This document shows, one piece after another, positions 1 to 64,000 of a stretch of 64,000 nucleotides of DNA (the stretch's first letter is position 1; every line of letters starts with the position of its first letter). The notes under the pieces are model-generated. The model had not been told where the DNA came from. It made no database searches and saw only the letters and a list, made by a program, of their open reading frames with translations. A program made the translations under genes and the position numbers. The stretch is from Pseudoxanthomonas sp. PXM01 (GTDB taxonomy: Bacteria > Pseudomonadota > Gammaproteobacteria > Xanthomonadales > Xanthomonadaceae). Location: positions 248,001-312,000 of the forward strand of contig NZ_JACVAJ010000003.1 in NCBI RefSeq assembly GCF_014851815.1, written 5' to 3'.

Positions 1-120
1 CCGGCGCGCACGGCCGACATCTGCTTCCTGGAGCCGATCCGCGTCGCCGATGTCGAGGGCCGCCGGCGCATCGCGGACCTGTCGCGCGAGCGCATCGTCC
101 AGGCGATGGCCGAGGCCTGA
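1..120 (+). CDS. C-terminal end of a gene cut by the window, possibly a PlsC-type acyltransferase
   Basis: Frame 1 is open from the window edge to a TGA at 118-120 and gives the last 39 residues of a protein. The stretch reads CFLEPIRVADVEGRR and then LSRERIVQAMAEA. This pattern, a 'xFLEPI' strand followed by a helix with Arg-Glu-Arg-Ile, is typical of the end of 1-acyl-glycerol-3-phosphate acyltransferases, which often lie beside YheT-type hydrolases. The catalytic HxxxxD motif would lie outside the window, so the family call is an inference from a short tail only. Confidence 0.4.
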   Translation, partial: PARTADICFLEPIRVADVEGRRRIADLSRERIVQAMAEA

Positions 121-208
121 GCGGCCGCCGTGACGGCATTGCGACCTATTCGAGGGAATACTCGGTCCACCGGTGCCACCCTCGTGCCGATGCCGCCGCG
201 ATGACGCC

Positions 209-1201
209 ATGATCACTGCCGCCGACTTCCGTCCCCCGCGCTGGTTGCGCAACCCGCACCTGCAGTCGGTCCTGGGCTCCAGCGGGCTGCGCCGCCGGCT
301 GGCGCTGCGCGCGCTGGCGGGCAGCGGGGCAGTGACGCTGGAGCACATCGTGGACGGTGGCGACGGCGTGCGCCTGCAGGGTTTCCACAGCGAGATTCCT
401 GGCCGCGCGCCGCGTGGCCTGGTGCTGCTGCTGCACGGCTGGGAAGGCAGCGCCGATTCCAGCTACATGCGGCTGACCGCCGCGCAGCTGCTGGCGCGCG
501 GCTTCGACGTGTTCCGGCTCAACTTCCGCGACCACGGCGACACCCATCACCTCAACGAGGACCTGTTCCACTCCAACCGGCTCGACGAGGTGGTGCATGC
601 CGCCCTCGACGTGTCGCGGCGGTTCGCCGGCGACGAGCCGATGCGGGTGGCGGGGTACTCGCTGGGCGGCAACTTCGCGCTGCGGCTGGCGCTGCGCGCG
701 CCGCAGGCCGGGCTGGCGCTGGCGCACGTGGCGGCGGTCTGCCCGCTGCTGGATCCGGCCACGACGATGGACAGCATCGAGAACGGACTGCCGCTGTACG
801 ACTGGTACTTCGCACGCAAGTGGCGCCGCTCGCTGGAACGCAAGCGCAGCCTGTTCCCGCAGCGGCACGATTTCGACGACACCGTGCTGGCGCTCGACAT
901 CCGTGCACTGACCGACTGGCTGGTGCAGCGGCATACCGCCTTCGGCACGCTGGACGCCTACTTCGACGGGTATGCGATCTCCGGCGAACGCCTGGCCGGC
1001 CTGAGCGTTCCGGCGCATATCCTGATGGCCGAGGACGACCCGGTGATCCCCTTCGACACGTTCCGCGACTGGGCGCTGCCGTCCCAGGCGACGCTGGAGA
1101 TCGCGCCATGGGGCGGCCACTGCGCCTTCATCGAGAATGCCGCCGGCAACGGCTACGCCGAGCGCTGGGTGGCCGAGCGACTGGCCGGCAGCGCCGCCTG
1201 A
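209..1201 (+). CDS. YheT-family alpha/beta hydrolase
   Basis: This encodes a 330-residue alpha/beta-hydrolase of the YheT/embryogenesis-associated EMB8 type. Visible motifs are the N-terminal RPPRWLRNPHLQSV signature, the oxyanion strand LLLHGWEGS, the nucleophile elbow GYSLGGN (Ser in G-Y-S-L-G) and a late GGHCAF segment carrying the catalytic His. The acid is probably the Asp in EDDPVIP. I chose the ATG at 209 because the conserved region begins there. A GTG at 173 would add 12 residues without similarity. Members are cytoplasmic esterases of poorly defined substrate. It follows the partial acyltransferase gene by 88 bp in the same direction, so a lipid-related role is possible but unproven. 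Confidence 0.85.
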   Translation: MITAADFRPPRWLRNPHLQSVLGSSGLRRRLALRALAGSGAVTLEHIVDGGDGVRLQGFHSEIPGRAPRGLVLLLHGWEGSADSSYMRLTAAQLLARGFDVFRLNFRDHGDTHHLNEDLFHSNRLDEVVHAALDVSRRFAGDEPMRVAGYSLGGNFALRLALRAPQAGLALAHVAAVCPLLDPATTMDSIENGLPLYDWYFARKWRRSLERKRSLFPQRHDFDDTVLALDIRALTDWLVQRHTAFGTLDAYFDGYAISGERLAGLSVPAHILMAEDDPVIPFDTFRDWALPSQATLEIAPWGGHCAFIENAAGNGYAERWVAERLAGSAA

Positions 1202-1250
1202 GCGGGGAACGCCCGTTACAATCGGCGTTTGACCGAACGCTGGTAGCCCC

Positions 1251-3314
1251 ATGTACGACCCCATCCTCGATGCCCTGCGCCGCGGCGCCGTGGCCGACGC
1301 CCTGACCGCCGCCGAGGCCCTGGTGGCCGAACGCCCCGATGACCCGCAGGCATTGCGCTGGCTGTCCACCGCGCAGATGCAGGGCGGGCAGTCCGACGCT
1401 GCGCTGGCCACCATCGATCGCGCGATCGCGCTGGCGCCGGACAATGCCGAGCTGCACCTGGCGCGCGCGGGGGTGCTGGTCGGCAGCCGCCGCAACGAAG
1501 ATGCCCAGGCGGCGCTGAGCCAGGCGACGGTGCTGGATCCCAACCAGTTCACCGCCTATCTGATCCAGGGCCAGCTGGCCCTCGGCCGCGGCGACCTGGA
1601 CGAGGCCGAGCGCCTCAGCCGGCTGGCCGCACGCGCGGCACCGGACCATCCGCAGACGGCGGCGATCGACGGCATGGTCACCCTGCGCCGCGGCAAGCCG
1701 GACGACGCGCTGAAGATCGTGTCGGCCGCCCTGCAGCAGGCCCCCGACGATGTGCAACTTCGCTACGCGCTGGGCTTCATCCACATGGCGCTGGGCCACT
1801 GGGCCTTCGCCGAACAGGCCTTCCGCGGCGTGGTGGAGAAGGTGCCCGGCTCCGATAGCCTGCGCAGCCTGATCGCCGACCTCATGCGCCGGCAGGGCCG
1901 ACCCGCCGACGCCGCCGACGAGCTGGCACCGCTGGTTGCGATCAACAACGCCCCGGCCCTGCACCGCTACATCGGGCACCTGCGCCTGTCCGCCGGCCAG
2001 AACGAGGAAGCGCTGGCGGCATTGCGCATCGCCCTCGCCGGCCAGCCGCGCGACCGCGATACCGTGCTGGCCATCATCGAGGCGTGGCGTCGCCTGGGCG
2101 CGCAGGACGATGCGCGCAACACGCTGGATGCCGCGCTGGCCACGACGGCCGATGCGCACGATCTGTGGCTGGCGCGCCTGCTGTTCGAGGCTGTCGGCAG
2201 CGCGGAAGCGCGCGCGGTGGTGGAACGCTGGGTGGCCGCCATGCCGGAGCACGTGCCCGCGCTCGAAGCGCAGATGTCGGTGTTCGATGCGGCCGGCGAT
2301 GACGATGCCGCCGAAGCGGTGGCGCGTCGTATCGTTGAGCTCGATCCGGGCCGTGCCAGTGGGGAGCAGCGCATCGTCGAGGGCCTCATCCGCCGCGATC
2401 CGATGGCGGCGATCGCGCGGGTCGGCGAGCTCGCCAGCAAGGCCCAGAACCCCGACCAGCAGCGCAGCCTGCGCGGCTGGCAGGCCTTCGTGCGCGATCG
2501 CGCCGGTCGTTACGCCGAGGCGGTCGCCAGCTGGGGCGCCCTCGCGCACGAGCTCGCGCCCTCGCGCCTGCCGCTGTGGACGCAGACCGGCGCGACCGGT
2601 CCGTGGCCCGACCTGGGCGAGGTGGTCGCCTCGTCCGATCCGCGCCCGATCCTGCTGTGGGGCCCGCCGGGCACCGTGGTCGAATCGCTCGCCGGCGTCC
2701 TGGGGTATGTCAGCGACCGCCTGCGCGGCGACCGCTTCCTGCCGGAGCCCCCGAAGGACGGCTTCCAGAGCTATTTCACCCCCGCGCGCCTGCTGTCGGG
2801 CGAACTGACGGGCGAAGCGCTGATCGCCGACTGGCGCACCACGCTGAAAAACCGCTCGGTCGATACCGGCGTGGTCGACTGGCTGATCTCGTGGGACAAC
2901 GCGCTGCTGCACGCGCTGCGCCCGCACCTGCCGGAAGCCCTGCTGATCGTGGCCGTGCGCGATCCGCGCGATGCGCTGATCGATTGGCTGGCCTTCGGCT
3001 CGCCCGCGCCGCTGGCGCTGGATGACCTGGAGGCCGGCGCGACGTGGCTGGCGGGCCTGTTCACGCAGATCGCCGATCTGCACGAGCAGGACCTGTACCC
3101 GAGCCGCCTGATCCGCATGGACGCGATCAAGGACGACGCCGGCGCCGTGGCGCAGGCGCTGGGCCAGGCGCTGGGTGCGCAACTGCCGTTGCCGCCGTCG
3201 TCCGGTGCGCGCCGCTTCCCGGAAGGCCACTGGCGGCACTATGCGCAGGCGCTGGCCGGCCCGTTCGCCACGCTGACGCCGGTCGCGGTGCGCCTGGGCT
3301 ATCCGGACGCCTGA
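1251..3314 (+). CDS. TPR protein with C-terminal sulfotransferase-like domain
   Basis: The 687-residue product has two parts. Residues 1 to about 440 are tandem tetratricopeptide-type helical repeats (for example ALATIDRAIALAPDNAELHLARA). The C-terminal 240 residues follow the layout of PAPS-dependent sulfotransferases. An ILLWGPPGTVVES segment stands where the 5'-phosphosulfate loop belongs, VAVRDPRDALIDWL matches the 3'-phosphate-binding motif, and the end (GHWRHYAQAL, then RLGYPDA) is the usual finish. The 5' loop lacks the Arg-Ser of the normal PRSGTT, so PAPS binding is doubtful. There is no signal peptide. The short gap to the next gene allows co-transcription. Confidence 0.8.
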   Translation: MYDPILDALRRGAVADALTAAEALVAERPDDPQALRWLSTAQMQGGQSDAALATIDRAIALAPDNAELHLARAGVLVGSRRNEDAQAALSQATVLDPNQFTAYLIQGQLALGRGDLDEAERLSRLAARAAPDHPQTAAIDGMVTLRRGKPDDALKIVSAALQQAPDDVQLRYALGFIHMALGHWAFAEQAFRGVVEKVPGSDSLRSLIADLMRRQGRPADAADELAPLVAINNAPALHRYIGHLRLSAGQNEEALAALRIALAGQPRDRDTVLAIIEAWRRLGAQDDARNTLDAALATTADAHDLWLARLLFEAVGSAEARAVVERWVAAMPEHVPALEAQMSVFDAAGDDDAAEAVARRIVELDPGRASGEQRIVEGLIRRDPMAAIARVGELASKAQNPDQQRSLRGWQAFVRDRAGRYAEAVASWGALAHELAPSRLPLWTQTGATGPWPDLGEVVASSDPRPILLWGPPGTVVESLAGVLGYVSDRLRGDRFLPEPPKDGFQSYFTPARLLSGELTGEALIADWRTTLKNRSVDTGVVDWLISWDNALLHALRPHLPEALLIVAVRDPRDALIDWLAFGSPAPLALDDLEAGATWLAGLFTQIADLHEQDLYPSRLIRMDAIKDDAGAVAQALGQALGAQLPLPPSSGARRFPEGHWRHYAQALAGPFATLTPVAVRLGYPDA

Positions 3315-3342
3315 TTTTCCTTTCTTCCTGCAGGAGCGACGC

Positions 3343-3957
3343 ATGCGTCTGTGGAGCGACAGTTTCAAGCACATGGAACCCATCCCGGCCGAGTTCGCGA
3401 TGGGTCAGCCCGACGGCTTCGCCGCCAACCGCAATCCGCACCTCGCGTGGGATGGCGTGCCGGAAGGCGCGAAGTCCTTCGCGCTGCTGTGCATCGACCC
3501 GGATGCGCCGACGGTGCCCGAGACCGTCGGCCGCGATGACGTGCAGATCCCGGTCGAACAGCCGCGCGCGCACTTCATCCACTGGGCGGTGGCCGACATC
3601 GCGGCGGACGTGCGCGAGATCGCTGCCGGCAGCTGCAGCGACGGCGTCACTGCGAAAGGCAAGCAACAGCCAGCGGGACCGGTCGGCGCGCGCCAGGGTC
3701 TGAACGATTACACGGGCTGGTTCGCGGGCGATGCGCAGATGGGCGGCGACTACTACGGTTACGACGGCCCGTATCCGCCGTTCAACGACCTGCGCGTGCA
3801 CCGCTACTTCTTCCGCCTGTTCGCGCTGGACCTCGCCACGCTGGACCTGCCGGCGCGCTTCACCGCCGGTGACGTGGAGCGGGCGATGCAAGGGCACGTG
3901 CTGGGCGAGGCGCTGGTGTACGGCACGTACTCGTTGAATGCGCCGGTGCAGGGATGA
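3343..3957 (+). CDS. YbhB/YbcL-type phosphatidylethanolamine-binding protein (PEBP)
   Basis: The 204-residue product is a Raf-kinase-inhibitor-like (PEBP) protein. The anion-binding pocket is recognisable: CIDPDAP (Asp52 and Asp54) and HFIHWAVADI (His80-Trp81), followed by GYDGPYPPFND and the HRYFFRLFALD strand. The length is typical for the bacterial group, and no signal peptide is present, so it should be cytoplasmic. The function of bacterial members is poorly defined. Its stop codon overlaps the start of the RDD-domain gene (ATGA at 3954), so the two are translationally coupled. Confidence 0.88.
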   Translation: MRLWSDSFKHMEPIPAEFAMGQPDGFAANRNPHLAWDGVPEGAKSFALLCIDPDAPTVPETVGRDDVQIPVEQPRAHFIHWAVADIAADVREIAAGSCSDGVTAKGKQQPAGPVGARQGLNDYTGWFAGDAQMGGDYYGYDGPYPPFNDLRVHRYFFRLFALDLATLDLPARFTAGDVERAMQGHVLGEALVYGTYSLNAPVQG

Positions 3958-4463
3958 CACCGTCGGACGGGGACAATCCTTACGAGAGTCCCCGCAGTGC
4001 CATCGCCGAAGCCGCCGACACCGCCGTGGCGCTGGTGCCGGCCACGAAACTCCGGCGCTTCGTGCACTGGCTGGTCGACCGGATCGTCGTGGTCGGCATC
4101 ATTTTCTTGGCGATGGTCGCGGCGGGCGTCGTCGGGGGCGAAGAGGTGCTGGACTGGGCGGAACGGCTGACCTGGTGGCAGGACCAGCTGATCGGCTTCG
4201 CGGTGACCATCGCGTATTACACCCTGATGGAAGGCACCACCGGCACCACCATCGGCAAGCTGCTGACGGGCACGCGCGTGGTCGATGAGGCGGGACGCAG
4301 GATCAGCTTTCTGCAGGCGTCGTTGCGTAGCCTGAGTCGCGTGGTGCCGTTCGAAGCCTTCTCGGTCCTGTTCGCGGACGACGAAGACCCGCGTGGGTGG
4401 CACGACCGCTGGCCGAAGACGCGCGTCGTGCGCAGTCGTCGTCCGGTGGCACTCCCGGCCTGA
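3954..4463 (+). CDS. RDD-family membrane protein
   Basis: The 169-residue protein carries an RDD domain. The first helix starts RRFVHWLVDRIVVVGIIF, with the Arg and Asp that name the family. A second membrane segment lies near residues 80-95, followed by the GTTIGKLLTGTRVVDEAG loop that is nearly invariant in the family. It belongs in the inner membrane; the role of most RDD proteins is unknown. Its ATG overlaps the stop of the PEBP gene by one base (ATGA). It converges with the minus-strand gene ending at 4479, leaving only 15 bp between them. Confidence 0.85.
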   Translation: MTPSDGDNPYESPRSAIAEAADTAVALVPATKLRRFVHWLVDRIVVVGIIFLAMVAAGVVGGEEVLDWAERLTWWQDQLIGFAVTIAYYTLMEGTTGTTIGKLLTGTRVVDEAGRRISFLQASLRSLSRVVPFEAFSVLFADDEDPRGWHDRWPKTRVVRSRRPVALPA

Positions 4464-4478
4464 TCCGCGTCGTGCGGC

Positions 4479-5900
4479 TCAGTCGACGGACGGCCGCCAC
4501 CGCCAGCGTCCGTCCTGTTCGATGACCAGGCAGGTGGCCGTGGCGGGACACTCCCGCGCCACGTGGATCTGTTCCGGCGGCACGCCCAGCCGCCATGCCA
4601 GGCCCATCTGGCCGATCGCGTAGAAGCGCTGGTCGTCCGCCACGCTGACATGCAGCGGCGCGGCAACCGGTTGCCGTTCCAGCGCCTGCAGGGTCGCTTC
4701 GGCCCAGTGCGCACGGCCGATGAGGCCTGGATGGTCGAGCCGGCGCGTGCCTTCCACGGCGATCCACGATGACACCGCGATCAGCGCGGCGACCGCGAGC
4801 GCGATGCCGTCGGCGGCCACGCAGCGCGCCAGCACGACGACCGGCAGGATCACGGCGATGGCGGCGTAGTACTCGTAGCTGTTCCAGGCGAACAGGAAGT
4901 ACGGGGCGTACGCGAGCCCGGCGAAGGCTGCGACGCACCACCACTGCATCGGTGCCAGCAAGGTGCGGCCGCGCCAGCCGGCGATCGCCCACGCAGCCAG
5001 CATCGGCAACGCGGTGGCCGCTATCCAGGCCAGGCCCTGCATCCGCTCGCCCGCGACCGCCATGCGCATCGCTTCGCGCGGGACATTCAGCAGCCATGCC
5101 ACGAACGAGGCCGCGTTGCGCAGCACGTTGCCGCCCAGGCTGAGGTCGTAGGACGCGTCGGTGTTGGCGGTGAAGCGCGAGCGCAACGACAGCCAGATCG
5201 CGACGACGGCCACGCAGGCCAGCCAGGCGACGAGTTCGCTGCGGTCGAGCCGGCGCACGACGACGAACGCGGCCACCACCAGCATCAGCGCGGGCGTCAG
5301 CGCGGCGGATTCCTTGCTCAGCAGCGCCAGCGCCAGCAATACGGGCAACAGCGCCAACAGCACGTTGCGCAGCACGCCAGTGACGTCGTCGCGCGCGCTG
5401 ACCCAGGCCGCAAGCAGCAGCGTGGAGAACAGCGTCAGCATCGCGTTGTTCGCCGCTGCCGCCCAATGCACCGGCAGCAGGTGCAGGGTCAGCGCGCCGT
5501 ACACGGCGCCGGCGAAGGCGGCAATGCGGCCGGCATGCGGCCAGCGGCAGGCGCGTGCCAAGCGGAAGGCAAACAGGGCGACGCCCAGCGTGGCCAGCAG
5601 GTGCAGCACCAGGCTCACCACGTGCGCGGCATGGGCGCTGCCGCCCAGCGCGGCGTCGACCCAGCGCCAGTAGCCTTCCTGCGACAGCGGCCGCCAGAAA
5701 CGCGGCGGCGAAGAGGGCCAGAAATCCGACCACCAGGGTGCGCCGGCGGCGTTGGTCGCGTGCGCGGCATGCAGGAAGACGTAGTCGTCGCCCCAGAACG
5801 GCGTCTGCAGCGCCGGCAGCCACATCAGCAGTGCGGAGGCCGCGAGCAGGGCGGCGGCGATCCAGGGAAGCGGGGAAGCGGTCCTTGCAGCGTGGCTCAT
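4479..5900 (-). CDS. Polytopic membrane protein resembling GT-C glycosyltransferases
   Basis: The 473-residue product is almost entirely hydrophobic helices, about ten to eleven. The first periplasmic loop contains PFWGDDYVFLH, an acidic pair where GT-C (ArnT/PMT-like) glycosyltransferases keep their catalytic aspartates. That loop also carries a PRFWRPLSQEGYW segment. A soluble C-terminal tail of about 100 residues follows. The topology suggests transfer from a polyprenyl-linked sugar donor at the periplasmic face, but I cannot name an acceptor, and a non-enzymatic membrane protein is possible. It stands alone, 97 bp from the next minus-strand gene. Confidence 0.6.
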   Translation of the reverse strand: MSHAARTASPLPWIAAALLAASALLMWLPALQTPFWGDDYVFLHAAHATNAAGAPWWSDFWPSSPPRFWRPLSQEGYWRWVDAALGGSAHAAHVVSLVLHLLATLGVALFAFRLARACRWPHAGRIAAFAGAVYGALTLHLLPVHWAAAANNAMLTLFSTLLLAAWVSARDDVTGVLRNVLLALLPVLLALALLSKESAALTPALMLVVAAFVVVRRLDRSELVAWLACVAVVAIWLSLRSRFTANTDASYDLSLGGNVLRNAASFVAWLLNVPREAMRMAVAGERMQGLAWIAATALPMLAAWAIAGWRGRTLLAPMQWWCVAAFAGLAYAPYFLFAWNSYEYYAAIAVILPVVVLARCVAADGIALAVAALIAVSSWIAVEGTRRLDHPGLIGRAHWAEATLQALERQPVAAPLHVSVADDQRFYAIGQMGLAWRLGVPPEQIHVARECPATATCLVIEQDGRWRWRPSVD

Positions 5901-5954
5901 CAGTCGCGTGTCGGAACGGGTGACGCGCCACTATAGCGGCTGGTCCGCGGGGCC

Positions 5955-5984
5955 GATGCGCGCCATGACGGCATGGCGCGCATC
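5955..5984 (-). terminator. Terminator-like hairpin after the META/DUF4377 gene
   Basis: A perfect 13-bp inverted repeat (GATGCGCGCCATG and its complement, 5955-5967 and 5972-5984) encloses a four-base ACGG loop. It lies 13 bp beyond the stop of the minus-strand lipoprotein gene. No T-run follows, so it may be a Rho-assisted or processing hairpin rather than a classical terminator. Confidence 0.5.
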
Positions 5985-5997
5985 ACGCGACAGTGCG

Positions 5998-6819
5998 CTA
6001 CTTCTCCTCGCTGGCCGACTCGACCACCATGTCCAGCACGTACGCCTTCGACGACGCATCGGCGGGCGGGTTCTTCACCGTGTAGCGGTCCACCCGCAGC
6101 ACGTTGCGGATGCCGGGCTCGTGCGTGTAGCCCTCGATGCTGTCGTAGAAATGCTGGAACCCGCCCGACGTTCCGGTCTTCAGGCCTTTGTCGTCGTACT
6201 GGATCTCGCGCACCTGCAGGCACTGCTTGTCGGGGATCAGCGGGTGGCTGCAGGGCTTGGTCTCGGACGCGACCTCCAGGAACACGCGCTCGCCGGTGCC
6301 GCCGTAGCGGGTCTCCGCGGTGGGTTCGCCGGTGAAGGCGAGCACGTCGCCGGTGGCGGTGGTCAGCGTCAACGTGGGCGGCTCGCCGGCGGCGGTCGCC
6401 ATCTTCAGCGTGCCTTCCAGGCGCTTGCCGACTTCCTGGTCCAATGCCATGACCGCGCTGTCGCCGCAGGCCATCTGGGTGGCGGCCAGGCGCCCGGCCG
6501 TCAGTGAGCCGTCGGCGACGGTATACGTGCCGCCCATGCGGTTGCAGGTGTTGGACACGCCCACGCGACCATCGCGGAAATCGAGTTGCACCGGCTGGTC
6601 CGCGCGGGCGAACAGCGCCGCGATGCGCTGGCCCTGCGCATCGGTCGCCTCGCTCAATCGCCAGTGGTGTTTCGGCAGCAGGGTCGCATCCGCAGTACCG
6701 GCAGGCGCCGCAGGGGTCGACGCGGTGGGTGTGGTGTCGGCAGGCGGGGCGGCGGGATCGGCGGGCTTCGTGCAGGCGGCCAGGGCCAAGGGCAGGGCGA
6801 GCAGCAGCAATCGTTTCAT
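5998..6819 (-). CDS. META and DUF4377 domain lipoprotein
   Basis: The 273-residue precursor begins MKRLLLLALPLALAAC, a lipoprotein signal with a LAAC lipobox, followed by a Pro/Ala/Thr linker. A META (HslJ-like) domain follows at about residues 50-150, with WRLSEATDAQGQ, VSNTCNRMGG and ATQMACGDS. The last 110 residues are a DUF4377-type domain (FLEVASETKPC, CLQVREIQYD). META proteins are linked to heat shock and motility, but the exact role here is unknown. I chose the ATG at 6819 because it makes the lipobox begin at the N-terminus; the frame stays open further upstream without similarity. It should be anchored in the envelope. Confidence 0.82.
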   Translation of the reverse strand: MKRLLLLALPLALAACTKPADPAAPPADTTPTASTPAAPAGTADATLLPKHHWRLSEATDAQGQRIAALFARADQPVQLDFRDGRVGVSNTCNRMGGTYTVADGSLTAGRLAATQMACGDSAVMALDQEVGKRLEGTLKMATAAGEPPTLTLTTATGDVLAFTGEPTAETRYGGTGERVFLEVASETKPCSHPLIPDKQCLQVREIQYDDKGLKTGTSGGFQHFYDSIEGYTHEPGIRNVLRVDRYTVKNPPADASSKAYVLDMVVESASEEK

Positions 6820-6902
6820 GGTGGCGTCCTCGGAGAGTGGCCTATGCAAACGCGCGAGGAGTTGGAACGGGGTGAAGGACGCCGGCAGCGCAGTGCCGTA
6901 CG

Positions 6903-7697
6903 TCAACTCCCGACCGGCATCAGCAACAGCAGCAGCGCACCCAGCACGATGCGGTAGATGGCGAAGCCGGTGAAGCGGTGCGCCTTGATGAAGCCGAGCA
7001 GCCACTTCACCACGACGAAGCCGGTGGCGGTGGCCGCAGCGAACGCCAGCGCCACTTCGCCCCAGTTCTCGCTGCCCAGCGCGTCGTCCTTCACCAGCTC
7101 GAGGAAGGCATAGCCGCTGGCCGCGAACATGGTGGGAATGCCGACCAGGAACACGAACTCCGCCGCCGACGAGCGTCGGCTGGTGCCCGCCAGCATCGCC
7201 ATGAAGATCGCCGCGGCCGAGCGCGACGTACCGGGGAACACGCCGGCCACCACCTGCGCCAGCCCGACCAGGATCGCCACTTTCCAGGTGATCGTGGCGA
7301 CATCGCCGCGCTTCTCGGCGAAATGCTCGGCCACCAGCATCCACACGCCGCCGATGATCAGCGCCCAGGCGATGGGAGTGACGGTCTCCGGCAGTTCCCA
7401 GCCGGCCAGGCGGACAGGCAGGCCGACGGCCGCGGTCACCAGGAAGGCGGTGGCCAGCTTGAAGGCGTAGTCGCGGGTTTCGGGATCGCCCCAGCCGGTG
7501 GCCAGTTCCCAGATGCGCTTGCGGAACACCAGGGTCGTCGCGAGGATCGCGCCGGCCTGGATGATGATGTTGAAGAAGTCGGAGCGCTCACCCAGCCAGT
7601 GCTGCGCGATCAGCAGGTGGCCGGTGCTGGAGACGGGCAGGAATTCGGTCAGGCCTTCGAGGATGCCGAGCAGCAGCGCGGCGAGCAGGTCGGTCAT
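6903..7697 (-). CDS. uppP: Undecaprenyl-diphosphatase (UppP/BacA)
   Basis: This 264-residue integral membrane enzyme dephosphorylates undecaprenyl diphosphate to recycle the lipid carrier for peptidoglycan and O-antigen synthesis. The start contains the family motif EGLTEFLPVSSTGH. The second signature is visible as PGTSRSAAAIFMAMLAG, with the catalytic Arg, Ser and acidic residues. Length and the predicted seven to eight helices are normal for BacA-type enzymes. It is a single gene. Its start faces the glnA promoter region, so the 211 bp between uppP and glnA serve both directions. Confidence 0.95.
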   Translation of the reverse strand: MTDLLAALLLGILEGLTEFLPVSSTGHLLIAQHWLGERSDFFNIIIQAGAILATTLVFRKRIWELATGWGDPETRDYAFKLATAFLVTAAVGLPVRLAGWELPETVTPIAWALIIGGVWMLVAEHFAEKRGDVATITWKVAILVGLAQVVAGVFPGTSRSAAAIFMAMLAGTSRRSSAAEFVFLVGIPTMFAASGYAFLELVKDDALGSENWGEVALAFAAATATGFVVVKWLLGFIKAHRFTGFAIYRIVLGALLLLLMPVGS

Positions 7698-7743
7698 CGG
7701 GCTCAGGGGTGGAAGACGGCGGCCAAGAATAGAGGAAACGCTA

Positions 7744-7761
7744 GCGCACCGTTTTAGGGAT
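7744..7761. promoter_or_regulatory. Distal NtrC-like enhancer site of glnA
   Basis: GCGCACCGTTTTAGGGAT has one good NtrC half-site (GCACC) and a TTTAG core. Both match the reverse complement of the strong palindrome at 11601-11617. Its centre lies about 129 bp upstream of the predicted glnA transcription start. It is 31 bp from the proximal copy at 7775, about three helical turns. That phasing, near positions -140 and -108, is what is known for NtrC enhancers of enteric glnA. Confidence 0.6.
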
Positions 7762-7774
7762 ATGTGTCAGAAAA

Positions 7775-7792
7775 ACGCACCATTACAGGGAT
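7775..7792. promoter_or_regulatory. Proximal NtrC-like enhancer site of glnA
   Basis: ACGCACCATTACAGGGAT is identical to the distal site at 14 of 18 positions. It keeps the GCACC half-site and the AG-G right side. Its centre is about 98 bp upstream of the predicted start. The 31-bp separation from the distal copy would place two NtrC dimers on the same face of the helix. Confidence 0.62.
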
Positions 7793-7854
7793 CGCGTGTG
7801 AACTTCATGTCAACACTGCCCTGCTAAATCAATGGCTTGGGTGACTTCTGAGGT

Positions 7855-7870
7855 TGGCACGGCGATTGCT
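7855..7870 (+). promoter_or_regulatory. Sigma-54 promoter of glnA
   Basis: TGGCAC, five bases, then TTGCT (7855-7870) is an essentially perfect -24/-12 sigma-54 element; the preceding base is also the preferred T. Transcription should start near 7881, about 28 bp before the glnA ATG at 7909. The element fits NtrC-dependent activation from the two upstream sites. Confidence 0.88.
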
Positions 7871-7908
7871 TTGTACCGGCACATCCTTACCCAACCCGAG
7901 GTTCCAAG

Positions 7909-9318
7909 ATGTCGCTGGAGAACGTTGAAAAGCTGATCAAGGACAACAAGGTCGAGTTCGTCGACCTGCGCTTCGTCGACATGCGCGGTGTCGAACAGCA
8001 CGTCACGTTCCCGGTCAGCATCGTGGACGCGTCGCTGTTCGAGGACGGCAAGATGTTCGACGGCTCGTCGATCTCGGGCTGGAAGGGCATCAACGAGTCC
8101 GACATGGTGCTGCTGCCCGACCCGAGCACGGCCTACCTGGATCCGTTCTACGCCGACCCGACCCTGGTCCTGGTCTGCGACATCCTCGACCCGGCCACCA
8201 TGCAGGGCTACACGCGCGATCCGCGCGGCATCGCCAAGCGCGCCGAGGCCCACCTGAAGGCCAGCGGCGTCGCCGACGTGGCGTTCTTCGGTCCGGAGCC
8301 CGAATTCTTCATCTTCGATTCGGTGCAGTTCGCCAACGAGATGGGCAACACCTTCTTCAAGATCAATTCCGAAGAAGGCGCCTGGAACAGCGGCAAGAGC
8401 TACGACGGCGCCAACAGCGGCTACCGTCCGGGCATCAAGGGCGGCTACTTCCCGGTCCCGCCGACCGACTCGCTGCACGACCTGCGCGCCGAGATGTGCA
8501 AGACGCTGGAACAGGTCGGCATCGAAGTCGAAGTGCACCACCACGAAGTCGCCACCGCCGGCCAGTGCGAAATCGGCGCCAAGTTCAACACGCTGGTGCA
8601 GAAGGCGGACGAACTGCAGCGCATGAAGTACGTGGTGCGCAACGTCGCCCACCGCAACGGCAAGACCGTGACCTTCATGCCGAAGCCGATCGTCGGCGAC
8701 AACGGCAGCGGCATGCACGTGCACCAGTCGCTGGCCAAGGGCGGCCAGAACCTGTTCTCCGGTGACGGTTACGGCGGCCTGTCGCAGCTGGCGCTCTGGT
8801 ACATCGGCGGCATCTTCAAGCACGCCAAAGCGATCAACGCGTTCGCCAACTCGGGCACCAACAGCTACAAGCGCCTGGTGCCGGGCTTCGAGGCGCCGGT
8901 GATGCTGGCCTACTCGGCGCGCAACCGTTCCGCTTCGTGCCGCATTCCGTGGGTCGCCAATCCGAAGGCGCGCCGCATCGAGATCCGCTTCCCCGATCCG
9001 CTGCAGTCCGGCTACCTGACCTTCACCGCGCTGATGATGGCCGGCCTGGACGGCATCAAGAACCAGATCGACCCGGGCGCGCCGAGCGACAAGGACCTGT
9101 ACGACCTGCCGCCGGAAGAAGAGAAGAACATCCCGCAGGTCTGCTCCAGCCTCGACCAGGCGCTGGACGCGCTGGACAAGGACCGCGACTTCCTCAAGGC
9201 CGGCGGCGTGATGTCGGACGACTTCATCGATGCGTACATCGCGCTGAAGATGCAGGAAGTGACCAAGTTCCGCGCGGCCACGCACCCGCTGGAATACCAG
9301 CTGTACTACGCCAGCTGA
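7909..9318 (+). CDS. glnA: Type I glutamine synthetase
   Basis: The 469-residue protein condenses glutamate and ammonia to glutamine with ATP and works as a dodecamer. It has the family's [11 protein letters not shown] start, the FDGSSISGW segment, the metal-binding [10 protein letters not shown] motif, the ATP-site [16 protein letters not shown] and the NRSASCRIP active-site loop. Tyr398 in [11 protein letters not shown] is the adenylylation site, so activity should be tuned by GlnE. Length equals the GS-I beta type. A sigma-54 promoter and two NtrC-like sites precede it. A 16-bp hairpin follows, so it is probably monocistronic ahead of glnK-amtB. Confidence 0.98.
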
Positions 9319-9347
9319 TGTCGGCGCACGCGCACATCGCGATGCAC

Positions 9348-9374
9348 GCGGAGGGCCATGCACCGGCCCTCCGC
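9348..9374 (+). terminator. Hairpin just after glnA
   Basis: GCGGAGGGCC (9348-9357) pairs perfectly with GGCCCTCCGC (9365-9374) around a seven-base loop, 30 bp beyond the glnA stop. No T-run follows. It may act with the longer hairpin at 9402-9447 to end or stabilise glnA mRNA. Confidence 0.45.
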
Positions 9375-9401
9375 ACCGCAGCGGTCGCGCACTGAGTTCT
9401 C

Positions 9402-9447
9402 GCGGCGATGGCGACGGATCTCCCCTCCCACCCGTCGCCATCGCCGC
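9402..9447 (+). terminator. Strong hairpin, likely terminator of glnA
   Basis: GCGGCGATGGCGACGG (9402-9417) and its exact complement (9432-9447) form a 16-bp perfect stem with a 14-base pyrimidine-rich loop. A weak T-rich stretch (TTATT) follows. It is the most stable inverted repeat in the glnA-glnK gap and the best candidate terminator. Confidence 0.6.
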
Positions 9448-9566
9448 ACCTTATTGAGCGCATCGTCCTGCGATGCGTTCGACCGGTTGGGGAACCGGGG
9501 CACCACCCGTCTTCGATTCACGGAGATCGCACCAACGCTGTAACTGGGGAAATACAGGAGAGGTCC

Positions 9567-10089
<523 letters not shown>

Positions 10090-10104
10090 CACTCGGAGCC
10101 CCAC

Positions 10105-11580
10105 ATGAAGACTCGACTGTTGTCCGGGTGGAAGACCCGTGCGCAAGTGCTTTGCCTGGCCGCGCTGTGCGGCCTGATGACCGTGGGCGTGGCGGCGACC
10201 GCCTTCGCGCAGGACACCGCGCCGCCAGCGACCGAAACGACCGCCGAGGCCGCGCCTGCGGCGGACGTGGTCACCGAGACCGTCACCGAGACGGTGGCCG
10301 AAGCGCCCGCACCGGAAGCGGCGCCGGCCGAAGAAGCCGCCGCTGAGCCGGTGGTGGAAAAGGGCGACGTGGCGTGGATGCTGACCTCCACGCTGCTGGT
10401 GCTGCTGATGGTGGTGCCGGGTCTGGCGCTGTTCTACGGTGGCATGGTGCGTTCGAAGAACGTGCTGTCCGTGCTGGTGCAGGTCATCACCGTGTTCTCG
10501 CTGCTGGTGGTGCTGTGGATCGTCTACGGCTACAGCCTGGCGTTCTCGGGTGAAGGCCAGTGGATCGGCAACCTCGACAAGCTGTTCCTGAAGGGCGTGA
10601 CGCCGGAAACGCTGGCGGCCACGTTCAGCGATGGTGTGAGCCTGCCGGAATACGTGTTCGTCGCGTTCCAGTCGACGTTCGCGGGCATTACCGGTGCGCT
10701 GATCGTCGGTGCGTTCGCCGAGCGCATGAAGTTCGCCGCGGTCATCCTGTTCTCGGTGATCTGGTTCACCTTCGGCTACCTGCCGATCGCGCACATCGTG
10801 TGGGCCACCGGTGGTTACCTGTTCGAACTGGGCGCGCTGGATTTCGCCGGCGGCACCGTGGTGCACATCAACGCGGGCGTGGCCGGTCTGATCGGCGCGT
10901 ACTTCGTTGGCAAGCGCCTCGGCTACGGCCAGACCGCGCTGAAGCCGCACAACGTCACCCTGACCTACGTCGGCGCCTCGCTGCTGTGGGTGGGCTGGTT
11001 CGGCTTCAACGCCGGCTCCAACCTGGAAGCCAATGCAGGCGCCGCGCTGGCCTTCATCAACACGCTGGTCGCCACCGCCGCCGCCGTCCTCGCCTGGGCA
11101 TTGACCGAGAAGATCTTCAAGGGCAAGTCGTCCGCGCTCGGTGTGGCCTCGGGTGCGGTGGCCGGTCTGGTCGGCATCACCCCGGCCGCCGGCCTGGTGG
11201 GTCCGTTCGGCGCCGTGGCCATCGGCTTCATCGCTGGTGTGGTCTGCGTGTGGGGCGTCACCGGCCTGAAGCGCCTGCTGAAGGTCGATGACACCGCGGA
11301 CGTGTTCGGCGTGCATGCGGTCGGCGGCATCATCGGCGCGATCCTGACCGGCGTGTTCCATGCGCCGAGCCTGGGTGGCCCGGGTGCCGAGGACTTCGAC
11401 ATGGTCGCGCAGGTCATCAAGCAGGCGACCGGCGTGGGCCTGACCATCGTCTGGATCGGGGTGGTCTCGGTGGTCGCCTTCCTGATCGCCAAGGTCGTGT
11501 TCGGTCTGCGCGTGACGGAAGACGCCGAGCGCGAAGGCCTGGACATCGTCTCGCACGGCGAATCGGCCTACGAGGCCTGA
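10105..11580 (+). CDS. amtB: Ammonium transporter AmtB
   Basis: The 491-residue protein is an Amt-family channel for ammonium in the inner membrane. A signal peptide ending at about residue 35 (AFAQ) is followed by a 50-residue Ala/Pro/Glu-rich periplasmic stretch and then eleven membrane helices. Family landmarks are GLALFYGGMVRSKNVLS, the pore region with FAGGTVVHINAGVAGL (first pore His) and DVFGVHAVGGIIGA (second pore His). It is about 60 residues longer than E. coli AmtB, mainly in the N-terminal linker. It sits 15 bp after glnK, the classic partner pair, presumably as one operon. Confidence 0.96.
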   Translation: MKTRLLSGWKTRAQVLCLAALCGLMTVGVAATAFAQDTAPPATETTAEAAPAADVVTETVTETVAEAPAPEAAPAEEAAAEPVVEKGDVAWMLTSTLLVLLMVVPGLALFYGGMVRSKNVLSVLVQVITVFSLLVVLWIVYGYSLAFSGEGQWIGNLDKLFLKGVTPETLAATFSDGVSLPEYVFVAFQSTFAGITGALIVGAFAERMKFAAVILFSVIWFTFGYLPIAHIVWATGGYLFELGALDFAGGTVVHINAGVAGLIGAYFVGKRLGYGQTALKPHNVTLTYVGASLLWVGWFGFNAGSNLEANAGAALAFINTLVATAAAVLAWALTEKIFKGKSSALGVASGAVAGLVGITPAAGLVGPFGAVAIGFIAGVVCVWGVTGLKRLLKVDDTADVFGVHAVGGIIGAILTGVFHAPSLGGPGAEDFDMVAQVIKQATGVGLTIVWIGVVSVVAFLIAKVVFGLRVTEDAEREGLDIVSHGESAYEA

Positions 11581-11600
11581 TGGATTGCCGGGGACGGCTT

Positions 11601-11617
11601 TGCACTAAACTGGTGCA
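11601..11617. promoter_or_regulatory. NtrC-binding palindrome touching the ntrB start codon
   Basis: TGCACTAAACTGGTGCA fits the known NtrC consensus (TGCAC, seven to eight central bases, GTGCA) with perfect outer arms. It ends one base before the ntrB ATG at 11618, in the 37-bp gap after amtB. A site here would let NtrC repress ntrBC transcription or translation start, like the repression known for the enteric glnL promoter. Confidence 0.78.
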
Positions 11618-12683
11618 ATGTCGTCCCCGGACCCGTCCCCTATGCGTTTCGAGCCCACCACCGACGCGCTGAGCACGCCGGTGGCCTGGGCGGATGCCGC
11701 CGGCCTGATCCGCGGCGTGAACCCTGCCTTCGCCCGCTGGCTGGGCGTCAGTACCCGCCGCCTGCTGGCCCAGCCGCTGGCGGCCCTGGAGATCGAAGGC
11801 GACGCCATGGCGCGCTTCCTGGAAAACACCGACCGCGACGTCCTGCGCCTGCACCGCATGGCACTGGGCATGCCGGGCGAGTCGCCCTGCTTCGCCGAAG
11901 GCTGGCTGTCGCGGCTGGAGGGCGGCGGCTGGCTGCTGGAAGCGCATCCGGTCGACGAGTTCCCCGCACTCGATCCCACCCAGGTGTTGCCCAACGCCTT
12001 GAGCGCGGCGCTGAAAGGCCTGGCGCACGAGCTGCGCAATCCACTGGCCGGCCTGAAAGGCGCCGCCCAGCTGCTGGCGCGACGGGCCGCACACCGCAAC
12101 GACAACGACGACGAGCGCGAACTGATCGAGCTGATCGAGTCCGAGATCAACCGCCTCAACACCCTGCTGGAGCAGCTGCTGTCGCCGTCGCCGCAGCGGC
12201 CGCACGCGCCGCTCAACATCCACACCGTGCTGGAGCGCGTGTTGCGCCTGGCCGAGAACGAGGGCGGCTGGTCGGTACGCCTGCAGCGCGACTACGACCC
12301 CAGCCTGCCGGAACTGTCCGGCGATGCCGACCGCCTGACCCAGGCGGTCTGGAACCTGGTGCGCAACGCCCTGCAGGCGGGTGCGGCCAACATCATCCTG
12401 CGCACCCGGGTCGAACACGGGTCGCGCATCCACGACCACCTGCACGCGATGGCGCTGCGGGTGGAGATCGTCGACGACGGCCGCGGCGTGCCCGAAGCGC
12501 TCGCCGAGCACCTGTTCCTGCCGCTGGTCAGCGGCCGCGCCGAAGGCAGCGGCCTGGGCCTGGCGCTGTCGCAGCAGGTGGCGCGCGAACACCGGGGGTC
12601 GCTGACCTACCGCTCGCGCCCCGGCCATACGGTCTTCACCCTGCTGCTGCCGCAGTCGCTGCACGACACCGACGAGGAACGTC

Positions 12684-12694
<11 letters not shown>
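11618..12694 (+). CDS. ntrB: Nitrogen regulation sensor kinase NtrB
   Basis: The 358-residue cytoplasmic kinase controls NtrC phosphorylation under P-II control. It has an N-terminal PAS-like domain (about 15-110), a dimerisation/phosphoacceptor helix with LAHELRNPLAGLKGAAQ (His137), the N box VWNLVRNALQAG, the G1 box VDDGRGVPE and the G2 box GSGLGLALSQQVAREH. There are no membrane segments, as expected for NtrB. I use the ATG at 11618; an alternative Met lies eight codons in. The NtrC palindrome abuts this start. It overlaps ntrC by 11 bp, so both are translated together. Confidence 0.94.
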
Positions 12695-14120
<1,426 letters not shown>

Positions 14121-14196
14121 GGCGCCGTCGCTTTCATTGCGCGTGAAGGTATCGCTGGTTACGTTAGCGGGCCACATCCTGCTCCCGGAGCTTTCC

Positions 14197-14769
14197 ATGC
14201 GCATCGCCTTGCTGGCCGCCGCATCCGCCCTCGCGCTGGCCGCCTGCGGCACCACGCCGTCGCCGTCTTCGCCGGCGTCGACCGCGACGACCGTCGTCCC
14301 CACCACCAGCACCGCCAGGCAGGCGGTCGCCGTGCTGGCCTCGGCATCCGGCAGCCTCGTCAGCGGCAGCGTCACCCTCACGCCGATGGGCAAGGGCCTG
14401 CACCTGACCGGTGAGATCGGCGGCCTGCCGGCCAATGGCACGCACGCCTTCCACATCCACGAGAAGGGCGACTGCAGCGCCGCGGACGCGAGCAGCGCGG
14501 GCCCGCACTTCAATCCGTTCAATGCAGCGCACGGCAAGGCGGGCAGTGGCGCGCACCATGCCGGCGACATGAACAACCTCACCGCCAACGCCGATGGCGT
14601 GGCCAAGGTCGATGCGCATCTCGAAGGCGTGACGCTGGGTGGCGGTGCCGTCAACGACGTGGCCGGCCGGGCGCTGATCGTGCATGCCGCGCCGGACGAC
14701 TACGCCAGCCAGCCGGCCGGCAACGCCGGTGCACGCATGGCGTGCGGCATCATCAAGGTCACGCAGTAA
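14197..14769 (+). CDS. sodC: Lipoprotein Cu,Zn superoxide dismutase
   Basis: The 190-residue precursor starts MRIALLAAASALALAAC, a lipoprotein signal with a LAAC lipobox, then a Ser/Thr/Pro linker. Copper and zinc ligands are recognisable in HAFHIHEKGDCS, GPHFNP and the AHHAGDMNNL segment. The cysteines in GDCS and MACGIIKV should form the conserved disulfide. It disproportionates superoxide in the periplasm or at the outer membrane. I chose the ATG at 14197 because a GGAG ribosome site precedes it by seven bases; a GTG at 14137 would put 20 extra residues before the signal peptide. Confidence 0.93.
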   Translation: MRIALLAAASALALAACGTTPSPSSPASTATTVVPTTSTARQAVAVLASASGSLVSGSVTLTPMGKGLHLTGEIGGLPANGTHAFHIHEKGDCSAADASSAGPHFNPFNAAHGKAGSGAHHAGDMNNLTANADGVAKVDAHLEGVTLGGGAVNDVAGRALIVHAAPDDYASQPAGNAGARMACGIIKVTQ

Positions 14770-14783
14770 CGCAGCGACGGGCG

Positions 14784-14800
14784 TCGGGCCGCCGGCCCGA
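14784..14800. terminator. Hairpin between convergent genes
   Basis: TCGGGCC and GGCCCGA (7 bp) enclose a GCC loop between the sodC stop and the end of the minus-strand gene at 14805. With only 35 bp between the convergent genes it may serve both, though no T-run flanks it. Confidence 0.4.
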
Positions 14801-14804
14801 TGCC

Positions 14805-15689
14805 TCAGGCGTTCAGTGAGGCCCGTGCGTCCGTATTGCCGGGACAGTGCGCGAACGTCACCGGGATGCCGTGCGCTTCCAGCACGGCAGCGATCTGCTG
14901 CTGGCGCGCCTGGAAATGCAGGTAGGCGCGCTCCAGGCGCTCGTCGGTGGCCTCCTGCGACGCGTAGCGCGCACGCCAGGCGGGCGGTTCGAACAGCGCG
15001 ATATGCACTTCGCCGCCTGCATAGCGCAGCAACGGTTCCGGCACCGCGTCCAGCCAGCATTCGTCCGCTGGCGCCATCAGCGCCGTCTCGATCACCGGCC
15101 ACAGCGGCCCCAGGCCGCCGTGCTCGTACTGCATCGCGGTCATCGCCGCGAGGTCGTGCAGCGTCATATAGCGCGCGTGTTCGATCTGCGCGCCGAACGC
15201 GGTCTGCGCCAGCAGCGCGGTATCGGCCTGGGCCATGCCGGTTTCGAGCAGCACGCTCTCAAGCCGTTCGCCGACCGCTTCAACCGTATGGTCATCGCCG
15301 CTGAGCAGGAAGGGCACCACACGCAGCAGGCCGCCGCGCAGGCCATCGTCCGCCTGCAAGGGCATCGGGATGTCACCGGTGTCGTCGGCGCCGAAGGCGA
15401 TCAGCTGTGCGCCTTCGCCGCGTCCAGGCGCGCGCTGGTGCAGTTCGCGCAGCCGCTGGTGCAGCGACCAGCCGGGCCGTAGCGCTTCGGCAGGATCGAA
15501 ATGCGCAGCGGCGAGGACGAGATCCAGGTCACGGACCTGCGGCGCATGCGTGGCGAGGTCGCGCCCCAGCTTTTCCGCCAGCCCGCTCGCCTCCGCGGCG
15601 TGCAGCGCGGCGCGCTGCGGCGTGCTGCCGGCCGCCAGCTCGAGGGCGATCACGCCCATGACGACGGGGCTGGTTGTGGATCGAGTCAT
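14805..15689 (-). CDS. Conserved hypothetical protein of unknown function
   Basis: I do not recognise this 294-residue protein. It has no signal peptide or membrane segment. The N-terminal half is rich in Ala and Leu and ends near FGADDTGDIPMPLQADDG. The middle contains TMQYEHGGLGPLWPVIETALM, and the last third (ARYASQEATDERLERAYLHFQARQQQ) looks helical. Base composition and codon use match the neighbours, so it seems resident. An internal ATG ten codons in (MGVIALELAAG) is an equally likely start. It is divergent from the thiolase gene at 15797 with a 107-bp gap, possibly a shared promoter. Confidence 0.6.
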   Translation of the reverse strand: MTRSTTSPVVMGVIALELAAGSTPQRAALHAAEASGLAEKLGRDLATHAPQVRDLDLVLAAAHFDPAEALRPGWSLHQRLRELHQRAPGRGEGAQLIAFGADDTGDIPMPLQADDGLRGGLLRVVPFLLSGDDHTVEAVGERLESVLLETGMAQADTALLAQTAFGAQIEHARYMTLHDLAAMTAMQYEHGGLGPLWPVIETALMAPADECWLDAVPEPLLRYAGGEVHIALFEPPAWRARYASQEATDERLERAYLHFQARQQQIAAVLEAHGIPVTFAHCPGNTDARASLNA

Positions 15690-15796
15690 GTCAGCGGTTG
15701 GAGGCGGTGGAGGGGCGGATTACACTCCCCCATTATGCCTGCCGTACGCAGGCGCATCTTCACCATCCCATCGTCGCCATCCGCACAGAGGTCCCC

Positions 15797-17077
15797 ATGC
15801 CCGCTCCCCGTCCCGTCGCCATCCTCGGCGGCGTCCGCATTCCGTTCTGCCGCCAGAACACGGCCTACGCGGATGTGGGGAACCTGGGCATGTCGGTGCG
15901 CACGCTGGGCGCGCTGGTCGAGCGCTTCGGCCTGCACGGTCAGCAACTGGGCGAAGTGGCGATGGGCGCAGTGATCAAGCATTCGTCCGACTGGAACCTG
16001 GGCCGCGAAGCCGCCTTGTCGTCCGGTTTGTCGCCGCTGACGCCGGGCATCACCCTGCAGCGTGCGTGCGGCACCAGCCTCGATACCATCATCCACATCG
16101 GCAACAAGATCGCGCTGGGCCAGATCGAGTCCGGCATCGGCGGCGGTTCCGATACCACCTCCGAAGTACCGATCGTCTACGGCAAGAAGCTGCGCGCACG
16201 CCTGCTCGCGGCCAACCGTGCCAAGACCACGCAGGACAAGCTCAAGGCGCTGGTCAGCGGCTTCAAGTTCGGCGAACTGAAGCCCGAGTTCCCCGGCGTG
16301 GCCGAGCCGCGCACCGGCAAGAGCATGGGCGACCACTGCGAGGACATGGCGAAGGAGTGGAACATCTCGCGCGATTCGCAGGACGAGCTGGCCGTGGCCT
16401 CGCACAAGAAGCTGGCCGCGGCCTATGAGCGCGGCTTCTTCGACGACCTGATCGCGCCGTTCCGCGGGCTGGAGCGCGACAACATCCTGCGCGCCGATAC
16501 CTCACTGGAAAAGCTGGCGACGCTGAAGCCGGCGTTCGACAAGACCTCCGGCCGCGGCACGCTGACCGCTGCCAACTCCACGCCGCTGACCGATGGCGCC
16601 GCCGCGGTGCTGCTGGCCAGCGACGAATGGGCACGCGCGCACGGCCACGAGCCGCTGGCTTATCTGAAGGATGCGCAGGTCTCCGCCGTCGACTTCGTGC
16701 ATGGCGAAGGCCTGCTGATGGCGCCGACGGTGGCCGTCCCGGAGATGCTCAAGCGCCACGGCCTGACGCTGCAGGACTTCGACATCTACGAGATCCACGA
16801 GGCGTTCGCCGCGCAGGTGCTGTGCACGCTGCGCGCGTGGGAGAGCGAGGACTACTGCCGAAACCGCCTGGGCCTGGACGCGCCTCTCGGAAAGATCGAT
16901 CCAGCGAAGATGAACCCCAACGGCTCCTCGCTGGCGACGGGCCATCCCTTCGCGGCCACCGGTGCGCGCATCGTTGCCACCGTCGCGAAGGAACTGAAGC
17001 AGCGTGGCGGCGGCCGTGCGCTGGTGTCCATCTGCACCGCCGGCGGCATGGGTGTGGTGGCGATCATCGAGCGGTAA
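15797..17077 (+). CDS. Acetyl-CoA C-acyltransferase (thiolase)
   Basis: The 426-residue enzyme is a thiolase. The acylation Cys91 lies in LQRACGTSLDT, the His of the second motif in PNGSSLATGHPFAATGAR, and the proton-relay Cys in SICTAGGMGVV. The length and the insertion at about 130-180 (KKLRARLLAANRAKTTQDKLK) suit the FadI/beta-subunit type rather than the short PhbA type. It probably cleaves 3-ketoacyl-CoA in fatty-acid degradation. No FadJ/FadB gene is adjacent, so whether it is biosynthetic or degradative is open. The ATG at 15797 follows an AGAGGT ribosome site. Confidence 0.88.
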   Translation: MPAPRPVAILGGVRIPFCRQNTAYADVGNLGMSVRTLGALVERFGLHGQQLGEVAMGAVIKHSSDWNLGREAALSSGLSPLTPGITLQRACGTSLDTIIHIGNKIALGQIESGIGGGSDTTSEVPIVYGKKLRARLLAANRAKTTQDKLKALVSGFKFGELKPEFPGVAEPRTGKSMGDHCEDMAKEWNISRDSQDELAVASHKKLAAAYERGFFDDLIAPFRGLERDNILRADTSLEKLATLKPAFDKTSGRGTLTAANSTPLTDGAAAVLLASDEWARAHGHEPLAYLKDAQVSAVDFVHGEGLLMAPTVAVPEMLKRHGLTLQDFDIYEIHEAFAAQVLCTLRAWESEDYCRNRLGLDAPLGKIDPAKMNPNGSSLATGHPFAATGARIVATVAKELKQRGGGRALVSICTAGGMGVVAIIER

Positions 17078-17089
17078 GGCGGCGCTGCG

Positions 17090-17476
17090 ATGTCGCCGCG
17101 ATGCTGGGCGCTGCTTGCGTTGTTGCTCGGCGGTGCCACGGTCTCTGCTGGCGAGGAAACGGTCGTGCCATCGGACCCACACACCTGGTACGGCGATCTC
17201 CGTCCGCTTATTACCCCGACCGGGCAATGTCCCGGCGGAACAGTCGAGCAAGTCCGCAGGCGCATGTCGGTTTCCGAGCCGCATCCAGTGAATGCTTCCG
17301 GCGTAGTGCGACGATTCTCCCTATCGACGCTACGCGGTGTTGTGGACTCGGATGCGGTGCACGAGTTCTACTTCAGATCAGATCTGTCCGGTGATCGTTT
17401 CTGGGGATTCGGCGGCTACCTGATCTCGCGTGATGGAGGTGTCATCCACACACAAGTCACCACCATCGATAATTGA
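17090..17476 (+). CDS. Hypothetical exported protein
   Basis: The 128-residue precursor has a Sec signal peptide (CWALLALLLGGATVSAG). The mature part has no domain I can name, although the stretch from VVRRFSLSTLRGVV to the end looks beta-rich. GC content drops and codon use is less biased than in the neighbours, which hints at a poorly conserved or recently acquired gene. It begins 12 bp after the thiolase stop and could be read through from it. Two other short frames of similar quality do not exist nearby, so I keep it with moderate confidence. Confidence 0.5.
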   Translation: MSPRCWALLALLLGGATVSAGEETVVPSDPHTWYGDLRPLITPTGQCPGGTVEQVRRRMSVSEPHPVNASGVVRRFSLSTLRGVVDSDAVHEFYFRSDLSGDRFWGFGGYLISRDGGVIHTQVTTIDN

Positions 17477-17530
17477 TGCGTCACCTATCGATGTCCACGA
17501 CGTGCAACTGACGGTGCACTCGATGCCGGG

Positions 17531-19276
17531 CTAGCGCGTCTGGCCCTGCACCTGCGCACTCCCCACCCCATGCCGATGACCTTCGCTGACGGCAGTCACC
17601 GTGCCATCCGCATTGAAAACCAGTGCATTCGCTGCACCGATCTCCGCAGGCTGGTCCGACCAGCGTTGTCCACGCTGCGCCAGCGCCCTCGCAGACGCGC
17701 TGCCGGCGAAACCGGGTTCGACATCGGTCACCGCACCGTTGCGCTGCGATAGTCGCGGCGCATCGATGGCCTGATCCATCGGCAGGCCGAGATCGACGTA
17801 ATTGACGATGGTCTGCAGCACCGTCGTGATGATGGTGGAACCGCCGGGGCTGCCGATCGAGAACGCGGGCCTGCCGTCCTTCAACGCGATCGTCGGGGTC
17901 ATGCTGCTGCGCGGGCGTTTGCCGGCCTCAGGAATGTTCGGATGCGGCGCGGTGAAATCGAAGTCGGTCAGCTCGTTGTTGAGCAGGAAGCCATAACCCG
18001 GCACCACCATGCCGCTGCCACCCCAATCTTCGATCGTGAAGGTGTAGGCGACGACGTTGCCGTCCTTGTCCGATACGGTCAGATGCGTGGTGTGCGCGCT
18101 TTCGGGCTGCAGCGTGCGCGGTGCCGGGCGCAACGGATAGCTGGGGTCCTGTTGGAACGGATAGGGATCACCGGCAGCCACCACGCCTGGTGCGGCCCGG
18201 CCCTGATCGATCAACCCCCGACGACGTGCCGCGTAGTCCTTGCTGAGCAGGCCCGCCGCCGGTGCATCGACATACTCCGGATCGGCAAGGTAGGCATCAC
18301 GGTCGGCAAACGCCAGACGGCTGGCTTCCAGATACAGATGCTCGAGCTGTTCGCGTGGCAGCGTCTTCAGGTCGTAGCCTTCGAGGATGTTCAGTGCCTC
18401 GAACACGGTCACGCCCCCACTGCTCGGCAACGCCATCCCGTAAAGGTCATAGCCGCGGTAGGTGGAATGCACCGGCAGGCGCAGGCGTGCTTCGTAGTTG
18501 GCCAGGTCGGCGAGCGTCATGCGGCTGCCGCGCATCGATAGACCGGGCGCGGTAGGCGGCCGGTTGACCGTATCGACGATCGCGCGCGCCAACGGTCCTG
18601 CATAGAACGCGTCCACGCCACCGTCCGCCAGCAGCCGATACGTGCGGGCAAGATCGGGATTGCGCAGCAGCGTACCCGACGGAATCGCCTTGCCGTTCCT
18701 CAGGTACAGCGCTGCCGTCGCCGGGAAGCGGTTGAACTTGCGTTCGTTCTGGCTCACCAGAGACGAGAAGTTGGCATCGACGGTGAAGCCGTCTTCCGCC
18801 ACGGTGATCGCCGGCGCCAGCACCTGCGCGAGCGACATCGAGCCGTAGCGCTGCAGTGCCTCGTGCCAGCCGCGCACGGTACCGGGCACGCCGACCGACA
18901 GTCCGCTGGCGACGGCGGTGTCGAAATCCATCTCCTTGCCGTCTTCGATGAAGAGCGTCGGCAGCGTGGCGGCCGGTGCCGTCTCGCGATGGTCGATGGT
19001 GATCACGCGACGATCCTTCGCCAGGTAGACCACCATGAAACCGCCGCCGCCGATGCCGCAGCTGAAGGGGTCGGTCACCCCGAGCGTGGCGGCTGCGGCA
19101 ACGGCGGCGTCGACGGCGTTGCCGCCCTGGTCGAGGATCGCGATGGCGGACCTCGTGGCCTGTTCGCTGATCGTTGCGGCGGCGCCGCCCGTTCCCCTCG
19201 CTACGGGTGTCTTTGCCTGCGCGGCGGTGGTCATCAGAGCGACGAGGAGCAACGAAACGCGCAGGAGTCGATTCAT
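17531..19276 (-). CDS. ggt: Gamma-glutamyltransferase
   Basis: The 581-residue precursor is a periplasmic gamma-glutamyltranspeptidase that self-cleaves into two subunits. A signal peptide ends near residue 21 (AQA-K). The small subunit should begin at Thr396 in AHTTHLTVSD, the autoprocessing and catalytic nucleophile. Other landmarks are CGIGGGGFMV, PSSGGVT, the WGGSGMVVPG-FLLNNELTDF region and the GSPGGSTIITT loop. Length is standard. It hydrolyses glutathione and gamma-glutamyl peptides. It stands alone and ends 54 bp from the convergent hypothetical gene. Confidence 0.95.
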   Translation of the reverse strand: MNRLLRVSLLLVALMTTAAQAKTPVARGTGGAAATISEQATRSAIAILDQGGNAVDAAVAAAATLGVTDPFSCGIGGGGFMVVYLAKDRRVITIDHRETAPAATLPTLFIEDGKEMDFDTAVASGLSVGVPGTVRGWHEALQRYGSMSLAQVLAPAITVAEDGFTVDANFSSLVSQNERKFNRFPATAALYLRNGKAIPSGTLLRNPDLARTYRLLADGGVDAFYAGPLARAIVDTVNRPPTAPGLSMRGSRMTLADLANYEARLRLPVHSTYRGYDLYGMALPSSGGVTVFEALNILEGYDLKTLPREQLEHLYLEASRLAFADRDAYLADPEYVDAPAAGLLSKDYAARRRGLIDQGRAAPGVVAAGDPYPFQQDPSYPLRPAPRTLQPESAHTTHLTVSDKDGNVVAYTFTIEDWGGSGMVVPGYGFLLNNELTDFDFTAPHPNIPEAGKRPRSSMTPTIALKDGRPAFSIGSPGGSTIITTVLQTIVNYVDLGLPMDQAIDAPRLSQRNGAVTDVEPGFAGSASARALAQRGQRWSDQPAEIGAANALVFNADGTVTAVSEGHRHGVGSAQVQGQTR

Positions 19277-19446
19277 CGGACGTCACCACCGGGAGGCCCC
19301 CGGATTGTCACACGTGCCCCGGCTTGTCGTGAGCCTGCTGTGGGCGCTCGAGGTCATGGAATGGGGGCCGTCCAACCCCGCGGGGCCATGCGGCGCGTTG
19401 GAGGTGTGACCGGCCCGATGGCCTTGCCCTTCCGCTTGGAGGTTTC

Positions 19447-20442
19447 ATGCGCACGTACAGGACGTATCGAGTCGTTTCCTCCCTGGCTTTGCTGGCCTTG
19501 CTCACCTCATGCAGCAGGCATGAGATGGCGCCCGCCGAAGCGGATACCGCGGTGGCGTCCGCGCCGATGATGGCCGAAGCCGCCGACGCCGCGGTGGCCG
19601 CGGTGCCCCAGAAGAGTCTCGAGCCGCCGGTACCGCAGGGCCCCGGTGTCGATGCCTCGCAACTCGCTTCCGGTGTCCTGGCGCAGACCGACCCGCAACG
19701 CCGCTTCATCCGCACCGCGATGGCGGACTTCCAGGTCAAGGACGTCTACCGCACCGCGCTGGCGATCGAGGACGAGGTGGCGAAGCAAGGCGGCTTCGTC
19801 GTCGACAACGACATCCAGGCGCAGGTGCAGCGCGTGCAGAGCCGGTCGATCGGCAACGGCAAGCGGCTGGAACTTTCCGAGTATCGCCTGCAGGGTGCGT
19901 TGACCGTGCGCGTACCCAGTGAGCGCACGCAGGCGTTCCTGCGTGCCATCGCGTCGCAGATGGAGTTCATGGACCGGCGCAGCTTCACCGCGCGTGACGC
20001 GCAGTTCGACCTGCTGCGCCAGCAGCTCGCGCGGCAACGCGCGCAGGACGAGCAGCGGGAACTCGGTGACGCGGTGCAGGCAGGCGGCAAACTCGGTGAC
20101 AAGGCCGATGCCATCCAGGCGCGTGGCGCCGCGCGCACCAGCCGCGACGAAGCGCTGATCGCGCAGAAGGAATTCGAAGACCGTGTGGCGTTCAGTACCA
20201 TCACGCTGTCGCTGCGACAGGACGTGCAGGTACGCAAGGCCGAACGCGTGGACGTGGATGCGGTGTTCCGCGACAACGGCCCCGGCTTTTTCAGCCAGTT
20301 GGGGGACGCCCTGGCCATCGGTTGGCGCGGCAGCCTGCAGGTCGCGGTGGCGCTGGCCGCGGTGTGGCCCCTGTGGCTGGTCGTGCTGGCTGTGGTGATC
20401 GGCTGGCGCCGCTGGAGCAGCAGGACGCCGGCGGTCGGCTGA
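19447..20442 (+). CDS. DUF4349 lipoprotein
   Basis: The 331-residue protein begins with a lipoprotein signal (VSSLALLALLTSC, lipobox LTSC) and an Ala-rich linker. A DUF4349 domain follows: an alpha/beta part with VYRTALAIEDEVAKQGGFVVDNDI and LTVRVPSERTQAFL, a coiled-coil helix at about 185-235 (LLRQQLARQRAQDEQRELGD), a strand VAFSTITLSL, and a C-terminal membrane helix (VAVALAAVWPLWLVVLAVVIGW). The family is widespread and uncharacterised. It should be tethered in the inner membrane with its domain in the periplasm. It ends two bases before the stop of hemY on the other strand. Confidence 0.8.
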   Translation: MRTYRTYRVVSSLALLALLTSCSRHEMAPAEADTAVASAPMMAEAADAAVAAVPQKSLEPPVPQGPGVDASQLASGVLAQTDPQRRFIRTAMADFQVKDVYRTALAIEDEVAKQGGFVVDNDIQAQVQRVQSRSIGNGKRLELSEYRLQGALTVRVPSERTQAFLRAIASQMEFMDRRSFTARDAQFDLLRQQLARQRAQDEQRELGDAVQAGGKLGDKADAIQARGAARTSRDEALIAQKEFEDRVAFSTITLSLRQDVQVRKAERVDVDAVFRDNGPGFFSQLGDALAIGWRGSLQVAVALAAVWPLWLVVLAVVIGWRRWSSRTPAVG

Positions 20443-20444
20443 CG

Positions 20445-21704
20445 TCAGCCTTTCAGGCGCGGCAGTCCATGCGCATCACGCTCCTCGACGACGGCCTCGT
20501 CGTGGATCGCCTGCTTGATGTCGCGGCCAGGGAGTCGCGCGGGCACCTCGCCGCGCGCGGCCTTCAGGGCGTTAGCGCGACACTGCTGGGCCGAGGCGGT
20601 ATCGCCGGCTTCGTCGAAACCCACGGCTAGTTCTTCCCATGCCTCGGCACCTGCCCCCTGGGCGACGGCGCGATGCAGGAAGTCCTGTGCCGCCGTCCAC
20701 TGCCCCTGAAGGCGCGCGAGCCGTCCCAACGTCACCAGCAGGGCGGGACTGGCCGGGTGCGCCTGCAGCCAATGTTGCGCGCTGGCGCGGCGCGAATCGA
20801 GTTTGCCGACCGGCAGGCGGCCATACAGCGCCACAAGTCCCTCGTCCCAGCGTGACTCCAGCGCCTGCTCGATGCTGCGCGTCGCCGCGTCTTCCCAATG
20901 CAATGCCGCGGCGCGCTCGGCGTAGGCGGCGACCACGGAAGGCTGGACGCGCAGGGGTTTGGTCAGGATCTCCCAACGCTCGGCCAGCACGTTGGGATCC
21001 GAGGCCTCGCGCAGGGATTGCGTCGCCAGCCGGATCTCCAGTGCCTCGAATGCGGCCGGCGCCAAGGCCTGCTGTTGCTTCAGTGCGCCGAGCAGGCCGT
21101 ACGCTTCGCCGGCCCGCGCGGTGCCGGCCAGCGCGTCGGCGCGCAGGGCGAGGCCGCGAGGCGGCAACGGTTGCACGTCGGCGGTATCCAGCGCGATCAG
21201 CGCATCGTGCGGGCGGCCGGCATCCAGTGCGATCTGCGCCGTGGTGATCGCATGGGCCTGCGGTGACCGTTCGCGCAACGCGGTCAGATGACGCTGCACC
21301 GACGCCTCGTCACCCCGCTCCTGCGCCGCGCGCACCGCTGCCGCGCGTGCGATGCCGCCGACTTCATCATCGCTCGCGGCGCGCTCCAGCAGTTTCTCGG
21401 CCTTCTGCCAGTGCCCCGCGTGCAGGGCTTCCAGGCCCTCGATGAGGCGCGCTCGCGCCTGCTTGCGGCGATGCCGGCCCCATGCGCGGAACGGCAGCGT
21501 CAGCAGGTTCCACGCCAGCCATGCCAAGCCACCGACGAGCAGCAGGGCCAACGCCGCGCGAGGCACGTTCGTATGCACGTCGTACCCCGCGAAGCGGACG
21601 AAGACCTCGCCCAGGTCGCGGTCGGTGCCCGCCATCCACTGCGAGGCCAGCACACCCGCGAGCAGCAGCAACAACAGCACCACCACGGTACGGAACGGCT
21701 TCAT
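20445..21704 (-). CDS. hemY: Heme biosynthesis-associated TPR protein HemY
   Basis: The 419-residue protein has two N-terminal membrane helices (about 7-25 and 45-65) and the HemY_N pattern YDVHTNVPRAALALLL with RRKQARARLIEGLEALHAGHW. A long array of TPR-like helices runs to the end. It is an inner-membrane companion of porphyrin enzymes whose exact action is unclear; it is unrelated to the protoporphyrinogen oxidase also called HemY. The ATG at 21704 overlaps the hemX stop (ATGA), so it is coupled to hemX. It is the third gene of the hemD-hemX-hemY operon. Confidence 0.88.
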   Translation of the reverse strand: MKPFRTVVVLLLLLLAGVLASQWMAGTDRDLGEVFVRFAGYDVHTNVPRAALALLLVGGLAWLAWNLLTLPFRAWGRHRRKQARARLIEGLEALHAGHWQKAEKLLERAASDDEVGGIARAAAVRAAQERGDEASVQRHLTALRERSPQAHAITTAQIALDAGRPHDALIALDTADVQPLPPRGLALRADALAGTARAGEAYGLLGALKQQQALAPAAFEALEIRLATQSLREASDPNVLAERWEILTKPLRVQPSVVAAYAERAAALHWEDAATRSIEQALESRWDEGLVALYGRLPVGKLDSRRASAQHWLQAHPASPALLVTLGRLARLQGQWTAAQDFLHRAVAQGAGAEAWEELAVGFDEAGDTASAQQCRANALKAARGEVPARLPGRDIKQAIHDEAVVEERDAHGLPRLKG

Positions 21705-22729
21705 GGCGAGACCTCCGGTGTTTCCACGGGTGCCGTCGGCTGCAAACGCAGGCCCGCGTTGCGCAGCATGCGCAGTTGCTGGAGCGTGCTGCCCAGTTCG
21801 GTGGGCCGCGGCGGCGGCGACGTCGTCTGCAATGTGCGCAACTGCGCGTGAACCCCGCGTCGCTCCGGTGAATCGGGCCATAACCTGGGCAGCCAGGTAT
21901 CGATGCGCTGCAAGGCGGCGCGCCAGGCAGCATCGTCGTCGCGTTCCAGTGCGGCGCGCGCCAGGCTGATCTCGATCTGGAGCGCGGCATCGGCGGCGTT
22001 GCGGGCATCCGGCGTCACCAGCGTGGTGTCGCGCGTGGGACGGACATCGACCAGCGGTGCGAGCCAGCGCTGCCACGCGGGACGCGACGGCAGGTCCGCC
22101 ACTGCGGCGGGATCGCGCGGCAAGCCTTGCAGCGCCACGACAAGGGCGTCCAGGCGCGCCATCGCATCCGCCTGAGGACCGGCCCCCAGTGCATCCACGG
22201 CGCCACGCTCTTGGGCCAACGCCTGCTTCAGGTTGAGCAGGCGATGGTCGTCGATGCCGTCGAGCGCGCCCGCCGCCAGCGCATAGGCGCGGCGCGCGCC
22301 GGTGACGTCGTGGGCGATGTCCAGGCGTTGCGCCGCCTGCGAAAGCAGCAGTTCCACTTCATCTAGGCGCAGCGCCTGTGCGCCGTGGCGGGTGGGATCG
22401 GTGAGTTTGGCGACGCTTTCCTCGAGCAGCGCGCCGCGCTGGCCGAGGCCGAGCACTTCGTCGCGCAGTACGCGGTTGGTGGCCGCGGCATCGAGGAGCC
22501 GTTGCGCCTGCGCACGCTGGTCGCGGCGCAGCGCATCGGTACGCGATTCCAGTGCATCGAGACGCTGTTCCGCCGCCGACTGCGCCGTCTGCCGGTCCGC
22601 GTTGCGCGCCTGCCACCACGTCCAGCCGCGCCAGGCGCCGAGGCCAAGGGCGAGCAGCACCGTCACCGTCACCACGACGCGTGCGCGGTTGCCGGAGCGG
22701 GGTGGCGGGGAGGACAGGTCGTCGTTCAC
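21701..22729 (-). CDS. hemX: HemX-family protein
   Basis: The 342-residue protein has a short cytoplasmic N-terminus, one membrane helix (ARVVVTVTVLLALGLGAW), a coiled coil at about 45-110 rich in Gln, Arg and Leu, and a helical periplasmic domain with the family stretch EVELLLSQAAQRLDIAHDV. HemX proteins were once annotated as uroporphyrinogen methyltransferases, but the catalytic part is absent; a scaffolding role for heme enzymes is the usual guess. It lies 45 bp after hemD and overlaps hemY by 4 bp. Confidence 0.88.
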   Translation of the reverse strand: MNDDLSSPPPRSGNRARVVVTVTVLLALGLGAWRGWTWWQARNADRQTAQSAAEQRLDALESRTDALRRDQRAQAQRLLDAAATNRVLRDEVLGLGQRGALLEESVAKLTDPTRHGAQALRLDEVELLLSQAAQRLDIAHDVTGARRAYALAAGALDGIDDHRLLNLKQALAQERGAVDALGAGPQADAMARLDALVVALQGLPRDPAAVADLPSRPAWQRWLAPLVDVRPTRDTTLVTPDARNAADAALQIEISLARAALERDDDAAWRAALQRIDTWLPRLWPDSPERRGVHAQLRTLQTTSPPPRPTELGSTLQQLRMLRNAGLRLQPTAPVETPEVSP

Positions 22730-22774
22730 AGGTGTCCTTGGCGGCAGAGAAAAGCGTGATGTGCGCCGCAGATG

Positions 22775-23545
22775 CTACCGGATGCCGTTGAGGCGGGCGG
22801 TGCACGCCGCTTTCACCAGCTGCGCGGGGCGTGGCCCGTCGGCGAGGACGACGCGGGCGAAACCAGCCTCGCATGCGGCCTCCGCCAGGCGTTCGCTGGC
22901 GGCCACCACCGGCAACGCCCGGAAGCGGCCTGAGAGGCCATCGGGGAGTTGCGCCAGCACCTGGTGCAGCGCGCCGCCGCTGCTGAGCAACAGGCAGGCA
23001 GGCTTCTCCAGCCCGGCGAGCGCCTCGAGCGCACGGGTGCCCAGCGGGATGGAGGCGCGCCGGTACACCTCGGCGCGGAGCACGTGGGCGCCGCGCGCTT
23101 CCAGCGTGGGTACCAGCAGGTTGCGCCCGTCCGGCGCGGTGATGAAGCCGAGCGTAGTGCCGCGGAGATCCGCCAGCCCGGCCAGCGCCAAGAGGCCCTC
23201 GCTGTCCATTCGGGCCGGGAACGCAACGTCGTCGATGCCGGCGCGGCGCAGGGCGGCTGCGGTGCCGCTGCCCACCGCCAGCCACGACTGTCCAAGGCTG
23301 GACCGGAGCGGTTGAAGTGCGTGTGCAGCAGCGACTGCGGCGGGACTGGTGAACACGACGACGGGGCAGTTAAGCGCGGCGCGCAGGGCTTCGCGCGTGG
23401 CGTCGTCGGCGCATCGGGCGATGCGCCACGGCGACAGCGCCAGCAGTCCCGCGCCCTGGCGGCGGGCGGCACGTCGCAGCGCATCGTGGCCACCTTGGGG
23501 CCGCAGCGAGATGACGTACCATGCCGGCGGCGTTGGATGTCCCAT
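22775..23545 (-). CDS. hemD: Uroporphyrinogen-III synthase
   Basis: The 256-residue enzyme cyclises hydroxymethylbilane to uroporphyrinogen III. Sequence conservation in this family is low, but landmarks are visible. They are the start WYVISLRPQGGHDALRRAA, VVFTSPAAVAAA (the usual 'FTSxxAV' motif), SWLAVGSGTAAAL and ACLLLSSGGALHQVL before the end. Its position directly ahead of hemX and hemY confirms the call. It is divergent from the thioesterase gene at 23562, with only 16 bp between the start codons, so the promoters must overlap the coding ends. Confidence 0.9.
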   Translation of the reverse strand: MGHPTPPAWYVISLRPQGGHDALRRAARRQGAGLLALSPWRIARCADDATREALRAALNCPVVVFTSPAAVAAAHALQPLRSSLGQSWLAVGSGTAAALRRAGIDDVAFPARMDSEGLLALAGLADLRGTTLGFITAPDGRNLLVPTLEARGAHVLRAEVYRRASIPLGTRALEALAGLEKPACLLLSSGGALHQVLAQLPDGLSGRFRALPVVAASERLAEAACEAGFARVVLADGPRPAQLVKAACTARLNGIR

Positions 23546-23561
23546 GCGCGGATTATGAGTG

Positions 23562-24020
23562 ATGAGCCCGGAAGAAGCCCTGCAGGAACTGCGTGACTAC
23601 TGCCGCGGCATGCCGCCGGTGGCGGCGATGCGCGTGGAGGTTGAGGGTCTCCATGGCGACGCCCTGCGGCTGACCGCACCGCTGTCGGCCAACGTCAACG
23701 ACAAGGGCAATGCCTTCGGTGGCAGCCTGACCTCGCTGATGACCGTGGCGGGCTGGGGCCTGGTGACATTGAAACTGCGGTTGGCGGGCCTCAAGGCGGA
23801 GGTCTACGTCGCCGACAGCCGGATCCGCTATCTCGCGCCGTTGTATGGCGACCTGGTCGCCGACGCGACCTTCGCCGACGGCCAGTCGCCGGACACCCTC
23901 ATCGACACGCTGGTGCAGCGCGGCCGGGCGCGGATCCAGGTGGATGCCTGCGTGCGACTGCCTGAAGGCGGCATGGCCACCACGCTGAGCGGGCGCTTCG
24001 TCGCCATCGCGAAGCGGTAG
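23562..24020 (+). CDS. YiiD C-terminal-type thioesterase
   Basis: The 152-residue hot-dog-fold protein resembles the C-terminal thioesterase domain of YiiD. It has NVNDKGNAFGGSLTSLMTVAGWGL, with the Asn-x-x-x-x-x-FGGS helix, and YVADSRIRYLAPLYGDLVADA strands. The substrate is unknown, probably an acyl-CoA or acyl-ACP. I use the ATG at 23562; a GTG one codon earlier and an out-of-frame ATG at 23555 are also present. The gene is divergent from hemD. Confidence 0.82.
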   Translation: MSPEEALQELRDYCRGMPPVAAMRVEVEGLHGDALRLTAPLSANVNDKGNAFGGSLTSLMTVAGWGLVTLKLRLAGLKAEVYVADSRIRYLAPLYGDLVADATFADGQSPDTLIDTLVQRGRARIQVDACVRLPEGGMATTLSGRFVAIAKR

Positions 24021-24047
24021 CATGCGGGCCACGACCGGGGGAATGCC

Positions 24048-24470
24048 ATGCGGATGATCGGGAAATTGCTGTTGGCGACGGGCTTGCTGCTCATGCTCGC
24101 CCCGGCGGTGGCGCAGAGCCGCATGCAACGCGGCAAGCTGCAGCCCATGCAGGATGCGTACGCTGCGGCGATCCGCTGGGGTGATTTCGAAACGGCCTGG
24201 CAGCTCGTCGATCCCGCCTACAAAGCCGAGCATCCGATGACCGAGCTGGAGTTCGAGCGCTACCAGCAGGTGCAGATCTCTGGCTACCGCGATCTGTCGT
24301 CCAGCGGTGGGCCTGACGGGACCATTGAGCGGACCGTCGAGCTGCGCGTCATCAACAAGCACACCATGGCCGAACGCACGATGCGCTACCGCGAGCGCTG
24401 GCGCTGGGACCCCGAAGGCAAGCGCTGGTGGCTGGTCGTCGGCCTGCCGGACCTCTGGAACGGGGAATAA
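24048..24470 (+). CDS. Hypothetical exported protein
   Basis: The 140-residue precursor has a clear Sec signal (MRMIGKLLLATGLLLMLAPAVAQ). The mature part, from YAAAIRWGDFETAWQLVDPAY to RERWRWDPEGKRWWLVVGLPDLW, has the helix-then-sheet order of NTF2-like or DUF4440-like folds, with a Trp-rich end. I know similar unnamed proteins from xanthomonads but no function. It lies 27 bp after the thioesterase gene and 63 bp before the rhodanese gene in the same direction. Confidence 0.65.
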   Translation: MRMIGKLLLATGLLLMLAPAVAQSRMQRGKLQPMQDAYAAAIRWGDFETAWQLVDPAYKAEHPMTELEFERYQQVQISGYRDLSSSGGPDGTIERTVELRVINKHTMAERTMRYRERWRWDPEGKRWWLVVGLPDLWNGE

Positions 24471-24533
24471 CGGTCCGGCGCCCGGGCGGCGTCCTGTGCG
24501 ACAATCGCCGCCCGCTCGAAGATCGCCAACCCC

Positions 24534-24977
24534 GTGAATTTCGAAGAAATCCTGGCTTTCGCCACCCGTTCTCCGTTCAACCAGATGCTGTCGCTGGCCC
24601 TCGTCGGCCTGACGGTGGCCATCATCTACACCGAGGTCGCACGCCTGTTCCGCGGCTACAAGACGTTGCGTCCGGCCGAGCTGACCCAGCTGGTCAACAG
24701 CGAGAACGCCCTGGTCGTGGACCTGTCGGCGAGCAACGATTTCGAGAAGGGCCACATCGCCGGCAGCCGCAACGTGCTGCCCAGCAACTTCGACCCCGAG
24801 AACAAGCTGCTGGCCGGGGCCAAGTCCCAGCCCGTGGTGCTGGTCTGCCGCACCGGGCAGGCGTCCGGCGGCGCCGCCAAGCGGCTGAAGAAGGCCGGTT
24901 TCGAGAAGGTCTACTCGCTCGAGGGTGGCATCGCTGCCTGGCAGCAGGCCGACCTGCCGCTGGTCAAGGGCCGCTGA
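24534..24977 (+). CDS. Membrane-anchored rhodanese-domain protein (YibN-like)
   Basis: The 147-residue protein has one N-terminal membrane helix (MLSLALVGLTVAIIY) and a cytoplasmic rhodanese domain. It contains ALVVDLSASNDFEKGHIAGS, the active-site loop VCRTGQAS with Cys105, and LEGGIAAWQQADLP at the end. It probably handles sulfane sulfur. The start is a GTG at 24534, which gives the conserved NFEEILAFATRSP opening. It precedes secB and gpsA, the same order as yibN-secB-gpsA in other gammaproteobacteria, where YibN is linked to the Sec system. Confidence 0.85.
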   Translation: MNFEEILAFATRSPFNQMLSLALVGLTVAIIYTEVARLFRGYKTLRPAELTQLVNSENALVVDLSASNDFEKGHIAGSRNVLPSNFDPENKLLAGAKSQPVVLVCRTGQASGGAAKRLKKAGFEKVYSLEGGIAAWQQADLPLVKGR

Positions 24978-25074
24978 TTCCCCGCTGGCCGCGGACCCGC
25001 CCTTGAACCGGGCCCCGCGTGCCGCCATGAGATAGTTTCCATTCACCTGCAATCCAGATTCCGGAGTCAAAGAA

Positions 25075-25593
25075 ATGTCCGACGAGACCACCAACGGCGC
25101 GGTCGCGCCTGCCGCCGAAGCCGCTGGCCCCGCTTTCACTGTCGAGAAGATCTACGTCAAGGACGTTTCCTTCGAAGCCCCCGGCGCACCGGCCGTGTTC
25201 GCCGAGAACGTGCAGCCGGAGCTGCAGCTCAACCTGAACCAGCGCGTCCAGCGTCTGGGCGAGAACGCCTTCGAGGTCGTGCTCGGCGTGACCCTGACCT
25301 GCAAGGCCGGCGACAAAACCGCGTATGTGGCGGAAGTGCAGCAGGCGGGCATCTTCGGTCTGATCGGCCTCGAGCCGCAGGCCGTCGACGTGCTGCTCGG
25401 CACGCAGTGCCCGAACATCCTGTTCCCGTACGTGCGCCAGCTGGTCAGCGACCTGGTGCAGGCCGGTGGCTTCCCGCCGTTCTTCCTGCAGCCGATCAAT
25501 TTCGAGGCGCTGTATGCCGAATCGCTGCGCCAGCGCGCCGCGCAGGGCGGCGATGCCGGCCTGGCCAACTCGGAACCGGTCGGCAACGCCTGA
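25075..25593 (+). CDS. secB: Protein-export chaperone SecB
   Basis: The 172-residue tetrameric chaperone keeps outer-membrane and periplasmic precursors unfolded and hands them to SecA. The conserved core is visible as [68 protein letters not shown] and [10 protein letters not shown]. An Ala/Asn-rich tail follows. It lies 97 bp after the rhodanese gene and 52 bp before gpsA. The many long TonB receptors in this genome are likely clients. Confidence 0.97.
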
Positions 25594-25645
25594 TCGCCGA
25601 TGCACGGTCCCGTCAGCGCGGCAACGCCGCACACAGGGGTGACGG

Positions 25646-26683
25646 ATGTCTGACCCGAATCCCGTCGACGTGCTGAAGATCGCGGTGCTGGGCGCCGGGT
25701 CATGGGGTACCGCCCTGGCCGCGCTGATGGCGCGGCATGGGCACCAGGTGACGTTGTGGGGTCGCGACCCGGTGGTCGCGGCCGCCATCGACGGCCAGCA
25801 CGAGAACACCCGCTACCTGCCCGGCATCCCGTTGCCGGACAGCCTGCGCGCCACCACCGATCTGGCCACGTCGCTTGCCGATGCGGACCAGGTGCTGGTG
25901 GTCGTACCGTCGCATGCCTTCACCGAGACGCTGAAGAAGCTGGCTCCCCTGCGTCCCGCGAAGGCTGGCGTGGCGTGGGCGACCAAAGGCTTCGAAACCG
26001 GCTCGGGTCGCTTCCTGCATGAGGTTGCCGAGGAGGTTCTTGGTCCCGACGTGCCGATCGCGGTCGTCACCGGTCCCTCGTTCGCCAAGGAAGTCGCGCT
26101 GGGCCTGCCCACCGCGGTCACCGTGCACGGTGCCGATGTGGGCTTCGCGCAAGCGGTGGCCGATGTGATGCATGGGCCGGCGTTCCGCGCCTACACCGGC
26201 GACGACATGGTCGGTGCCGAACTCGGCGGCGCGATGAAGAACGTACTCGCCGTGGCGACCGGTGTGTCCGACGGCATGCAGCTGGGCCTCAACGCCCGCG
26301 CCGGCCTTATTACCCGTGGCCTCAACGAGATGCTGCGCCTGTCGGCCGCCATCGGCGCAAAACCGGAAACCCTGATGGGATTGGCCGGGCTCGGCGATCT
26401 GGTGCTGACCTGTACCGGTGACCTGTCGCGCAACCGGCGGTTGGGCCTGGCGCTCGGCCGTGGCCAGTCGCTGCAGGATGCCGTGCGCGAGATCGGCCAG
26501 GTGGTCGAGTCGGTGCAGACCGCCGACGAAGTCATGCGCCAGGCGGAACGCCACGGCATCGACCTGCCGATCTCCAGCGCGGTGCGTGCTGTTTTGCACG
26601 GTGATCTGACGCCCCGCGATGGCCTGCAACAGCTGCTCGCGCGCGAACAGAAACCGGAGTATCCGGAAACGCTGTTCAAGTAA
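25646..26683 (+). CDS. gpsA: Glycerol-3-phosphate dehydrogenase [NAD(P)+]
   Basis: The 345-residue enzyme reduces dihydroxyacetone phosphate to sn-glycerol 3-phosphate for phospholipid synthesis. It has the dinucleotide-binding [38 protein letters not shown], the catalytic lysine region [14 protein letters not shown] and [14 protein letters not shown]. Length is standard with a short N-terminal extension. It follows secB, the usual neighbour, and ends at a pair of strong terminator hairpins. Confidence 0.97.
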
Positions 26684-26708
26684 GGCGTCCAGCAGGCAAC
26701 AGGAAAAG

Positions 26709-26731
26709 CCCGGCCACGCCGGGTTTTTCTT
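26709..26731 (+). terminator. Rho-independent terminator of gpsA
   Basis: CCCGGC-CAC-GCCGGG (26709-26723) is followed by TTTTTCTTT, an excellent intrinsic terminator 25 bp after the gpsA stop. The A-rich left flank could let it also work weakly on the other strand. Confidence 0.85.
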
Positions 26732-26746
26732 TAGTCGTGCAAAGAA

Positions 26747-26771
26747 AAGCCCGGCCGTGGAGGCCGGGCTT
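26747..26771 (-). terminator. Rho-independent terminator of the Ax21-family gene
   Basis: AAGCCCGGCC and GGCCGGGCTT form a 10-bp stem with a five-base loop. Read on the minus strand it is followed by TTTCTTTG, placing it about 55 bp after the stop of the gene at 26826. The stem sequence is nearly the same as in the adjacent gpsA terminator, so the two form a tandem opposed pair. Confidence 0.78.
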
Positions 26772-26825
26772 TGGGGTGCGACGCGGGGAGAGAGGGGGAC
26801 GCGTCGCGGGGAACGCTGTTGCGGA

Positions 26826-27413
26826 TTACCAGCTGAAGCGCGGACCGACGAACCACTGGGTGTCACCGTCAGCGAACTTCACGTCTGCCGAGGCGCTCCA
26901 GTTCGGGGTGAACTTCACCTGCGCGCCAAGGCGGCCGTAGAAATCGCCGTCGTAGTCGCTGCCGCCGTCTTCGTAGCCGGCCAGCGCATAGCCATTCAAA
27001 CGGTTGGTGATGAGCGCGCTGTTCACGCCCACTTCGACGCTGTAGCCGTCGGCGCTGAAGCTCGGCACGCGTACGCTGCCGGCGTTGAAGCTGTCGGTCT
27101 TCGCCTTTTCATACGCGACGCGGGTCAGCAGATCGACGCGCTGCGACAGCTCGTGGTTATAGCCGAGGCCGACGCGCCACTGGTCGAAATCGACGTTGAT
27201 GTTTTCGATTTCCTGCGTGTTGTAGTCGGCGAAGACATGGAAGTTCGGATGCAGCGCGACGGAACCCTTCAGTGCCCAGCCATCGGCATCGGGGCCATCG
27301 ATGTTCGTCGCGGTGTAGCCGCCTTCGACATAGTTGTAGGAAACGCCTTCTGCGGCGGACGCGGCGAAGGGAGCGGCAGCCAGCAGGGTGAGGGCGAGCA
27401 AGGACTTCTTCAT
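26826..27413 (-). CDS. Ax21-family outer-membrane/secreted protein
   Basis: The 195-residue precursor has a Sec signal ending after Ala20 (AASA-A). The mature part starts AEGVSYNYVEGGYTATNIDG, the hallmark of the Ax21 family of xanthomonads, and continues as alternating amphipathic strands to a C-terminal FVGPRFSW, an OmpA-like barrel ending in aromatic Trp. Family members are abundant outer-membrane-vesicle proteins; reports of an immune-elicitor and quorum-signal role for Ax21 were retracted. It is monocistronic, with its own terminator and a 279-bp upstream gap. Confidence 0.88.
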   Translation of the reverse strand: MKKSLLALTLLAAAPFAASAAEGVSYNYVEGGYTATNIDGPDADGWALKGSVALHPNFHVFADYNTQEIENINVDFDQWRVGLGYNHELSQRVDLLTRVAYEKAKTDSFNAGSVRVPSFSADGYSVEVGVNSALITNRLNGYALAGYEDGGSDYDGDFYGRLGAQVKFTPNWSASADVKFADGDTQWFVGPRFSW

Positions 27414-27692
27414 GGGGCGTGTTTCTCTCTTTTTGTTGTGTGTCCGTCGCTTAGGAAGTGACGGTGGACGCAGTATCCGCTTCACCTCACAACATCTCCT
27501 GAATATAAAACTGACCGGTACATAAATTGAGTGCCGGCATCGGGAACTTCGTGACTTGTGCGACATGGCGCATCGCGGATCGGGCGCTGCATGTCCGCTT
27601 CGAATGACCTCGTGCGAAGAGGAAGAACAAGCGGAAGGATTTCGCAGCGCAGTGGTACGCGCAGGTTTTTTCGGAGCGCCAGGAGGCACGCG
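27414..27692. other. AT-richer divergent intergenic region
   Basis: This 279-bp gap lies between the divergent Ax21-family gene and the DUF4096 gene. An AT-rich patch at about 27495-27525 (TGAATATAAAACTGACC, then TACATAAATTGAG) probably carries the Ax21 promoter. The first 75 bp before the Ax21 start are T-rich on the plus strand (an A-rich leader on the mRNA). I see no clear operator. Confidence 0.4.
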
Positions 27693-28115
27693 ATGATGGA
27701 AGAACGGAGTGGGGAGCAGGGGCAGGTATCGGGCGACACGGGGATGATCGATTCCGCGGACGCACTGCAGCTGGATGAGGCGCGCTGGGATGCTGTCGTG
27801 GCGACGCTGCCACCGCTCGTCCGCGCACGCGCGCGGAACGGCGTAAGGACACGCGCGTTCCTTGAGGCTGTTCTGTGGATCGCCGTGACGCGGCAACCGT
27901 GGGGGCGCCTCCCGACAGCGTGGGGTCCGTGGCATAGCGTCTACGTCAGATTCACGCGCTGGGCCCAAAGCGGCCTGTGGGACGAGGTGATCGCGTCACT
28001 GCAAGCGCATGCCGATGTCGCCGACCCCTTGCGACGGCTTGTCAGCGACTACCTGCTCTCGCGCCACCCCGCATCCATTGCGCGTCGTGCCGGACCACGA
28101 TTTACGCCCTTCTGA
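27693..28115 (+). CDS. Stand-alone DUF4096 (IS5-transposase N-terminal-like) protein
   Basis: The 140-residue protein matches the N-terminal DNA-binding part of IS5-group transposases (DUF4096). It has LDEARWDAVVATLPP, RTRAFLEAVLWIAVTRQPWGRLP and WGPWHSVYVRFTRWAQSGLWDEV, which line up with the family's 'W-x-LP', 'ailW-x-x-rtG-xpWrdLP' and 'w-x-x-G-x-w' pattern. The DDE catalytic domain is missing and the protein ends 40 residues later. An AGGAGG ribosome site six bases before the ATG suggests it is expressed. No inverted repeats or target duplication are evident, so it looks domesticated, possibly a regulator, or is a decayed remnant. Confidence 0.7.
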   Translation: MMEERSGEQGQVSGDTGMIDSADALQLDEARWDAVVATLPPLVRARARNGVRTRAFLEAVLWIAVTRQPWGRLPTAWGPWHSVYVRFTRWAQSGLWDEVIASLQAHADVADPLRRLVSDYLLSRHPASIARRAGPRFTPF

Positions 28116-28260
28116 AGGTCGGTGGCTTCTATGCGGAACAGCCAACGCGACGCTGGTTGTCCATGGCAACGATGGGGAGCAGCGTCCTTCTCACTGGACC
28201 CGTTGCGGGCCGGGTAGTGCGCCCAACGTCGTGAAGCGCGCGCAGTGCGCGCTCTGAGTG

Positions 28261-28304
28261 CACGCGGCACGGCCACCACTTCTGCTGGTGGCCGTGCTCG
28301 CGTG
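28261..28304 (-). terminator. Long hairpin terminating the symporter operon
   Basis: GCACGGCCACCA (28267-28278) pairs perfectly with TGGTGGCCGTGC (28286-28297). The stem extends by CACGCG/CGCGTG past a single bulge, giving about 18 bp. It lies just downstream of the minus-strand symporter stop at 28317 and ends the five-gene minus-strand unit. No long T-run is present. Confidence 0.65.
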
Positions 28305-28316
28305 TCGACTACTTGT

Positions 28317-29573
28317 TCAGCTGTCGTCGCCGTCACGTGCATCGGGCGACTGGCGCGCGACGATGCTGGTCGCGGTCAGGTCGCCGGTGACATTGCCGGT
28401 GGTGGCGAACACGTCGGGGATGGTGTCCACCGCAAGCAAAAGGCCGAGTGGTTCGATCGGCAGCCCCATGGACTGGGTCACCGGCATGACCGTCGCCATG
28501 AAGCTCACCTGGCCTGGCAGGCCGATGGAGCCAAGGCTGATCACCACGGCCAGCGCAGCTCCGGCAGCCAACGTCACCGCGTTGACTTCGATACCGTAGG
28601 CCCAGGCGACGAAGCATGCCGCGACGATGTACTGGATTGGGCTGGTGATGCGGAACAACGTCACCGCCATCGGCAGTACCAGCGCAGCGACTGCTCGCGG
28701 ATGTCCGAGGCGGAAGCGGGCGCTCTCCACCATCGCAGGCAACGAGGCCAGCGAAGACTGCGTGCTGGCGGCCACGACCTGCGCAGGTAGGATCGCCTTG
28801 GCGAAAGCGAGCGGGGATTGGCGCGCGAACACCGCTACCAGCACATAACAGATGAGGGTCGCGCCGAGGTACATCCCGCACTGCAGCGCGATGTATCCCG
28901 CCAACGCGCCGATCACGCCGATGCCCGCCTGCGCACAGACGGCGAGCACCAGCGCAAACACGCCGATCGGTGCGGCCAGCAGCATCCAGCGCACGATCAC
29001 AATCATGGTGTCCGCAATGCCGTGGCAGAAGCCGATGATCTGCGTGCGACGGTCTTCCTGCACGCGCGTAAGCGCGAATCCGAAGAACAAGGCGAACACG
29101 ACCACCGGCAACATCGCGCCCTGCGCGGCCGCCATGATGGCGTTGCTCGGCACGATCGAGCCGATCCAGTCGGCAAGTCCGGGCGTGACGACCTCACCGG
29201 ACGTCGGCAGCGTGCCGTGCAGCGTGGCCGTCAGTGCTTCGCTGGGCGGCACCATCGCCAACACCAGCGGCGCGACGATGGCTGCATAGGCGGCGAACAG
29301 CGACAGCAGAGAGATGAATACCACCATCGCCCGACGCGCGACGCGGCCGGACGCGGCGGCATCGCTGGCGGTCGCGACGCCGAGGATCACCAGCGCCAGT
29401 ACCAGCGGCACGACCGTCATCTGCAGGCCGCTGAGCCAGAGTTTGCCGATCGGCTGGGCGATGGCGACTGCGGTGGCCGCACTCGTCGGCGACCAGTGGG
29501 CCAGTGCCAGGCCGACGATTGCGCCGGCAGCGAGACCGAGAAGAACGCGCGCGGTGGCGCCCGGCCACCTCAT
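28317..29573 (-). CDS. Dicarboxylate/amino acid:cation symporter (DAACS family)
   Basis: The 418-residue membrane protein belongs to the DctA/GltP/SstT-like DAACS family, which import glutamate, aspartate, dicarboxylates or related compounds with Na+ or H+. It has about eight helices, the serine-rich re-entrant stretch AASTQSSLASLPAM and, later, GSIGLPGQVSFMATVMPVTQSMG and LLLAVDTIPDVFATTGNVTGD, which hold the substrate-binding Asp and Asn residues. The ATG at 29573 overlaps the stop of the YkuD gene (ATGA), tying it to the peptidoglycan-peptide genes upstream. Glutamate or a Glu-containing dipeptide is a plausible substrate. Confidence 0.88.
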   Translation of the reverse strand: MRWPGATARVLLGLAAGAIVGLALAHWSPTSAATAVAIAQPIGKLWLSGLQMTVVPLVLALVILGVATASDAAASGRVARRAMVVFISLLSLFAAYAAIVAPLVLAMVPPSEALTATLHGTLPTSGEVVTPGLADWIGSIVPSNAIMAAAQGAMLPVVVFALFFGFALTRVQEDRRTQIIGFCHGIADTMIVIVRWMLLAAPIGVFALVLAVCAQAGIGVIGALAGYIALQCGMYLGATLICYVLVAVFARQSPLAFAKAILPAQVVAASTQSSLASLPAMVESARFRLGHPRAVAALVLPMAVTLFRITSPIQYIVAACFVAWAYGIEVNAVTLAAGAALAVVISLGSIGLPGQVSFMATVMPVTQSMGLPIEPLGLLLAVDTIPDVFATTGNVTGDLTATSIVARQSPDARDGDDS

Positions 29574-30367
29574 GGCGCCGTCTCCGGCAACTGCCATTCG
29601 CGGGTGAGGCGGGCGTACTCGGCACGGGGCAGCAGCACGAAGACCGGGCGCGCGTCGGGACGCAGCCAGGCCAGTACGTCGTCCATCGTCCCCGCCGCCA
29701 TCGCGGTGCAACCCGCCGTCGGCTCGCCCGGGGTGCGCCACAGGTGCGCGAAGATGCAACTGCCGGCGCGCGGTGTTGCATTCGGGTTGTGGCCGATCAC
29801 CAGGCCTTCCCGATAACGGACATCGCCATTGTTATGCAGGTCCAGTCGCATGGGTTCTGTCGATCCCTTCGCGGCTTCGTTGCCTTCGTCGCGGGTATCG
29901 ATGATGCGGTTGTACAGCGGCGAATCCGGCACATCGATGCAGTAGCTGGTCGCCTGCATCGCGCGGTAGGGCATGGTGGTGTCGGCCTTGTCGGCGTAGC
30001 CGAAGGCTTCGCCGAGCGTGAACACGCCGGCGGGCGCACGACCGTCGCCCTCCTGCTTCTGCGGTCCTTGCAGCTGCGTGGGATGCAAACCCAGACCCCA
30101 CGCCGCACCGTTGCGTCCGACCGAGATCGGTGCCACGTCAGCAACCGTCTGCCAGCGGCCGTCGCGCATCTCGAAACGTTGCAGCGTGCCGGTGGTGGCA
30201 TCCCAGCCGTCGGTTATCACCAGGACCAGCTGGCGTGCATCGCGCCAGGCTTGCGGGGCCGGGGTAGGTTCCCCGGCGGTGGCACGGGCGTCGGTGCCGG
30301 TGCCGAGCAGCAGCGTGGCCAGGACAAGCGAACGGAAGGAGTGGCGCGGCAACGACGGTATGGGCAT
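29570..30367 (-). CDS. L,D-transpeptidase (YkuD-domain) family protein
   Basis: The 265-residue protein has an N-terminal signal-like stretch (RSLVLATLLLGTGTDARA) and then a YkuD-type domain. The active site is GSCIFAHLWRTPGEPTAGC, with the catalytic His in IFAH and Cys in TAGCTAM. The usual SHGCxR is changed to TAGCTA, as in the subgroup related to YafK/ErfK-like carboxypeptidases. It acts on the third residue of stem peptides as a transpeptidase or L,D-carboxypeptidase. It overlaps the RpiR gene stop and the symporter start by ATGA junctions, so the three are translated as a unit. Confidence 0.8.
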   Translation of the reverse strand: MPIPSLPRHSFRSLVLATLLLGTGTDARATAGEPTPAPQAWRDARQLVLVITDGWDATTGTLQRFEMRDGRWQTVADVAPISVGRNGAAWGLGLHPTQLQGPQKQEGDGRAPAGVFTLGEAFGYADKADTTMPYRAMQATSYCIDVPDSPLYNRIIDTRDEGNEAAKGSTEPMRLDLHNNGDVRYREGLVIGHNPNATPRAGSCIFAHLWRTPGEPTAGCTAMAAGTMDDVLAWLRPDARPVFVLLPRAEYARLTREWQLPETAP

Positions 30368-31224
30368 CACGACTCCAGCAGATGATGGATGCGTTCGAGA
30401 TTGATGGCGAGCTGGCGGTTGCGGTCCGGATTGGTCTGGCATAGCAGCACGAACACGAAATCCAGCAACGATTGCAGCGATGAGCGGTACAGCAGCTGTT
30501 CCACATGCGGCGCGGGGTCGTGTGCCGAGATGACCAACGCCGCATCCGCATGTGCACGCAGCGGGTTGGCGGTGTGGCGGGTGATGGAAATGACCTTGCC
30601 TTCGCAAGCCTGGAACTGGCGGCTTACCTGCGACAGCTCGGGCAGCTTGCCGAACTCGGAGAACATCAGCAGCACATCGCCGGGGCGTGCTGCCGACAGG
30701 TTGGCCATCATCAGGATGGGGTCGGCGTGGTGCACCGTCAGCAGGCCCAGCAGCGACAGCCGCATGGCGAACTCGCGCGCGAACAGGCCGTCGTCGCCCA
30801 GCCCGCAGACGAACACCTTGTCCGCCTTGTCGATCATCTGGACGATGGGCTCGATGTGCGTGCGCGGATTGAGGCTGCGGGTTTCCTCCTCGGCGGCCAT
30901 CTTGCTGCGGCGCAGGCTGTCCTGCAGTTGCCCATAGGCATCCGCGGCATCGTCCTTAGCCGCGTCCGGCGGCAACACCTGGCCGTTGCCGTTGCGGGCG
31001 ACGGCTTCGCCGATGGTGTACTTGAGGTCCGGGTACCCCTTGAAGCCGAACTTCTGCGCGAACTTCACCACGCTCGACTGGCTGATGCCCAGCGCGCTGG
31101 CGAGCTGCTGCGAGGAGTAGTCGCGCAGCAAGTGCGCGTTGTCGAGGATGAAGTCGGCGATGCGGCGTTCGATGGCCGACATCTGATCGCGTTCGGAGCG
31201 GATCTTCACCAGGGGCGTTGTCAT
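30367..31224 (-). CDS. MurR/RpiR-family transcriptional regulator
   Basis: The 285-residue regulator has an RpiR helix-turn-helix domain (about 1-80; IADFILDNAHLLRDYSSQQLASALGISQSSVVKFAQKFGFKGYPDLK) and a SIS domain (about 130-270). In the SIS domain the usual phosphate-binding G-x-G-x-S and S-x-S-G-x-T read GLGDDG and SEFGKL, so the sugar-phosphate pocket appears lost. That fits a locus without sugar-phosphate genes and suggests a peptide or amino-acid ligand. It sits between the epimerase and YkuD genes and probably controls the 33.9 and 39.5 kb promoters. Confidence 0.88.
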   Translation of the reverse strand: MTTPLVKIRSERDQMSAIERRIADFILDNAHLLRDYSSQQLASALGISQSSVVKFAQKFGFKGYPDLKYTIGEAVARNGNGQVLPPDAAKDDAADAYGQLQDSLRRSKMAAEEETRSLNPRTHIEPIVQMIDKADKVFVCGLGDDGLFAREFAMRLSLLGLLTVHHADPILMMANLSAARPGDVLLMFSEFGKLPELSQVSRQFQACEGKVISITRHTANPLRAHADAALVISAHDPAPHVEQLLYRSSLQSLLDFVFVLLCQTNPDRNRQLAINLERIHHLLES

Positions 31225-31278
31225 GGCATGAGTGTGATGGCGGTGGACGGTGCTGACAACGGGCCATCGCCACCGGGC

Positions 31279-32376
31279 TCAGCCCGGCAGCAGTTCCAGG
31301 CCACGGATCTCGCGGATACCCAGGCCGGGCGCCTCGGTAATCGTGATTTCCGACTCGTTGAAGATCACGCCGCCTTCGACCGGGTTGAACTGTCCCAGCG
31401 ACGGACCGTCCAGGTCCACCTTGGTAATGACGTTGGCCTTCGCCGCAGCGACATGCACGGCGGCCGCCACGCTGATGCTGGTCTCGATCATGCAGCCGAT
31501 CATGCACTCCACGCCGTAGAGGGAAGCGATGTCGGCGATGCGGATGGCGTTGGATATGCCGCCGGTCTTCATCAGCTTGATGTTGATGATGTCGGCGGCG
31601 CGCATCTTGATCAGGTCGATCACCTCGGTCGGGCCGAACACGCTCTCGTCCGCCATCACCGGCGTGTGCACGCGGTCGGTGACGTACTTCAGGCCGTCCA
31701 GGTCGCGCGCCTTGACCGGTTGCTCCAGCAGTTCCAGTACGACGCCCGCGTCTTCCAGATGCTGCATGGCGAACACCGCCTGCTTGGCGGTCCAGCCCTG
31801 GTTGGCGTCCAGACGCAGCAGCGCACGGCCCTCGACGGCGGAATAGATGGCCTTCACCCGTTCGATATCCAGGCCGATGTCCTTGCCGACCTTGATCTTC
31901 AATGACTCGAAGCCGCGCTCTACCGCGCTGATCGAGTCGGCCACCATCTTGTCGATGTAGTCCACGCTGATGGTGATGTCGGTGGTGATGACGGGGTCGC
32001 CGCCGCCCAGCATCTTGTACAGCGGCGCGTCGTAGAGCTGGGCCCACAGGTCGTAGACCGCGATCTCGACCGCCGCCTTGGCGCTGGTGTTGCGCTCGAG
32101 CGCCGTCTGGATGAGGTCGGTGATGCGGTTGAGGTTGGCGACGTCCTGGCCGATCAGCCGGGGCCGGATGAACTTGCCGATGGCCTCGACGATCGAGCCG
32201 TGCGTGTCGCCGGTGATGACGGCCGTGGCCGGCGCCTCGCCGTAGCCGACGTGGCCGGTGTCGGTCTTCACGATCACCACGATGTCTTCCACCGTGTCGA
32301 CGGTGCGCAGCGCGGTCTTGAACGGTGTCTTCAGCGGCACGCGCAGCATGCCGAAGGTGATGTCGGTGATCTTCAT
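31279..32376 (-). CDS. L-Ala-D/L-Glu (dipeptide) epimerase
   Basis: The 365-residue enolase-superfamily enzyme epimerises L-Ala-D-Glu, released from murein peptides, to L-Ala-L-Glu. Catalytic residues are all present: the KxK pair Lys160/Lys162 (SLKIKVG), metal ligands Asp190 (LRLDANQG), Glu218 (LELLEQP) and Asp243 (VMADESV), and the opposite base Lys267 (INIKLMK). The spacing is nearly that of Bacillus YkfB. No signal peptide is seen, so the dipeptide must reach the cytoplasm. The ATG at 32376 overlaps the stop of the NlpC/P60 gene, its natural upstream partner in the pathway. Confidence 0.92.
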   Translation of the reverse strand: MKITDITFGMLRVPLKTPFKTALRTVDTVEDIVVIVKTDTGHVGYGEAPATAVITGDTHGSIVEAIGKFIRPRLIGQDVANLNRITDLIQTALERNTSAKAAVEIAVYDLWAQLYDAPLYKMLGGGDPVITTDITISVDYIDKMVADSISAVERGFESLKIKVGKDIGLDIERVKAIYSAVEGRALLRLDANQGWTAKQAVFAMQHLEDAGVVLELLEQPVKARDLDGLKYVTDRVHTPVMADESVFGPTEVIDLIKMRAADIINIKLMKTGGISNAIRIADIASLYGVECMIGCMIETSISVAAAVHVAAAKANVITKVDLDGPSLGQFNPVEGGVIFNESEITITEAPGLGIREIRGLELLPG

Positions 32377-33839
32377 GGAGCCCCTTGGGGACGGATGCGC
32401 TGGATGGCGGTGATGCGGTCGACGGTGGACTGCTCGCTGTTGAACAGCAAGGGTTCCAGCGGGGTGACGGCTACCGAATTGAGGGTGGTGCGGACGACCT
32501 TGCCGTCGGCGCCGCGGTAGGTGATGCCGGTGGTGTCGTGGATGGTGTAGGTGGTGCCGTTGTCGTGGCCGATCACCATCATCACGTGGCCCGGGATGTA
32601 GACCAGGTCGCCGACCTGCAACGTGCGCAGCACGGCCAGGCGCTTCTCGTGGCTGTCGCCGGCGTCGAAGCCGATGCGTTCCAGTGCCGGGCTGACGGCC
32701 TGCGCGCTGGTGTTGCGCGGCAGGACGATGCCCATGCTCTGGTAGACCTCCGACACGAAGCCGCTGCAATCGCGGCTGTCGTAGCCGTGGCCCCAGCCGT
32801 AGCGCTCGCCGAGGAACTTGAAGCTCTGGCGCAGCAGGTTGGCCGCGGTGTACGGCAGGTAATCCGGTGCGACGTCGGCGGTGCGCGGCAGCAAGGCCGG
32901 CAGCAGGGCGAGCGCGCCGTCGGCACGGCGCACCGGCAGCTGGATGACGTGCGAGGTATAGGGGTGTTGCCCGTTCACTGCCTTGTCGGCCGGCCAGTCG
33001 GCCAGCACCGGGACCCGGACACCCATGTCCAGCTGCAGCGCCGAGATGCCGGCCTCCTCCGGGTTGTAGACGGTACGCACGGTGGCGCCGGTCACCACCA
33101 GGGCGGACGTGCCCGCGCCGTAGCCGAGCACCTTGTCGCGGGCACCTTCGCCGACGAACCGCTTTTCTATCCACGCGGCGTACCGCGAGCTCACCACGAA
33201 GTACCAGTCGCCGTCGGCGCTGGTGTGCGCGATGACCACCGGCGAACCCGGGAACAGCGCGCTTTCCTGGAAGCGGTCGATGTCCGTCTCGCCCTGGCTG
33301 CTGAAAACGCGCTGGCGGGTCGGAAAGGTACGGAGGTCGGCGCGGTGCACCACCAGCCCGTAGCGTGCGGGGGCGGTGGCGGCGACCGCGTCCACGGCGG
33401 CATTGGCGATGATGGCAGCCAGCTGTGGCTTCGTGATCTCAACGCCCCGCTCGTCGTACAGCGTACGGGTCGGAGGAGCGGACAGCGGGTCCAGCCAGCC
33501 GCGAACCTGCGCGCGCGTGAGGTCCGGGGGCAGGTTCTGCAACACATGGAGATGCCGGTCGCTCTGCCACATGCGGTCGTTCTGCGCCGCCACGCCGGTG
33601 CCGTTGAGCAGCGGCCGGTCCGGCTCGGCGAGACGCCGGACCCAGTCGTCGGCCTGGAGGTGCCGGTCCTGCACGCCGATGACGGCATGGGCGGGAACAG
33701 GCAGCGGGTCGCGCGCCAGAGCGGGCATGCCGGCGGCAAGCAGGCTCAGCAGGGCGAGGGCTTTCAGGCGCCCCCCCGGCCCGGTGCGTCCGCCCGTGAG
33801 TCGCCGGGCCAAAGGCCGATACGGCATCGATGCGTTCAT
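32373..33839 (-). CDS. NlpC/P60 endopeptidase with SH3-like domains
   Basis: The 488-residue precursor has an N-terminal signal (LKALALLSLLAAGMPALA), two SH3-like regions in the middle (YGLVVHRADLRTFPT; SALVVTGATVRTVYN) and a C-terminal NlpC/P60 domain. Its catalytic Cys lies near residue 357 in SRDCSGFVSEVYQSMG, with His in IPGHVMMVIG and a third polar residue in YTIHDTTG. The layout matches YkfC/Spr-type gamma-D-glutamyl-diamino-acid endopeptidases that free L-Ala-D-Glu. The ATG at 33839 has a GGGAG ribosome site. It overlaps the epimerase gene by ATGA, which strongly supports joint action. Confidence 0.9.
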   Translation of the reverse strand: MNASMPYRPLARRLTGGRTGPGGRLKALALLSLLAAGMPALARDPLPVPAHAVIGVQDRHLQADDWVRRLAEPDRPLLNGTGVAAQNDRMWQSDRHLHVLQNLPPDLTRAQVRGWLDPLSAPPTRTLYDERGVEITKPQLAAIIANAAVDAVAATAPARYGLVVHRADLRTFPTRQRVFSSQGETDIDRFQESALFPGSPVVIAHTSADGDWYFVVSSRYAAWIEKRFVGEGARDKVLGYGAGTSALVVTGATVRTVYNPEEAGISALQLDMGVRVPVLADWPADKAVNGQHPYTSHVIQLPVRRADGALALLPALLPRTADVAPDYLPYTAANLLRQSFKFLGERYGWGHGYDSRDCSGFVSEVYQSMGIVLPRNTSAQAVSPALERIGFDAGDSHEKRLAVLRTLQVGDLVYIPGHVMMVIGHDNGTTYTIHDTTGITYRGADGKVVRTTLNSVAVTPLEPLLFNSEQSTVDRITAIQRIRPQGAP

Positions 33840-33902
33840 CCACTCCCCTCTGTCAGACCCATCCACCCGGCAACCATGACGCCATGCCGGGGACGGTTTC
33901 CA

Positions 33903-33920
33903 CAAGAATATTTATTTCTT
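33903..33920. promoter_or_regulatory. Upstream AT-rich box, 33.9 kb promoter
   Basis: CAAGAATATTTATTTCTT shares its first eight bases with the box at 33934, exactly 31 bp (three turns) downstream. It is also close to the element at 39482 (12 of 18). It lies in the divergent gap between the NlpC/P60 and transglutaminase genes and is probably the second half of a regulator-binding pair. Confidence 0.6.
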
Positions 33921-33933
33921 CCGATATAAAAAT

Positions 33934-33951
33934 CAAGAATAAATTATTGAC
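33934..33951. promoter_or_regulatory. Shared operator-like box overlapping the -35 element, 33.9 kb promoter
   Basis: CAAGAATAAATTATTGAC matches the box at 39513 in 17 of 18 positions. The core AATAAATTATT is palindromic except for its central base. Its right end merges into a -35 hexamer TTGACC (33947-33952), and 17 bp later comes TTACAC (33970-33975), a fair -10. The RpiR-type regulator encoded at 30367-31224 is the obvious candidate to bind it. Confidence 0.7.
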
Positions 33952-33975
33952 CCTTGTGTTCATGCCGTGTTACAC
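33947..33975 (+). promoter_or_regulatory. Sigma-70-type promoter of the transglutaminase-TonB receptor unit
   Basis: TTGACC, 17 bp, TTACAC gives a good -35 and a moderate -10. Transcription would begin near 33982, ahead of the start codon at 34032. The -35 is embedded in the shared AT-rich box. Confidence 0.5.
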
Positions 33976-34031
33976 AGCCGTGACCAGTCGGCGTGGGGAT
34001 GTACGACGTGGATGCCAGCAGGAGCCAGCAC

Positions 34032-35522
34032 GTGGTGACAGAACGCGGCAGGCGCACCCGGCGCCGGCTGGCCGCGTGGCTGTCGCTGTGCGGGTGGCCG
34101 ATGGTACTCCCGGTGACGGGTCTGGCCGAGGCCGGTGACCCGCTCTCTGCCATCGTCGCCGACATCGACCGTGGACGCTTCCAGAGCGCGGAAGCCGCCA
34201 TCGCCCGTGCGCTGGCCGCGACCGATGCGGCAGCCGCAGACCGGGAAGCCTTGTTGTTCCAGCGCGAACGCATGCGCCGCATCCGCCTAGATTTCACCCT
34301 CGACGCTGACGCCGTGCGCGAACGCCTCCGCACGCACGTGCCGGACCTGGGCGAGGACGAGTTCCAGCGCTGGGACAGCGCCGGGCTGATCGAGCGGCTG
34401 GATATCGACGGTGAGCCGCGCTACTTCAGCCGGTCGGTGTCGAACCTGTTCCGCCTGAGTCCGGAGGCCGCCGCGCGCCGTGCGCCGCCGGTGCGGGCCT
34501 TCGTGCAAGGCCCTTACGAGGCGCTGCACCGCCATCATCGCGACGTGATGCAGGTCGCCAAAGCCACCGGCGCGACCAGCGTGCTGCCGCGTCGCGTGCG
34601 CATCACCCACACCCTCAGCGTGAAACCCGACGCCGTGCCGGCGGGGGAGACCGTGCGCGCCTGGCTGCCGTATCCGCGTGCCATCGCGGGCCAGCAGGAG
34701 GCCATCGCACTGGTGGCCAGCCAGCCGGGCCGTCCGCAGGTGGCGCCGGAACGCGCGCTGCAGCGCACCGCCTACTTCGAGCAGCCGGCGGTCGCCGGCG
34801 CACCGACGACCTTCTCGGTGACGTACGAGGTGACGATGCACGCGCGCCGCGTGGCGATGGATCCCGACCGTGTAGTGCCCGCGACGGCCACGCCGGAACT
34901 CGCTGCCTTCCTCGCCGAGCGCGCCCCGCATGTCGTCTTCAGCGACGACCTGCGCCGCTTCAGCGAGCAGATCGTGGGCGACGAGAAGAACCCGTACCGC
35001 ATCGCCCAGAAACTGTTTGCCGCCGTGGACCGCATTCCGTGGGCCGGTGCGCGCGAGTACTCCACGATCAGCAACATCAGCGACCACGCCTTCCGCGCCG
35101 GCCATGCCGACTGCGGACAGCAGACGCTGCTGCTGATCACGCTGCTGCGCATGAACGGCATTCCCGCGCGCTGGCAGTCGGGCTGGGCCTACTCGGAGGA
35201 CGTGGAAGGCCACGACACCATGCACGACTGGGGTGCGCTGTACCTCGCACCTTACGGCTGGGTGCCGATGGACGTGACCACCGGCCAGTTGGCATCGGAC
35301 GATCCGGCGCTGCGCTGGTTCTACCTCGGTGGGCTGGATGCGTATCGCGTGGCGTTCAACGACGACTACTCGCGCGAGTTCATCCCCGCCAAGCAGCACG
35401 TGCGCTCAGAAACCGTGGACCTGCAGCGCGGCGAAGTCGAGTGGAAGGGCGGCAACCTCTACTTCGACCAATGGGACTACACGTTCGAATGGACCATGCT
35501 GCCGCGGGATGGGCGCGGCTGA
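34032..35522 (+). CDS. Transglutaminase-like protein, exported
   Basis: The 496-residue product has a signal-like N-terminus (RRLAAWLSLCGWPMVLPVTGLAEA), a helical region, and a transglutaminase-like domain. Its catalytic triad is visible as Cys near residue 361 (HADCGQQTLLLITLLRMNGIPAR), His (HDTMHDWGALYLAPYGW) and Asp (VPMDVTTG). Bacterial members are usually peptidases or amidases rather than cross-linkers. I take the GTG at 34032 because AGGAG precedes it by seven bases; an ATG at 33999 is possible. It is 46 bp ahead of the TonB receptor, so it may process the receptor's ligand in the periplasm. Confidence 0.8.
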   Translation: MVTERGRRTRRRLAAWLSLCGWPMVLPVTGLAEAGDPLSAIVADIDRGRFQSAEAAIARALAATDAAAADREALLFQRERMRRIRLDFTLDADAVRERLRTHVPDLGEDEFQRWDSAGLIERLDIDGEPRYFSRSVSNLFRLSPEAAARRAPPVRAFVQGPYEALHRHHRDVMQVAKATGATSVLPRRVRITHTLSVKPDAVPAGETVRAWLPYPRAIAGQQEAIALVASQPGRPQVAPERALQRTAYFEQPAVAGAPTTFSVTYEVTMHARRVAMDPDRVVPATATPELAAFLAERAPHVVFSDDLRRFSEQIVGDEKNPYRIAQKLFAAVDRIPWAGAREYSTISNISDHAFRAGHADCGQQTLLLITLLRMNGIPARWQSGWAYSEDVEGHDTMHDWGALYLAPYGWVPMDVTTGQLASDDPALRWFYLGGLDAYRVAFNDDYSREFIPAKQHVRSETVDLQRGEVEWKGGNLYFDQWDYTFEWTMLPRDGRG

Positions 35523-35568
35523 CACCACCACACGTTTCTACCAACATCTTTAGCAGGAGAGAGCGGGG

Positions 35569-38500
35569 ATGAAAGGCAAGGTTCTGAAGAAGGCGGCACT
35601 GGGCATTGCCCTGGGCGCATGCATCGCCACGATGGCACCGCTGGCGATGGCGCAGAGCGCGACCGGCGCGGTCGCGGGTCGCGCCAGCGCGGGCGATCAG
35701 ATCACGATCACTAATACCGCGACGGGCGCCACCCGCACCGTCACGGTGGAAGGCAACGGCAGCTACCGCCTGACCCAGCTGCCTATCGGCGAGTACCGCC
35801 TGCAGGTCAAGCGCGACGGCGCCGATGTAGGCGATGCCGTCGGTGTCAACGTGTCGCTGGGCGGTACGACCACGGTCAACCTCGGTGCCGACGGTGGCGT
35901 GGTGAACCTAAACGCCGTGCAGGTGGTGGGGTCGCGGGTGATCAACCGGGTGGACGTACGCTCGACGGAGTCGGCCACCAACATCAACCGTGAGGAACTC
36001 GCACGAATTCCGGTCGACCAGAGCCTGACATCGGTGGCGCTGCTCGCACCCGGCGTGATCTCCGGCAACTCGTCGCTGGGTGGCATCTCGTTCGGCGGCT
36101 CTTCGATCGCCGAGAACTCGGTGTTCATCAATGGCCTCAACGTCACCGACTTCTACCGGAGGCAGAGCTTCTCGAGTGCGCCGTTTGGTTTCTTCCAGGA
36201 GTTCCAAGTCAAGACCGGCGGCTACTCGGTGGAATTCGGCCGCAGCACGGGCGGCGTGATCAACGCAGTCACGCGGCGCGGCACCAACGAGTTCCAGGGC
36301 GGCATCCAGTCGACCTTCGAGCCCGCCGCGTGGCGTTCTACGGCGGACGATCACTATTACGCCGATGGCAGCACCAATGTGCTGTCCAGTCATGACCGCC
36401 AGTCCTGGATGAAGAACAATGTCTGGGCATCAGGGCCGGTGGTGAAGGACAAGTTGTTCCTGTTCGCGATGTTCGAGCAGCGCGACAACGACGCGAGCTA
36501 TACGAATGCGCTGGGCAGCAGCTGGAGCAAGAACGAATCCGGCAACGGGTTCTGGGGCGTCAAGATGGACTGGCAGATCAATGACGACCATCTGCTGGAG
36601 CTGCTGGCCTTCTCGGACGAGGGCGAGGCCGAAGTCGACACCTATGGCTACACCTTCGCCACCGCCACCAAGGGCGCGTATGTCGGCAAGAGCACGGCCG
36701 AGAGCGGCGGCAAGAATGGATCGGTCACCTACACCGGCCACTTCGGCGACAACTTCACCGCCAAGGCGATGTACGGCATCAACCGTACCCAGGCGCTGGT
36801 CTACTCGTCCGCCGACGAACTGTGCTCACAGGTGATCATCGGCACGACCTACAACGCGGCCTACACCGCCATGGGTCGCCCGCCGGTTTCATGCCACCCG
36901 AGCACCAGCACGTCGGTCGTCGACCATCACGACGAGCGCAAGGTGGGTCGATTGGACTTCGAATGGACGCTGGGCGATCACCTGCTCCGTTTCGGCATCG
37001 ATCGCGAGGAGATGAATACCGAACGCTTCACGTCCTACCCGGGTCCGACCGGCATGCGCTACACCGTGACCGCGCAGAACCCCGGCGACACGCTGTCCAA
37101 CGGCGGCATCGTGCCGGCGGGCGTCAGCGCCGTCATCACTGGGCGCGAACGGTCCGACGGTGGCGCGTTCGATACCAAGGCGAGCGCGTTCTATGTGGAA
37201 GACATCTGGAGCGTGACGCCGAACCTGCTGCTGAACCTCGGCCTGCGCCTGGATACGTTCGAGAACATGGATGCGGTCGGCAACACCTTCATCGAGCAGG
37301 ACAACCTGTTCTCGCCGCGTCTGGGCTTCTCCTGGGACATGAAGGGCGACGGCAGCACCAAGCTGTTCGGCAATCTGGGGCGCTACTACCTGCCTATCCC
37401 CAGCATCATCAACTATAACTTCGCAGGCGGTCTCACCGACGAGTACACCTACTACGCACTGGATGGCTGGCGTGCCGAAACCAACCCGATCACCGGCGCG
37501 TCGTACATGGCGCCCGTGATCGGGGCGCAGATCGGCCCGGTGGACCAGTCGATGAACGTCGTCGTGAACGACACGCGGCAAAGCGTCGATCGCGACCTGG
37601 ATGCGGTGTACCAGGACGAGGCGATCGTCGGCTTCCAGACCATGATCAACCAGGCGTGGTCGTGGGGCATCAATGCCACCTATCGACGCATGACAAACGA
37701 CCTGGGCGATGCGCGCATCAACGCACTGTGCGGCGTGAGGCACGGCACGATCTGGCCGATCATCAATCCTGGCGAATCGCTGACGCTGTGGGGCACCACC
37801 GACATGGGGTGCGCCCAGGACGGCTGGGTCACCATCGATACCTCGAAAGAAGGCTACATCACGGTCGGCAGCAACCGCATCGTGGGCTACTCCAAACCCA
37901 AGCGCACCTACAAGGCGGTCGAGTTCCAGATCGACCGCGCGTGGGACGACAAGTGGGCGTTCAACGCGTCGTACCTGTGGTCGAAGTCCGAAGGCAACCA
38001 CGAGGGACCGGTCAACTCGGATACCAACTACGGCGACACCGGCATGACCCAGCACTGGGATCACCCGGCCAACAACGATCGCTATGGCGTGCTGTTCAAC
38101 GATCACGAGCACCAGATCAAACTGCGTGCCAGTTACAAGTTCAACGAGATGTGGTCGGTCGGCGGCACGTTCACCGCGCTGTCCGGCGGTCCGATCACCG
38201 CCTTCGGCGTCACCTGGCCGGACGAGAACCTGGCCGTGGCCAGCTACACCAGCACGGGTAGCGGTGGCGGCACGGGCTGGCTGTGCGTCCAGAACTGCTC
38301 CGGAAACTGGGCCGACCGAGTCTATCAGCGAACCGAGCGCGGTGCGTTCGGCCGCATGCCATGGACCTACAACCTTGGTGCCAACGTCACGTGGACCTTG
38401 CCGGTGGAAGGCATCGACCTGAAGGCGCGCTTCTCGGTCTACAACCTGCTCAACGATCAGGAGGTCGTCAACGTGAGTGCGCGCTACGAGGGCCAGCCCG

Positions 38501-38583
38501 GCCAGATGCGCTCCACCTTCGGCACCGGCACCCGCTGGCAGTCCCCGCGTTACGCCCAACTGGTGGTGACCTGGAATTTCTGA
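35569..38583 (+). CDS. TonB-dependent receptor, Oar-like
   Basis: The 1004-residue precursor has a signal peptide ending at AMA-Q (residue 28). A carboxypeptidase-regulatory-like domain follows at about 30-115 (GAVAGRASAGDQITITNTATGA ... LPIGEYRLQVKR). A plug domain begins at VQVVGSRVINRVDV, and a long barrel ends in YAQLVVTWNF. This Oar-type layout, without a clear siderophore signature, is common in Xanthomonadaceae receptors for peptides and glycans. An AGGAGAG ribosome site precedes the ATG. It is flanked by a transglutaminase-like gene and a murein amidase, which hints at muropeptide uptake. A strong terminator follows. Confidence 0.9.
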   Translation: MKGKVLKKAALGIALGACIATMAPLAMAQSATGAVAGRASAGDQITITNTATGATRTVTVEGNGSYRLTQLPIGEYRLQVKRDGADVGDAVGVNVSLGGTTTVNLGADGGVVNLNAVQVVGSRVINRVDVRSTESATNINREELARIPVDQSLTSVALLAPGVISGNSSLGGISFGGSSIAENSVFINGLNVTDFYRRQSFSSAPFGFFQEFQVKTGGYSVEFGRSTGGVINAVTRRGTNEFQGGIQSTFEPAAWRSTADDHYYADGSTNVLSSHDRQSWMKNNVWASGPVVKDKLFLFAMFEQRDNDASYTNALGSSWSKNESGNGFWGVKMDWQINDDHLLELLAFSDEGEAEVDTYGYTFATATKGAYVGKSTAESGGKNGSVTYTGHFGDNFTAKAMYGINRTQALVYSSADELCSQVIIGTTYNAAYTAMGRPPVSCHPSTSTSVVDHHDERKVGRLDFEWTLGDHLLRFGIDREEMNTERFTSYPGPTGMRYTVTAQNPGDTLSNGGIVPAGVSAVITGRERSDGGAFDTKASAFYVEDIWSVTPNLLLNLGLRLDTFENMDAVGNTFIEQDNLFSPRLGFSWDMKGDGSTKLFGNLGRYYLPIPSIINYNFAGGLTDEYTYYALDGWRAETNPITGASYMAPVIGAQIGPVDQSMNVVVNDTRQSVDRDLDAVYQDEAIVGFQTMINQAWSWGINATYRRMTNDLGDARINALCGVRHGTIWPIINPGESLTLWGTTDMGCAQDGWVTIDTSKEGYITVGSNRIVGYSKPKRTYKAVEFQIDRAWDDKWAFNASYLWSKSEGNHEGPVNSDTNYGDTGMTQHWDHPANNDRYGVLFNDHEHQIKLRASYKFNEMWSVGGTFTALSGGPITAFGVTWPDENLAVASYTSTGSGGGTGWLCVQNCSGNWADRVYQRTERGAFGRMPWTYNLGANVTWTLPVEGIDLKARFSVYNLLNDQEVVNVSARYEGQPGQMRSTFGTGTRWQSPRYAQLVVTWNF

Positions 38584-38619
38584 TCACGGCCGCAGGTTCG
38601 GGCTTTTGATTTCTCCGGT

Positions 38620-38648
38620 GGCCTGCCGTTCGCGGCAGGCCTTTCTTT
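38620..38648 (+). terminator. Rho-independent terminator after the Oar-like receptor
   Basis: GGCCTGCCG-TTCG-CGGCAGGCC (38620-38641) is a stable UUCG-capped hairpin followed by TTTCTTT. It lies 37 bp after the receptor stop and 70 bp before the amidase gene, so the amidase may depend on read-through or its own promoter. Confidence 0.85.
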
Positions 38649-38718
38649 GTCCATGTGGCGCGCCTTCCCGAGGCGCTCCGTGCTATTCCTGTCTCCAGCT
38701 CCATCGCGAGGTCCTGTC

Positions 38719-39477
38719 ATGACGATGCTTTTCCGCCCGCTGCGTCGCTCCGCCATCCTGCTGACGCTGGTCATGTTGCTGGGCGCCTGCGCCCACTCCG
38801 CACCACGCAATCCGCTCGCCACCTGGGTGCCGTCGAAGAACTTCGATGAGCGCCGGCCGGTGGTCATCGTGCTGCACTACACCGAACAGGATTCGGTGGA
38901 GCAGTCGCTGGATACCCTTCGCAGCCGCAACAGCGGCGGACGCGTCAGCTCACACTATCTCCTGGGCAAGGACGGCAAGATCTACCAGTTGGTCAGCGAC
39001 ACGCAGCGCGCCTGGCACGCGGGCGCCGGAAGCTGGGGCGCGATCACCGATGTCAACAACGCGTCCATCGGCATCGAGATCGACAACGACGGCAAGAGTC
39101 CGTTTCCCGATGCGCAGATCGACAGCCTGATCGTGCTGCTGCGCGACCTGACGCAGCGTCTGCGTATTCCACCGACACAGATCATCGGCCATTCGGATCT
39201 GGCACCGACCCGCAAGATCGATCCGGGCCCGCTGTTCCCCTGGAAGCGTCTGGCGGACGCCGGCTTCGGCGTGTGGCCGGCGGAGGGTGCCGGCGATCCG
39301 CCGCCCGGATTCGATCCGTGGCTGGCGCTGCAGGCGATCGGCTACTCCACCGACAATCGCCCCGATACGGTGCGTGCGTTCCACCATCGCTTCCGCGGCA
39401 TGGAAGGGTCGGAACTGGATGCCGAAGACCTGCGCATCCTGCATGCGTTGACCGCTCCACCTGCCACGTCACCGTGA
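38719..39477 (+). CDS. Lipoprotein N-acetylmuramoyl-L-alanine amidase (AmiD/AmpD family)
   Basis: The 252-residue precursor has a lipoprotein signal (ILLTLVMLLGAC, lipobox LGAC). It then carries an Amidase_2 domain: zinc ligand His in VIVLHYTEQ, second His in IIGHSDLAPTRKIDPG, whose Asp also belongs to the site, and SSHYLLGKDGKIYQLVSDTQRAWHAG. A C-terminal peptidoglycan-binding-like tail follows (PWLALQAIGY ... VRAFHHRF). It cleaves the MurNAc-L-Ala bond, freeing stem peptides, probably at the outer membrane as AmiD does. An ATG two codons in is possible. It ends just before the second promoter region. Confidence 0.9.
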   Translation: MTMLFRPLRRSAILLTLVMLLGACAHSAPRNPLATWVPSKNFDERRPVVIVLHYTEQDSVEQSLDTLRSRNSGGRVSSHYLLGKDGKIYQLVSDTQRAWHAGAGSWGAITDVNNASIGIEIDNDGKSPFPDAQIDSLIVLLRDLTQRLRIPPTQIIGHSDLAPTRKIDPGPLFPWKRLADAGFGVWPAEGAGDPPPGFDPWLALQAIGYSTDNRPDTVRAFHHRFRGMEGSELDAEDLRILHALTAPPATSP

Positions 39478-39481
39478 CGGG

Positions 39482-39499
39482 CAGGAATATTCAAGTCAG
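39482..39499. promoter_or_regulatory. Upstream AT-rich box, 39.5 kb promoter
   Basis: CAGGAATATTCAAGTCAG matches the upstream box at 33903 in 12 of 18 positions. It lies exactly 31 bp before the main box at 39513, the same spacing as in the first promoter. Confidence 0.5.
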
Positions 39500-39512
39500 T
39501 TTTTTTGCACCA

Positions 39513-39530
39513 CAAGAATAATTTATTGAC
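39513..39530. promoter_or_regulatory. Shared operator-like box overlapping the -35 element, 39.5 kb promoter
   Basis: CAAGAATAATTTATTGAC is the second copy of the box at 33934 (17 of 18; the one change falls in the palindrome centre). It again runs into the -35 hexamer TTGACT (39526-39531), with TAAACC 17 bp later. Identical placement at both receptor promoters argues for common control. Confidence 0.7.
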
Positions 39531-39554
39531 TGCGGTCAAGCTGCATGCTAAACC
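39526..39554 (+). promoter_or_regulatory. Sigma-70-type promoter of the second TonB receptor unit
   Basis: TTGACT, 17 bp, TAAACC (39549-39554) gives a good -35 and a weak -10. The start near 39561 would leave a leader of about 245 nt before the receptor ATG at 39807. Confidence 0.45.
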
Positions 39555-39806
39555 GCCATCACAGGGGTTTTACCGGCAGGGGTGCCGGTGCAGTCCGTTT
39601 CACCAGGCAATCTGTGGTGCGCATCCGGGATGGATGCGCGGGAAGGCGCGAATGGGGAGCCATGCGGGCCGGGGATCGATCAGTCGCTGCGCCGCATGCA
39701 TCGCATGGGCGAGGCATTGGCCCCGGAACGACGCGTCGAGCGCATCGCAGTCCATCACACCGGTCGCGCGCACCGCGCGTTCCAGACATTCAGAGGAGAG
39801 ATCTGC

Positions 39807-42695
39807 ATGCCCGCTCGACGCCTTTCGCTTAGGCCCACCCACCTCGCTTCCGCCATCCTGCTGGGCTTGGCCGTTCCGGGCGTCGTGCTCGCACAGGATG
39901 CGGCACCTGCCAGTGGTGCCCGCACGCTCGATACGGTGACCGTCACCGGTTCGCGCATCAAGCGCACCGATGTGGAAGCCGCATTGCCCGTCACCATCAT
40001 CCAGAAAGCGGAGATCGAGGCACAGGGCATCACGTCGGCGGAACAGCTGCTGCAGTTCCTCAACGTCGCCAGCAACGCCTCCGACAGCTTGGCGTCGAAT
40101 GCCGGCATCGCGCCGGCAGACCTGCGTGGCAACAACGGTGTGTCCGGCGCCAACCTGCGTGGCCAGGGTGCCGACGCAACGCTGGTTCTGTTGAACGGCC
40201 GCCGCGTCGCCACCCATGGCCTGCGTGGGCAGGCTGTGGACCTCAATTCGATTCCGTTCGCCGCCATCGACCGCGTCGAAGTGCTGCGCGACGGCGCCTC
40301 GGCGGTCTACGGCACCGACGCCATCGGCGGCGTGATCAACTTCATCACCCGCAGCGACTACCAGGGCATCACGGTCAACGCGGGTTTCGACGTTACCCAG
40401 GATGGCGGCGGCAACATCTACACCTACAGTGTGCTCGGCGGCATGGGCGACATCGACTCGGACGGCTGGAACGTCTGGGGCACGATGAACTATCGCGAGA
40501 ACGAGATCCTTCTGGGCAGCGACCGCGACTACGCGAACACGTTCCAGCTCGACCGGGGCCTGTCGCCCGATACCCGCGGCACGCCGTTCGCCACGGTATC
40601 CAACATCGCCGGCGGCATCATCACCGGTACGCTGGCCGATCCCGCCGGTGGCGGCGGGCAGGCGCTGATCAACATCCTCAACCTGCCGGGTGCGGCGGGC
40701 TGCGAGGCCGGCGGCGACATGATGGGCCCGTACGCGTACCGGCTGTGGGGCGTCGCCAACTCGAAGTACGCCTGTGCGTGGGACTATCCGGCGGCGCAGG
40801 TGATGCAGCAGCCGCAGGAAAGCCTGCAGGCGCTGGGCCGTGCCACGTTCAAGCTCGGCGAGAACCATCGTTTCTACGCCGAAGCCATGGCCTCGCGTTC
40901 CGAGTCCAACCGTCAGTTCGAAGCGCAGCAGATCACCTCGAGTGCCTCGACGGCCGCTTCGGCGCTGGGGCCGAGCACCTGGTACCCGTACCTGCCCGGT
41001 AACGCGCAGTCGCTGGCGACCTACAACATGGTCTTCAACGCACTGTCGTCGTACTTCGGCAGTGGCAACCTGGTGTACGGCAATCCGATTCCGTATCGCT
41101 GGCGCTGCGAAGTCTGCGGCCCGCGCCAGATCGAGACGACCACCAAGGCGTATCGCTTCCTGGTCGGCGTCGACGGCACGATCGGCAGCTGGGACTACGA
41201 CGTCGGCCTGTCGCGCGCATCCAGCGAAGCCGAATCCGTGCTGGGCAGCGGCTACTACTTCACGCCGGGCTTCAAGGCGGCGCTGGGCAGCGGGCTGCTG
41301 AATCCTTTCCTGATGCCGGGCCAGCAGCATGATCCCGCGGGGGTCGCGATGCTGCAGGCGGCCTCGGCGGCGGGCGTGCGCCTGTATGGCGGCGAGTCGA
41401 CCGTCACCACGCTGGATGCCGCGTTCTCCGGCGGTCTCGGCTTCAACCTGTGGGGCGGCGAAGTGATGGCGGCGGTCGGCGTGGATCTGCGTCGCGAAGA
41501 GTTCGAGTTCGGCTCGACAAAGGACGGCATCGTCCTGGACAACAGCTACATTTTCGGTGCGCCATTCGACGCCACCAATAATCTGCCGAAGGTGTCGCGC
41601 GATGTGAAGGCGGTCTACGCCGAGGCCTTCCTGCCGATCGTGGACAGCCTGGAAGTGAGCCTGGCGGTACGCCGCGACGATTACGACGGCTTCGGCAGCA
41701 CGATCAACCCGAAGTTCTCGTTCAAGTGGCAGCCGATCGAATCGCTGGCCTTCCGCGGTGCGATCAGTGACGGCTTCAAGGTGCCGGAATTCACCAAGCT
41801 GTTCAGTGGCGTGACGTCCAGCCCGTACACCGGCTTCGACCTGGTCGATCCGGCCAGCTGCCCCGGCGGTGTCGCCAATCCGGCGATCCCGGGCTGCACG
41901 GCGATCCAGCCGGACATCCTGACCGGCGGCAAGGCCGACCTGAAACCCGAAACGTCCGACCAGAAGAGCTTCGGCGTGGTGTTCGCGCCTAACGAACACT
42001 TCAATGTCAGCCTGGACTGGTGGGAGATCGAGCGTACCAACACCATCCGCGTGCCCAACCAGGCCACCCTGGTCGCCAACTACGACCTGTTCGCCGCCAA
42101 CTGGATCCGGGACAGCAGCGGCCAGGTGGTCGGCATCGATCGCCGCTTCATCAACTCCGGCGGCACCCTGATCAGCGGCATCGAGCTGGATGCCAACGTG
42201 ATTGGCGACCTTGCCGGCGGCACCTTCCGCGTCAACCTCAACGGCAGCTACATCGACAGCTTCCAGGAAAAGGCGCTGGAGAGCACGCCGTACGGTCCGA
42301 ACCAGGTCGGCAAGTACATCCGCTATTACAACCTGCCGCTGAAATGGAAGCACACGCTGAGTTTCGCGTGGGCCAAGGGCGACTGGTCGCACACGCTCAC
42401 GCAGATCTACCGCGATGGTTACAAGGACGAAGTCCCGGTCAGCGTGGTCAACAACAGCTACATTCCGGAAAACTGGAATCCGGACGTCGACGACTACATC
42501 ACCTACAACTACAGCCTGGGCTGGACGGGGCTGGAGAACGCCAAGTTCACCTTCATCGTGCGTAACCTGCTCAATGAGGATCCGCCGTTCACCGCCCACT
42601 ACAACGACTTCGCTTCAGGTGCCGCATGGGAACCGCGTGTCGCCGATCCGCGTGGCCGTTCGTTCGCGCTGATGGTCGAGTACAAGTTCGACTGA
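39807..42695 (+). CDS. TonB-dependent receptor
   Basis: The 962-residue precursor starts with a signal peptide (LASAILLGLAVPGVVLA-Q). Its TonB box/plug region begins TLDTVTVTGSRIKRTDVEAALPV, and the plug contains NLRGQGADATLVLLNGRRVA and VEVLRDGASAVYGTDAIGGVINF. The barrel ends FALMVEYKFD with the terminal aromatic motif. It lacks the carboxypeptidase-like domain of the first receptor. The ATG at 39807 follows GAGGAGAG. It heads a unit with a serine hydrolase, a D-Ala-D-Ala dipeptidase and a D-amino-acid dehydrogenase, which suggests a D-Ala-containing peptide as ligand; this is an inference from context. Confidence 0.92.
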   Translation: MPARRLSLRPTHLASAILLGLAVPGVVLAQDAAPASGARTLDTVTVTGSRIKRTDVEAALPVTIIQKAEIEAQGITSAEQLLQFLNVASNASDSLASNAGIAPADLRGNNGVSGANLRGQGADATLVLLNGRRVATHGLRGQAVDLNSIPFAAIDRVEVLRDGASAVYGTDAIGGVINFITRSDYQGITVNAGFDVTQDGGGNIYTYSVLGGMGDIDSDGWNVWGTMNYRENEILLGSDRDYANTFQLDRGLSPDTRGTPFATVSNIAGGIITGTLADPAGGGGQALINILNLPGAAGCEAGGDMMGPYAYRLWGVANSKYACAWDYPAAQVMQQPQESLQALGRATFKLGENHRFYAEAMASRSESNRQFEAQQITSSASTAASALGPSTWYPYLPGNAQSLATYNMVFNALSSYFGSGNLVYGNPIPYRWRCEVCGPRQIETTTKAYRFLVGVDGTIGSWDYDVGLSRASSEAESVLGSGYYFTPGFKAALGSGLLNPFLMPGQQHDPAGVAMLQAASAAGVRLYGGESTVTTLDAAFSGGLGFNLWGGEVMAAVGVDLRREEFEFGSTKDGIVLDNSYIFGAPFDATNNLPKVSRDVKAVYAEAFLPIVDSLEVSLAVRRDDYDGFGSTINPKFSFKWQPIESLAFRGAISDGFKVPEFTKLFSGVTSSPYTGFDLVDPASCPGGVANPAIPGCTAIQPDILTGGKADLKPETSDQKSFGVVFAPNEHFNVSLDWWEIERTNTIRVPNQATLVANYDLFAANWIRDSSGQVVGIDRRFINSGGTLISGIELDANVIGDLAGGTFRVNLNGSYIDSFQEKALESTPYGPNQVGKYIRYYNLPLKWKHTLSFAWAKGDWSHTLTQIYRDGYKDEVPVSVVNNSYIPENWNPDVDDYITYNYSLGWTGLENAKFTFIVRNLLNEDPPFTAHYNDFASGAAWEPRVADPRGRSFALMVEYKFD

Positions 42696-42729
42696 CCTGA
42701 TCCGTCGTCGACCTGCAGCAAGCCTCGGA

Positions 42730-42754
42730 CCGTCGCCGGCAATGTCGGCGACGG
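42730..42754 (+). terminator. Hairpin between the second receptor and the serine hydrolase
   Basis: CCGTCGCCG and CGGCGACGG form a 9-bp stem with a seven-base loop, 35 bp after the receptor stop. Without a T-run it is more likely a partial terminator or an mRNA-stabilising hairpin that lowers expression of the downstream enzymes. Confidence 0.45.
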
Positions 42755-42808
42755 CTCGTCTGCGTGCAGGGCAGCGCGCTCGGAATCTCCGGAAACGTGA
42801 GCCACGCC

Positions 42809-44353
42809 ATGAAGCATTTCCTTGCCTGCCTGGCGCTGTTGGCGCCCATCGCGCACGCCGAGCCCGGCAATGCCGCCATCGACGCCGCCGTGGAACAGAC
42901 ATTCGAGCGCTACGGCCTGCCGGGCCTGGCGGTCGGCGTCATCCGCGATGGCGAGGTCGCGTACACGCGCGCGCTGGGTGAGCTGCGGGCCGGCAGCGAT
43001 GAGAGGATCGACAACGACACGCTGTTCAAGATCGCCTCCAACAGCAAGGCGATGACGGCCGGCGTGCTGGCGCGACTGGTCGACGCCGGCAAGCTCAAGT
43101 GGGACGATCCGGTCACGAAGTACCTGCCGCAGTTCCGCATGCATGATCCGTGGGTCACGCAGCAGATGCAGGTACGCGATCTGCTGATCCACAACAGTGG
43201 TCTGGGGCTGGGCGCGGGCGACCTGATGCTGTGGCCGGAACCGAACCGGTTCACCCGGAACGACATCATCGCCGGCCTGCAACACCTCAAGCCGACCCAC
43301 AGCTTCCGTGCTGCGTACGCCTACGACAACCTGCTGTATGTCGTGGCGGGCGAAGTCGCGGCCGTGGCAGGGGGAGCGTCCTACGAAGAACTGGTGAAGC
43401 GCGAACTGTTCGCGCCGCTCGGGCTGTCGCGCTGCCAGGTCGGCGAATGGAACCGCGCGGCCGTGGGCAACGTGGCGCAGCCGCACATGCGCACGTCGCA
43501 AGGCAATCGTGCCATCCGCGAAGATGATGAGGTGGTTCCCAACGTCACGTCCATGGCGGCCGGCGGCATCCGCTGCAGCCTCGACGACATGCTGACGTGG
43601 ATGCGCATGTGGCTGTCGCCCGACGCGACGCCCGCGTGGCTGTCGCCAGCGCAGCGCAAGGCGGTGTGGACCGCGCACATGCCGATGCCGGTCAGCGCGC
43701 GGATGCGTGCCTGGGACAACAGCCACTTCTCCGCGTATGGGTATGGCTGGCGGTTGTCGGATGTCGATGGCGTGTGGAAAGTCGCGCATACCGGCACGCT
43801 GGCGGGCATGTACTCGTCGGTGATCCTGTTGCCGGACCAGCGCACCGGCATCGTCATTCTGATCAACGGCGAAGGCGAGGCCGCCCGTACGGTGCTGGGG
43901 CAGGTGTTGACCAAACAGTTCACTGCACCTTCGACTTCGCCGACCGTCGCGCATTACGCAGGACTGCTGGAACAGGAGCGTACCGGCGAGCGGGCTGCCA
44001 AGCCGAAGGCGGACACGCGCCATCGCGCGATCGCCAGCGCGCGGTCGCTGGCGGCATGGACCGGACACTACCGCGACCCCTGGTTCGGCGACGTCGCGTT
44101 GTGTCCCGATGGCGATCGCGTGCGCTTCGTGGCCGCACGCTCGCCGATGCTGTCGGGCACCGTCATGCGCGTGGACGAACGCTGGCTGGTGGACTGGGAC
44201 GACGACAGCGTGGATGCGGAGCCGTGGCTGCACTTCGCCACGCCGCCTGCAGGTGGCGATGCCCGGCTTACACTGTCGCATGTCGATCCGGACGCGGACT
44301 TCAGCTACGACTATGCCGATCTCGATTTCCACCGCACGCAGGCGTGCCGCTGA
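42809..44353 (+). CDS. Class-C beta-lactamase-type serine hydrolase, exported
   Basis: The 514-residue precursor has a signal peptide ending at AHA-E (residue 17). A penicillin-binding-fold domain follows, with SxxK at Ser77-Asn-Ser-Lys80, a Tyr-x-Asn motif in YAYDNLLY, and HTG in KVAHTGTLAG. A C-terminal DUF3471-like domain (TGHYRDPWFGDVALCPDGDRVRF) is attached. Such proteins include D,D-peptidases, D-aminopeptidases and esterases. The context of D-Ala enzymes favours a D-aminopeptidase or carboxypeptidase acting on peptides. It is followed one base later by the dipeptidase gene. Confidence 0.87.
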   Translation: MKHFLACLALLAPIAHAEPGNAAIDAAVEQTFERYGLPGLAVGVIRDGEVAYTRALGELRAGSDERIDNDTLFKIASNSKAMTAGVLARLVDAGKLKWDDPVTKYLPQFRMHDPWVTQQMQVRDLLIHNSGLGLGAGDLMLWPEPNRFTRNDIIAGLQHLKPTHSFRAAYAYDNLLYVVAGEVAAVAGGASYEELVKRELFAPLGLSRCQVGEWNRAAVGNVAQPHMRTSQGNRAIREDDEVVPNVTSMAAGGIRCSLDDMLTWMRMWLSPDATPAWLSPAQRKAVWTAHMPMPVSARMRAWDNSHFSAYGYGWRLSDVDGVWKVAHTGTLAGMYSSVILLPDQRTGIVILINGEGEAARTVLGQVLTKQFTAPSTSPTVAHYAGLLEQERTGERAAKPKADTRHRAIASARSLAAWTGHYRDPWFGDVALCPDGDRVRFVAARSPMLSGTVMRVDERWLVDWDDDSVDAEPWLHFATPPAGGDARLTLSHVDPDADFSYDYADLDFHRTQACR

Positions 44354-44354
44354 C

Positions 44355-45062
44355 GTGCGCGGTGCGTGGCTGCTGCTGATCTGTACCTTGCCGTGGCTGG
44401 GCGCCTGTGCGTCCTCGCTGGGTGTGCAGGTCTCGCCTGCAAAGGAAGCAGCCGACGTGGATCTGGTCGATGCCGCCACGGTCGTTCCCGGCCTGCAGCA
44501 GGACATCCGCTACGCAGGCGGCAACAACTTCGTCGGCACGCCCGTCACCGGCTATGAAGCGCCCAAGTGCCTGCTGCTGGCGCCGGTCGCGCAAGCGCTG
44601 GTGCGGGTGCAGCAGGACGTCGAGCGGGAAGGCCTGTCGCTGAAGGTGTTCGACTGCTATCGCCCCGTGCGCGCGGTCCAGCACTTCGTCCGCTGGGCGC
44701 GCGATCCGGGCGACCAGCGCACGAAGGCCGCGTACTACCCGAACCTGGAGAAGGCGAGCCTGCTCGACGGCTACATCGCCGAGACCTCCGGGCACAGTCG
44801 TGGCGCCACGCTCGACCTGACCCTGGTCCGATGCGAACGCGATGCCTGCGTTGAACTCGACATGGGCACGCCGTTCGACTTCTTCGATCCGCGCGCCAAC
44901 ACTGCGGACCCGTCCATCACCGACGAACAGCGCCGCAACCGCGAGCGGCTGGTGCAGGCGATGGCGCGTCACGGCTTCCAGAACTACGCGATGGAGTGGT
45001 GGCACTTCACCTTCCGTCCCGAACCCACCCCACGCACCGCCTACGACGTCCCGATCCAATGA
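44355..45062 (+). CDS. D-alanyl-D-alanine dipeptidase (VanX/DdpX type), lipoprotein
   Basis: The 235-residue precursor is an M15D zinc peptidase that splits D-Ala-D-Ala. Zinc ligands His147 and Asp154 lie in SGHSRGATLD, the general base Glu and last His in EWWHFTF, and the stabilising Arg in DCYRPVRA. A GTG at 44355, one base after the upstream stop, gives a neat lipoprotein signal (GAWLLLICTLPWLGAC); an ATG at 44313 inside the previous gene is an alternative. With no van genes nearby, the role is more likely catabolic, like DdpX in E. coli, than vancomycin resistance. It overlaps the next gene by ATGA. Confidence 0.9.
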   Translation: MRGAWLLLICTLPWLGACASSLGVQVSPAKEAADVDLVDAATVVPGLQQDIRYAGGNNFVGTPVTGYEAPKCLLLAPVAQALVRVQQDVEREGLSLKVFDCYRPVRAVQHFVRWARDPGDQRTKAAYYPNLEKASLLDGYIAETSGHSRGATLDLTLVRCERDACVELDMGTPFDFFDPRANTADPSITDEQRRNRERLVQAMARHGFQNYAMEWWHFTFRPEPTPRTAYDVPIQ

Positions 45063-46327
45063 GTCCTTCCCCTTCTTCTTCTTCCTCGCCGCAGACCGCC
45101 GATGTCGCGGTGATCGGCAGCGGTATCGTCGGCTTGTCGACGGCCCATCACCTGATGGATCGCGGGCTGTCCTGCCTGCTGATCGACGCCAAGGGGCCGG
45201 CGGGCGAGACCTCGTTCGGCAATGCCGGCTCCATCTCGGTCGGCAACGTGATGCCGCAATCCACGCCGGGCATCGTCACCAAGGCGTTGCGCATGCTGGC
45301 CAACCCGCTGGCGCCGCTGAAGCTGGATTGGGCCGTCAGCCCGTCCTATGCGCGCTGGCTACTGCAGTTCCTCAACCAGGGCCGGCTGCAGCATGTGGTG
45401 CCGATCATCGATGCCCTCAGTGCGATCAACACCGCCTCGCGCGCTGCCTGGCTGGATCTGGGCGAGCGGATCGGTGCGGGCGAACTGATCGGCCACACGG
45501 GCTACCTGCACGTCTACAGCGAGGACGCCACGTTCGAGAAGGGCGAGTGGGAACGTGGACTGATGCGCGAGCGCCGGGTCGCGTTCGACGTGCTCGATGC
45601 TGCCCAGCTGCGTGACCTCGAACCCAACATCGGCGCGGGCTTCCAGCGCGCGGTGTTCCAGCGTGATTCCCTGGCGATGCGCGATCCGGGCGAGTTCTGC
45701 CGGCGCCTGTTCGATGACCTGCGCGCGCGCGGGGCGGCATCGCTGACCGCCAGTGCGTCGGCGATCGCCAGGCACGGCGACGGCTACCGCGTCGATACCG
45801 ATCACGGCCCCGTGCATGCCGGCCGCGTGGTCGTGGCCGCGGGTGCGTGGAGCAACGCGCTGCTGCGTCCGTTCGGCTTGAAGATCCCGGTGATTCCCGC
45901 GCGCGGCTACCACCTGATGTACCCGCAGGCGTCAGCGGTGGTGCAGCGTCCCACGCTGTGGGCCGAGCGCTACATGGTGGTGTCGCCGATGCAGGCCGGC
46001 ATCCGCATGACCAGCATCAAGGAACTGACCGCGCTGGGCCGCGATCCGCACTACGCGCTGATCCATCGCCTCGATCCGGAAGCGCGCAAGCTGTTCCCGG
46101 GGATTACCGGCGAACCGGTATCGGAATGGGCAGGCAACCGCCCGTGCACGCCAGACTCGCTGCCCATCATCGACCGCGTGCCGGGCGAAGGAATTTTCGT
46201 CGCCACCGGCCACGGCCACCTTGGCCTGACACAGGGCCCGGTCACCGGCAGGCTGGTCGACCAGATGATGGCGGGCGATCGGCCGGAGATTCCGCTGGCG
46301 CCCTATGGGCTGGCGCGATTCGGGTAA
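45059..46327 (+). CDS. D-amino acid dehydrogenase (DadA-like FAD oxidoreductase)
   Basis: The 422-residue enzyme has the FAD-binding start VAVIGSGIVGLSTAHHL, the GETSFGNAGSIS loop typical of DadA, and the C-terminal GNRPCTPDSLPIID and ATGHGHLGLTQGP motifs. DadA-type enzymes oxidise D-alanine and other D-amino acids to 2-oxo acids, feeding electrons to the respiratory chain. Here it would consume the D-Ala made by the coupled VanX-type dipeptidase. Its ATG overlaps that gene's stop (ATGA). It ends the peptidoglycan-peptide region and is followed by a pair of inverted repeats. Confidence 0.9.
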   Translation: MSPSPSSSSSPQTADVAVIGSGIVGLSTAHHLMDRGLSCLLIDAKGPAGETSFGNAGSISVGNVMPQSTPGIVTKALRMLANPLAPLKLDWAVSPSYARWLLQFLNQGRLQHVVPIIDALSAINTASRAAWLDLGERIGAGELIGHTGYLHVYSEDATFEKGEWERGLMRERRVAFDVLDAAQLRDLEPNIGAGFQRAVFQRDSLAMRDPGEFCRRLFDDLRARGAASLTASASAIARHGDGYRVDTDHGPVHAGRVVVAAGAWSNALLRPFGLKIPVIPARGYHLMYPQASAVVQRPTLWAERYMVVSPMQAGIRMTSIKELTALGRDPHYALIHRLDPEARKLFPGITGEPVSEWAGNRPCTPDSLPIIDRVPGEGIFVATGHGHLGLTQGPVTGRLVDQMMAGDRPEIPLAPYGLARFG

Positions 46328-46341
46328 ATCCCGTTTGCTGC

Positions 46342-46368
46342 TGTGGGAGCGACGTGAGTCGCGATCGC
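46342..46368 (+). repeat. REP-like repeat, left copy
   Basis: The 27-bp element starts TGTGGGAGCGACGTGAGTCG and contains a small hairpin, GCGAC-GTGA-GTCGC (46349-46362). Elements of this GTGGGAGCGAC type are scattered widely in genomes of this group. An inverted partner lies at 46472. Confidence 0.75.
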
Positions 46369-46471
46369 GGCCCGATGGAGATACCGGTCTCGGATGGGGC
46401 GGATGAAGGCTGCAAGGGCGTTTTGCCGATGAGTCCTGCCTTGATGTGGGGCGTATCGGCCGTCAACGCGT

Positions 46472-46498
46472 GCGGTCGCGACTCACGTCGGTCCCACA
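46472..46498 (-). repeat. REP-like repeat, right copy (inverted)
   Basis: This copy reads GCGGTCGCGACTCACGTCGG and ends GTCCCACA, the reverse complement of the left copy apart from a few changes. The pair spans 157 bp between the DadA-like and trmL genes, the arrangement of a REP doublet mobilised by RAYT-type transposases. No such transposase is in the window. Confidence 0.72.
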
Positions 46499-46513
46499 AA
46501 AACGCCCGACAGG

Positions 46514-46993
46514 TCACGCACCGCCGACGAATCCTGCCTGTCGCCATGCCTCGAACACCACCACGGCCACCGTGTTGGACAGGTTGAGGCTGCGGTTGTT
46601 CGGGCGCATCGGCAGGCGGATGCGCTGGCCTTCGGGCACACCGTCCAGTACGTCCTGCGGCAGGCCGCGCGTTTCGGGGCCGAACAGGAAGGCATCGCCC
46701 GGACCGTAGGCGGGCTGGTCGTGGCGGACGCTGCCCCGCGTGCTCAGTGCGAACAGACGCGCAGGGCGGATGCGCTGCAGGGCCGCATCGAGCGAGGCGT
46801 GGACCTGCAGCGTGGCGTACTCGTGGTAGTCCAGGCCGGCGCGCTTGAGCTGCTTGTCTTCCAATGCGAACCCGAGCGGTTCGATCAGGTGCAGCCGCGC
46901 GCCGGTGTTCGCGCAGAGGCGGATGGCATTGCCGGTATTCGGGGGAATTTCCGGCTGGTACAGCAGGACGTCGATGTCCAGGGTGTCGGTCAT
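46514..46993 (-). CDS. trmL: tRNA (cytidine(34)-2'-O)-methyltransferase
   Basis: The 159-residue SPOUT-fold enzyme methylates the wobble position of tRNA-Leu isoacceptors. All three knot motifs are present: YQPEIPPNTGNAIRLCANTG, FLFGPETRGLP and IRLPMRPNNRSLNLSNTVAVV. Length is standard for TrmL (YibK). I prefer the ATG at 46993 because the family starts there; another ATG three codons upstream is possible. It is a single gene near the REP doublet. Confidence 0.94.
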   Translation of the reverse strand: MTDTLDIDVLLYQPEIPPNTGNAIRLCANTGARLHLIEPLGFALEDKQLKRAGLDYHEYATLQVHASLDAALQRIRPARLFALSTRGSVRHDQPAYGPGDAFLFGPETRGLPQDVLDGVPEGQRIRLPMRPNNRSLNLSNTVAVVVFEAWRQAGFVGGA

Positions 46994-47104
46994 GGCGCGC
47001 ATTCTACGCGGCGCTGCACGACCTCACGGGCGGGGTGTTGCGGTGGAACTCCGGCCGCAGCGGGCTTGCGCGATGACGCAGGTGAAGCGTGTGTTGCCTG
47101 CGTA

Positions 47105-47485
47105 TCAGCGCGAAGCCAGCTGGCCGGCCAGCACGCCCGCCTGCACCGCGATCTGCTGCATGTCCTCGGCCGACGGGCGCACGGTGACCACCGGCATGTC
47201 GATCACGCGAACCGCCTGCTGGGCGACGAACTGGGCCAGGTCTTCGGCGGTCGGCGTCACGGTGACCGTGGCCAGGTCGACGATCTTGGTGTCCTTGTAG
47301 GTGTTGTAGTGCGCCAGGTCTTCGGCGTTCGGCGTCACCGTCACGGTCGGCAGGTCGACGATGCGGGTGGTCTGGCTGGCGACGTTGTGGTTGTTGTCGG
47401 CGTGGGTGGCCGAGACGACCATGGCGCCGGCACACAGGGCGAACACGGCGGCGGCGGTCAGAGGGAGGAGGTTCTTGGCGTTCAT
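47105..47485 (-). CDS. Small exported protein with three internal repeats
   Basis: The 126-residue precursor has a signal peptide (LTAAAVFALCAGAMVVSATHA). The mature part is three imperfect repeats of about 27-29 residues built on one theme: RIVDLPTVTVTPNAEDLAHY, KIVDLATVTVTPTAEDLAQF and RVIDMPVVTVRPSAEDMQQI. Each pairs a short beta strand with a helix start. I know no named domain with this pattern. I chose the ATG at 47485 because GAGG precedes it at good spacing. The gene stands alone with a 397-bp AT-richer region upstream. Confidence 0.7.
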   Translation of the reverse strand: MNAKNLLPLTAAAVFALCAGAMVVSATHADNNHNVASQTTRIVDLPTVTVTPNAEDLAHYNTYKDTKIVDLATVTVTPTAEDLAQFVAQQAVRVIDMPVVTVRPSAEDMQQIAVQAGVLAGQLASR

Positions 47486-47882
47486 TGTCATGCCTCTGTA
47501 GTGATGTTGTTGGGTGGTGTGGTAGTAAGGTAGTACACCTAGACGGAGCGATCAAGCAAAACTTTTCGTTTTGGTGATTTGATTCAGGCTTCAGTCAGGT
47601 TTGCCGGGTGCTGCGCTTTCTTGTTCTTGGGAACGCAGAAACCATGCCAAACACAAGTTATTGATATTTCTGTATTTATTTCGCTTCCTGCGTGTCCGCT
47701 GTCCGAAACGTCTGTCCGTCCGGTGTCCGTCCTGCGTGAATCAAGACGGGCGGTGATGTTCGTTGTGACTGCGAACACGCCGCTTCGCCCCGCGCCCGGT
47801 CATTCCGGTGCGCAAGTGTTTGGATGCCGTTCAACTCGGAAACGTTGCGCTGTGTGCGGATCGGCGCAGCCAACGTTCAGTT
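47486..47882. other. AT-richer intergenic region
   Basis: This 397-bp gap between the repeat protein and the SDR gene has lower GC than its surroundings. It contains an inverted repeat CAAAAC-TTTTC-GTTTTG at 47557-47573, a likely promoter area for the repeat-protein gene. It also has an AT-rich stretch at 47655-47690 (TTATTGATATTTCTG) and several TGTCCG repeats at 47695-47735. I see no convincing gene; short frames here have poor codon use. Confidence 0.45.
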
Positions 47883-48587
47883 TCACCAGGGCAGCGGTCC
47901 ACCCTGCCAGTCGAGGAAGCGCCCGCTGTCTTCGGGCGTGAGGTGATCGATCACCTGCAGCAGGCCTGCCGCGGATTCCGCTACAGAGAGCGCGGCGTTG
48001 TCGCCGCCCATGTCGGTACGCACCCAGCCCGGATGCAGGGCGACGACCTTGATGCCGCGCGACGCCAAGGCCTGCGAGAGCAGCGACGTGACCATGTTCT
48101 GCGCGGCCTTGCCGATGGCGTAGCTGGGCGTGCGGAACTCCTGCCGCAACGCGATCGAACCGATCTCCGACGAGAGGTTGGCCACCACGGCCCCGTCCGC
48201 GAGTTGCGGCGCCAGCGCCTGCGTCAGCAGGAACGGGCCCGCGGCGTGGGTGTGGAAACTGGCGTCCAGATCGTCGGCGGCAACCTGGCCGAAGCGTTCG
48301 CCGCCGCGGAGCACGCCGGCGTTGTTGATGAGCAGGTGCAGTGGCTGCTCATCGGTGACCAGGGGCAGGTCGCGCAGCAGCGCATCGCGGCTGCGGGCAT
48401 CGGCCACGTCCAGCGGCAGCACGTGCAGGCGCCCCGGATGCTCGCCGGCCAGACGGTTCAACGCCGTCGCCTTGCCGGGGTGGCGGCAGGTCGCGACCAC
48501 ATGCCGCTGGCGGGCCAGCAACTGGGTGGCCAGTTCCAGTCCCAGGCCGCGGTTGGCCCCGGTCACCAGGCAGTGCTTGCGGTCCAT
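47883..48587 (-). CDS. SDR-family oxidoreductase
   Basis: The 234-residue short-chain dehydrogenase has the nucleotide-binding TGANRGLGLELA, the NNAGVL motif, catalytic Ser in VANLSSEIGS, and YAIGK with Tyr and Lys. The C-terminal GWVRTDMGGDNAALSVAESA resembles the sniffer/C-factor-like SDRs that act on carbonyl compounds. Substrate is unknown. An Arg in the loop after strand 2 (TCRHPGK) suggests NADPH. It is a single gene, divergent from the M16 peptidase gene. Confidence 0.86.
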   Translation of the reverse strand: MDRKHCLVTGANRGLGLELATQLLARQRHVVATCRHPGKATALNRLAGEHPGRLHVLPLDVADARSRDALLRDLPLVTDEQPLHLLINNAGVLRGGERFGQVAADDLDASFHTHAAGPFLLTQALAPQLADGAVVANLSSEIGSIALRQEFRTPSYAIGKAAQNMVTSLLSQALASRGIKVVALHPGWVRTDMGGDNAALSVAESAAGLLQVIDHLTPEDSGRFLDWQGGPLPW

Positions 48588-48725
48588 GTCGCCTCCACGG
48601 GGTCGGTGGCCATGCGCCGGCGGTACCCATGCCGTTGGTCATGGCTTGTGGCCTAGTGTAATGACCGCGGGCGGCGGCTAGCATCGACGGTTCTGCAGGC
48701 CCATTCAGTAGTCAAAGGAGTGTCC

Positions 48726-51590
48726 ATGTCCCTTTCCCGCCGGCCCCGTGCCGCCCTGCTCGCCGTTGCCCTGTCCGCCGCCCTCGGAGGCCTGGCGTAC
48801 GCACCGGCCCCGACGTATGCGAAGCCGGCCGCCGGCGCGGACATCGTGATCCCCTACGAGGAATTCACCCTGCCGAACGGGCTGCGGGTGATCGTGCACA
48901 CCGATCGCAAGGCGCCGATCGTGGCCGTCAACATCTGGTACCACGTGGGAAGCAAGAACGAGACCCCGGGCCGTACCGGTTTCGCGCACCTGTTCGAACA
49001 CCTGATGTTCCAGGGCAGCGAAAACCATGACGGCGAGTTCTTCACTCCGTTCGAGCTGGTCGGCGCCACCGACCAGAACGGCACCACCAACCAGGACCGC
49101 ACCAACTACTTCCAGAACGTGCCGACCACCGCGCTCGACATGGCGCTGTGGATGGAGTCCGACCGCATGGGCCACCTGCTCGGCGCGATCGACCAGAAGG
49201 CGCTCGACGAGCAGCGCGGCGTGGTGCAGAACGAAAAGCGCCAGGGCGAGAACCAGCCCTACGGCCGCCGCATCAGCGCGCGCATGTTCGAGGCGCTGTA
49301 TCCCGCCGGCCATCCCTACAGCTGGCAGACCATCGGCTCGATGGCCGATCTCGACGCCGCCACGCTGGACGACGTGAAGACCTGGTTCCGCAGCTGGTAT
49401 GGCCCGAACAACGCGGTGCTGGTGCTGGCCGGCGACATCGACGTCGCCACCGCGAAGGAGAAGGTCACCCGCTACTTCGGCGACATCCCGGCCAGCGCCA
49501 CGCTGGCGGACATGAAGACCAACATCCCCACGCACGCCAAGGACACCCGCGAGACCATCCCGGACCGCGTGCCGCAGGTGCGTGTCTACCGCGCCTGGCC
49601 CGTCGCCGAGATGGGCACGAAGGACGCCACGCTGCTCGACCTGTTCGCGCAAGTGCTCGGCGGCAGCGCCGCTTCGCGCTTCGACACGCGGCTGGTGCAC
49701 GGCGAGAAGATCGCCGACCAGGCGTCCGCCTACCAGTGGAGCAGCGAGATCAGCGGCACCTTCTTCCTGATGTCCACGGTCAAGGAAGGCGTCGATCCGG
49801 CCAAGGTCGAGGCGGCGCTGGACGAGGAACTCAAGCGCCTGATCACCCAGGGGCCGACGGCCGAGGAACTGGAGCGCGCTCGCGTCTCCGGCGTGGCCGG
49901 CTTCGTGCGCGGCATCGAGCGCATCGGCGGCTTCGGCGGCAAGTCCGACGTGCTGGCCTCGTGCGCCGTCTACCAGAGCAAGCCGGACTGCTACAAGGAC
50001 GACCTGGCCATCTACGCCAGCGCGACCCCGGCCGAGGTCCAGGCCGCGGCCAGGAAGTGGCTGAGCGGCGGCTCGCACACCATCCTCGTGCAGCCGAGCG
50101 AAACGCCCGCCTCGGCCCTGCCGGAGACCGTGTTCGCCGCACCGGCCACCAGGCCGGCGGCCACGCCGAAGGTCGATCCGAAGTTCAAGACCACGCCCAG
50201 CACGGTCGACCGGAAGGCCGGCGTGCCGAAGACCACCACGTTCCCCGACCTGAAGTTCCCTGCCGTGCAGCGCGCCACGCTGTCCAACGGCATGCAGGTC
50301 ACGCTGGCCGAACGCCATGAAACGCCCGTGGTGCAGTTCAACGTCGAGTTCCCCGGCGGTTACGCCGCCGACGTCGGCAAGAAGCTCGGCACCGCCAGCT
50401 TCGCGCTGCAGATGATGGACGAAGGGGCCGGCGAGTACGGCGCGCTTGATTTCGCCGCCCGCAAGGAAGCGCTGGGGGCGGAACTGACGACCGGTGCCGG
50501 GCTGGATTCGGCCTCGGTCGGCCTGTCGGCATTGACCGACAAGCTGGCGCCGTCGCTGGACCTGCTGGCCGACGTGCTGCGTCGTCCGACCTTCGCCACG
50601 GGCGAAGTGGAGCGTGTGCGCGCCACCTGGATCGCCGGCATCAAGCAGGAGAAGGCCCGCCCGCAGACCGCCGCGCTGCGCACGCTGCCGCCGCTGCTGT
50701 ACGGCGCGGGCCATCCGTATGCCATCCCGTTCACCGGCTCGGGCACGGAAGCATCGATCGCCTCGCTGACCCGCGACGATCTGGTCGCCTTCCATCGCGA
50801 CTGGCTGCAGCCGTCGCAGGCGCGCATCACCATCGTCGGCGACACCACGCTGGCCGAGATCGTGCCGCTGCTGGAAGCCCGCCTGGGCGACTGGAAGGCG
50901 GCGCCGAATGCGCCGAAGCTGGCCGCCGTGCCGAAGGTCGCCAACGCGGCCAAGGCGCGCGTGTTCCTGATCGACCAGCCCGGTGCCATCCAGTCGAACG
51001 TCTATGCCGCGCAGCTGGTGCCGCCCACCGGCGACGCCGGCACCATCGATTTCGACTTCGCCAACGGCGTGCTGGGCGGACAGTTCAGCTCGCGCCTCAA
51101 CATGAACCTGCGCGAGGACAAGCACTGGGCGTACGGCTCCTACAGCGGTGCCCGCAACTCGCTCGGCCAGCGCCCCTGGTGGGCCAGCGCCGCCGTGCAG
51201 AGCGACCGCACGGCCGACTCGATGAAGGAACTGCAGAAGGAAATCAGCGAGTTCGCCACCGGCCAGGCCCCGGCCAAGCCCGACGAGATCACCAAGATCC
51301 GCGCGGCGAACACGCTGGAACTGCCGGGTGCCTACGAGACCGCGTCCGCCGTGCTGGGCCAGATCGCCTCCAACCAGCGCTATGGCCGGCCGGACGACTA
51401 CATCGTGCAGTACAAGGCGCGCAACGAGGCGATCGGTGCGGCCGACGTCGCCAAGGCTGCCGGCACGTTGTCGCCGTCCTCGCTGACCTGGGTGGTGGTC
51501 GGTGACCTGTCCAAGGTCGGCGAGTCGGTCCGCGCGCTGCAACTGGGCGACGCCGTCGAGCTGGACGCCGACGGCAACATCAAGAAGTAA
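48726..51590 (+). CDS. M16-family zinc metallopeptidase (insulinase-like), exported
   Basis: The 954-residue precursor has a signal peptide (AALLAVALSAALGGLAYA) and two M16 halves. The first half holds the inverted zinc motif HLFEH (His88, Glu91, His92) and a downstream Glu in EQRGVVQNEKRQ. The second half (from about residue 515, TLSNGMQVTLAERHETP) has lost the motif, as is usual for the inactive partner half in single-chain enzymes. It should act as a periplasmic peptidase. The ATG at 48726 follows AAAGGAG at good spacing, better than a GTG two codons earlier. A 13-bp hairpin follows the gene. Confidence 0.9.
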   Translation: MSLSRRPRAALLAVALSAALGGLAYAPAPTYAKPAAGADIVIPYEEFTLPNGLRVIVHTDRKAPIVAVNIWYHVGSKNETPGRTGFAHLFEHLMFQGSENHDGEFFTPFELVGATDQNGTTNQDRTNYFQNVPTTALDMALWMESDRMGHLLGAIDQKALDEQRGVVQNEKRQGENQPYGRRISARMFEALYPAGHPYSWQTIGSMADLDAATLDDVKTWFRSWYGPNNAVLVLAGDIDVATAKEKVTRYFGDIPASATLADMKTNIPTHAKDTRETIPDRVPQVRVYRAWPVAEMGTKDATLLDLFAQVLGGSAASRFDTRLVHGEKIADQASAYQWSSEISGTFFLMSTVKEGVDPAKVEAALDEELKRLITQGPTAEELERARVSGVAGFVRGIERIGGFGGKSDVLASCAVYQSKPDCYKDDLAIYASATPAEVQAAARKWLSGGSHTILVQPSETPASALPETVFAAPATRPAATPKVDPKFKTTPSTVDRKAGVPKTTTFPDLKFPAVQRATLSNGMQVTLAERHETPVVQFNVEFPGGYAADVGKKLGTASFALQMMDEGAGEYGALDFAARKEALGAELTTGAGLDSASVGLSALTDKLAPSLDLLADVLRRPTFATGEVERVRATWIAGIKQEKARPQTAALRTLPPLLYGAGHPYAIPFTGSGTEASIASLTRDDLVAFHRDWLQPSQARITIVGDTTLAEIVPLLEARLGDWKAAPNAPKLAAVPKVANAAKARVFLIDQPGAIQSNVYAAQLVPPTGDAGTIDFDFANGVLGGQFSSRLNMNLREDKHWAYGSYSGARNSLGQRPWWASAAVQSDRTADSMKELQKEISEFATGQAPAKPDEITKIRAANTLELPGAYETASAVLGQIASNQRYGRPDDYIVQYKARNEAIGAADVAKAAGTLSPSSLTWVVVGDLSKVGESVRALQLGDAVELDADGNIKK

Positions 51591-51627
51591 GCCGCGCCTG
51601 CGACGTCGCCGGTCGACGTCTTCCGTT

Positions 51628-51658
51628 CCCGTTCCCCGGCCTGATGCCGGGGAACGGG
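51628..51658 (+). terminator. Hairpin after the M16 peptidase
   Basis: CCCGTTCCCCGGC (51628-51640) pairs perfectly over 13 bp with GCCGGGGAACGGG (51646-51658) around a five-base loop, 37 bp after the stop. There is no T-run, but the stem is very stable. Confidence 0.6.
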
Positions 51659-51731
51659 GCGGCGCATGGCCCGGATCGATTCATCCGGCATCGGCCAGAA
51701 TGGCCACGACTCACACTCCAAGGTGACCCCG

Positions 51732-52049
51732 ATGCGTCTCGTCCTGATTGCTGCCGCGTCCACGCTGCTGTTGTCCGCCTGCACCTGGGTGCACCTGGCG
51801 CCGGAGGCCAAGACCGTGCGCGTGGTTCCGGCAGGCGCCGCCCCCACCGGCTGCGAGAAGCGCAGCGAGATCACCGTGAAGGTGCCGGGCAGCGTCGCGT
51901 TCTATGACCGCAATACCCTGCGCGTGCGGGACGAACTGGAAACCCTGGCCCGCAACGAGGCGCCGGGCGTCCAGGCCGACACCCTGCAGCCCCTGGGCGA
52001 CCCCGCCGACGGCGAGCAACGGTTCGCGGCCTTCCGTTGCGGCCGATAA
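51732..52049 (+). CDS. DUF4156-type lipoprotein
   Basis: The 105-residue precursor begins MRLVLIAAASTLLLSAC, with lipobox LSAC. The short mature domain has VRVVPAGAAPTGCEKRSEITVK, then FYDRNTLRVRDELETLARNEAPG and ends FAAFRCGR, with two cysteines that may pair. This matches the DUF4156 family of small envelope lipoproteins, function unknown. I chose the ATG at 51732 because the signal peptide begins there. It lies 141 bp after the M16 peptidase. Confidence 0.8.
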   Translation: MRLVLIAAASTLLLSACTWVHLAPEAKTVRVVPAGAAPTGCEKRSEITVKVPGSVAFYDRNTLRVRDELETLARNEAPGVQADTLQPLGDPADGEQRFAAFRCGR

Positions 52050-52172
52050 AACGTGAACTGAGTCACATTTGAGGCGGAGCCTCGCGGGTCCAGCGTCCCC
52101 GTAAAGATGCGGTGAAGGCGGGAAGCCGTTACCCTTGTCGGCCCCTTCGCCTGAGCCTTGGCGCTAACCTCG

Positions 52173-53189
52173 ATGCTCTTCAAGAATGTCTCCATCGCGG
52201 GACTGGCGCATATCGATGCGCCGCACACGCTGACGTCCGCTGAAATCAACGCCCGTCTGCAGCCCACGCTCGACCGCCTGGGCATCAAGACCGACGTGTT
52301 GAACGACGTGGCCGGCGTGCATGCCCGCCGCCTGTGGGACGCCGACGTGCAGGCCTCCGACGCCGCCACGCTCGCCGCCAGGAAGGCGCTGGAAGATGCC
52401 GGCATCGGCGCCGACAAGGTCGGCCTGGTGGTCAACACCTCGGTCAGCCGCGACTACCTGGAACCGTCCACGGCCAGCATCGTCTGCGGCAACCTGGGCG
52501 TGGGCGACCACTGCCAGACCTTCGACGTGGCCAACGCCTGCCTGGCCTTCATCAACGGCATGGACATCGCCGCCCGCATGCTCGAGCGCGACGAGATCGA
52601 CTACGCGCTGGTCGTCGACGGCGAGACCGCCAACCTGGTCTACGAGAAGACCATCGAGCGCCTCAACGCCCCCGACGTCACCGAACAGCAGTTCCGCGAC
52701 GAACTGGCCGCCCTCACCCTGGGCTGCGGCGCCGTGGCGATGGTGCTGACGCGCCGCGCGCTGGCGCCGGAAGCGCCGCGCTACAAGGGCGGCGTGACCC
52801 GCTCGGCGACCGAGTGGAACAAGCTCTGCCGCGGCAACCTGGACCGCATGGTCACCGATACCCGCATGCTGCTGATCGAGGGCATGAAGCTGGCCAACAA
52901 GACCTTCGCCGCCGCCAAGGTCGCGCTGGGCTGGGCGGTGGACGAACTGGACCAGTTCGTCATCCACCAGGTCAGCCGCCCGCACACGCAGGCATTCGTG
53001 AAGTCCTTCGGCATCGACCCGCAGAAGGTCATGACCATCTTCACCGAACACGGCAACATCGGCCCGGCCAGCGTGCCGATCGTGCTGAGCAAGCTGAAGG
53101 AACTGGGCAAACTGAAGAAGGGCGACCGCATCGCGCTGCTCGGCATCGGCTCGGGCCTGAACTGCACGATGGCCGAGGTGGAGTGGTAA
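52173..53189 (+). CDS. oleA: OleA, acyl-CoA head-to-head condensing enzyme
   Basis: The 338-residue thiolase-superfamily enzyme joins two fatty acyl-CoAs in a head-to-head Claisen condensation to a 2-alkyl-3-ketoacid, the first step of long-chain olefin synthesis. Catalytic Cys123 lies in FDVANACLAFINGM, the OleA-specific Glu97 in SRDYLEPST, and the His and Asn in FVIHQVSRPH and EHGNIGPASVP. Length and sequence follow the Xanthomonas campestris enzyme closely. I use the ATG at 52173, which gives the conserved MLFKNVSIAG. A strong terminator separates it from oleB. Confidence 0.96.
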   Translation: MLFKNVSIAGLAHIDAPHTLTSAEINARLQPTLDRLGIKTDVLNDVAGVHARRLWDADVQASDAATLAARKALEDAGIGADKVGLVVNTSVSRDYLEPSTASIVCGNLGVGDHCQTFDVANACLAFINGMDIAARMLERDEIDYALVVDGETANLVYEKTIERLNAPDVTEQQFRDELAALTLGCGAVAMVLTRRALAPEAPRYKGGVTRSATEWNKLCRGNLDRMVTDTRMLLIEGMKLANKTFAAAKVALGWAVDELDQFVIHQVSRPHTQAFVKSFGIDPQKVMTIFTEHGNIGPASVPIVLSKLKELGKLKKGDRIALLGIGSGLNCTMAEVEW

Positions 53190-53212
53190 TCCCACCCCGC
53201 ATGAGCCTTCCA

Positions 53213-53239
53213 GGGGCCGGTTCGCCGGCCCTTTTCTTT
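53213..53239 (+). terminator. Rho-independent terminator between oleA and oleB
   Basis: GGGCCGG-TTCG-CCGGCCC (53214-53231) is followed by TTTTCTTT, a textbook intrinsic terminator. It lies 24 bp after oleA and ends 17 bp before the oleB ATG. OleA could therefore be made in excess over OleB unless oleB has its own promoter. Confidence 0.85.
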
Positions 53240-53256
53240 GACGGCGGCGACGCACG

Positions 53257-54147
53257 ATGAACCTTCCCGGCTATCCCTCCCATCCGAAGCGCTTCGAGGT
53301 CCGTCCGGGCCTGTCGATGAACTACCTCGACGAAGGCCCGCGCGATGGCGAGGTCGTGGTGATGCTGCACGGCAATCCGTCGTGGAGCTATTACTGGCGC
53401 ACGCTGGTGGCGGGTCTGTCCGACAGGTACCGCTGCATCGTGCCCGACCACATCGGCATGGGCCTGTCGGACAAGCCGGACGACAGCCGCTACGAGTACA
53501 CCCTGCAGTCGCGCGTCGACGATGTGGCGTCGCTGTTGAAGCACCTCGGCATCACCGGCTCGGTCACGCTGGCCGTGCACGACTGGGGCGGCATGATCGG
53601 CTTCGGCTGGGCGCTGTCGCACGCCGTGCAGGTGAAGCGACTGGTGGTCACCAACACCGCCGCGTTCCCGATGCCCGCCGCGAAGGCGATGCCGTGGCAG
53701 ATCGGGCTCGGTCGCGACTGGACGATCGGTGAGTGGATCATCCGCGGCTTCAATGCCTTCTCCGCAGGCGCGTCGTGGATCGGCGTCGAGCGGCGCATGC
53801 CGGCCGACGTGCGCCGCGCCTATGTGTCGCCGTACGACACGTGGGCGAACCGCATCTCCACCATCCGCTTCATGCAGGACATCCCGCTCGGCCCGCAGGA
53901 CAAGGCGTGGCCGCTGCTCGACGCTGCCGGCAAGGCACTGCCGTCGTTCGCGGATCGCCCGGTGTTTCTCGGCTGGGGCCTGAAGGACTTCGTGTTTGAT
54001 CGGCACTTCCTCGACGGCTTCCGCGCCGCGCTGCCGAATGCCGAAGTGCATGCCTACGAAGACGCCGGCCACTACGTGCTGGAAGACAAGCACGAGATCC
54101 TGGTGCCGCTGATCCGGGATTTCCTGGATCGCCATCCGTTGGCGTAG
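53257..54147 (+). CDS. oleB: OleB, beta-lactone decarboxylase (haloalkane-dehalogenase fold)
   Basis: The 296-residue alpha/beta hydrolase resembles haloalkane dehalogenases but in ole clusters decarboxylates a cis-beta-lactone to the olefin. The nucleophile Asp109 sits in AVHDWGGMIGFG, the oxyanion segment is MLHGNPSWSYYWR, and the catalytic His is in DAGHYVLEDK. No signal peptide is present; OleB forms cytoplasmic assemblies with OleC and OleD in related species. It is followed by the MITE-like repeat and the opposing YkgJ-type gene. Confidence 0.92.
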   Translation: MNLPGYPSHPKRFEVRPGLSMNYLDEGPRDGEVVVMLHGNPSWSYYWRTLVAGLSDRYRCIVPDHIGMGLSDKPDDSRYEYTLQSRVDDVASLLKHLGITGSVTLAVHDWGGMIGFGWALSHAVQVKRLVVTNTAAFPMPAAKAMPWQIGLGRDWTIGEWIIRGFNAFSAGASWIGVERRMPADVRRAYVSPYDTWANRISTIRFMQDIPLGPQDKAWPLLDAAGKALPSFADRPVFLGWGLKDFVFDRHFLDGFRAALPNAEVHAYEDAGHYVLEDKHEILVPLIRDFLDRHPLA

Positions 54148-54148
54148 T

Positions 54149-54321
54149 CCCTTCTCCCCGAAGGATGAGTCCTTCTCCCTGCGACAGCGGGGAGAAGGTG
54201 CCGAAGGCGGATGAGGGGCGCTCTTGCCGTTGCTTTGTTTGACGGATGTCCGAGCGGCTCGCTGCGCTCGCAACCCCTCATCCGGTGCTTCGCACCACCT
54301 TCTCCCACAAGGGGAGAAGGA
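54149..54321. repeat. MITE-like inverted-repeat element
   Basis: This 173-bp element has long imperfect inverted ends. GGGGAGAAGGTG followed by CGGATGAGGGG (54189-54218) faces CCCCTCATCCGG and ACCACCTTCTCCC (54274-54306), with outer CTTCTCCCC and GGGGAGAAGG arms. Inside is CGAGCG-loop-CGCTCG. It fills the gap between oleB and the opposing YkgJ-type gene and encodes nothing. It looks like the short palindromic elements scattered in xanthomonad genomes. Confidence 0.65.
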
Positions 54322-54702
54322 CTAAAGCTCCGGCAACGGATTCTTGTCCGCCTCCACCACGCCCACCCAGTCGGCTTCCTCCAGCAGCGGCAACCCATGC
54401 GCCAGCCGCGCCTTGTCGCACTGCGCGCTGCGTTCGCCGAACTCCAGCGACGCCGGCACCAATGCGCACACCGACGGGCGCCGGTCGTGGATCGTGCAGC
54501 GGCTGTAGCGGCCGATGTCGGCATCCAGCGCCACGCACCACGGGCTCTTCTGCGAGGTGCCGCGCATCACGCGCTCGTGCACGCGCAGCGGCTCGGTCAG
54601 TTCGATCGGCACCACGCCGCCCTGGTCGGGATCCGCTTCGCTCCAGTGGAAGCTGACGCGGAAGTGGGCGCAGCAGGCGCCGCAGGTCAGGCAGGGATGC
54701 AT
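54322..54702 (-). CDS. YkgJ-family cysteine-cluster protein
   Basis: The 126-residue protein has the CxxCGACC pattern at the start (CLTCGACCAHF) and further cysteines in SPWCVAL, RCTIHDRRPSVC and SAQC, matching the zinc/iron-chelating YkgJ cluster family. Function is unknown, with possible Fe-S or Zn binding. It is read against the ole genes and sits between oleB and oleC. Its start faces oleC (94 bp gap). Whether it belongs to the pathway or only interrupts it is unclear. Confidence 0.85.
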   Translation of the reverse strand: MHPCLTCGACCAHFRVSFHWSEADPDQGGVVPIELTEPLRVHERVMRGTSQKSPWCVALDADIGRYSRCTIHDRRPSVCALVPASLEFGERSAQCDKARLAHGLPLLEEADWVGVVEADKNPLPEL

Positions 54703-54795
54703 CGGAGGTCGGCTGGCGGCGGTGCGCGGGCGGGACGCGCATTCTGCCAACGCCGCGGGCTGACGCAAGTACCGTCCAGCGGCGACAATGGCCGC

Positions 54796-56445
54796 ATGAC
54801 CGAACCGTGCAACATCGCCGCCAGCCTGCCCCGGCTGGCCCGCGAGCGGCCCGACCAGGTGGCGATGCGCTGCCCCGACGGCGCAGGCCGCTACACCCGC
54901 GACCTCACCTACGCGCAGCTGGACGCGCGCAGCGACGCCATCGCCGCCGGCCTCGGCGCCTGCGGCATCGGCCGCGGCACGCGCGCGGTGGTGATGGTGC
55001 GGCCGTCGCCGGAGTTCTTCCTGTTGATGTTCGCGCTGTTCAAGGCCGGTGCCGTGCCGGTGCTGGTGGACCCCGGCATCGATCGCCGCGCGCTGAAGCA
55101 GTGCCTGGACGAAGCGGAGCCTGAGGCCTTCATCGGCATCCCGCTGGCGCAGGTCGCGCGCTGCGTATTGGGCTGGGCGAAGTCGGCGAAGAAGATCGTC
55201 ACCGTCGGCACACGCTGGGCCTGGGGCGGCACCACGCTGGCGAAGATCGAGGCGCGTGGCGCCGGGGCCGGCCCGCAGCTCGCGGCCACGGCGCCCGACG
55301 ACGTCGCCGGCATCCTGTTCACCAGCGGCTCCACCGGCGTGCCGAAGGGCGTGGTTTACCGCCACCGCCATTTCGTCGCGCAGATCGAGTTGCTGCGCAA
55401 TGCGTTCGGCATGCAGCCCGGCGGCGTCGACCTGCCGACGTTCCCGCCGTTCGCCCTGTTCGATCCCGCGCTCGGGTTGACCTCGGTGATCCCCGACATG
55501 GATCCCACGCGTCCGGCCAGCGCCGATCCCCACAAGCTGCACGACGCCATCGCACGCTTCGGCGTCACCCAGCTGTTCGGGTCGCCGGCGCTGATGAAGG
55601 TGCTCGCCGACCACGGCCAGCCATTGCCGACCGTGCAGCGCGTGACCTCCGCCGGCGCACCGGTGCCGCCGGAGGTCGTCGCGAAGATCCGCACGCTGCT
55701 GCCGGAAACCGGCCAGTTCTGGACACCGTACGGCGCCACCGAATGCCTGCCGGTCGCCGTCATCGAAGGACGCGAACTGGAGTCGACACGCGCGGCGACC
55801 GAAGCCGGCGCCGGTACCTGCGTGGGCCGCGCCGTGCCGCCCAACGAGGTCCGCATCATCCGCATCACTGATGACGCCATCGCTGACTGGGCCGAGGTCG
55901 AGCTACTGAAGGATGGCGAGGTCGGCGAAATCACCGTCGCCGGACCCACCGCCACCGACACCTACTTCCGCCGCGACGCCGCCACCCGCATCGCCAAGAT
56001 CCGCGAGACGCAGGCCGACGGCAGCGAGCGCGTCGTGCACCGCATGGGCGACGTCGGCTGGTTCGATGGCGAGGGCCGGCTGTGGTTCTGCGGTCGCAAG
56101 ACGCAGCGCGTCGAAACCGCCGACGGTCCGCTCTATACCGAACAGGTCGAACCGGTCTTCAACACGCATCCGCAGGTGCGGCGCACCGCGCTGGTCGGCG
56201 TCGGCGAGCCCGGTCAGCAGCGTCCCGTGCTCTGCTACGAACTGCAGCCCGGCGTCAGCGCCGAGCCTGTGCGCATCGAGGCGGAGCTACGTGCGATCGC
56301 CGCACGCCATCCGCACACCGCGCGCATCACCGCCTATCTGCCGCATCCGGGCTTCCCGGTCGACATCCGCCACAACGCCAAGATCGGCCGCGAAAAGCTG
56401 GCCGTATGGGCGGCCTCGCGGCTCGCCGACGGGTCGCATCGATGA
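54796..56445 (+). CDS. oleC: OleC, beta-lactone synthetase (AMP-ligase fold)
   Basis: The 549-residue ANL-superfamily enzyme uses ATP to convert the 2-alkyl-3-hydroxyacid to a beta-lactone in olefin synthesis. The ATP loop LFTSGSTGVPKGV, the aromatic motif FWTPYGATECLPV, HRMGDVGWFDGEGRLWFCGR and the C-terminal Lys in HNAKIGREKLAVWA are all present. The distinctive CGRKTQRVETADGPLYTEQVEP stretch is typical of OleC. It starts with ATG at 54796. Its stop overlaps the next gene's start (ATGA at 56442). Confidence 0.94.
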   Translation: MTEPCNIAASLPRLARERPDQVAMRCPDGAGRYTRDLTYAQLDARSDAIAAGLGACGIGRGTRAVVMVRPSPEFFLLMFALFKAGAVPVLVDPGIDRRALKQCLDEAEPEAFIGIPLAQVARCVLGWAKSAKKIVTVGTRWAWGGTTLAKIEARGAGAGPQLAATAPDDVAGILFTSGSTGVPKGVVYRHRHFVAQIELLRNAFGMQPGGVDLPTFPPFALFDPALGLTSVIPDMDPTRPASADPHKLHDAIARFGVTQLFGSPALMKVLADHGQPLPTVQRVTSAGAPVPPEVVAKIRTLLPETGQFWTPYGATECLPVAVIEGRELESTRAATEAGAGTCVGRAVPPNEVRIIRITDDAIADWAEVELLKDGEVGEITVAGPTATDTYFRRDAATRIAKIRETQADGSERVVHRMGDVGWFDGEGRLWFCGRKTQRVETADGPLYTEQVEPVFNTHPQVRRTALVGVGEPGQQRPVLCYELQPGVSAEPVRIEAELRAIAARHPHTARITAYLPHPGFPVDIRHNAKIGREKLAVWAASRLADGSHR

Positions 56446-57878
56446 CGGACACGGTCAGCCTTTTCCTGTCGCGCACCGGGGGGCCGCCGTTCCTGGGATC
56501 GGTGGGCTACGTCAACGACGCCATCCGACCGCTGCTGGAAGCGCGTGGAATGAAGGTGGACGGCTTCCAGCCGCCGCTGGCCGGGGGCGGCACCGAAGAA
56601 GCCATGCTGCCGTTCGCCCTGGCAGCGGAGTACGCACGCCACGCCGGGCGATCGCGTGCCGACGTGGCGCTGTACGACGGCGCCGGCACGCTGGTGCTGC
56701 CGCCGGACCGGACGCACGCCGCGCGCAACGTGGTGCTGTACCACGGCCTGGTGTACGGCACCGGCAACTGGCTGACCAACGCCGCCGTCGACCTGCACCT
56801 GGGCAATTCGCCCTATCAGGCGGACGTGCTGCGCGCCCTGTTCGCCACGCCCAACTGGACGCGGCGCCGCCTGCTGAATCCCGTCGGTGTCGCCACCACG
56901 CGCGATGTGCGCCTGCCGGTGCCCTGCGTGGAGGCGCCCGACGGCCATCCGGGTTTCGCGCAGGGGAACGACCTGCCCGCCGGCGTGCTGGCGTTGGCGG
57001 ACAAGGCGGTGCTGGGCCATGCCCTGCAGCACGACAAGCAGGACCTGGTCGCCACCGTCGCCATCCTCTACTGGCTGAACGTCCGCGCGCGCGAGACCGG
57101 CGCCGCGCGCGTGATGCTGCTGATCTCCGACGCATCACTCAACCAGGAGCGCTGCGCCGCCCTCGACGGCATGCTCGCCGGCACCGGTTTCCGGTGCGCG
57201 GATTTTTTCGTGCCGCTGCAGCATCTGACGCAGCGTGCGGTCGTGCAGGTCATGCGCGCCTGCCGCTTCGCGCTGGCCTATAACCGCTTCCCCGAGCCGT
57301 TCGGCTTCTACCCGCTGGAATCGGTGTACCAGGGCTGTCCGGTCTATACGAATGGCGCGGGCAACAACCGTCACCTGCTGCCGCCGGAGCACGGCATCCA
57401 GGTGCTGGAAACCGCCGGCATGGCGCCGGTGCCCGGACAGGGGCCGGACCTGCGCGCGTACCGCGCGGTGGCCGAGCGGATCGCACAGGATCTGGCCGCG
57501 CCCGACGAAACACGACGCGCCTGCGCACGTGGTCGCGACAGGATCGCGGCCACCTGGTCTATGGCGAATTTCGGCACCGATCTTGCGCAGGCGCTGGCGT
57601 CGCTGGATGAAGCGGCCCCGGCGGTGCCCGCTTTCGACGCGCTCGAGGTGGCGACCAGCCCGCTGGTGCGCAGCCTCGACCTCGACACCGGTGTGTGTTT
57701 CAACGACTACGCCACCACGGTGCTGGAAGCCGCCGAATGCGCGCTGCTCCGCGACCTGCTCGGCCATGCCGTGCACGCCCTGCCGGGCGAGGAGATGGCG
57801 CGGATCGAGCGCCAGCATCGCTTCTTCGCGCGCGGCCTGCTGACGCTTCGTATACCCACTCCGTCATCGCTTTCCTGA
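56442..57878 (+). CDS. GT-B-like glycosyltransferase coupled to oleC
   Basis: This 478-residue protein is not one of the four Ole enzymes. Its C-terminal half has a GT4-like donor-site motif (NRFPEPFGFYPLESVYQGCPVYTNGAGNNRHLLP), including the two spaced Glu residues of the EPFGFYPLE type. The N-terminal half starts VSLFLSRTGGPPFLGSVGYVND and contains VVLYHGLVYGTGNW. No signal or membrane helix is seen. The ATG overlaps the oleC stop and the gene ends 12 bp before oleD, so it is made with them. It could glycosylate a lipid intermediate or product; this is an inference from position. Confidence 0.7.
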   Translation: MTDTVSLFLSRTGGPPFLGSVGYVNDAIRPLLEARGMKVDGFQPPLAGGGTEEAMLPFALAAEYARHAGRSRADVALYDGAGTLVLPPDRTHAARNVVLYHGLVYGTGNWLTNAAVDLHLGNSPYQADVLRALFATPNWTRRRLLNPVGVATTRDVRLPVPCVEAPDGHPGFAQGNDLPAGVLALADKAVLGHALQHDKQDLVATVAILYWLNVRARETGAARVMLLISDASLNQERCAALDGMLAGTGFRCADFFVPLQHLTQRAVVQVMRACRFALAYNRFPEPFGFYPLESVYQGCPVYTNGAGNNRHLLPPEHGIQVLETAGMAPVPGQGPDLRAYRAVAERIAQDLAAPDETRRACARGRDRIAATWSMANFGTDLAQALASLDEAAPAVPAFDALEVATSPLVRSLDLDTGVCFNDYATTVLEAAECALLRDLLGHAVHALPGEEMARIERQHRFFARGLLTLRIPTPSSLS

Positions 57879-57890
57879 GGAACCCGCAAC

Positions 57891-58892
57891 ATGAAGATTC
57901 TCGTCACCGGCGGCGGTGGTTTCCTGGGGCAGGCGCTGTGCCGTGGCCTGGTCGAGCGCGGGCATGAGGTCATCAGCTTCAACCGCGGGAACTACCCGGT
58001 GCTGCGCGAACTCGGCGTTGGCCAGGTGCAGGGCGACCTGGCGGACGGCCATGCGGTGACGCATGCCGCGCAAGGCGTCGACGCGATCTTCCACAACGCC
58101 GCCAAGGCGGGTGCCTGGGGCAGCTACAAGAGCTACCACGACGCCAACGTCGTCGGTACCCAGAACGTGCTGGACGCGTGCCGCGCGCATGGCATCGGTC
58201 GTCTGGTCTACACCTCCACGCCCAGCGTGACGCACCGCGCGACGCATCCGGTCGAAGGGGGCAGCGCGGCCGACGTACCGTACGGCGAGGGGTTCAAGGC
58301 GCCCTACGCCACCACCAAGATGATCGCGGAGAAGGCGGTGCTGGCCGCCAACGACGCCACGCTGGCGACGGTGGCGCTGCGACCGCGCCTCATCTGGGGA
58401 CCGGGCGACCACCAGATCCTGCCGCGCCTGGTGTCGCGCGCGCGCGCCGGTCGCCTGCGCATCGTCGGCAGCGGCGAGAACCACGTCGACACCACCTACA
58501 TCGACAACGCCGCGCAGGCGCATTTCGATGCGTTCGACCATCTTGCGCCGGGCGCGGCCTGCGCCGGCAAGGCCTACTTCATTTCCAACGGCGAGCCGTG
58601 GCCGATGCGCAAGCTGCTCAACGCGCTGCTGGAGACGGCGGGCGCGCCGCGCGCCGACAAGCAGCTGTCGTTCACCGCCGCCTACCGCATCGGTGCGGTC
58701 TGCGAGACGCTGTGGACGGTCCTGCCGCTGAAGGGCGAACCGCCGATGACGCGCTTCCTCGCCGAACAGCTCAGCACCGCGCACTGGTACGACATGGCGC
58801 CGGCACGGCGCGACTTCGGTTACGTGCCGCGCGTGTCGATGGACGAAGGCTTCGATCGGCTGCGCGCCTGGCTGCGCGACCACCCGGTCTGA
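57891..58892 (+). CDS. oleD: OleD, NADPH-dependent 2-alkyl-3-ketoacid reductase
   Basis: The 333-residue extended-SDR enzyme reduces the OleA product to the 2-alkyl-3-hydroxyacid. It has [14 protein letters not shown] for cofactor binding, the [11 protein letters not shown] loop, catalytic residues in [10 protein letters not shown] and YATTK, and [10 protein letters not shown]. Length and motifs agree with other OleD proteins. It closes the cluster, just downstream of the glycosyltransferase-like gene. The 148 bp after it show no terminator that I can point to. Confidence 0.93.
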
Positions 58893-59040
58893 GCCGATGG
58901 GTGCTTCACGCGCCCCTCACCACGCTTAAGCGAATCCGTCTGCGCACGGCGCACGCTCACGCGACGATGACTCCCGGCATTCCAGCATGGCCCACGCCAC
59001 TTCCGGCTGTACCACTGGCCAGATGCCAAAAGGAGTTTCC

Positions 59041-59199
59041 ATGCTGCGCTACGCCGTCATTTTCTTCGTCATCGCGCTCATCGCCGCCGTGCTGGGTTTC
59101 AGCGGCATCGCCGGCGCCGCCACCAACATCGCGTGGGTGCTGTTCGTCGTCTTCGTGATCCTGGCGATCATCTCGCTGCTGCGCGGCAAACGCGTCTGA
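59041..59199 (+). CDS. DUF1328 small membrane protein
   Basis: The 52-residue protein is two membrane helices ([21 protein letters not shown] and [19 protein letters not shown]) followed by RGKRV, the DUF1328/YtjA pattern. A perfect AAAGGAG lies six bases ahead of the ATG at 59041. Members often respond to envelope or oxidative stress; the exact role is unknown. It stands alone between oleD and ubiJ. Confidence 0.88.
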
Positions 59200-59315
59200 C
59201 GCGACACCGTCTCTCTCCGCCGGGACGGCAGGATGCTGTCGAGCCCGCCCCGAGCCCGCATGACGCAGGCAGACGGGCGGGCGGGGCGTACAGGCTTTGC
59301 CGCTAGAATGGCGGC

Positions 59316-59957
59316 ATGGACCTGTCTCCGTTCGATGCCCTCAAGCCGCTTGCCGGCCGTGCACTGGAAGCCGCACTCAACCAGGCGCTCGCGCTTGATC
59401 CCGACACCTCCGCGGCCTTGCTGCCGCTCGAAGGGCGTCGCATCCAGCTGAAAGTCGATACACCACCGCTGGCGATGGACATCATGGTCGGTGGTGGCCG
59501 CCTGCAGGTCGGCCCCGCCAGTGAAGTGCTGGAAGCCGACCTCGCCGTGCGCAGCACGCTGGGTGGCCTGCTCGGCCAGCTGCCGTTCTTCCGCCGCGAC
59601 CACGCCACGCCGGTCGGCAAGGTCAAGGTGTCCGGCGACGCCGATCTCGCGCGTCGCCTGCAGACGCTCGCCACCCGCTTCGATCCTGACTGGTCGCTGC
59701 CGTTCACGCGTGTGTTCGGCGACGTGATCGGCGTGCAGGTGGCCAATGCCGTGCGCGGTGGCCTGCAGCAGGCGCGTACCGCCGCCGGCAACCTGGCGGA
59801 AAGCGCCGCCGAGTACGTCACCGAGGAATCGCGCGACGTCATCGGCCGCGAGGAACTCAACGCCTTCCATGACGACGTCGATGCGATCCGCGACGATGTC
59901 GAACGCATGGCGGTTCGGGTAGGACGTCTCGCCGCGCGCGTGGAGCAGCGCGCATGA
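59316..59957 (+). CDS. ubiJ: Ubiquinone biosynthesis accessory factor UbiJ (SCP2 domain)
   Basis: The 213-residue protein has an SCP2 lipid-binding domain ([48 protein letters not shown]). A C-terminal helical region with a coiled coil follows ([31 protein letters not shown]). UbiJ binds ubiquinone intermediates within the soluble Ubi complex. The assignment rests on the fold plus coupling to ubiB: the ubiB ATG overlaps its stop (ATGA at 59954). A ubiE gene, the usual third member, is not visible here. Confidence 0.88.
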
Positions 59958-61606
59958 GGTCGGTGTTGCGGGCCAGCCGCATTGGCCGCGTGTTGCTCCG
60001 CTATCGTCTCGATGACCTGCTCGACGGCACGCCGGTCGAACGCTGGCTGCGCCTGGGCCGTCCGTTCGTGCCGCGCGCCTCGGCCGAGATCGCCGCGCAG
60101 CCGCGCGGTGCACGCCTGCGTCTGGCGCTGCAGGAACTCGGCCCGATCTTCGTCAAGTTCGGCCAGATCCTCTCGACGCGGCGCGATCTGATCCCGCCGG
60201 ACATCGCCGAAGAACTGACCCTGCTGCAGGACCGCGTCGCTCCGTTCGACGGCGACCGCGCCCGCGTGCTGGTCGAAGAGGAGCTCGGCCGTCCGATCCA
60301 CGAAGCCTTCGAGCAGTTCGACACCACGCCGCTGGCCTCGGCCTCCATCGCGCAGGTGCATGCGGCCACGCTGCCCGGCGGGCGCGAGGTCGTGGTCAAG
60401 GTGCTGCGCCCGGACATCCGCAAGCAGATCGCCGGCGACATCGCACTGCTGGAAAGCATCGCCGCCATCGTCGAACGCGCGCATCCCAACGCCGACAAGA
60501 TCCGTCCGCGCGAAGTCGTCGCCGAGATCGAGAACACGCTGGCCGCCGAACTCGACCTGCAGCGCGAAGCCGGCAACGCCAGCCTGCTGCGGCGCAACTG
60601 GGCCGACTCACCCGACCTGTACGTGCCCGAGGTGATCTGGTCGCATACTGCCGAGCGCGCGATGACGATGGAGCGCGTGCGCGGCATCCCGTCCGACGAC
60701 ATCGCCGCCCTCGACGCCGCCGGCATCGACCGCAAGGCGCTCGCCGCGAAGGGCGTGCGCGTGTTCTACCAGCAGGTGTTCCGCGACAACTTCTTCCACG
60801 CCGATGCGCATGCCGGCAACATCTGGGTCGATCCGGAGCGCAAGACCGATCCGCGCTTCATCGCGCTGGACTTCGGCATCATGGGCCAGCTCTCGCGCGA
60901 CGACCAGTACTGGCTCGCCGAGAACTTCATGGCGATCTTCAACCGCGATTACCGCCGCATCGCCGAGCTGCACGTGCAGGCCGGCTGGATGCCGTCGCAC
61001 ATCCGCATCGACGAACTGGAAGCCGCCGCACGCGCGGTGTGCGAGCCGTACTTCACCCGCCCGCTCAGCGAGATCTCGCTGGCCGAAGTGCTGGCCAAGC
61101 TGTTCCGCACCGCGCAGCGTTACGAGCTGACGCTGCAGCCGCAGCTGATCCTGCTGCAGAAGACGCTGCTGAACATCGAAGGCGTCGGCCGCCAGCTCGA
61201 TCCGCAGATCGACATCTGGGCGGTCGCGCGACCGGTGCTGGAACGCATCCTGCTGGAACGCTACAGCCCGCAGCGCGCCGCGCAGGAGTTCCGCAAGCGC
61301 CTGCCGGAAATCATGACCCACGCACCCGACATGCCGCGGCTGGTGCACGCGTGGCTCAGCCAGCAGGTCGAGGGCCGGCACGAACTCGCGCTGCGGTCGA
61401 AGGATCTCGCCGATCTCGCGCTGACGATGAAGGGCATGCAGCGTCGCGTGGTCGCCGCGATCCTCGGCGTCGGCCTGCTGATCGTCGCGGCCGTCCTGTA
61501 CGCGCTGGAAGCGGGCGGGCCCAGCCTGTTCGACATTCCCGCCGCCGCGTGGATCGCCGGCATCGGCGGCCTGTGGGCGTTGCTCGCGGCGTGGCCGCGA
61601 CGGTGA
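59954..61606 (+). CDS. ubiB: Ubiquinone biosynthesis protein UbiB (atypical kinase)
   Basis: The 550-residue protein belongs to the ABC1/ADCK/UbiB atypical kinases. It has the invariant [21 protein letters not shown], the Ala-rich loop [11 protein letters not shown], the ATP-site Lys in [20 protein letters not shown] and DFGIMGQLS. Two C-terminal membrane helices ([19 protein letters not shown] and [17 protein letters not shown]) anchor it. It supports extraction or presentation of ubiquinone precursors from the membrane. It is translated together with ubiJ. Confidence 0.95.
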
Positions 61607-61621
61607 TCCGTTCGGGCGCGC

Positions 61622-62005
61622 TCAGGCGCGCCTGCGACCCCAGACCAGCCACCAGCCCAGCCACACCTGCACCGGCAACGTCAGCAGGCAGGCGAGCGTG
61701 AACCAGCGCGGGAAGTCGTCCCACGCCACCACGGTCACGTACACGTCCAGCCCCAGGTAGATCGCGAAGATCGTCCATGCGTGCGCGGTCTTCGCCACCG
61801 CAGCCACGCCAACCATCAGAGCGCTGCCCACGAGGCCGGCGAGGAATACCCACAGCAGGTCGTAACCCAGTCGTGTATCGCCGCCCGGCGGGAGTCCGAG
61901 CAGCGCAGCCACTTCGCTGCCGGCCAGGTTCACCAGCGGGATCGCGATGATGGCGAGTGCCAGGGCCAGCAGGCTACGCAGAACGATCTTCACGCGCTCC
62001 ATCAT
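61622..62005 (-). CDS. Hypothetical inner-membrane protein
   Basis: The 127-residue protein has about four hydrophobic helices (VLRSLLALALAIIAIPLVNLAG; LLWVFLAGLVGSALMVGVAAVA; WTIFAIYLGLDVYVTVVAW; WFTLACLLTLPVQVWLGWWLVW) and ends GRRRA. I cannot assign a family. It converges with ubiB (15 bp apart) and follows the next minus-strand gene by 48 bp, so the two may be one unit. Confidence 0.65.
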   Translation of the reverse strand: MMERVKIVLRSLLALALAIIAIPLVNLAGSEVAALLGLPPGGDTRLGYDLLWVFLAGLVGSALMVGVAAVAKTAHAWTIFAIYLGLDVYVTVVAWDDFPRWFTLACLLTLPVQVWLGWWLVWGRRRA

Positions 62006-62053
62006 CGGCTCCGTCGTGTCGCGAGGGTGGATCCGCGACGTCGCTTCCGATGA

Positions 62054-62590
62054 TCAGGGTTGGCCGATGCGCATGTCTACATCGGCCGTGCAGGGGGCGA
62101 TGGCGGAGAAGGTCTGCGCCGTGTCATGCATGAGCGGGTGCTCCGACTGCGTGGAGACGATCCGGGTGACGTTGCCGTCCCCATCCTGCGCATGCAGCAA
62201 CGCAAACGGCGGATGGTAGGCCGCGCCGGCGCGCAACTTCGAACGGTTGTGCATCACCGCATAGGCGCGATCACGGTAGGCGCGGAGTTCCAGATCGAGC
62301 GCGGGGCACGTCGAGCGTTCGAGCACCTGGCTGCAGGTCAGCTGTCGTCCTGCGGCGTAGTAGGTGATCCGCTCCGTGCCTTCGCGCGTCGGAATCCCGG
62401 GGACGCCAAGGTGATGGGTGGTGCCGACGATGAGGAATTTCGCGCCCCAGTCGCTGCCTGTGCCAACGATCAGCCCGAGGGGCGTAGGTGTTTCGCGCGT
62501 CGCTGCAAGTGCCGTGGCGGCTTCATCGCCGGCGACGCAATGTGGAGTGATTGGTGTTGTTGCGGCAAGCAGAAGGGCAAACAGGTTCAT
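62054..62590 (-). CDS. Hypothetical exported protein
   Basis: The 178-residue product starts with a short hydrophobic segment (LFALLLAATTPITPHC) that may be a signal peptide. The rest has no domain I know. Cysteines occur in PHCVAGDE, LTCSQVL, STCPAL and IAPCTADV, so two disulfides are possible in a periplasmic protein. Its codon use is normal but less biased than that of the housekeeping neighbours. Confidence 0.55.
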   Translation of the reverse strand: MNLFALLLAATTPITPHCVAGDEAATALAATRETPTPLGLIVGTGSDWGAKFLIVGTTHHLGVPGIPTREGTERITYYAAGRQLTCSQVLERSTCPALDLELRAYRDRAYAVMHNRSKLRAGAAYHPPFALLHAQDGDGNVTRIVSTQSEHPLMHDTAQTFSAIAPCTADVDMRIGQP

Positions 62591-62905
62591 GTGGGCTCCA
62601 TCCCGTCCATTGGTACTGTCGTACTGCCTGGCAGCCGCGTATCCGTCACGGGCGGCCGCTCAGACGGTCAGCGTACTCCGCGTTAGCGTGGCTAGGAATA
62701 CCTCCGCAGTTCCCAGCGTGGCCCGTCGTCAACTCACAGCGACACCCGCAAGGATCGCGCGGTCCACCAGCGAGCCGTCTGCCTATGAACCAGCGGATCA
62801 TGGCGCATGCGGACCGTCGATGTTGACGCGGTCACAACGATTCTTTCGCGTGCCGTACGCGGCAGGGAGTCTACGGTGAACTTCCTTTCCCACGGGAGTC
62901 TTCCC
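62591..62905. other. Intergenic region without evident features
   Basis: This 315-bp gap lies between the divergent hypothetical gene and the PfpI-type gene. I see no hairpin, operator or gene in it. A promoter for the plus-strand gene is expected in the last 100 bp (GTTGACGCGGTCACAACGATT, a TTGACG-like -35) but the -10 is unclear. Confidence 0.3.
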
Positions 62906-63472
62906 ATGAGCCACCTGACCGGAAAACGCGTCGCCATCCTCGCCACCGACGGCTTCGAGCAGTCCGAACTGACCGAGCCGATGCGCGCGTTGAAGGAACA
63001 CGCGGCCGAGGTCGACATCGTCTCCCTGGAAAGCGGCCGCATCCAGGGCTTCAAGCACTTCGACAAGGGCGAACAGGTCGAGGTCGACCACGTCCTGTCC
63101 GACGTCAGCGCGCAGGATTACGACGCGCTGGTCATTCCTGGCGGGCTGTTCAATCCCGATGCCTTGCGCGTCGACGACCAGGCGCTCGCGTTCACCCGCG
63201 GCTTCTTCGAGGCCGGCAAGCCGGTCGGTGCGATCTGCCATGGTCCGTGGGTACTGGCCAACGCCGACGTACTGAAAGGCCGCACCATCACCTCGGTGCC
63301 GAACATCCGCAAGGATCTTGAGAACGCCGGCGCCACCTGGAAGGACGATGAGGTCGTCGTCGACAAGGGACTGGTCACCAGCCGCACGCCGAAGGACCTG
63401 CCTGCCTTCTGCGCGAAGCTGGTGGAAGAAATCGCAGAGGGTAAGCACGGTGGCCAGCGTCGCTCGGCCTGA
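62906..63472 (+). CDS. DJ-1/PfpI-family type 1 glutamine amidotransferase-like protein
   Basis: The 188-residue protein has the PfpI pattern. VAILATDGFEQSELTEPMRAL is the start, with the conserved Glu in FEQSE. YDALVIPGGLFNPD follows, and the nucleophile elbow GAICHGPWVL carries the reactive Cys and His. Such proteins are glyoxalase-III/deglycase-like or stress chaperones; claims of protease activity are weak. The ATG at 62906 follows GGGAG. It is a single gene ending 21 bp before the convergent gene at 63494. Confidence 0.9.
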   Translation: MSHLTGKRVAILATDGFEQSELTEPMRALKEHAAEVDIVSLESGRIQGFKHFDKGEQVEVDHVLSDVSAQDYDALVIPGGLFNPDALRVDDQALAFTRGFFEAGKPVGAICHGPWVLANADVLKGRTITSVPNIRKDLENAGATWKDDEVVVDKGLVTSRTPKDLPAFCAKLVEEIAEGKHGGQRRSA

Positions 63473-63493
63473 TCCGCGCCGACACCGCGGCCG

Positions 63494-63892
63494 TCAGCGC
63501 CGCGGTGCTTCCGGTGTCTCGACGGCCGGCGTGCAGCGGGGCAGCGGCAACGGCCCATACACCTTGGTGGTGCCGGCGAAGCCGCCTTGTTGGATCACGT
63601 AGACCGCACGTGCGCGCTCGTCGATATGCACGAAGTGCGCATAGCCATCCGCGACCTGCCCGGTATCCGATAACGGCCGCTCCTGCGCCAGCATCAGGTC
63701 CTGTGATGGCGCGTCCACCACGGGCCACGGCTGCTGGATGCCGTACGGACTGACGAACGGCTTGAGTCGCATGCGCGCACAGTCGCCGAGGGGATCCGGG
63801 GAGACCTCGAGAAGCGGCACGATATGAAGGAAACGGTTGTCCGCGCCGGACGACAGCGCGAGGGCGAGCAGCACAAGAGACGGCAGAGTCAC
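63494..63892 (-). CDS. Hypothetical exported protein
   Basis: A GTG at 63892, with AAGGA six bases upstream, starts a 132-residue product with a short signal-like segment (LPSLVLLALALSSGAD). The rest (FLHIVPLLEVSPDPLG, CARMRLKPFVSPYG, HFVHIDERARAVYVIQQGG) looks beta-rich, with a final LPLPRCTP. I cannot name a family. The start overlaps the stop of the upstream minus-strand frame (GTGA), so it is probably coupled to it. The frame stays open to 63991, but the upstream codons look like those of another gene out of frame. Confidence 0.5.
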   Translation of the reverse strand: MTLPSLVLLALALSSGADNRFLHIVPLLEVSPDPLGDCARMRLKPFVSPYGIQQPWPVVDAPSQDLMLAQERPLSDTGQVADGYAHFVHIDERARAVYVIQQGGFAGTTKVYGPLPLPRCTPAVETPEAPRR

Positions 63893-64000
63893 GGGCTTTC
63901 CTTCTCGTCGCGCGAGGTCATCGTCACCCTGCCATTCTCGATCTTCCACAGGCCGGCAGAGGTTCCCACGAACATCGGAGTGCGTGCCCACAGGCTCCAG
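63889..64000 (-). CDS. C-terminal end of a gene cut by the window edge
   Basis: On the minus strand a frame open to the window end gives 36 residues, finishing WARTPMFVGTSAGLWKIE, NGRVTMTSRDEKESP and a TGA. The GTSAGLWKIENG stretch resembles a beta-propeller or sensor-domain blade, but this is too short to call. Its stop overlaps the GTG of the gene at 63494-63892 (GTGA), a coupled-gene junction like the many ATGA overlaps in this window. Confidence 0.4.
   Translation of the reverse strand, partial: WSLWARTPMFVGTSAGLWKIENGRVTMTSRDEKESP

Follow-up and report, generated by a model that had tools for sequence, protein, structure and literature searches.

Twelve genes at positions 28317-46327 of the window (the whole stretch of 64,000 nucleotides from Pseudoxanthomonas sp. 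PXM01 that was analysed) probably constitute a TonB-dependent locus, under RpiR control, that scavenges stem peptides of peptidoglycan, a reading to which we give a probability of about 0.72. An earlier note on this DNA had proposed TonB-dependent uptake and catabolism of muropeptides; the proposal is supported by nested co-occurrence of the genes and by an operator-like site, while the ligand of the receptors, its uptake and the substrates of the enzymes are suggested by protein family and gene context.

Organization of the locus

The genes lie on two divergent arms with a common promoter region (33840-34031), which rules out a single operon. The minus-strand arm contains the symporter, YkuD, RpiR, epimerase and NlpC/P60 genes, and the plus-strand arm the remaining seven:

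28317..29573, minus: SDF (GltP/DctA-like) symporter, proposed inner-membrane importer of products; PF00375, E=5.5e-76
29570..30367, minus: YkuD-domain protein (PF03734), proposed L,D-carboxypeptidase-like step; signal peptide by eye
30367..31224, minus: RpiR-type regulator, HTH_6 (PF01418) and SIS (PF01380); its presence follows the promoter site
31279..32376, minus: predicted L-Ala-D/L-Glu (dipeptide) epimerase, PF13378 and PF02746; without a signal peptide
32373..33839, minus: exported NlpC/P60 endopeptidase with SH3_6 domain, PF12913 and PF00877; proposed gamma-D-Glu-diaminopimelate cutter
33904..33920, plus: upstream dyad AAGAATATTTATTTCTT, read in the sequence; proposed second operator
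33937..33951, plus: conserved operator-like site GAATAAATTATTGAC; overlaps the receptor arm's -35 box
34032..35522, plus: TGL, exported transglutaminase-like cysteine hydrolase, PF01841; start codon uncertain (33993-34032)
35569..38583, plus: TB1, Oar-type TonB-dependent receptor, PF25183 and PF13620; Plug 35 bits over its cut-off
38719..39477, plus: Amidase_2 lipoprotein, AmpDh2/AmiD-like, PF01510, E=3.5e-36; nearest solved structure AmpDh2
39516..39530, plus: second copy of the site, GAATAATTTATTGAC, with one mismatch, upstream of TB2
39807..42695, plus: TB2, second TonB-dependent receptor, accessory; PF07715 and PF00593
42809..44353, plus: exported serine hydrolase of class-C beta-lactamase fold, PF00144; proposed D,D-peptidase
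44355..45062, plus: VanX-like M15 D-Ala-D-Ala dipeptidase, PF01427; lipoprotein-like in this genome
45059..46327, plus: DadA-like D-amino acid dehydrogenase (DAO), PF01266

The earlier note had described twelve contiguous genes. All twelve are in place, but not as one run, because there are two divergent arms and TB2 is preceded by its own promoter site. The ATGA overlaps that it reported at several junctions were located at three, namely NlpC/epimerase (32373-32376), YkuD/SDF (29570-29573) and VanX/DAO (45059-45062); the RpiR/YkuD junction is a TGATG around 30367. Its family readings also hold, with 11 of 12 clearing at least one Pfam cut-off. The YkuD protein falls slightly under (22.2 against 23.4 bits for PF03734; the frame scored was over-long), but its His208 and Cys220 are invariant in 125/125 alignment rows; no PDB relative of this protein was found at E<=0.01.

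Receptors and co-occurrence across genomes

Gene sets were compared over 149 genomes of the family, as the earlier note had advised. TB1 occurs in 70 of the 90 genomes that have the epimerase and in none of the 59 that lack it (Fisher p 1.5e-24). The corresponding figures are 69/90 and 0/59 for TGL (p 7.2e-24) and 90/90 and 8/59 for NlpC (p 8.5e-32), genomes being treated as independent in all three tests. The thresholds were E<=1e-30 for the epimerase, 1e-60 for NlpC and TGL, 1e-100 for TB1 and 1e-150 for TB2; at 1e-100, TB1 was matched in 92/149 genomes, which were narrowed to the 70 above a score gap, with five candidates scored per genome. The note had named random absence of receptors or peptidases from homologous loci as grounds for abandoning the system, and the pattern is instead one of TB1 and TGL nested within epimerase carriers. 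Nearly all TB1 genes (67/70) lie within 10 kb of the epimerase, and in the one genome with a relocated TB1 (genome G003, locus L214) the operator-like site recurs without mismatch about 98 bp upstream of it. Of the three TB1 genes beyond 10 kb, two are on separate contigs of fragmented assemblies.

Individual loci were also compared. After removal of loci shorter than 12 kb, of epimerases with fewer than 340 aa and of identical copies of the epimerase, 143 of 170 remained; they are kin and therefore not 143 independent cases. A TonB receptor, of one of several exchanged classes, is present in 127 of them, whereas about 0.24 Plug matches are expected per 20 kb from the 50 in the 4.18 Mb of the window's own genome. 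The grouping is thus real, as the note had asserted, and chance clustering among 50 receptors is ruled out by the co-occurrence together with the site evidence. At the other 16 of the 143 loci no TonB receptor was recognised; these include a short contig (L135) and a locus whose genome has TB1 elsewhere (L077). The Xanthomonas-type loci described below, which retain the enzymes but no receptor, weigh against the scavenging reading.

The two receptors are not equally dedicated. The claim that both belong to the system stands for TB1, but TB2 is an interchangeable accessory, scattered among genomes (13/90 with the epimerase versus 5/59 without; association not significant). TB1 and TB2 occur together in only 7/143 loci, and TB2 adjoins the epimerase and NlpC in at least five Rheinheimera/Arsukibacterium/Alishewanella-type loci from other bacterial families, at 50-62% identity. 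TB1 is the core receptor; besides TB2, the amidase and DadA count as accessory. The epimerase tree, on its well-supported branches, requires at least three changes for TB2-only loci and at least three for TB3; the branches of L098, a split epimerase frame read in one frame, and L097 are long and unreliable. Members of the TB3 and 'other' classes are receptor-type proteins by Pfam.

Both TB1 and TB2 have a Plug, a beta-barrel and, by eye, a signal peptide. TB1 scores 100.5 bits for PF25183 and 26.8 for PF00593 (cut-off 27), and its barrel was modelled at pLDDT 83. Its nearest solved folds, iron and other receptors, are 12-13% identical and uninformative as to ligand class. The receptors might import an unrelated ligand such as a siderophore or glycan and be mere neighbours of the peptidases, a notion that gains from the abundance of TonB receptors in the genome (the 50 Plug matches) and from the occurrence of TB2 elsewhere without the locus. 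We consider it very unlikely, given that no epimerase-less genome has TB1, that the relocated TB1 carries the site, and that Pfam recognises none of the twelve genes as carbohydrate-active or iron-related.

A further scenario is recycling of the cell's own wall, in which the locus recaptures stem peptides shed in growth and the receptors retrieve leakage only. Several of the enzymes do match recycling enzymes, and Xanthomonas-type loci retain the enzymes without a receptor (L173 and L174, two of three named loci among the matches listed, and four similar loci). The genome, however, encodes AmpG and Mpl of the canonical inward route elsewhere, both over their cut-offs, so that the locus is not that route. 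Retention of a receptor in 127/143 loci and absence of the epimerase from 59/149 family genomes (E<=1e-30) also count against own-wall recycling, which we regard as unlikely.

A sample of the gammaproteobacterial class gave matches in 10/369 genomes (E<=1e-50): four belong to the family itself, and six are at 33-36% identity. Loci from other families, at 72-77%, escaped this sample but are among the matches listed in a named scan of the best 80 loci.

The operator-like site and the RpiR-type regulator

The site was found in 128 copies in 2.83 Mb, with no copies in matched genes and none of the reversed pattern. Promoters were compared over 72 regions (82 minus near-identical ones). The strict-form sites have a -10-like box 15-16 nt downstream in 109/109 cases. 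Across 141 loci the site and the RpiR gene are both present in 119 and both missing from 16, with the gene alone in four and the site alone in two; this table omits L060 and L063, each of which carries the site on a contig that stops next to the epimerase. The site takes a fully palindromic form, GAATAAATTATTC, in six loci of Rheinheimera type, where it stands 71-94 bp ahead of the RpiR match. Among displaced receptors, the TB2 of genome G063 (L203) has a site with two mismatches. Evidence to the contrary is that none was found at ten TB2 loci lying apart from the epimerase (L204-L213; five of these are in epimerase-bearing genomes) and that the site is missing from 5/6 TB3 loci. In relatives, dyads like AAGAATATTTATTTCTT were seen by eye, uncounted, ahead of the main site.

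With up to two mismatches allowed, the window's own genome has three copies, at the receptor-arm promoter, at the TB2 promoter and at C5:134178, and the idea of a wide regulon was dropped. The third copy precedes a small frame that has no evident link by eye, and is probably there by chance.

The regulator combines HTH_6 and SIS, as do MurR/RpiR proteins, and scores 98.3 bits against the 408 of the NCBIfam equivalog for MurR, the MurNAc-6-phosphate sensor. RpiR proteins usually sense sugar phosphates, yet the locus contains no muramyl-sugar gene, a point against the proposed reading. We infer that RpiR would bind the AT-rich palindrome that covers the -35 box, keeping the receptor arm and TB2, and probably also the opposite arm, repressed for as long as no inducer is present.

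Enzymes, proposed route and related systems

Residues typical of each enzyme family are conserved. The nearest solved structure to the epimerase is 1JPM/1TKK (E=4.9e-102), which we take to be YkfB. Retained in 169-170/170 epimerase rows are KxK and Lys, Asp/Glu/Asp, and Arg24 with DxD, whose respective roles would be in acid-base catalysis, metal binding and substrate recognition; the protein probably acts on L-Ala-D-Glu. The NlpC/P60 protein has the YkfC-type combination of SH3_6 and NlpC/P60 with Cys/His/His (166/166 rows) and matches 3M1U in the PDB (E=2.3e-25). The amidase has the zinc ligands of AmpDh2/AmiD (25/25) and a lipobox-like motif (21/21 copies). The VanX-like protein has SxHxxGxAxD and ExxH (His147/Asp154/Glu214/His217; 92/92 rows); its lipobox was dropped as a general feature, being present in 26/82 copies by a crude pattern. 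SxxK, YxN and His are found in 107/107 rows of the class-C hydrolase, and Cys361/His398/Asp414 in 121/121 of TGL. The TGL model (pLDDT 89.5) is nearest in fold to 3ISR, a putative cysteine protease (target-normalised TM 0.69), and the pseudomurein endoisopeptidases PeiP/PeiW match weakly (E 0.01-0.2); its assignment to a known enzyme was dropped.

Against curated NCBIfam models the proteins score lower. The epimerase reaches 259.3 of 500 bits for NF041118 and 116.1 of 343 for NF011708 (by their names, Thermotoga-type and E. coli-type enzymes), the VanX-like protein 189.6 of 320 and the dehydrogenase 204.1 of 383 for its best match, the D-amino acid dehydrogenase subfamily NF001933; AmpH and AmpD matches are likewise below equivalog or subfamily cut-offs. 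Since the MurR match also falls short, curated models do not set the exact substrates. Dipeptide epimerases are a diverse family. These two points would leave room for another peptide containing D-Glu or D-Ala, such as poly-gamma-glutamate or other dipeptides. That substrate is nonetheless highly improbable, because Arg24 and DxD are conserved and aligned with the L-Ala-D/L-Glu epimerase 1JPM/1TKK, and because the amidase, NlpC/P60, VanX-like protein and diaminopimelate decarboxylase suit peptidoglycan better. The decarboxylase is added in many relatives (39/143 loci) and exceeds the curated lysA cut-off (475.4 versus 297.9 bits).

For peptidoglycan stem peptides, the following order of events may be proposed. 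Wall fragments, presumably from lysed cells, would bind TB1 (or TB2), and the TonB machinery would draw them across the outer membrane. The amidase would strip the sugar in the periplasm; the class-C hydrolase, VanX-like protein, YkuD and possibly TGL would trim D-Ala and cross-links; and NlpC/P60 would cut between D-Glu and diaminopimelate, so that L-Ala-D-Glu, diaminopimelate and D-Ala remain. These products would enter through an inner-membrane carrier, here SDF and at other loci the amino acid permease that holds its place. The epimerase would convert L-Ala-D-Glu to L-Ala-L-Glu, the DadA-like enzyme would oxidise D-Ala and, in many relatives, the decarboxylase would make lysine.

The closest parallels are partial. 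The ykfABCD operon of Bacillus subtilis is a murein-peptide operon in which, as here, the epimerase (YkfB) adjoins an NlpC/P60 gamma-D-Glu-diamino-acid endopeptidase (YkfC). B. subtilis, however, has neither an outer membrane nor a TonB receptor, and the present locus has a signal peptide on NlpC and adds receptors, an amidase, a VanX-like enzyme and RpiR. The AmpG/Mpl/MppA-Opp pathway of E. coli, with its YcjG epimerase, performs identical chemistry on L-Ala-D-Glu, but recycles the cell's own wall without an outer-membrane receptor. Peptidoglycan itself ranks among the most abundant polymers made by bacteria.

The TonB receptor carbohydrate utilisation (CUT) loci of Xanthomonas (Blanvillain 2007, PMC1790865) link a receptor, degrading enzymes, an inner-membrane carrier and a regulator, at least as we understand their definition, and all four are linked here; plant sugar is the substrate there, whereas a bacterial-wall peptide is proposed here. 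The terms peptidoglycan, murein, dipeptid- and epimerase are absent from the main text of that article. Caulobacter GlcNAc TonB receptor clusters, discussed alongside wall recycling (PMC13046382), similarly tie a TonB receptor to reuse of a wall component, but the sugar that they take up is free GlcNAc; the main text contains neither 'dipeptide' nor 'L-Ala-D-Glu'. Among titles and abstract openings, a scope outside which preprints and most subscription journals fall, no TonB receptor for muropeptides is described, and in titles and abstract openings no account was found of how wall peptides of other cells enter through a Gram-negative outer membrane.

We lean, with some reserve, towards a broader proposal: that a class of TonB receptor dedicated to stem peptides exists in the xanthomonad group and in some aquatic bacteria, encoded in a modular locus where receptor class, carrier and end enzyme are exchanged round a constant epimerase/NlpC core governed by a single RpiR switch, and to which one lineage adds peptidoglycan-binding type IV secretion effectors. 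In that lineage, the killing of neighbouring cells would be physically coupled to the consumption of their walls. Stenotrophomonas loci with the same gene set are among the matches listed, which would give the proposal a bearing on muropeptide signalling. If the reading is true, stem peptides would be a new substrate class for TonB receptors, and the genes, the regulator and the operator-like site make import of wall peptides across the outer membrane directly testable.

Gene content of the locus and its enzymes

Twelve genes, arranged in two divergent arms, lie between 28317 and 46327 of the window in a host genome of 4.18 Mb. The earlier note read them as a locus for TonB-dependent uptake and catabolism of muropeptides, and our analysis supports it as a real and conserved locus, apparently co-regulated, whose logic is that of peptidoglycan peptides.

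Genes of the locus, by strand and order
Minus strand, first from the centre outwards: NlpC/P60 protein with SH3_6 domain (NlpC)
Minus strand, second: dipeptide epimerase
Minus strand, third: RpiR/SIS regulator (RpiR)
Minus strand, fourth: YkuD protein
Minus strand, fifth: SDF symporter
Plus strand, first: transglutaminase-like protein (TGL)
35569-38583, plus strand, second: Oar-type TonB receptor (TB1)
Plus strand, third: Amidase_2 lipoprotein
Plus strand, fourth: second TonB receptor (TB2)
Plus strand, fifth: class-C serine hydrolase
Plus strand, sixth: VanX-like M15 lipoprotein
Plus strand, seventh: DadA-like oxidase (DAO)

The ATGA overlaps that the note had cited are present at three junctions, and one more junction is TGATG. 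Read by eye, the N-termini of NlpC, YkuD, TGL, the class-C hydrolase, TB1 and TB2 seem to carry signal peptides, and those of the epimerase and the RpiR regulator do not. A DUF4096 transposase-type frame (27558-28115) is immediately to the left of the locus.

Active-site residues were checked across the matched copies. They are kept in 166/166 rows for NlpC (Cys/His/His), 125/125 for YkuD (His and Cys), 107/107 for the class-C hydrolase (Ser/Lys/Tyr/Asn/His), 121/121 for TGL (Cys/His/Asp), 25/25 for the amidase, 169-170/170 for the epimerase and 92/92 for the VanX-like protein (His/Asp/Glu/His; Arg52 in 88/92). The closest solved relatives are, for the epimerase, the L-Ala-D/L-Glu epimerase of B. 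subtilis (1JPM/1TKK, E=4.9e-102); for NlpC, the putative gamma-D-glutamyl-L-diamino acid endopeptidase 3M1U; and for the amidase, AmpDh2. The TGL structure model (pLDDT 89.5) is closest in fold to 3ISR, a putative cysteine protease, followed by TglA and, more weakly, PeiP. Matches to the epimerase, VanX, AmpH, AmpD, DadA and MurR models fell below curated cut-offs, and these are therefore family readings rather than assigned functions.

Conservation of gene order and exchange of receptors

Gene order, which the note had proposed comparing among relatives, is conserved in 90 loci from family genomes and the best 80 loci of a further scan: carrier-YkuD-RpiR-epimerase-NlpC in one arm and, facing away from it, TGL-TB1-class C-VanX; some loci have lost or gained genes. 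The order is seen in Pseudoxanthomonas, Stenotrophomonas, Lysobacter, Luteimonas, Rhodanobacter, Dyella and others.

Among the 149 family genomes searched, the epimerase (E<=1e-30) occurs in 90, NlpC (E<=1e-60) in 98, TGL (E<=1e-60) in 69, TB1 orthologues in 70 and TB2 (E<=1e-150) in 18. For TB1, 92 genomes match at E<=1e-100, and orthologues were set by the score gap between the lowest one counted (792 bits) and the best paralogue (578 bits), leaving out a fragment in genome G114 (566 bits, 66%). NlpC is present in 90/90 genomes with an epimerase versus 8/59 without, and TGL in 69/90 versus 0/59. The idea that the receptors travel with the epimerase set holds for TB1 (70/90 versus 0/59) and fails for TB2 (13/90 versus 5/59; p 0.3). 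TB1 lies at most 10 kb from an epimerase in 67 of its 70 genomes; in two of the others the assembly is fragmented and TB1 is on a separate contig, and in one (G003) it has moved. Loci L215-L221, from seven of the eight NlpC genomes that lack the epimerase, hold NlpC together with YkuD and/or a carrier, VanX or the membrane protein DUF819; the peptide-cutting part can therefore occur by itself.

In a set of 143 loci with different epimerases, drawn from the 170 after short loci and short or identical epimerases were dropped, 127 have a TonB receptor: TB1 in 103, TB2 in 9, both in 7, a further class (TB3) in 6 and others in 2. TB3 was called by eye, and the two copies scanned (L088, L172) exceed the Plug and barrel cut-offs. 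With 'none' included, these labels require 19 changes on the epimerase tree; a position for a receptor persists through exchanges of the receptor itself, the pattern that a shared function would give. TB2 (50-62% identity) adjoins the epimerase and NlpC, with RpiR nearby, in five loci of Rheinheimera, Arsukibacterium and Alishewanella type, which include Chromatiaceae and Alteromonadaceae; in P. kalamensis (L102) and P. spadix (L142), TB2 and the amidase are present and TB1 and TGL are absent. CarboxypepD_reg and PF25183 domains, both found in TB1, also occur in the Lacimicrobium (L160) and R. aquimaris (L168) receptors.

No TonB receptor was recognised in 16/143 loci, several of which have the most divergent epimerases; one (L135) is a short contig, and the genome of another (L077) encodes TB1 at a different place. 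Six Xanthomonas-type loci (L083, L085, L087, L089, L173, L174) keep the permease, YkuD, epimerase, NlpC, amidase and VanX and have no receptor at the locus, and RpiR and the promoter site described below are likewise absent from those of them in the 143-locus set. Among the matches listed, two of three Xanthomonas loci (L173, L174) are without a receptor, and L133 has TB1.

The TB1 structure model (pLDDT 83) is closest to FusA, PirA, PqqU and others at 12-13% identity, a fold comparison that confirms a TonB receptor in the model and gives no ligand. The best other match to TB1 in the host genome has 31% identity over the N-terminal third only. Receptors diverge much faster than adjoining genes: TB1 is 76% and 64% identical to its copies in L099 and L009, although the epimerases are 99% identical. 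Within TB1 the N-terminal part is better conserved, and one stretch of the barrel falls to 35-43%. The TB2 figures in this comparison are unreliable, one copy being cut by the locus end and the other matching from residue 198 only. The locus epimerase shares 99% identity with its Pseudoxanthomonas japonensis counterpart, which makes a Pseudoxanthomonas the probable host.

The accessory genes are consistent with the pathway of the locus enzymes. A decarboxylase that passes the curated lysA cut-off (475.4 versus 297.9 bits) is matched in 39/143 loci, and sits between TB1 and the class-C gene in 16/90 family-genome loci. Carriers include SDF (76/143) and an amino acid permease (39/143). DUF819 (36/143), which usually adjoins NlpC (e.g., L056, L107), is a possible carrier of a peptide or amino acid from the wall.

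A promoter site linked to the RpiR gene

The divergent promoter region holds GAATAAATTATTGAC, 8-letter pieces of which occur in up to 68/72 promoter regions, versus about 1-2 expected from 20-base-block shuffling. Allowing at most two mismatches, there are 128 copies in 123 of the 143 loci (2.83 Mb), with none inside matched genes and none of the reversed pattern. The host genome has three sites: one at the divergent promoter, one with a single mismatch at the TB2 promoter, and one with two mismatches at C5:134178, the last preceding frames without evident link; the reversed control has no copies there. The TB2 leader (39531-39806) is long, with roughly 230 nt or more between promoter site and start codon.

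The last bases of the site are the TTGAC of a -35 box. All 109 strict-form sites have a TG[TC]TA[ACG]A box downstream, at a spacing of 15 nt (91) or 16 nt (18). The site could conceivably be an AT-rich promoter element that has no regulator, but this would leave unexplained its link with the RpiR gene: among 141 loci with room to judge, both are present in 119, neither in 16, the gene only in 4 and the site only in 2, one of the latter (L080) being a second locus in genome G057, where the other locus does have RpiR. The site is also found before moved receptors, as a perfect copy about 98 bp before the TB1 match of G003 and a two-mismatch copy about 300 bp before the TB2 match of G063; ten TB2 loci (L204-L213) have no site at up to three mismatches. 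Six Rheinheimera-type loci have a GAATAAATTATTC-form copy, palindromic at all but its central position, 71-94 bp ahead of the RpiR match, as expected for a self-controlled regulator.

Possible role in the use of wall peptides

In the portions of the literature covered by our search terms (including PMC1790865, PMC13046382 and PMC6090828), no TonB receptor for wall peptides is described; one of them (PMC6090828) counts a dipeptide epimerase among the bean-associated genes of Xanthomonas.

We strongly infer that the receptor ligand is a peptidoglycan peptide. Muropeptides or stem peptides would enter through TB1 and TB2, periplasmic cutting would yield L-Ala-D-Glu, diaminopimelate and D-Ala, and these products would be imported and converted to ordinary amino acids. 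Sugar phosphates are the usual signals of RpiR proteins, and a muramyl sugar would fit as inducer, but none of the locus genes is a sugar gene.

Five loci, all of one genus (L046, L073, L088, L090, L091), have a type IV secretion effector and a lipoprotein near the amidase, the one effector scanned having XVIPCD and peptidoglycan-binding domains. An effector at the locus may tie killing to wall use. AmpG and Mpl, which serve own-wall recycling, are encoded elsewhere in the genome, and the locus is therefore an addition to that route.
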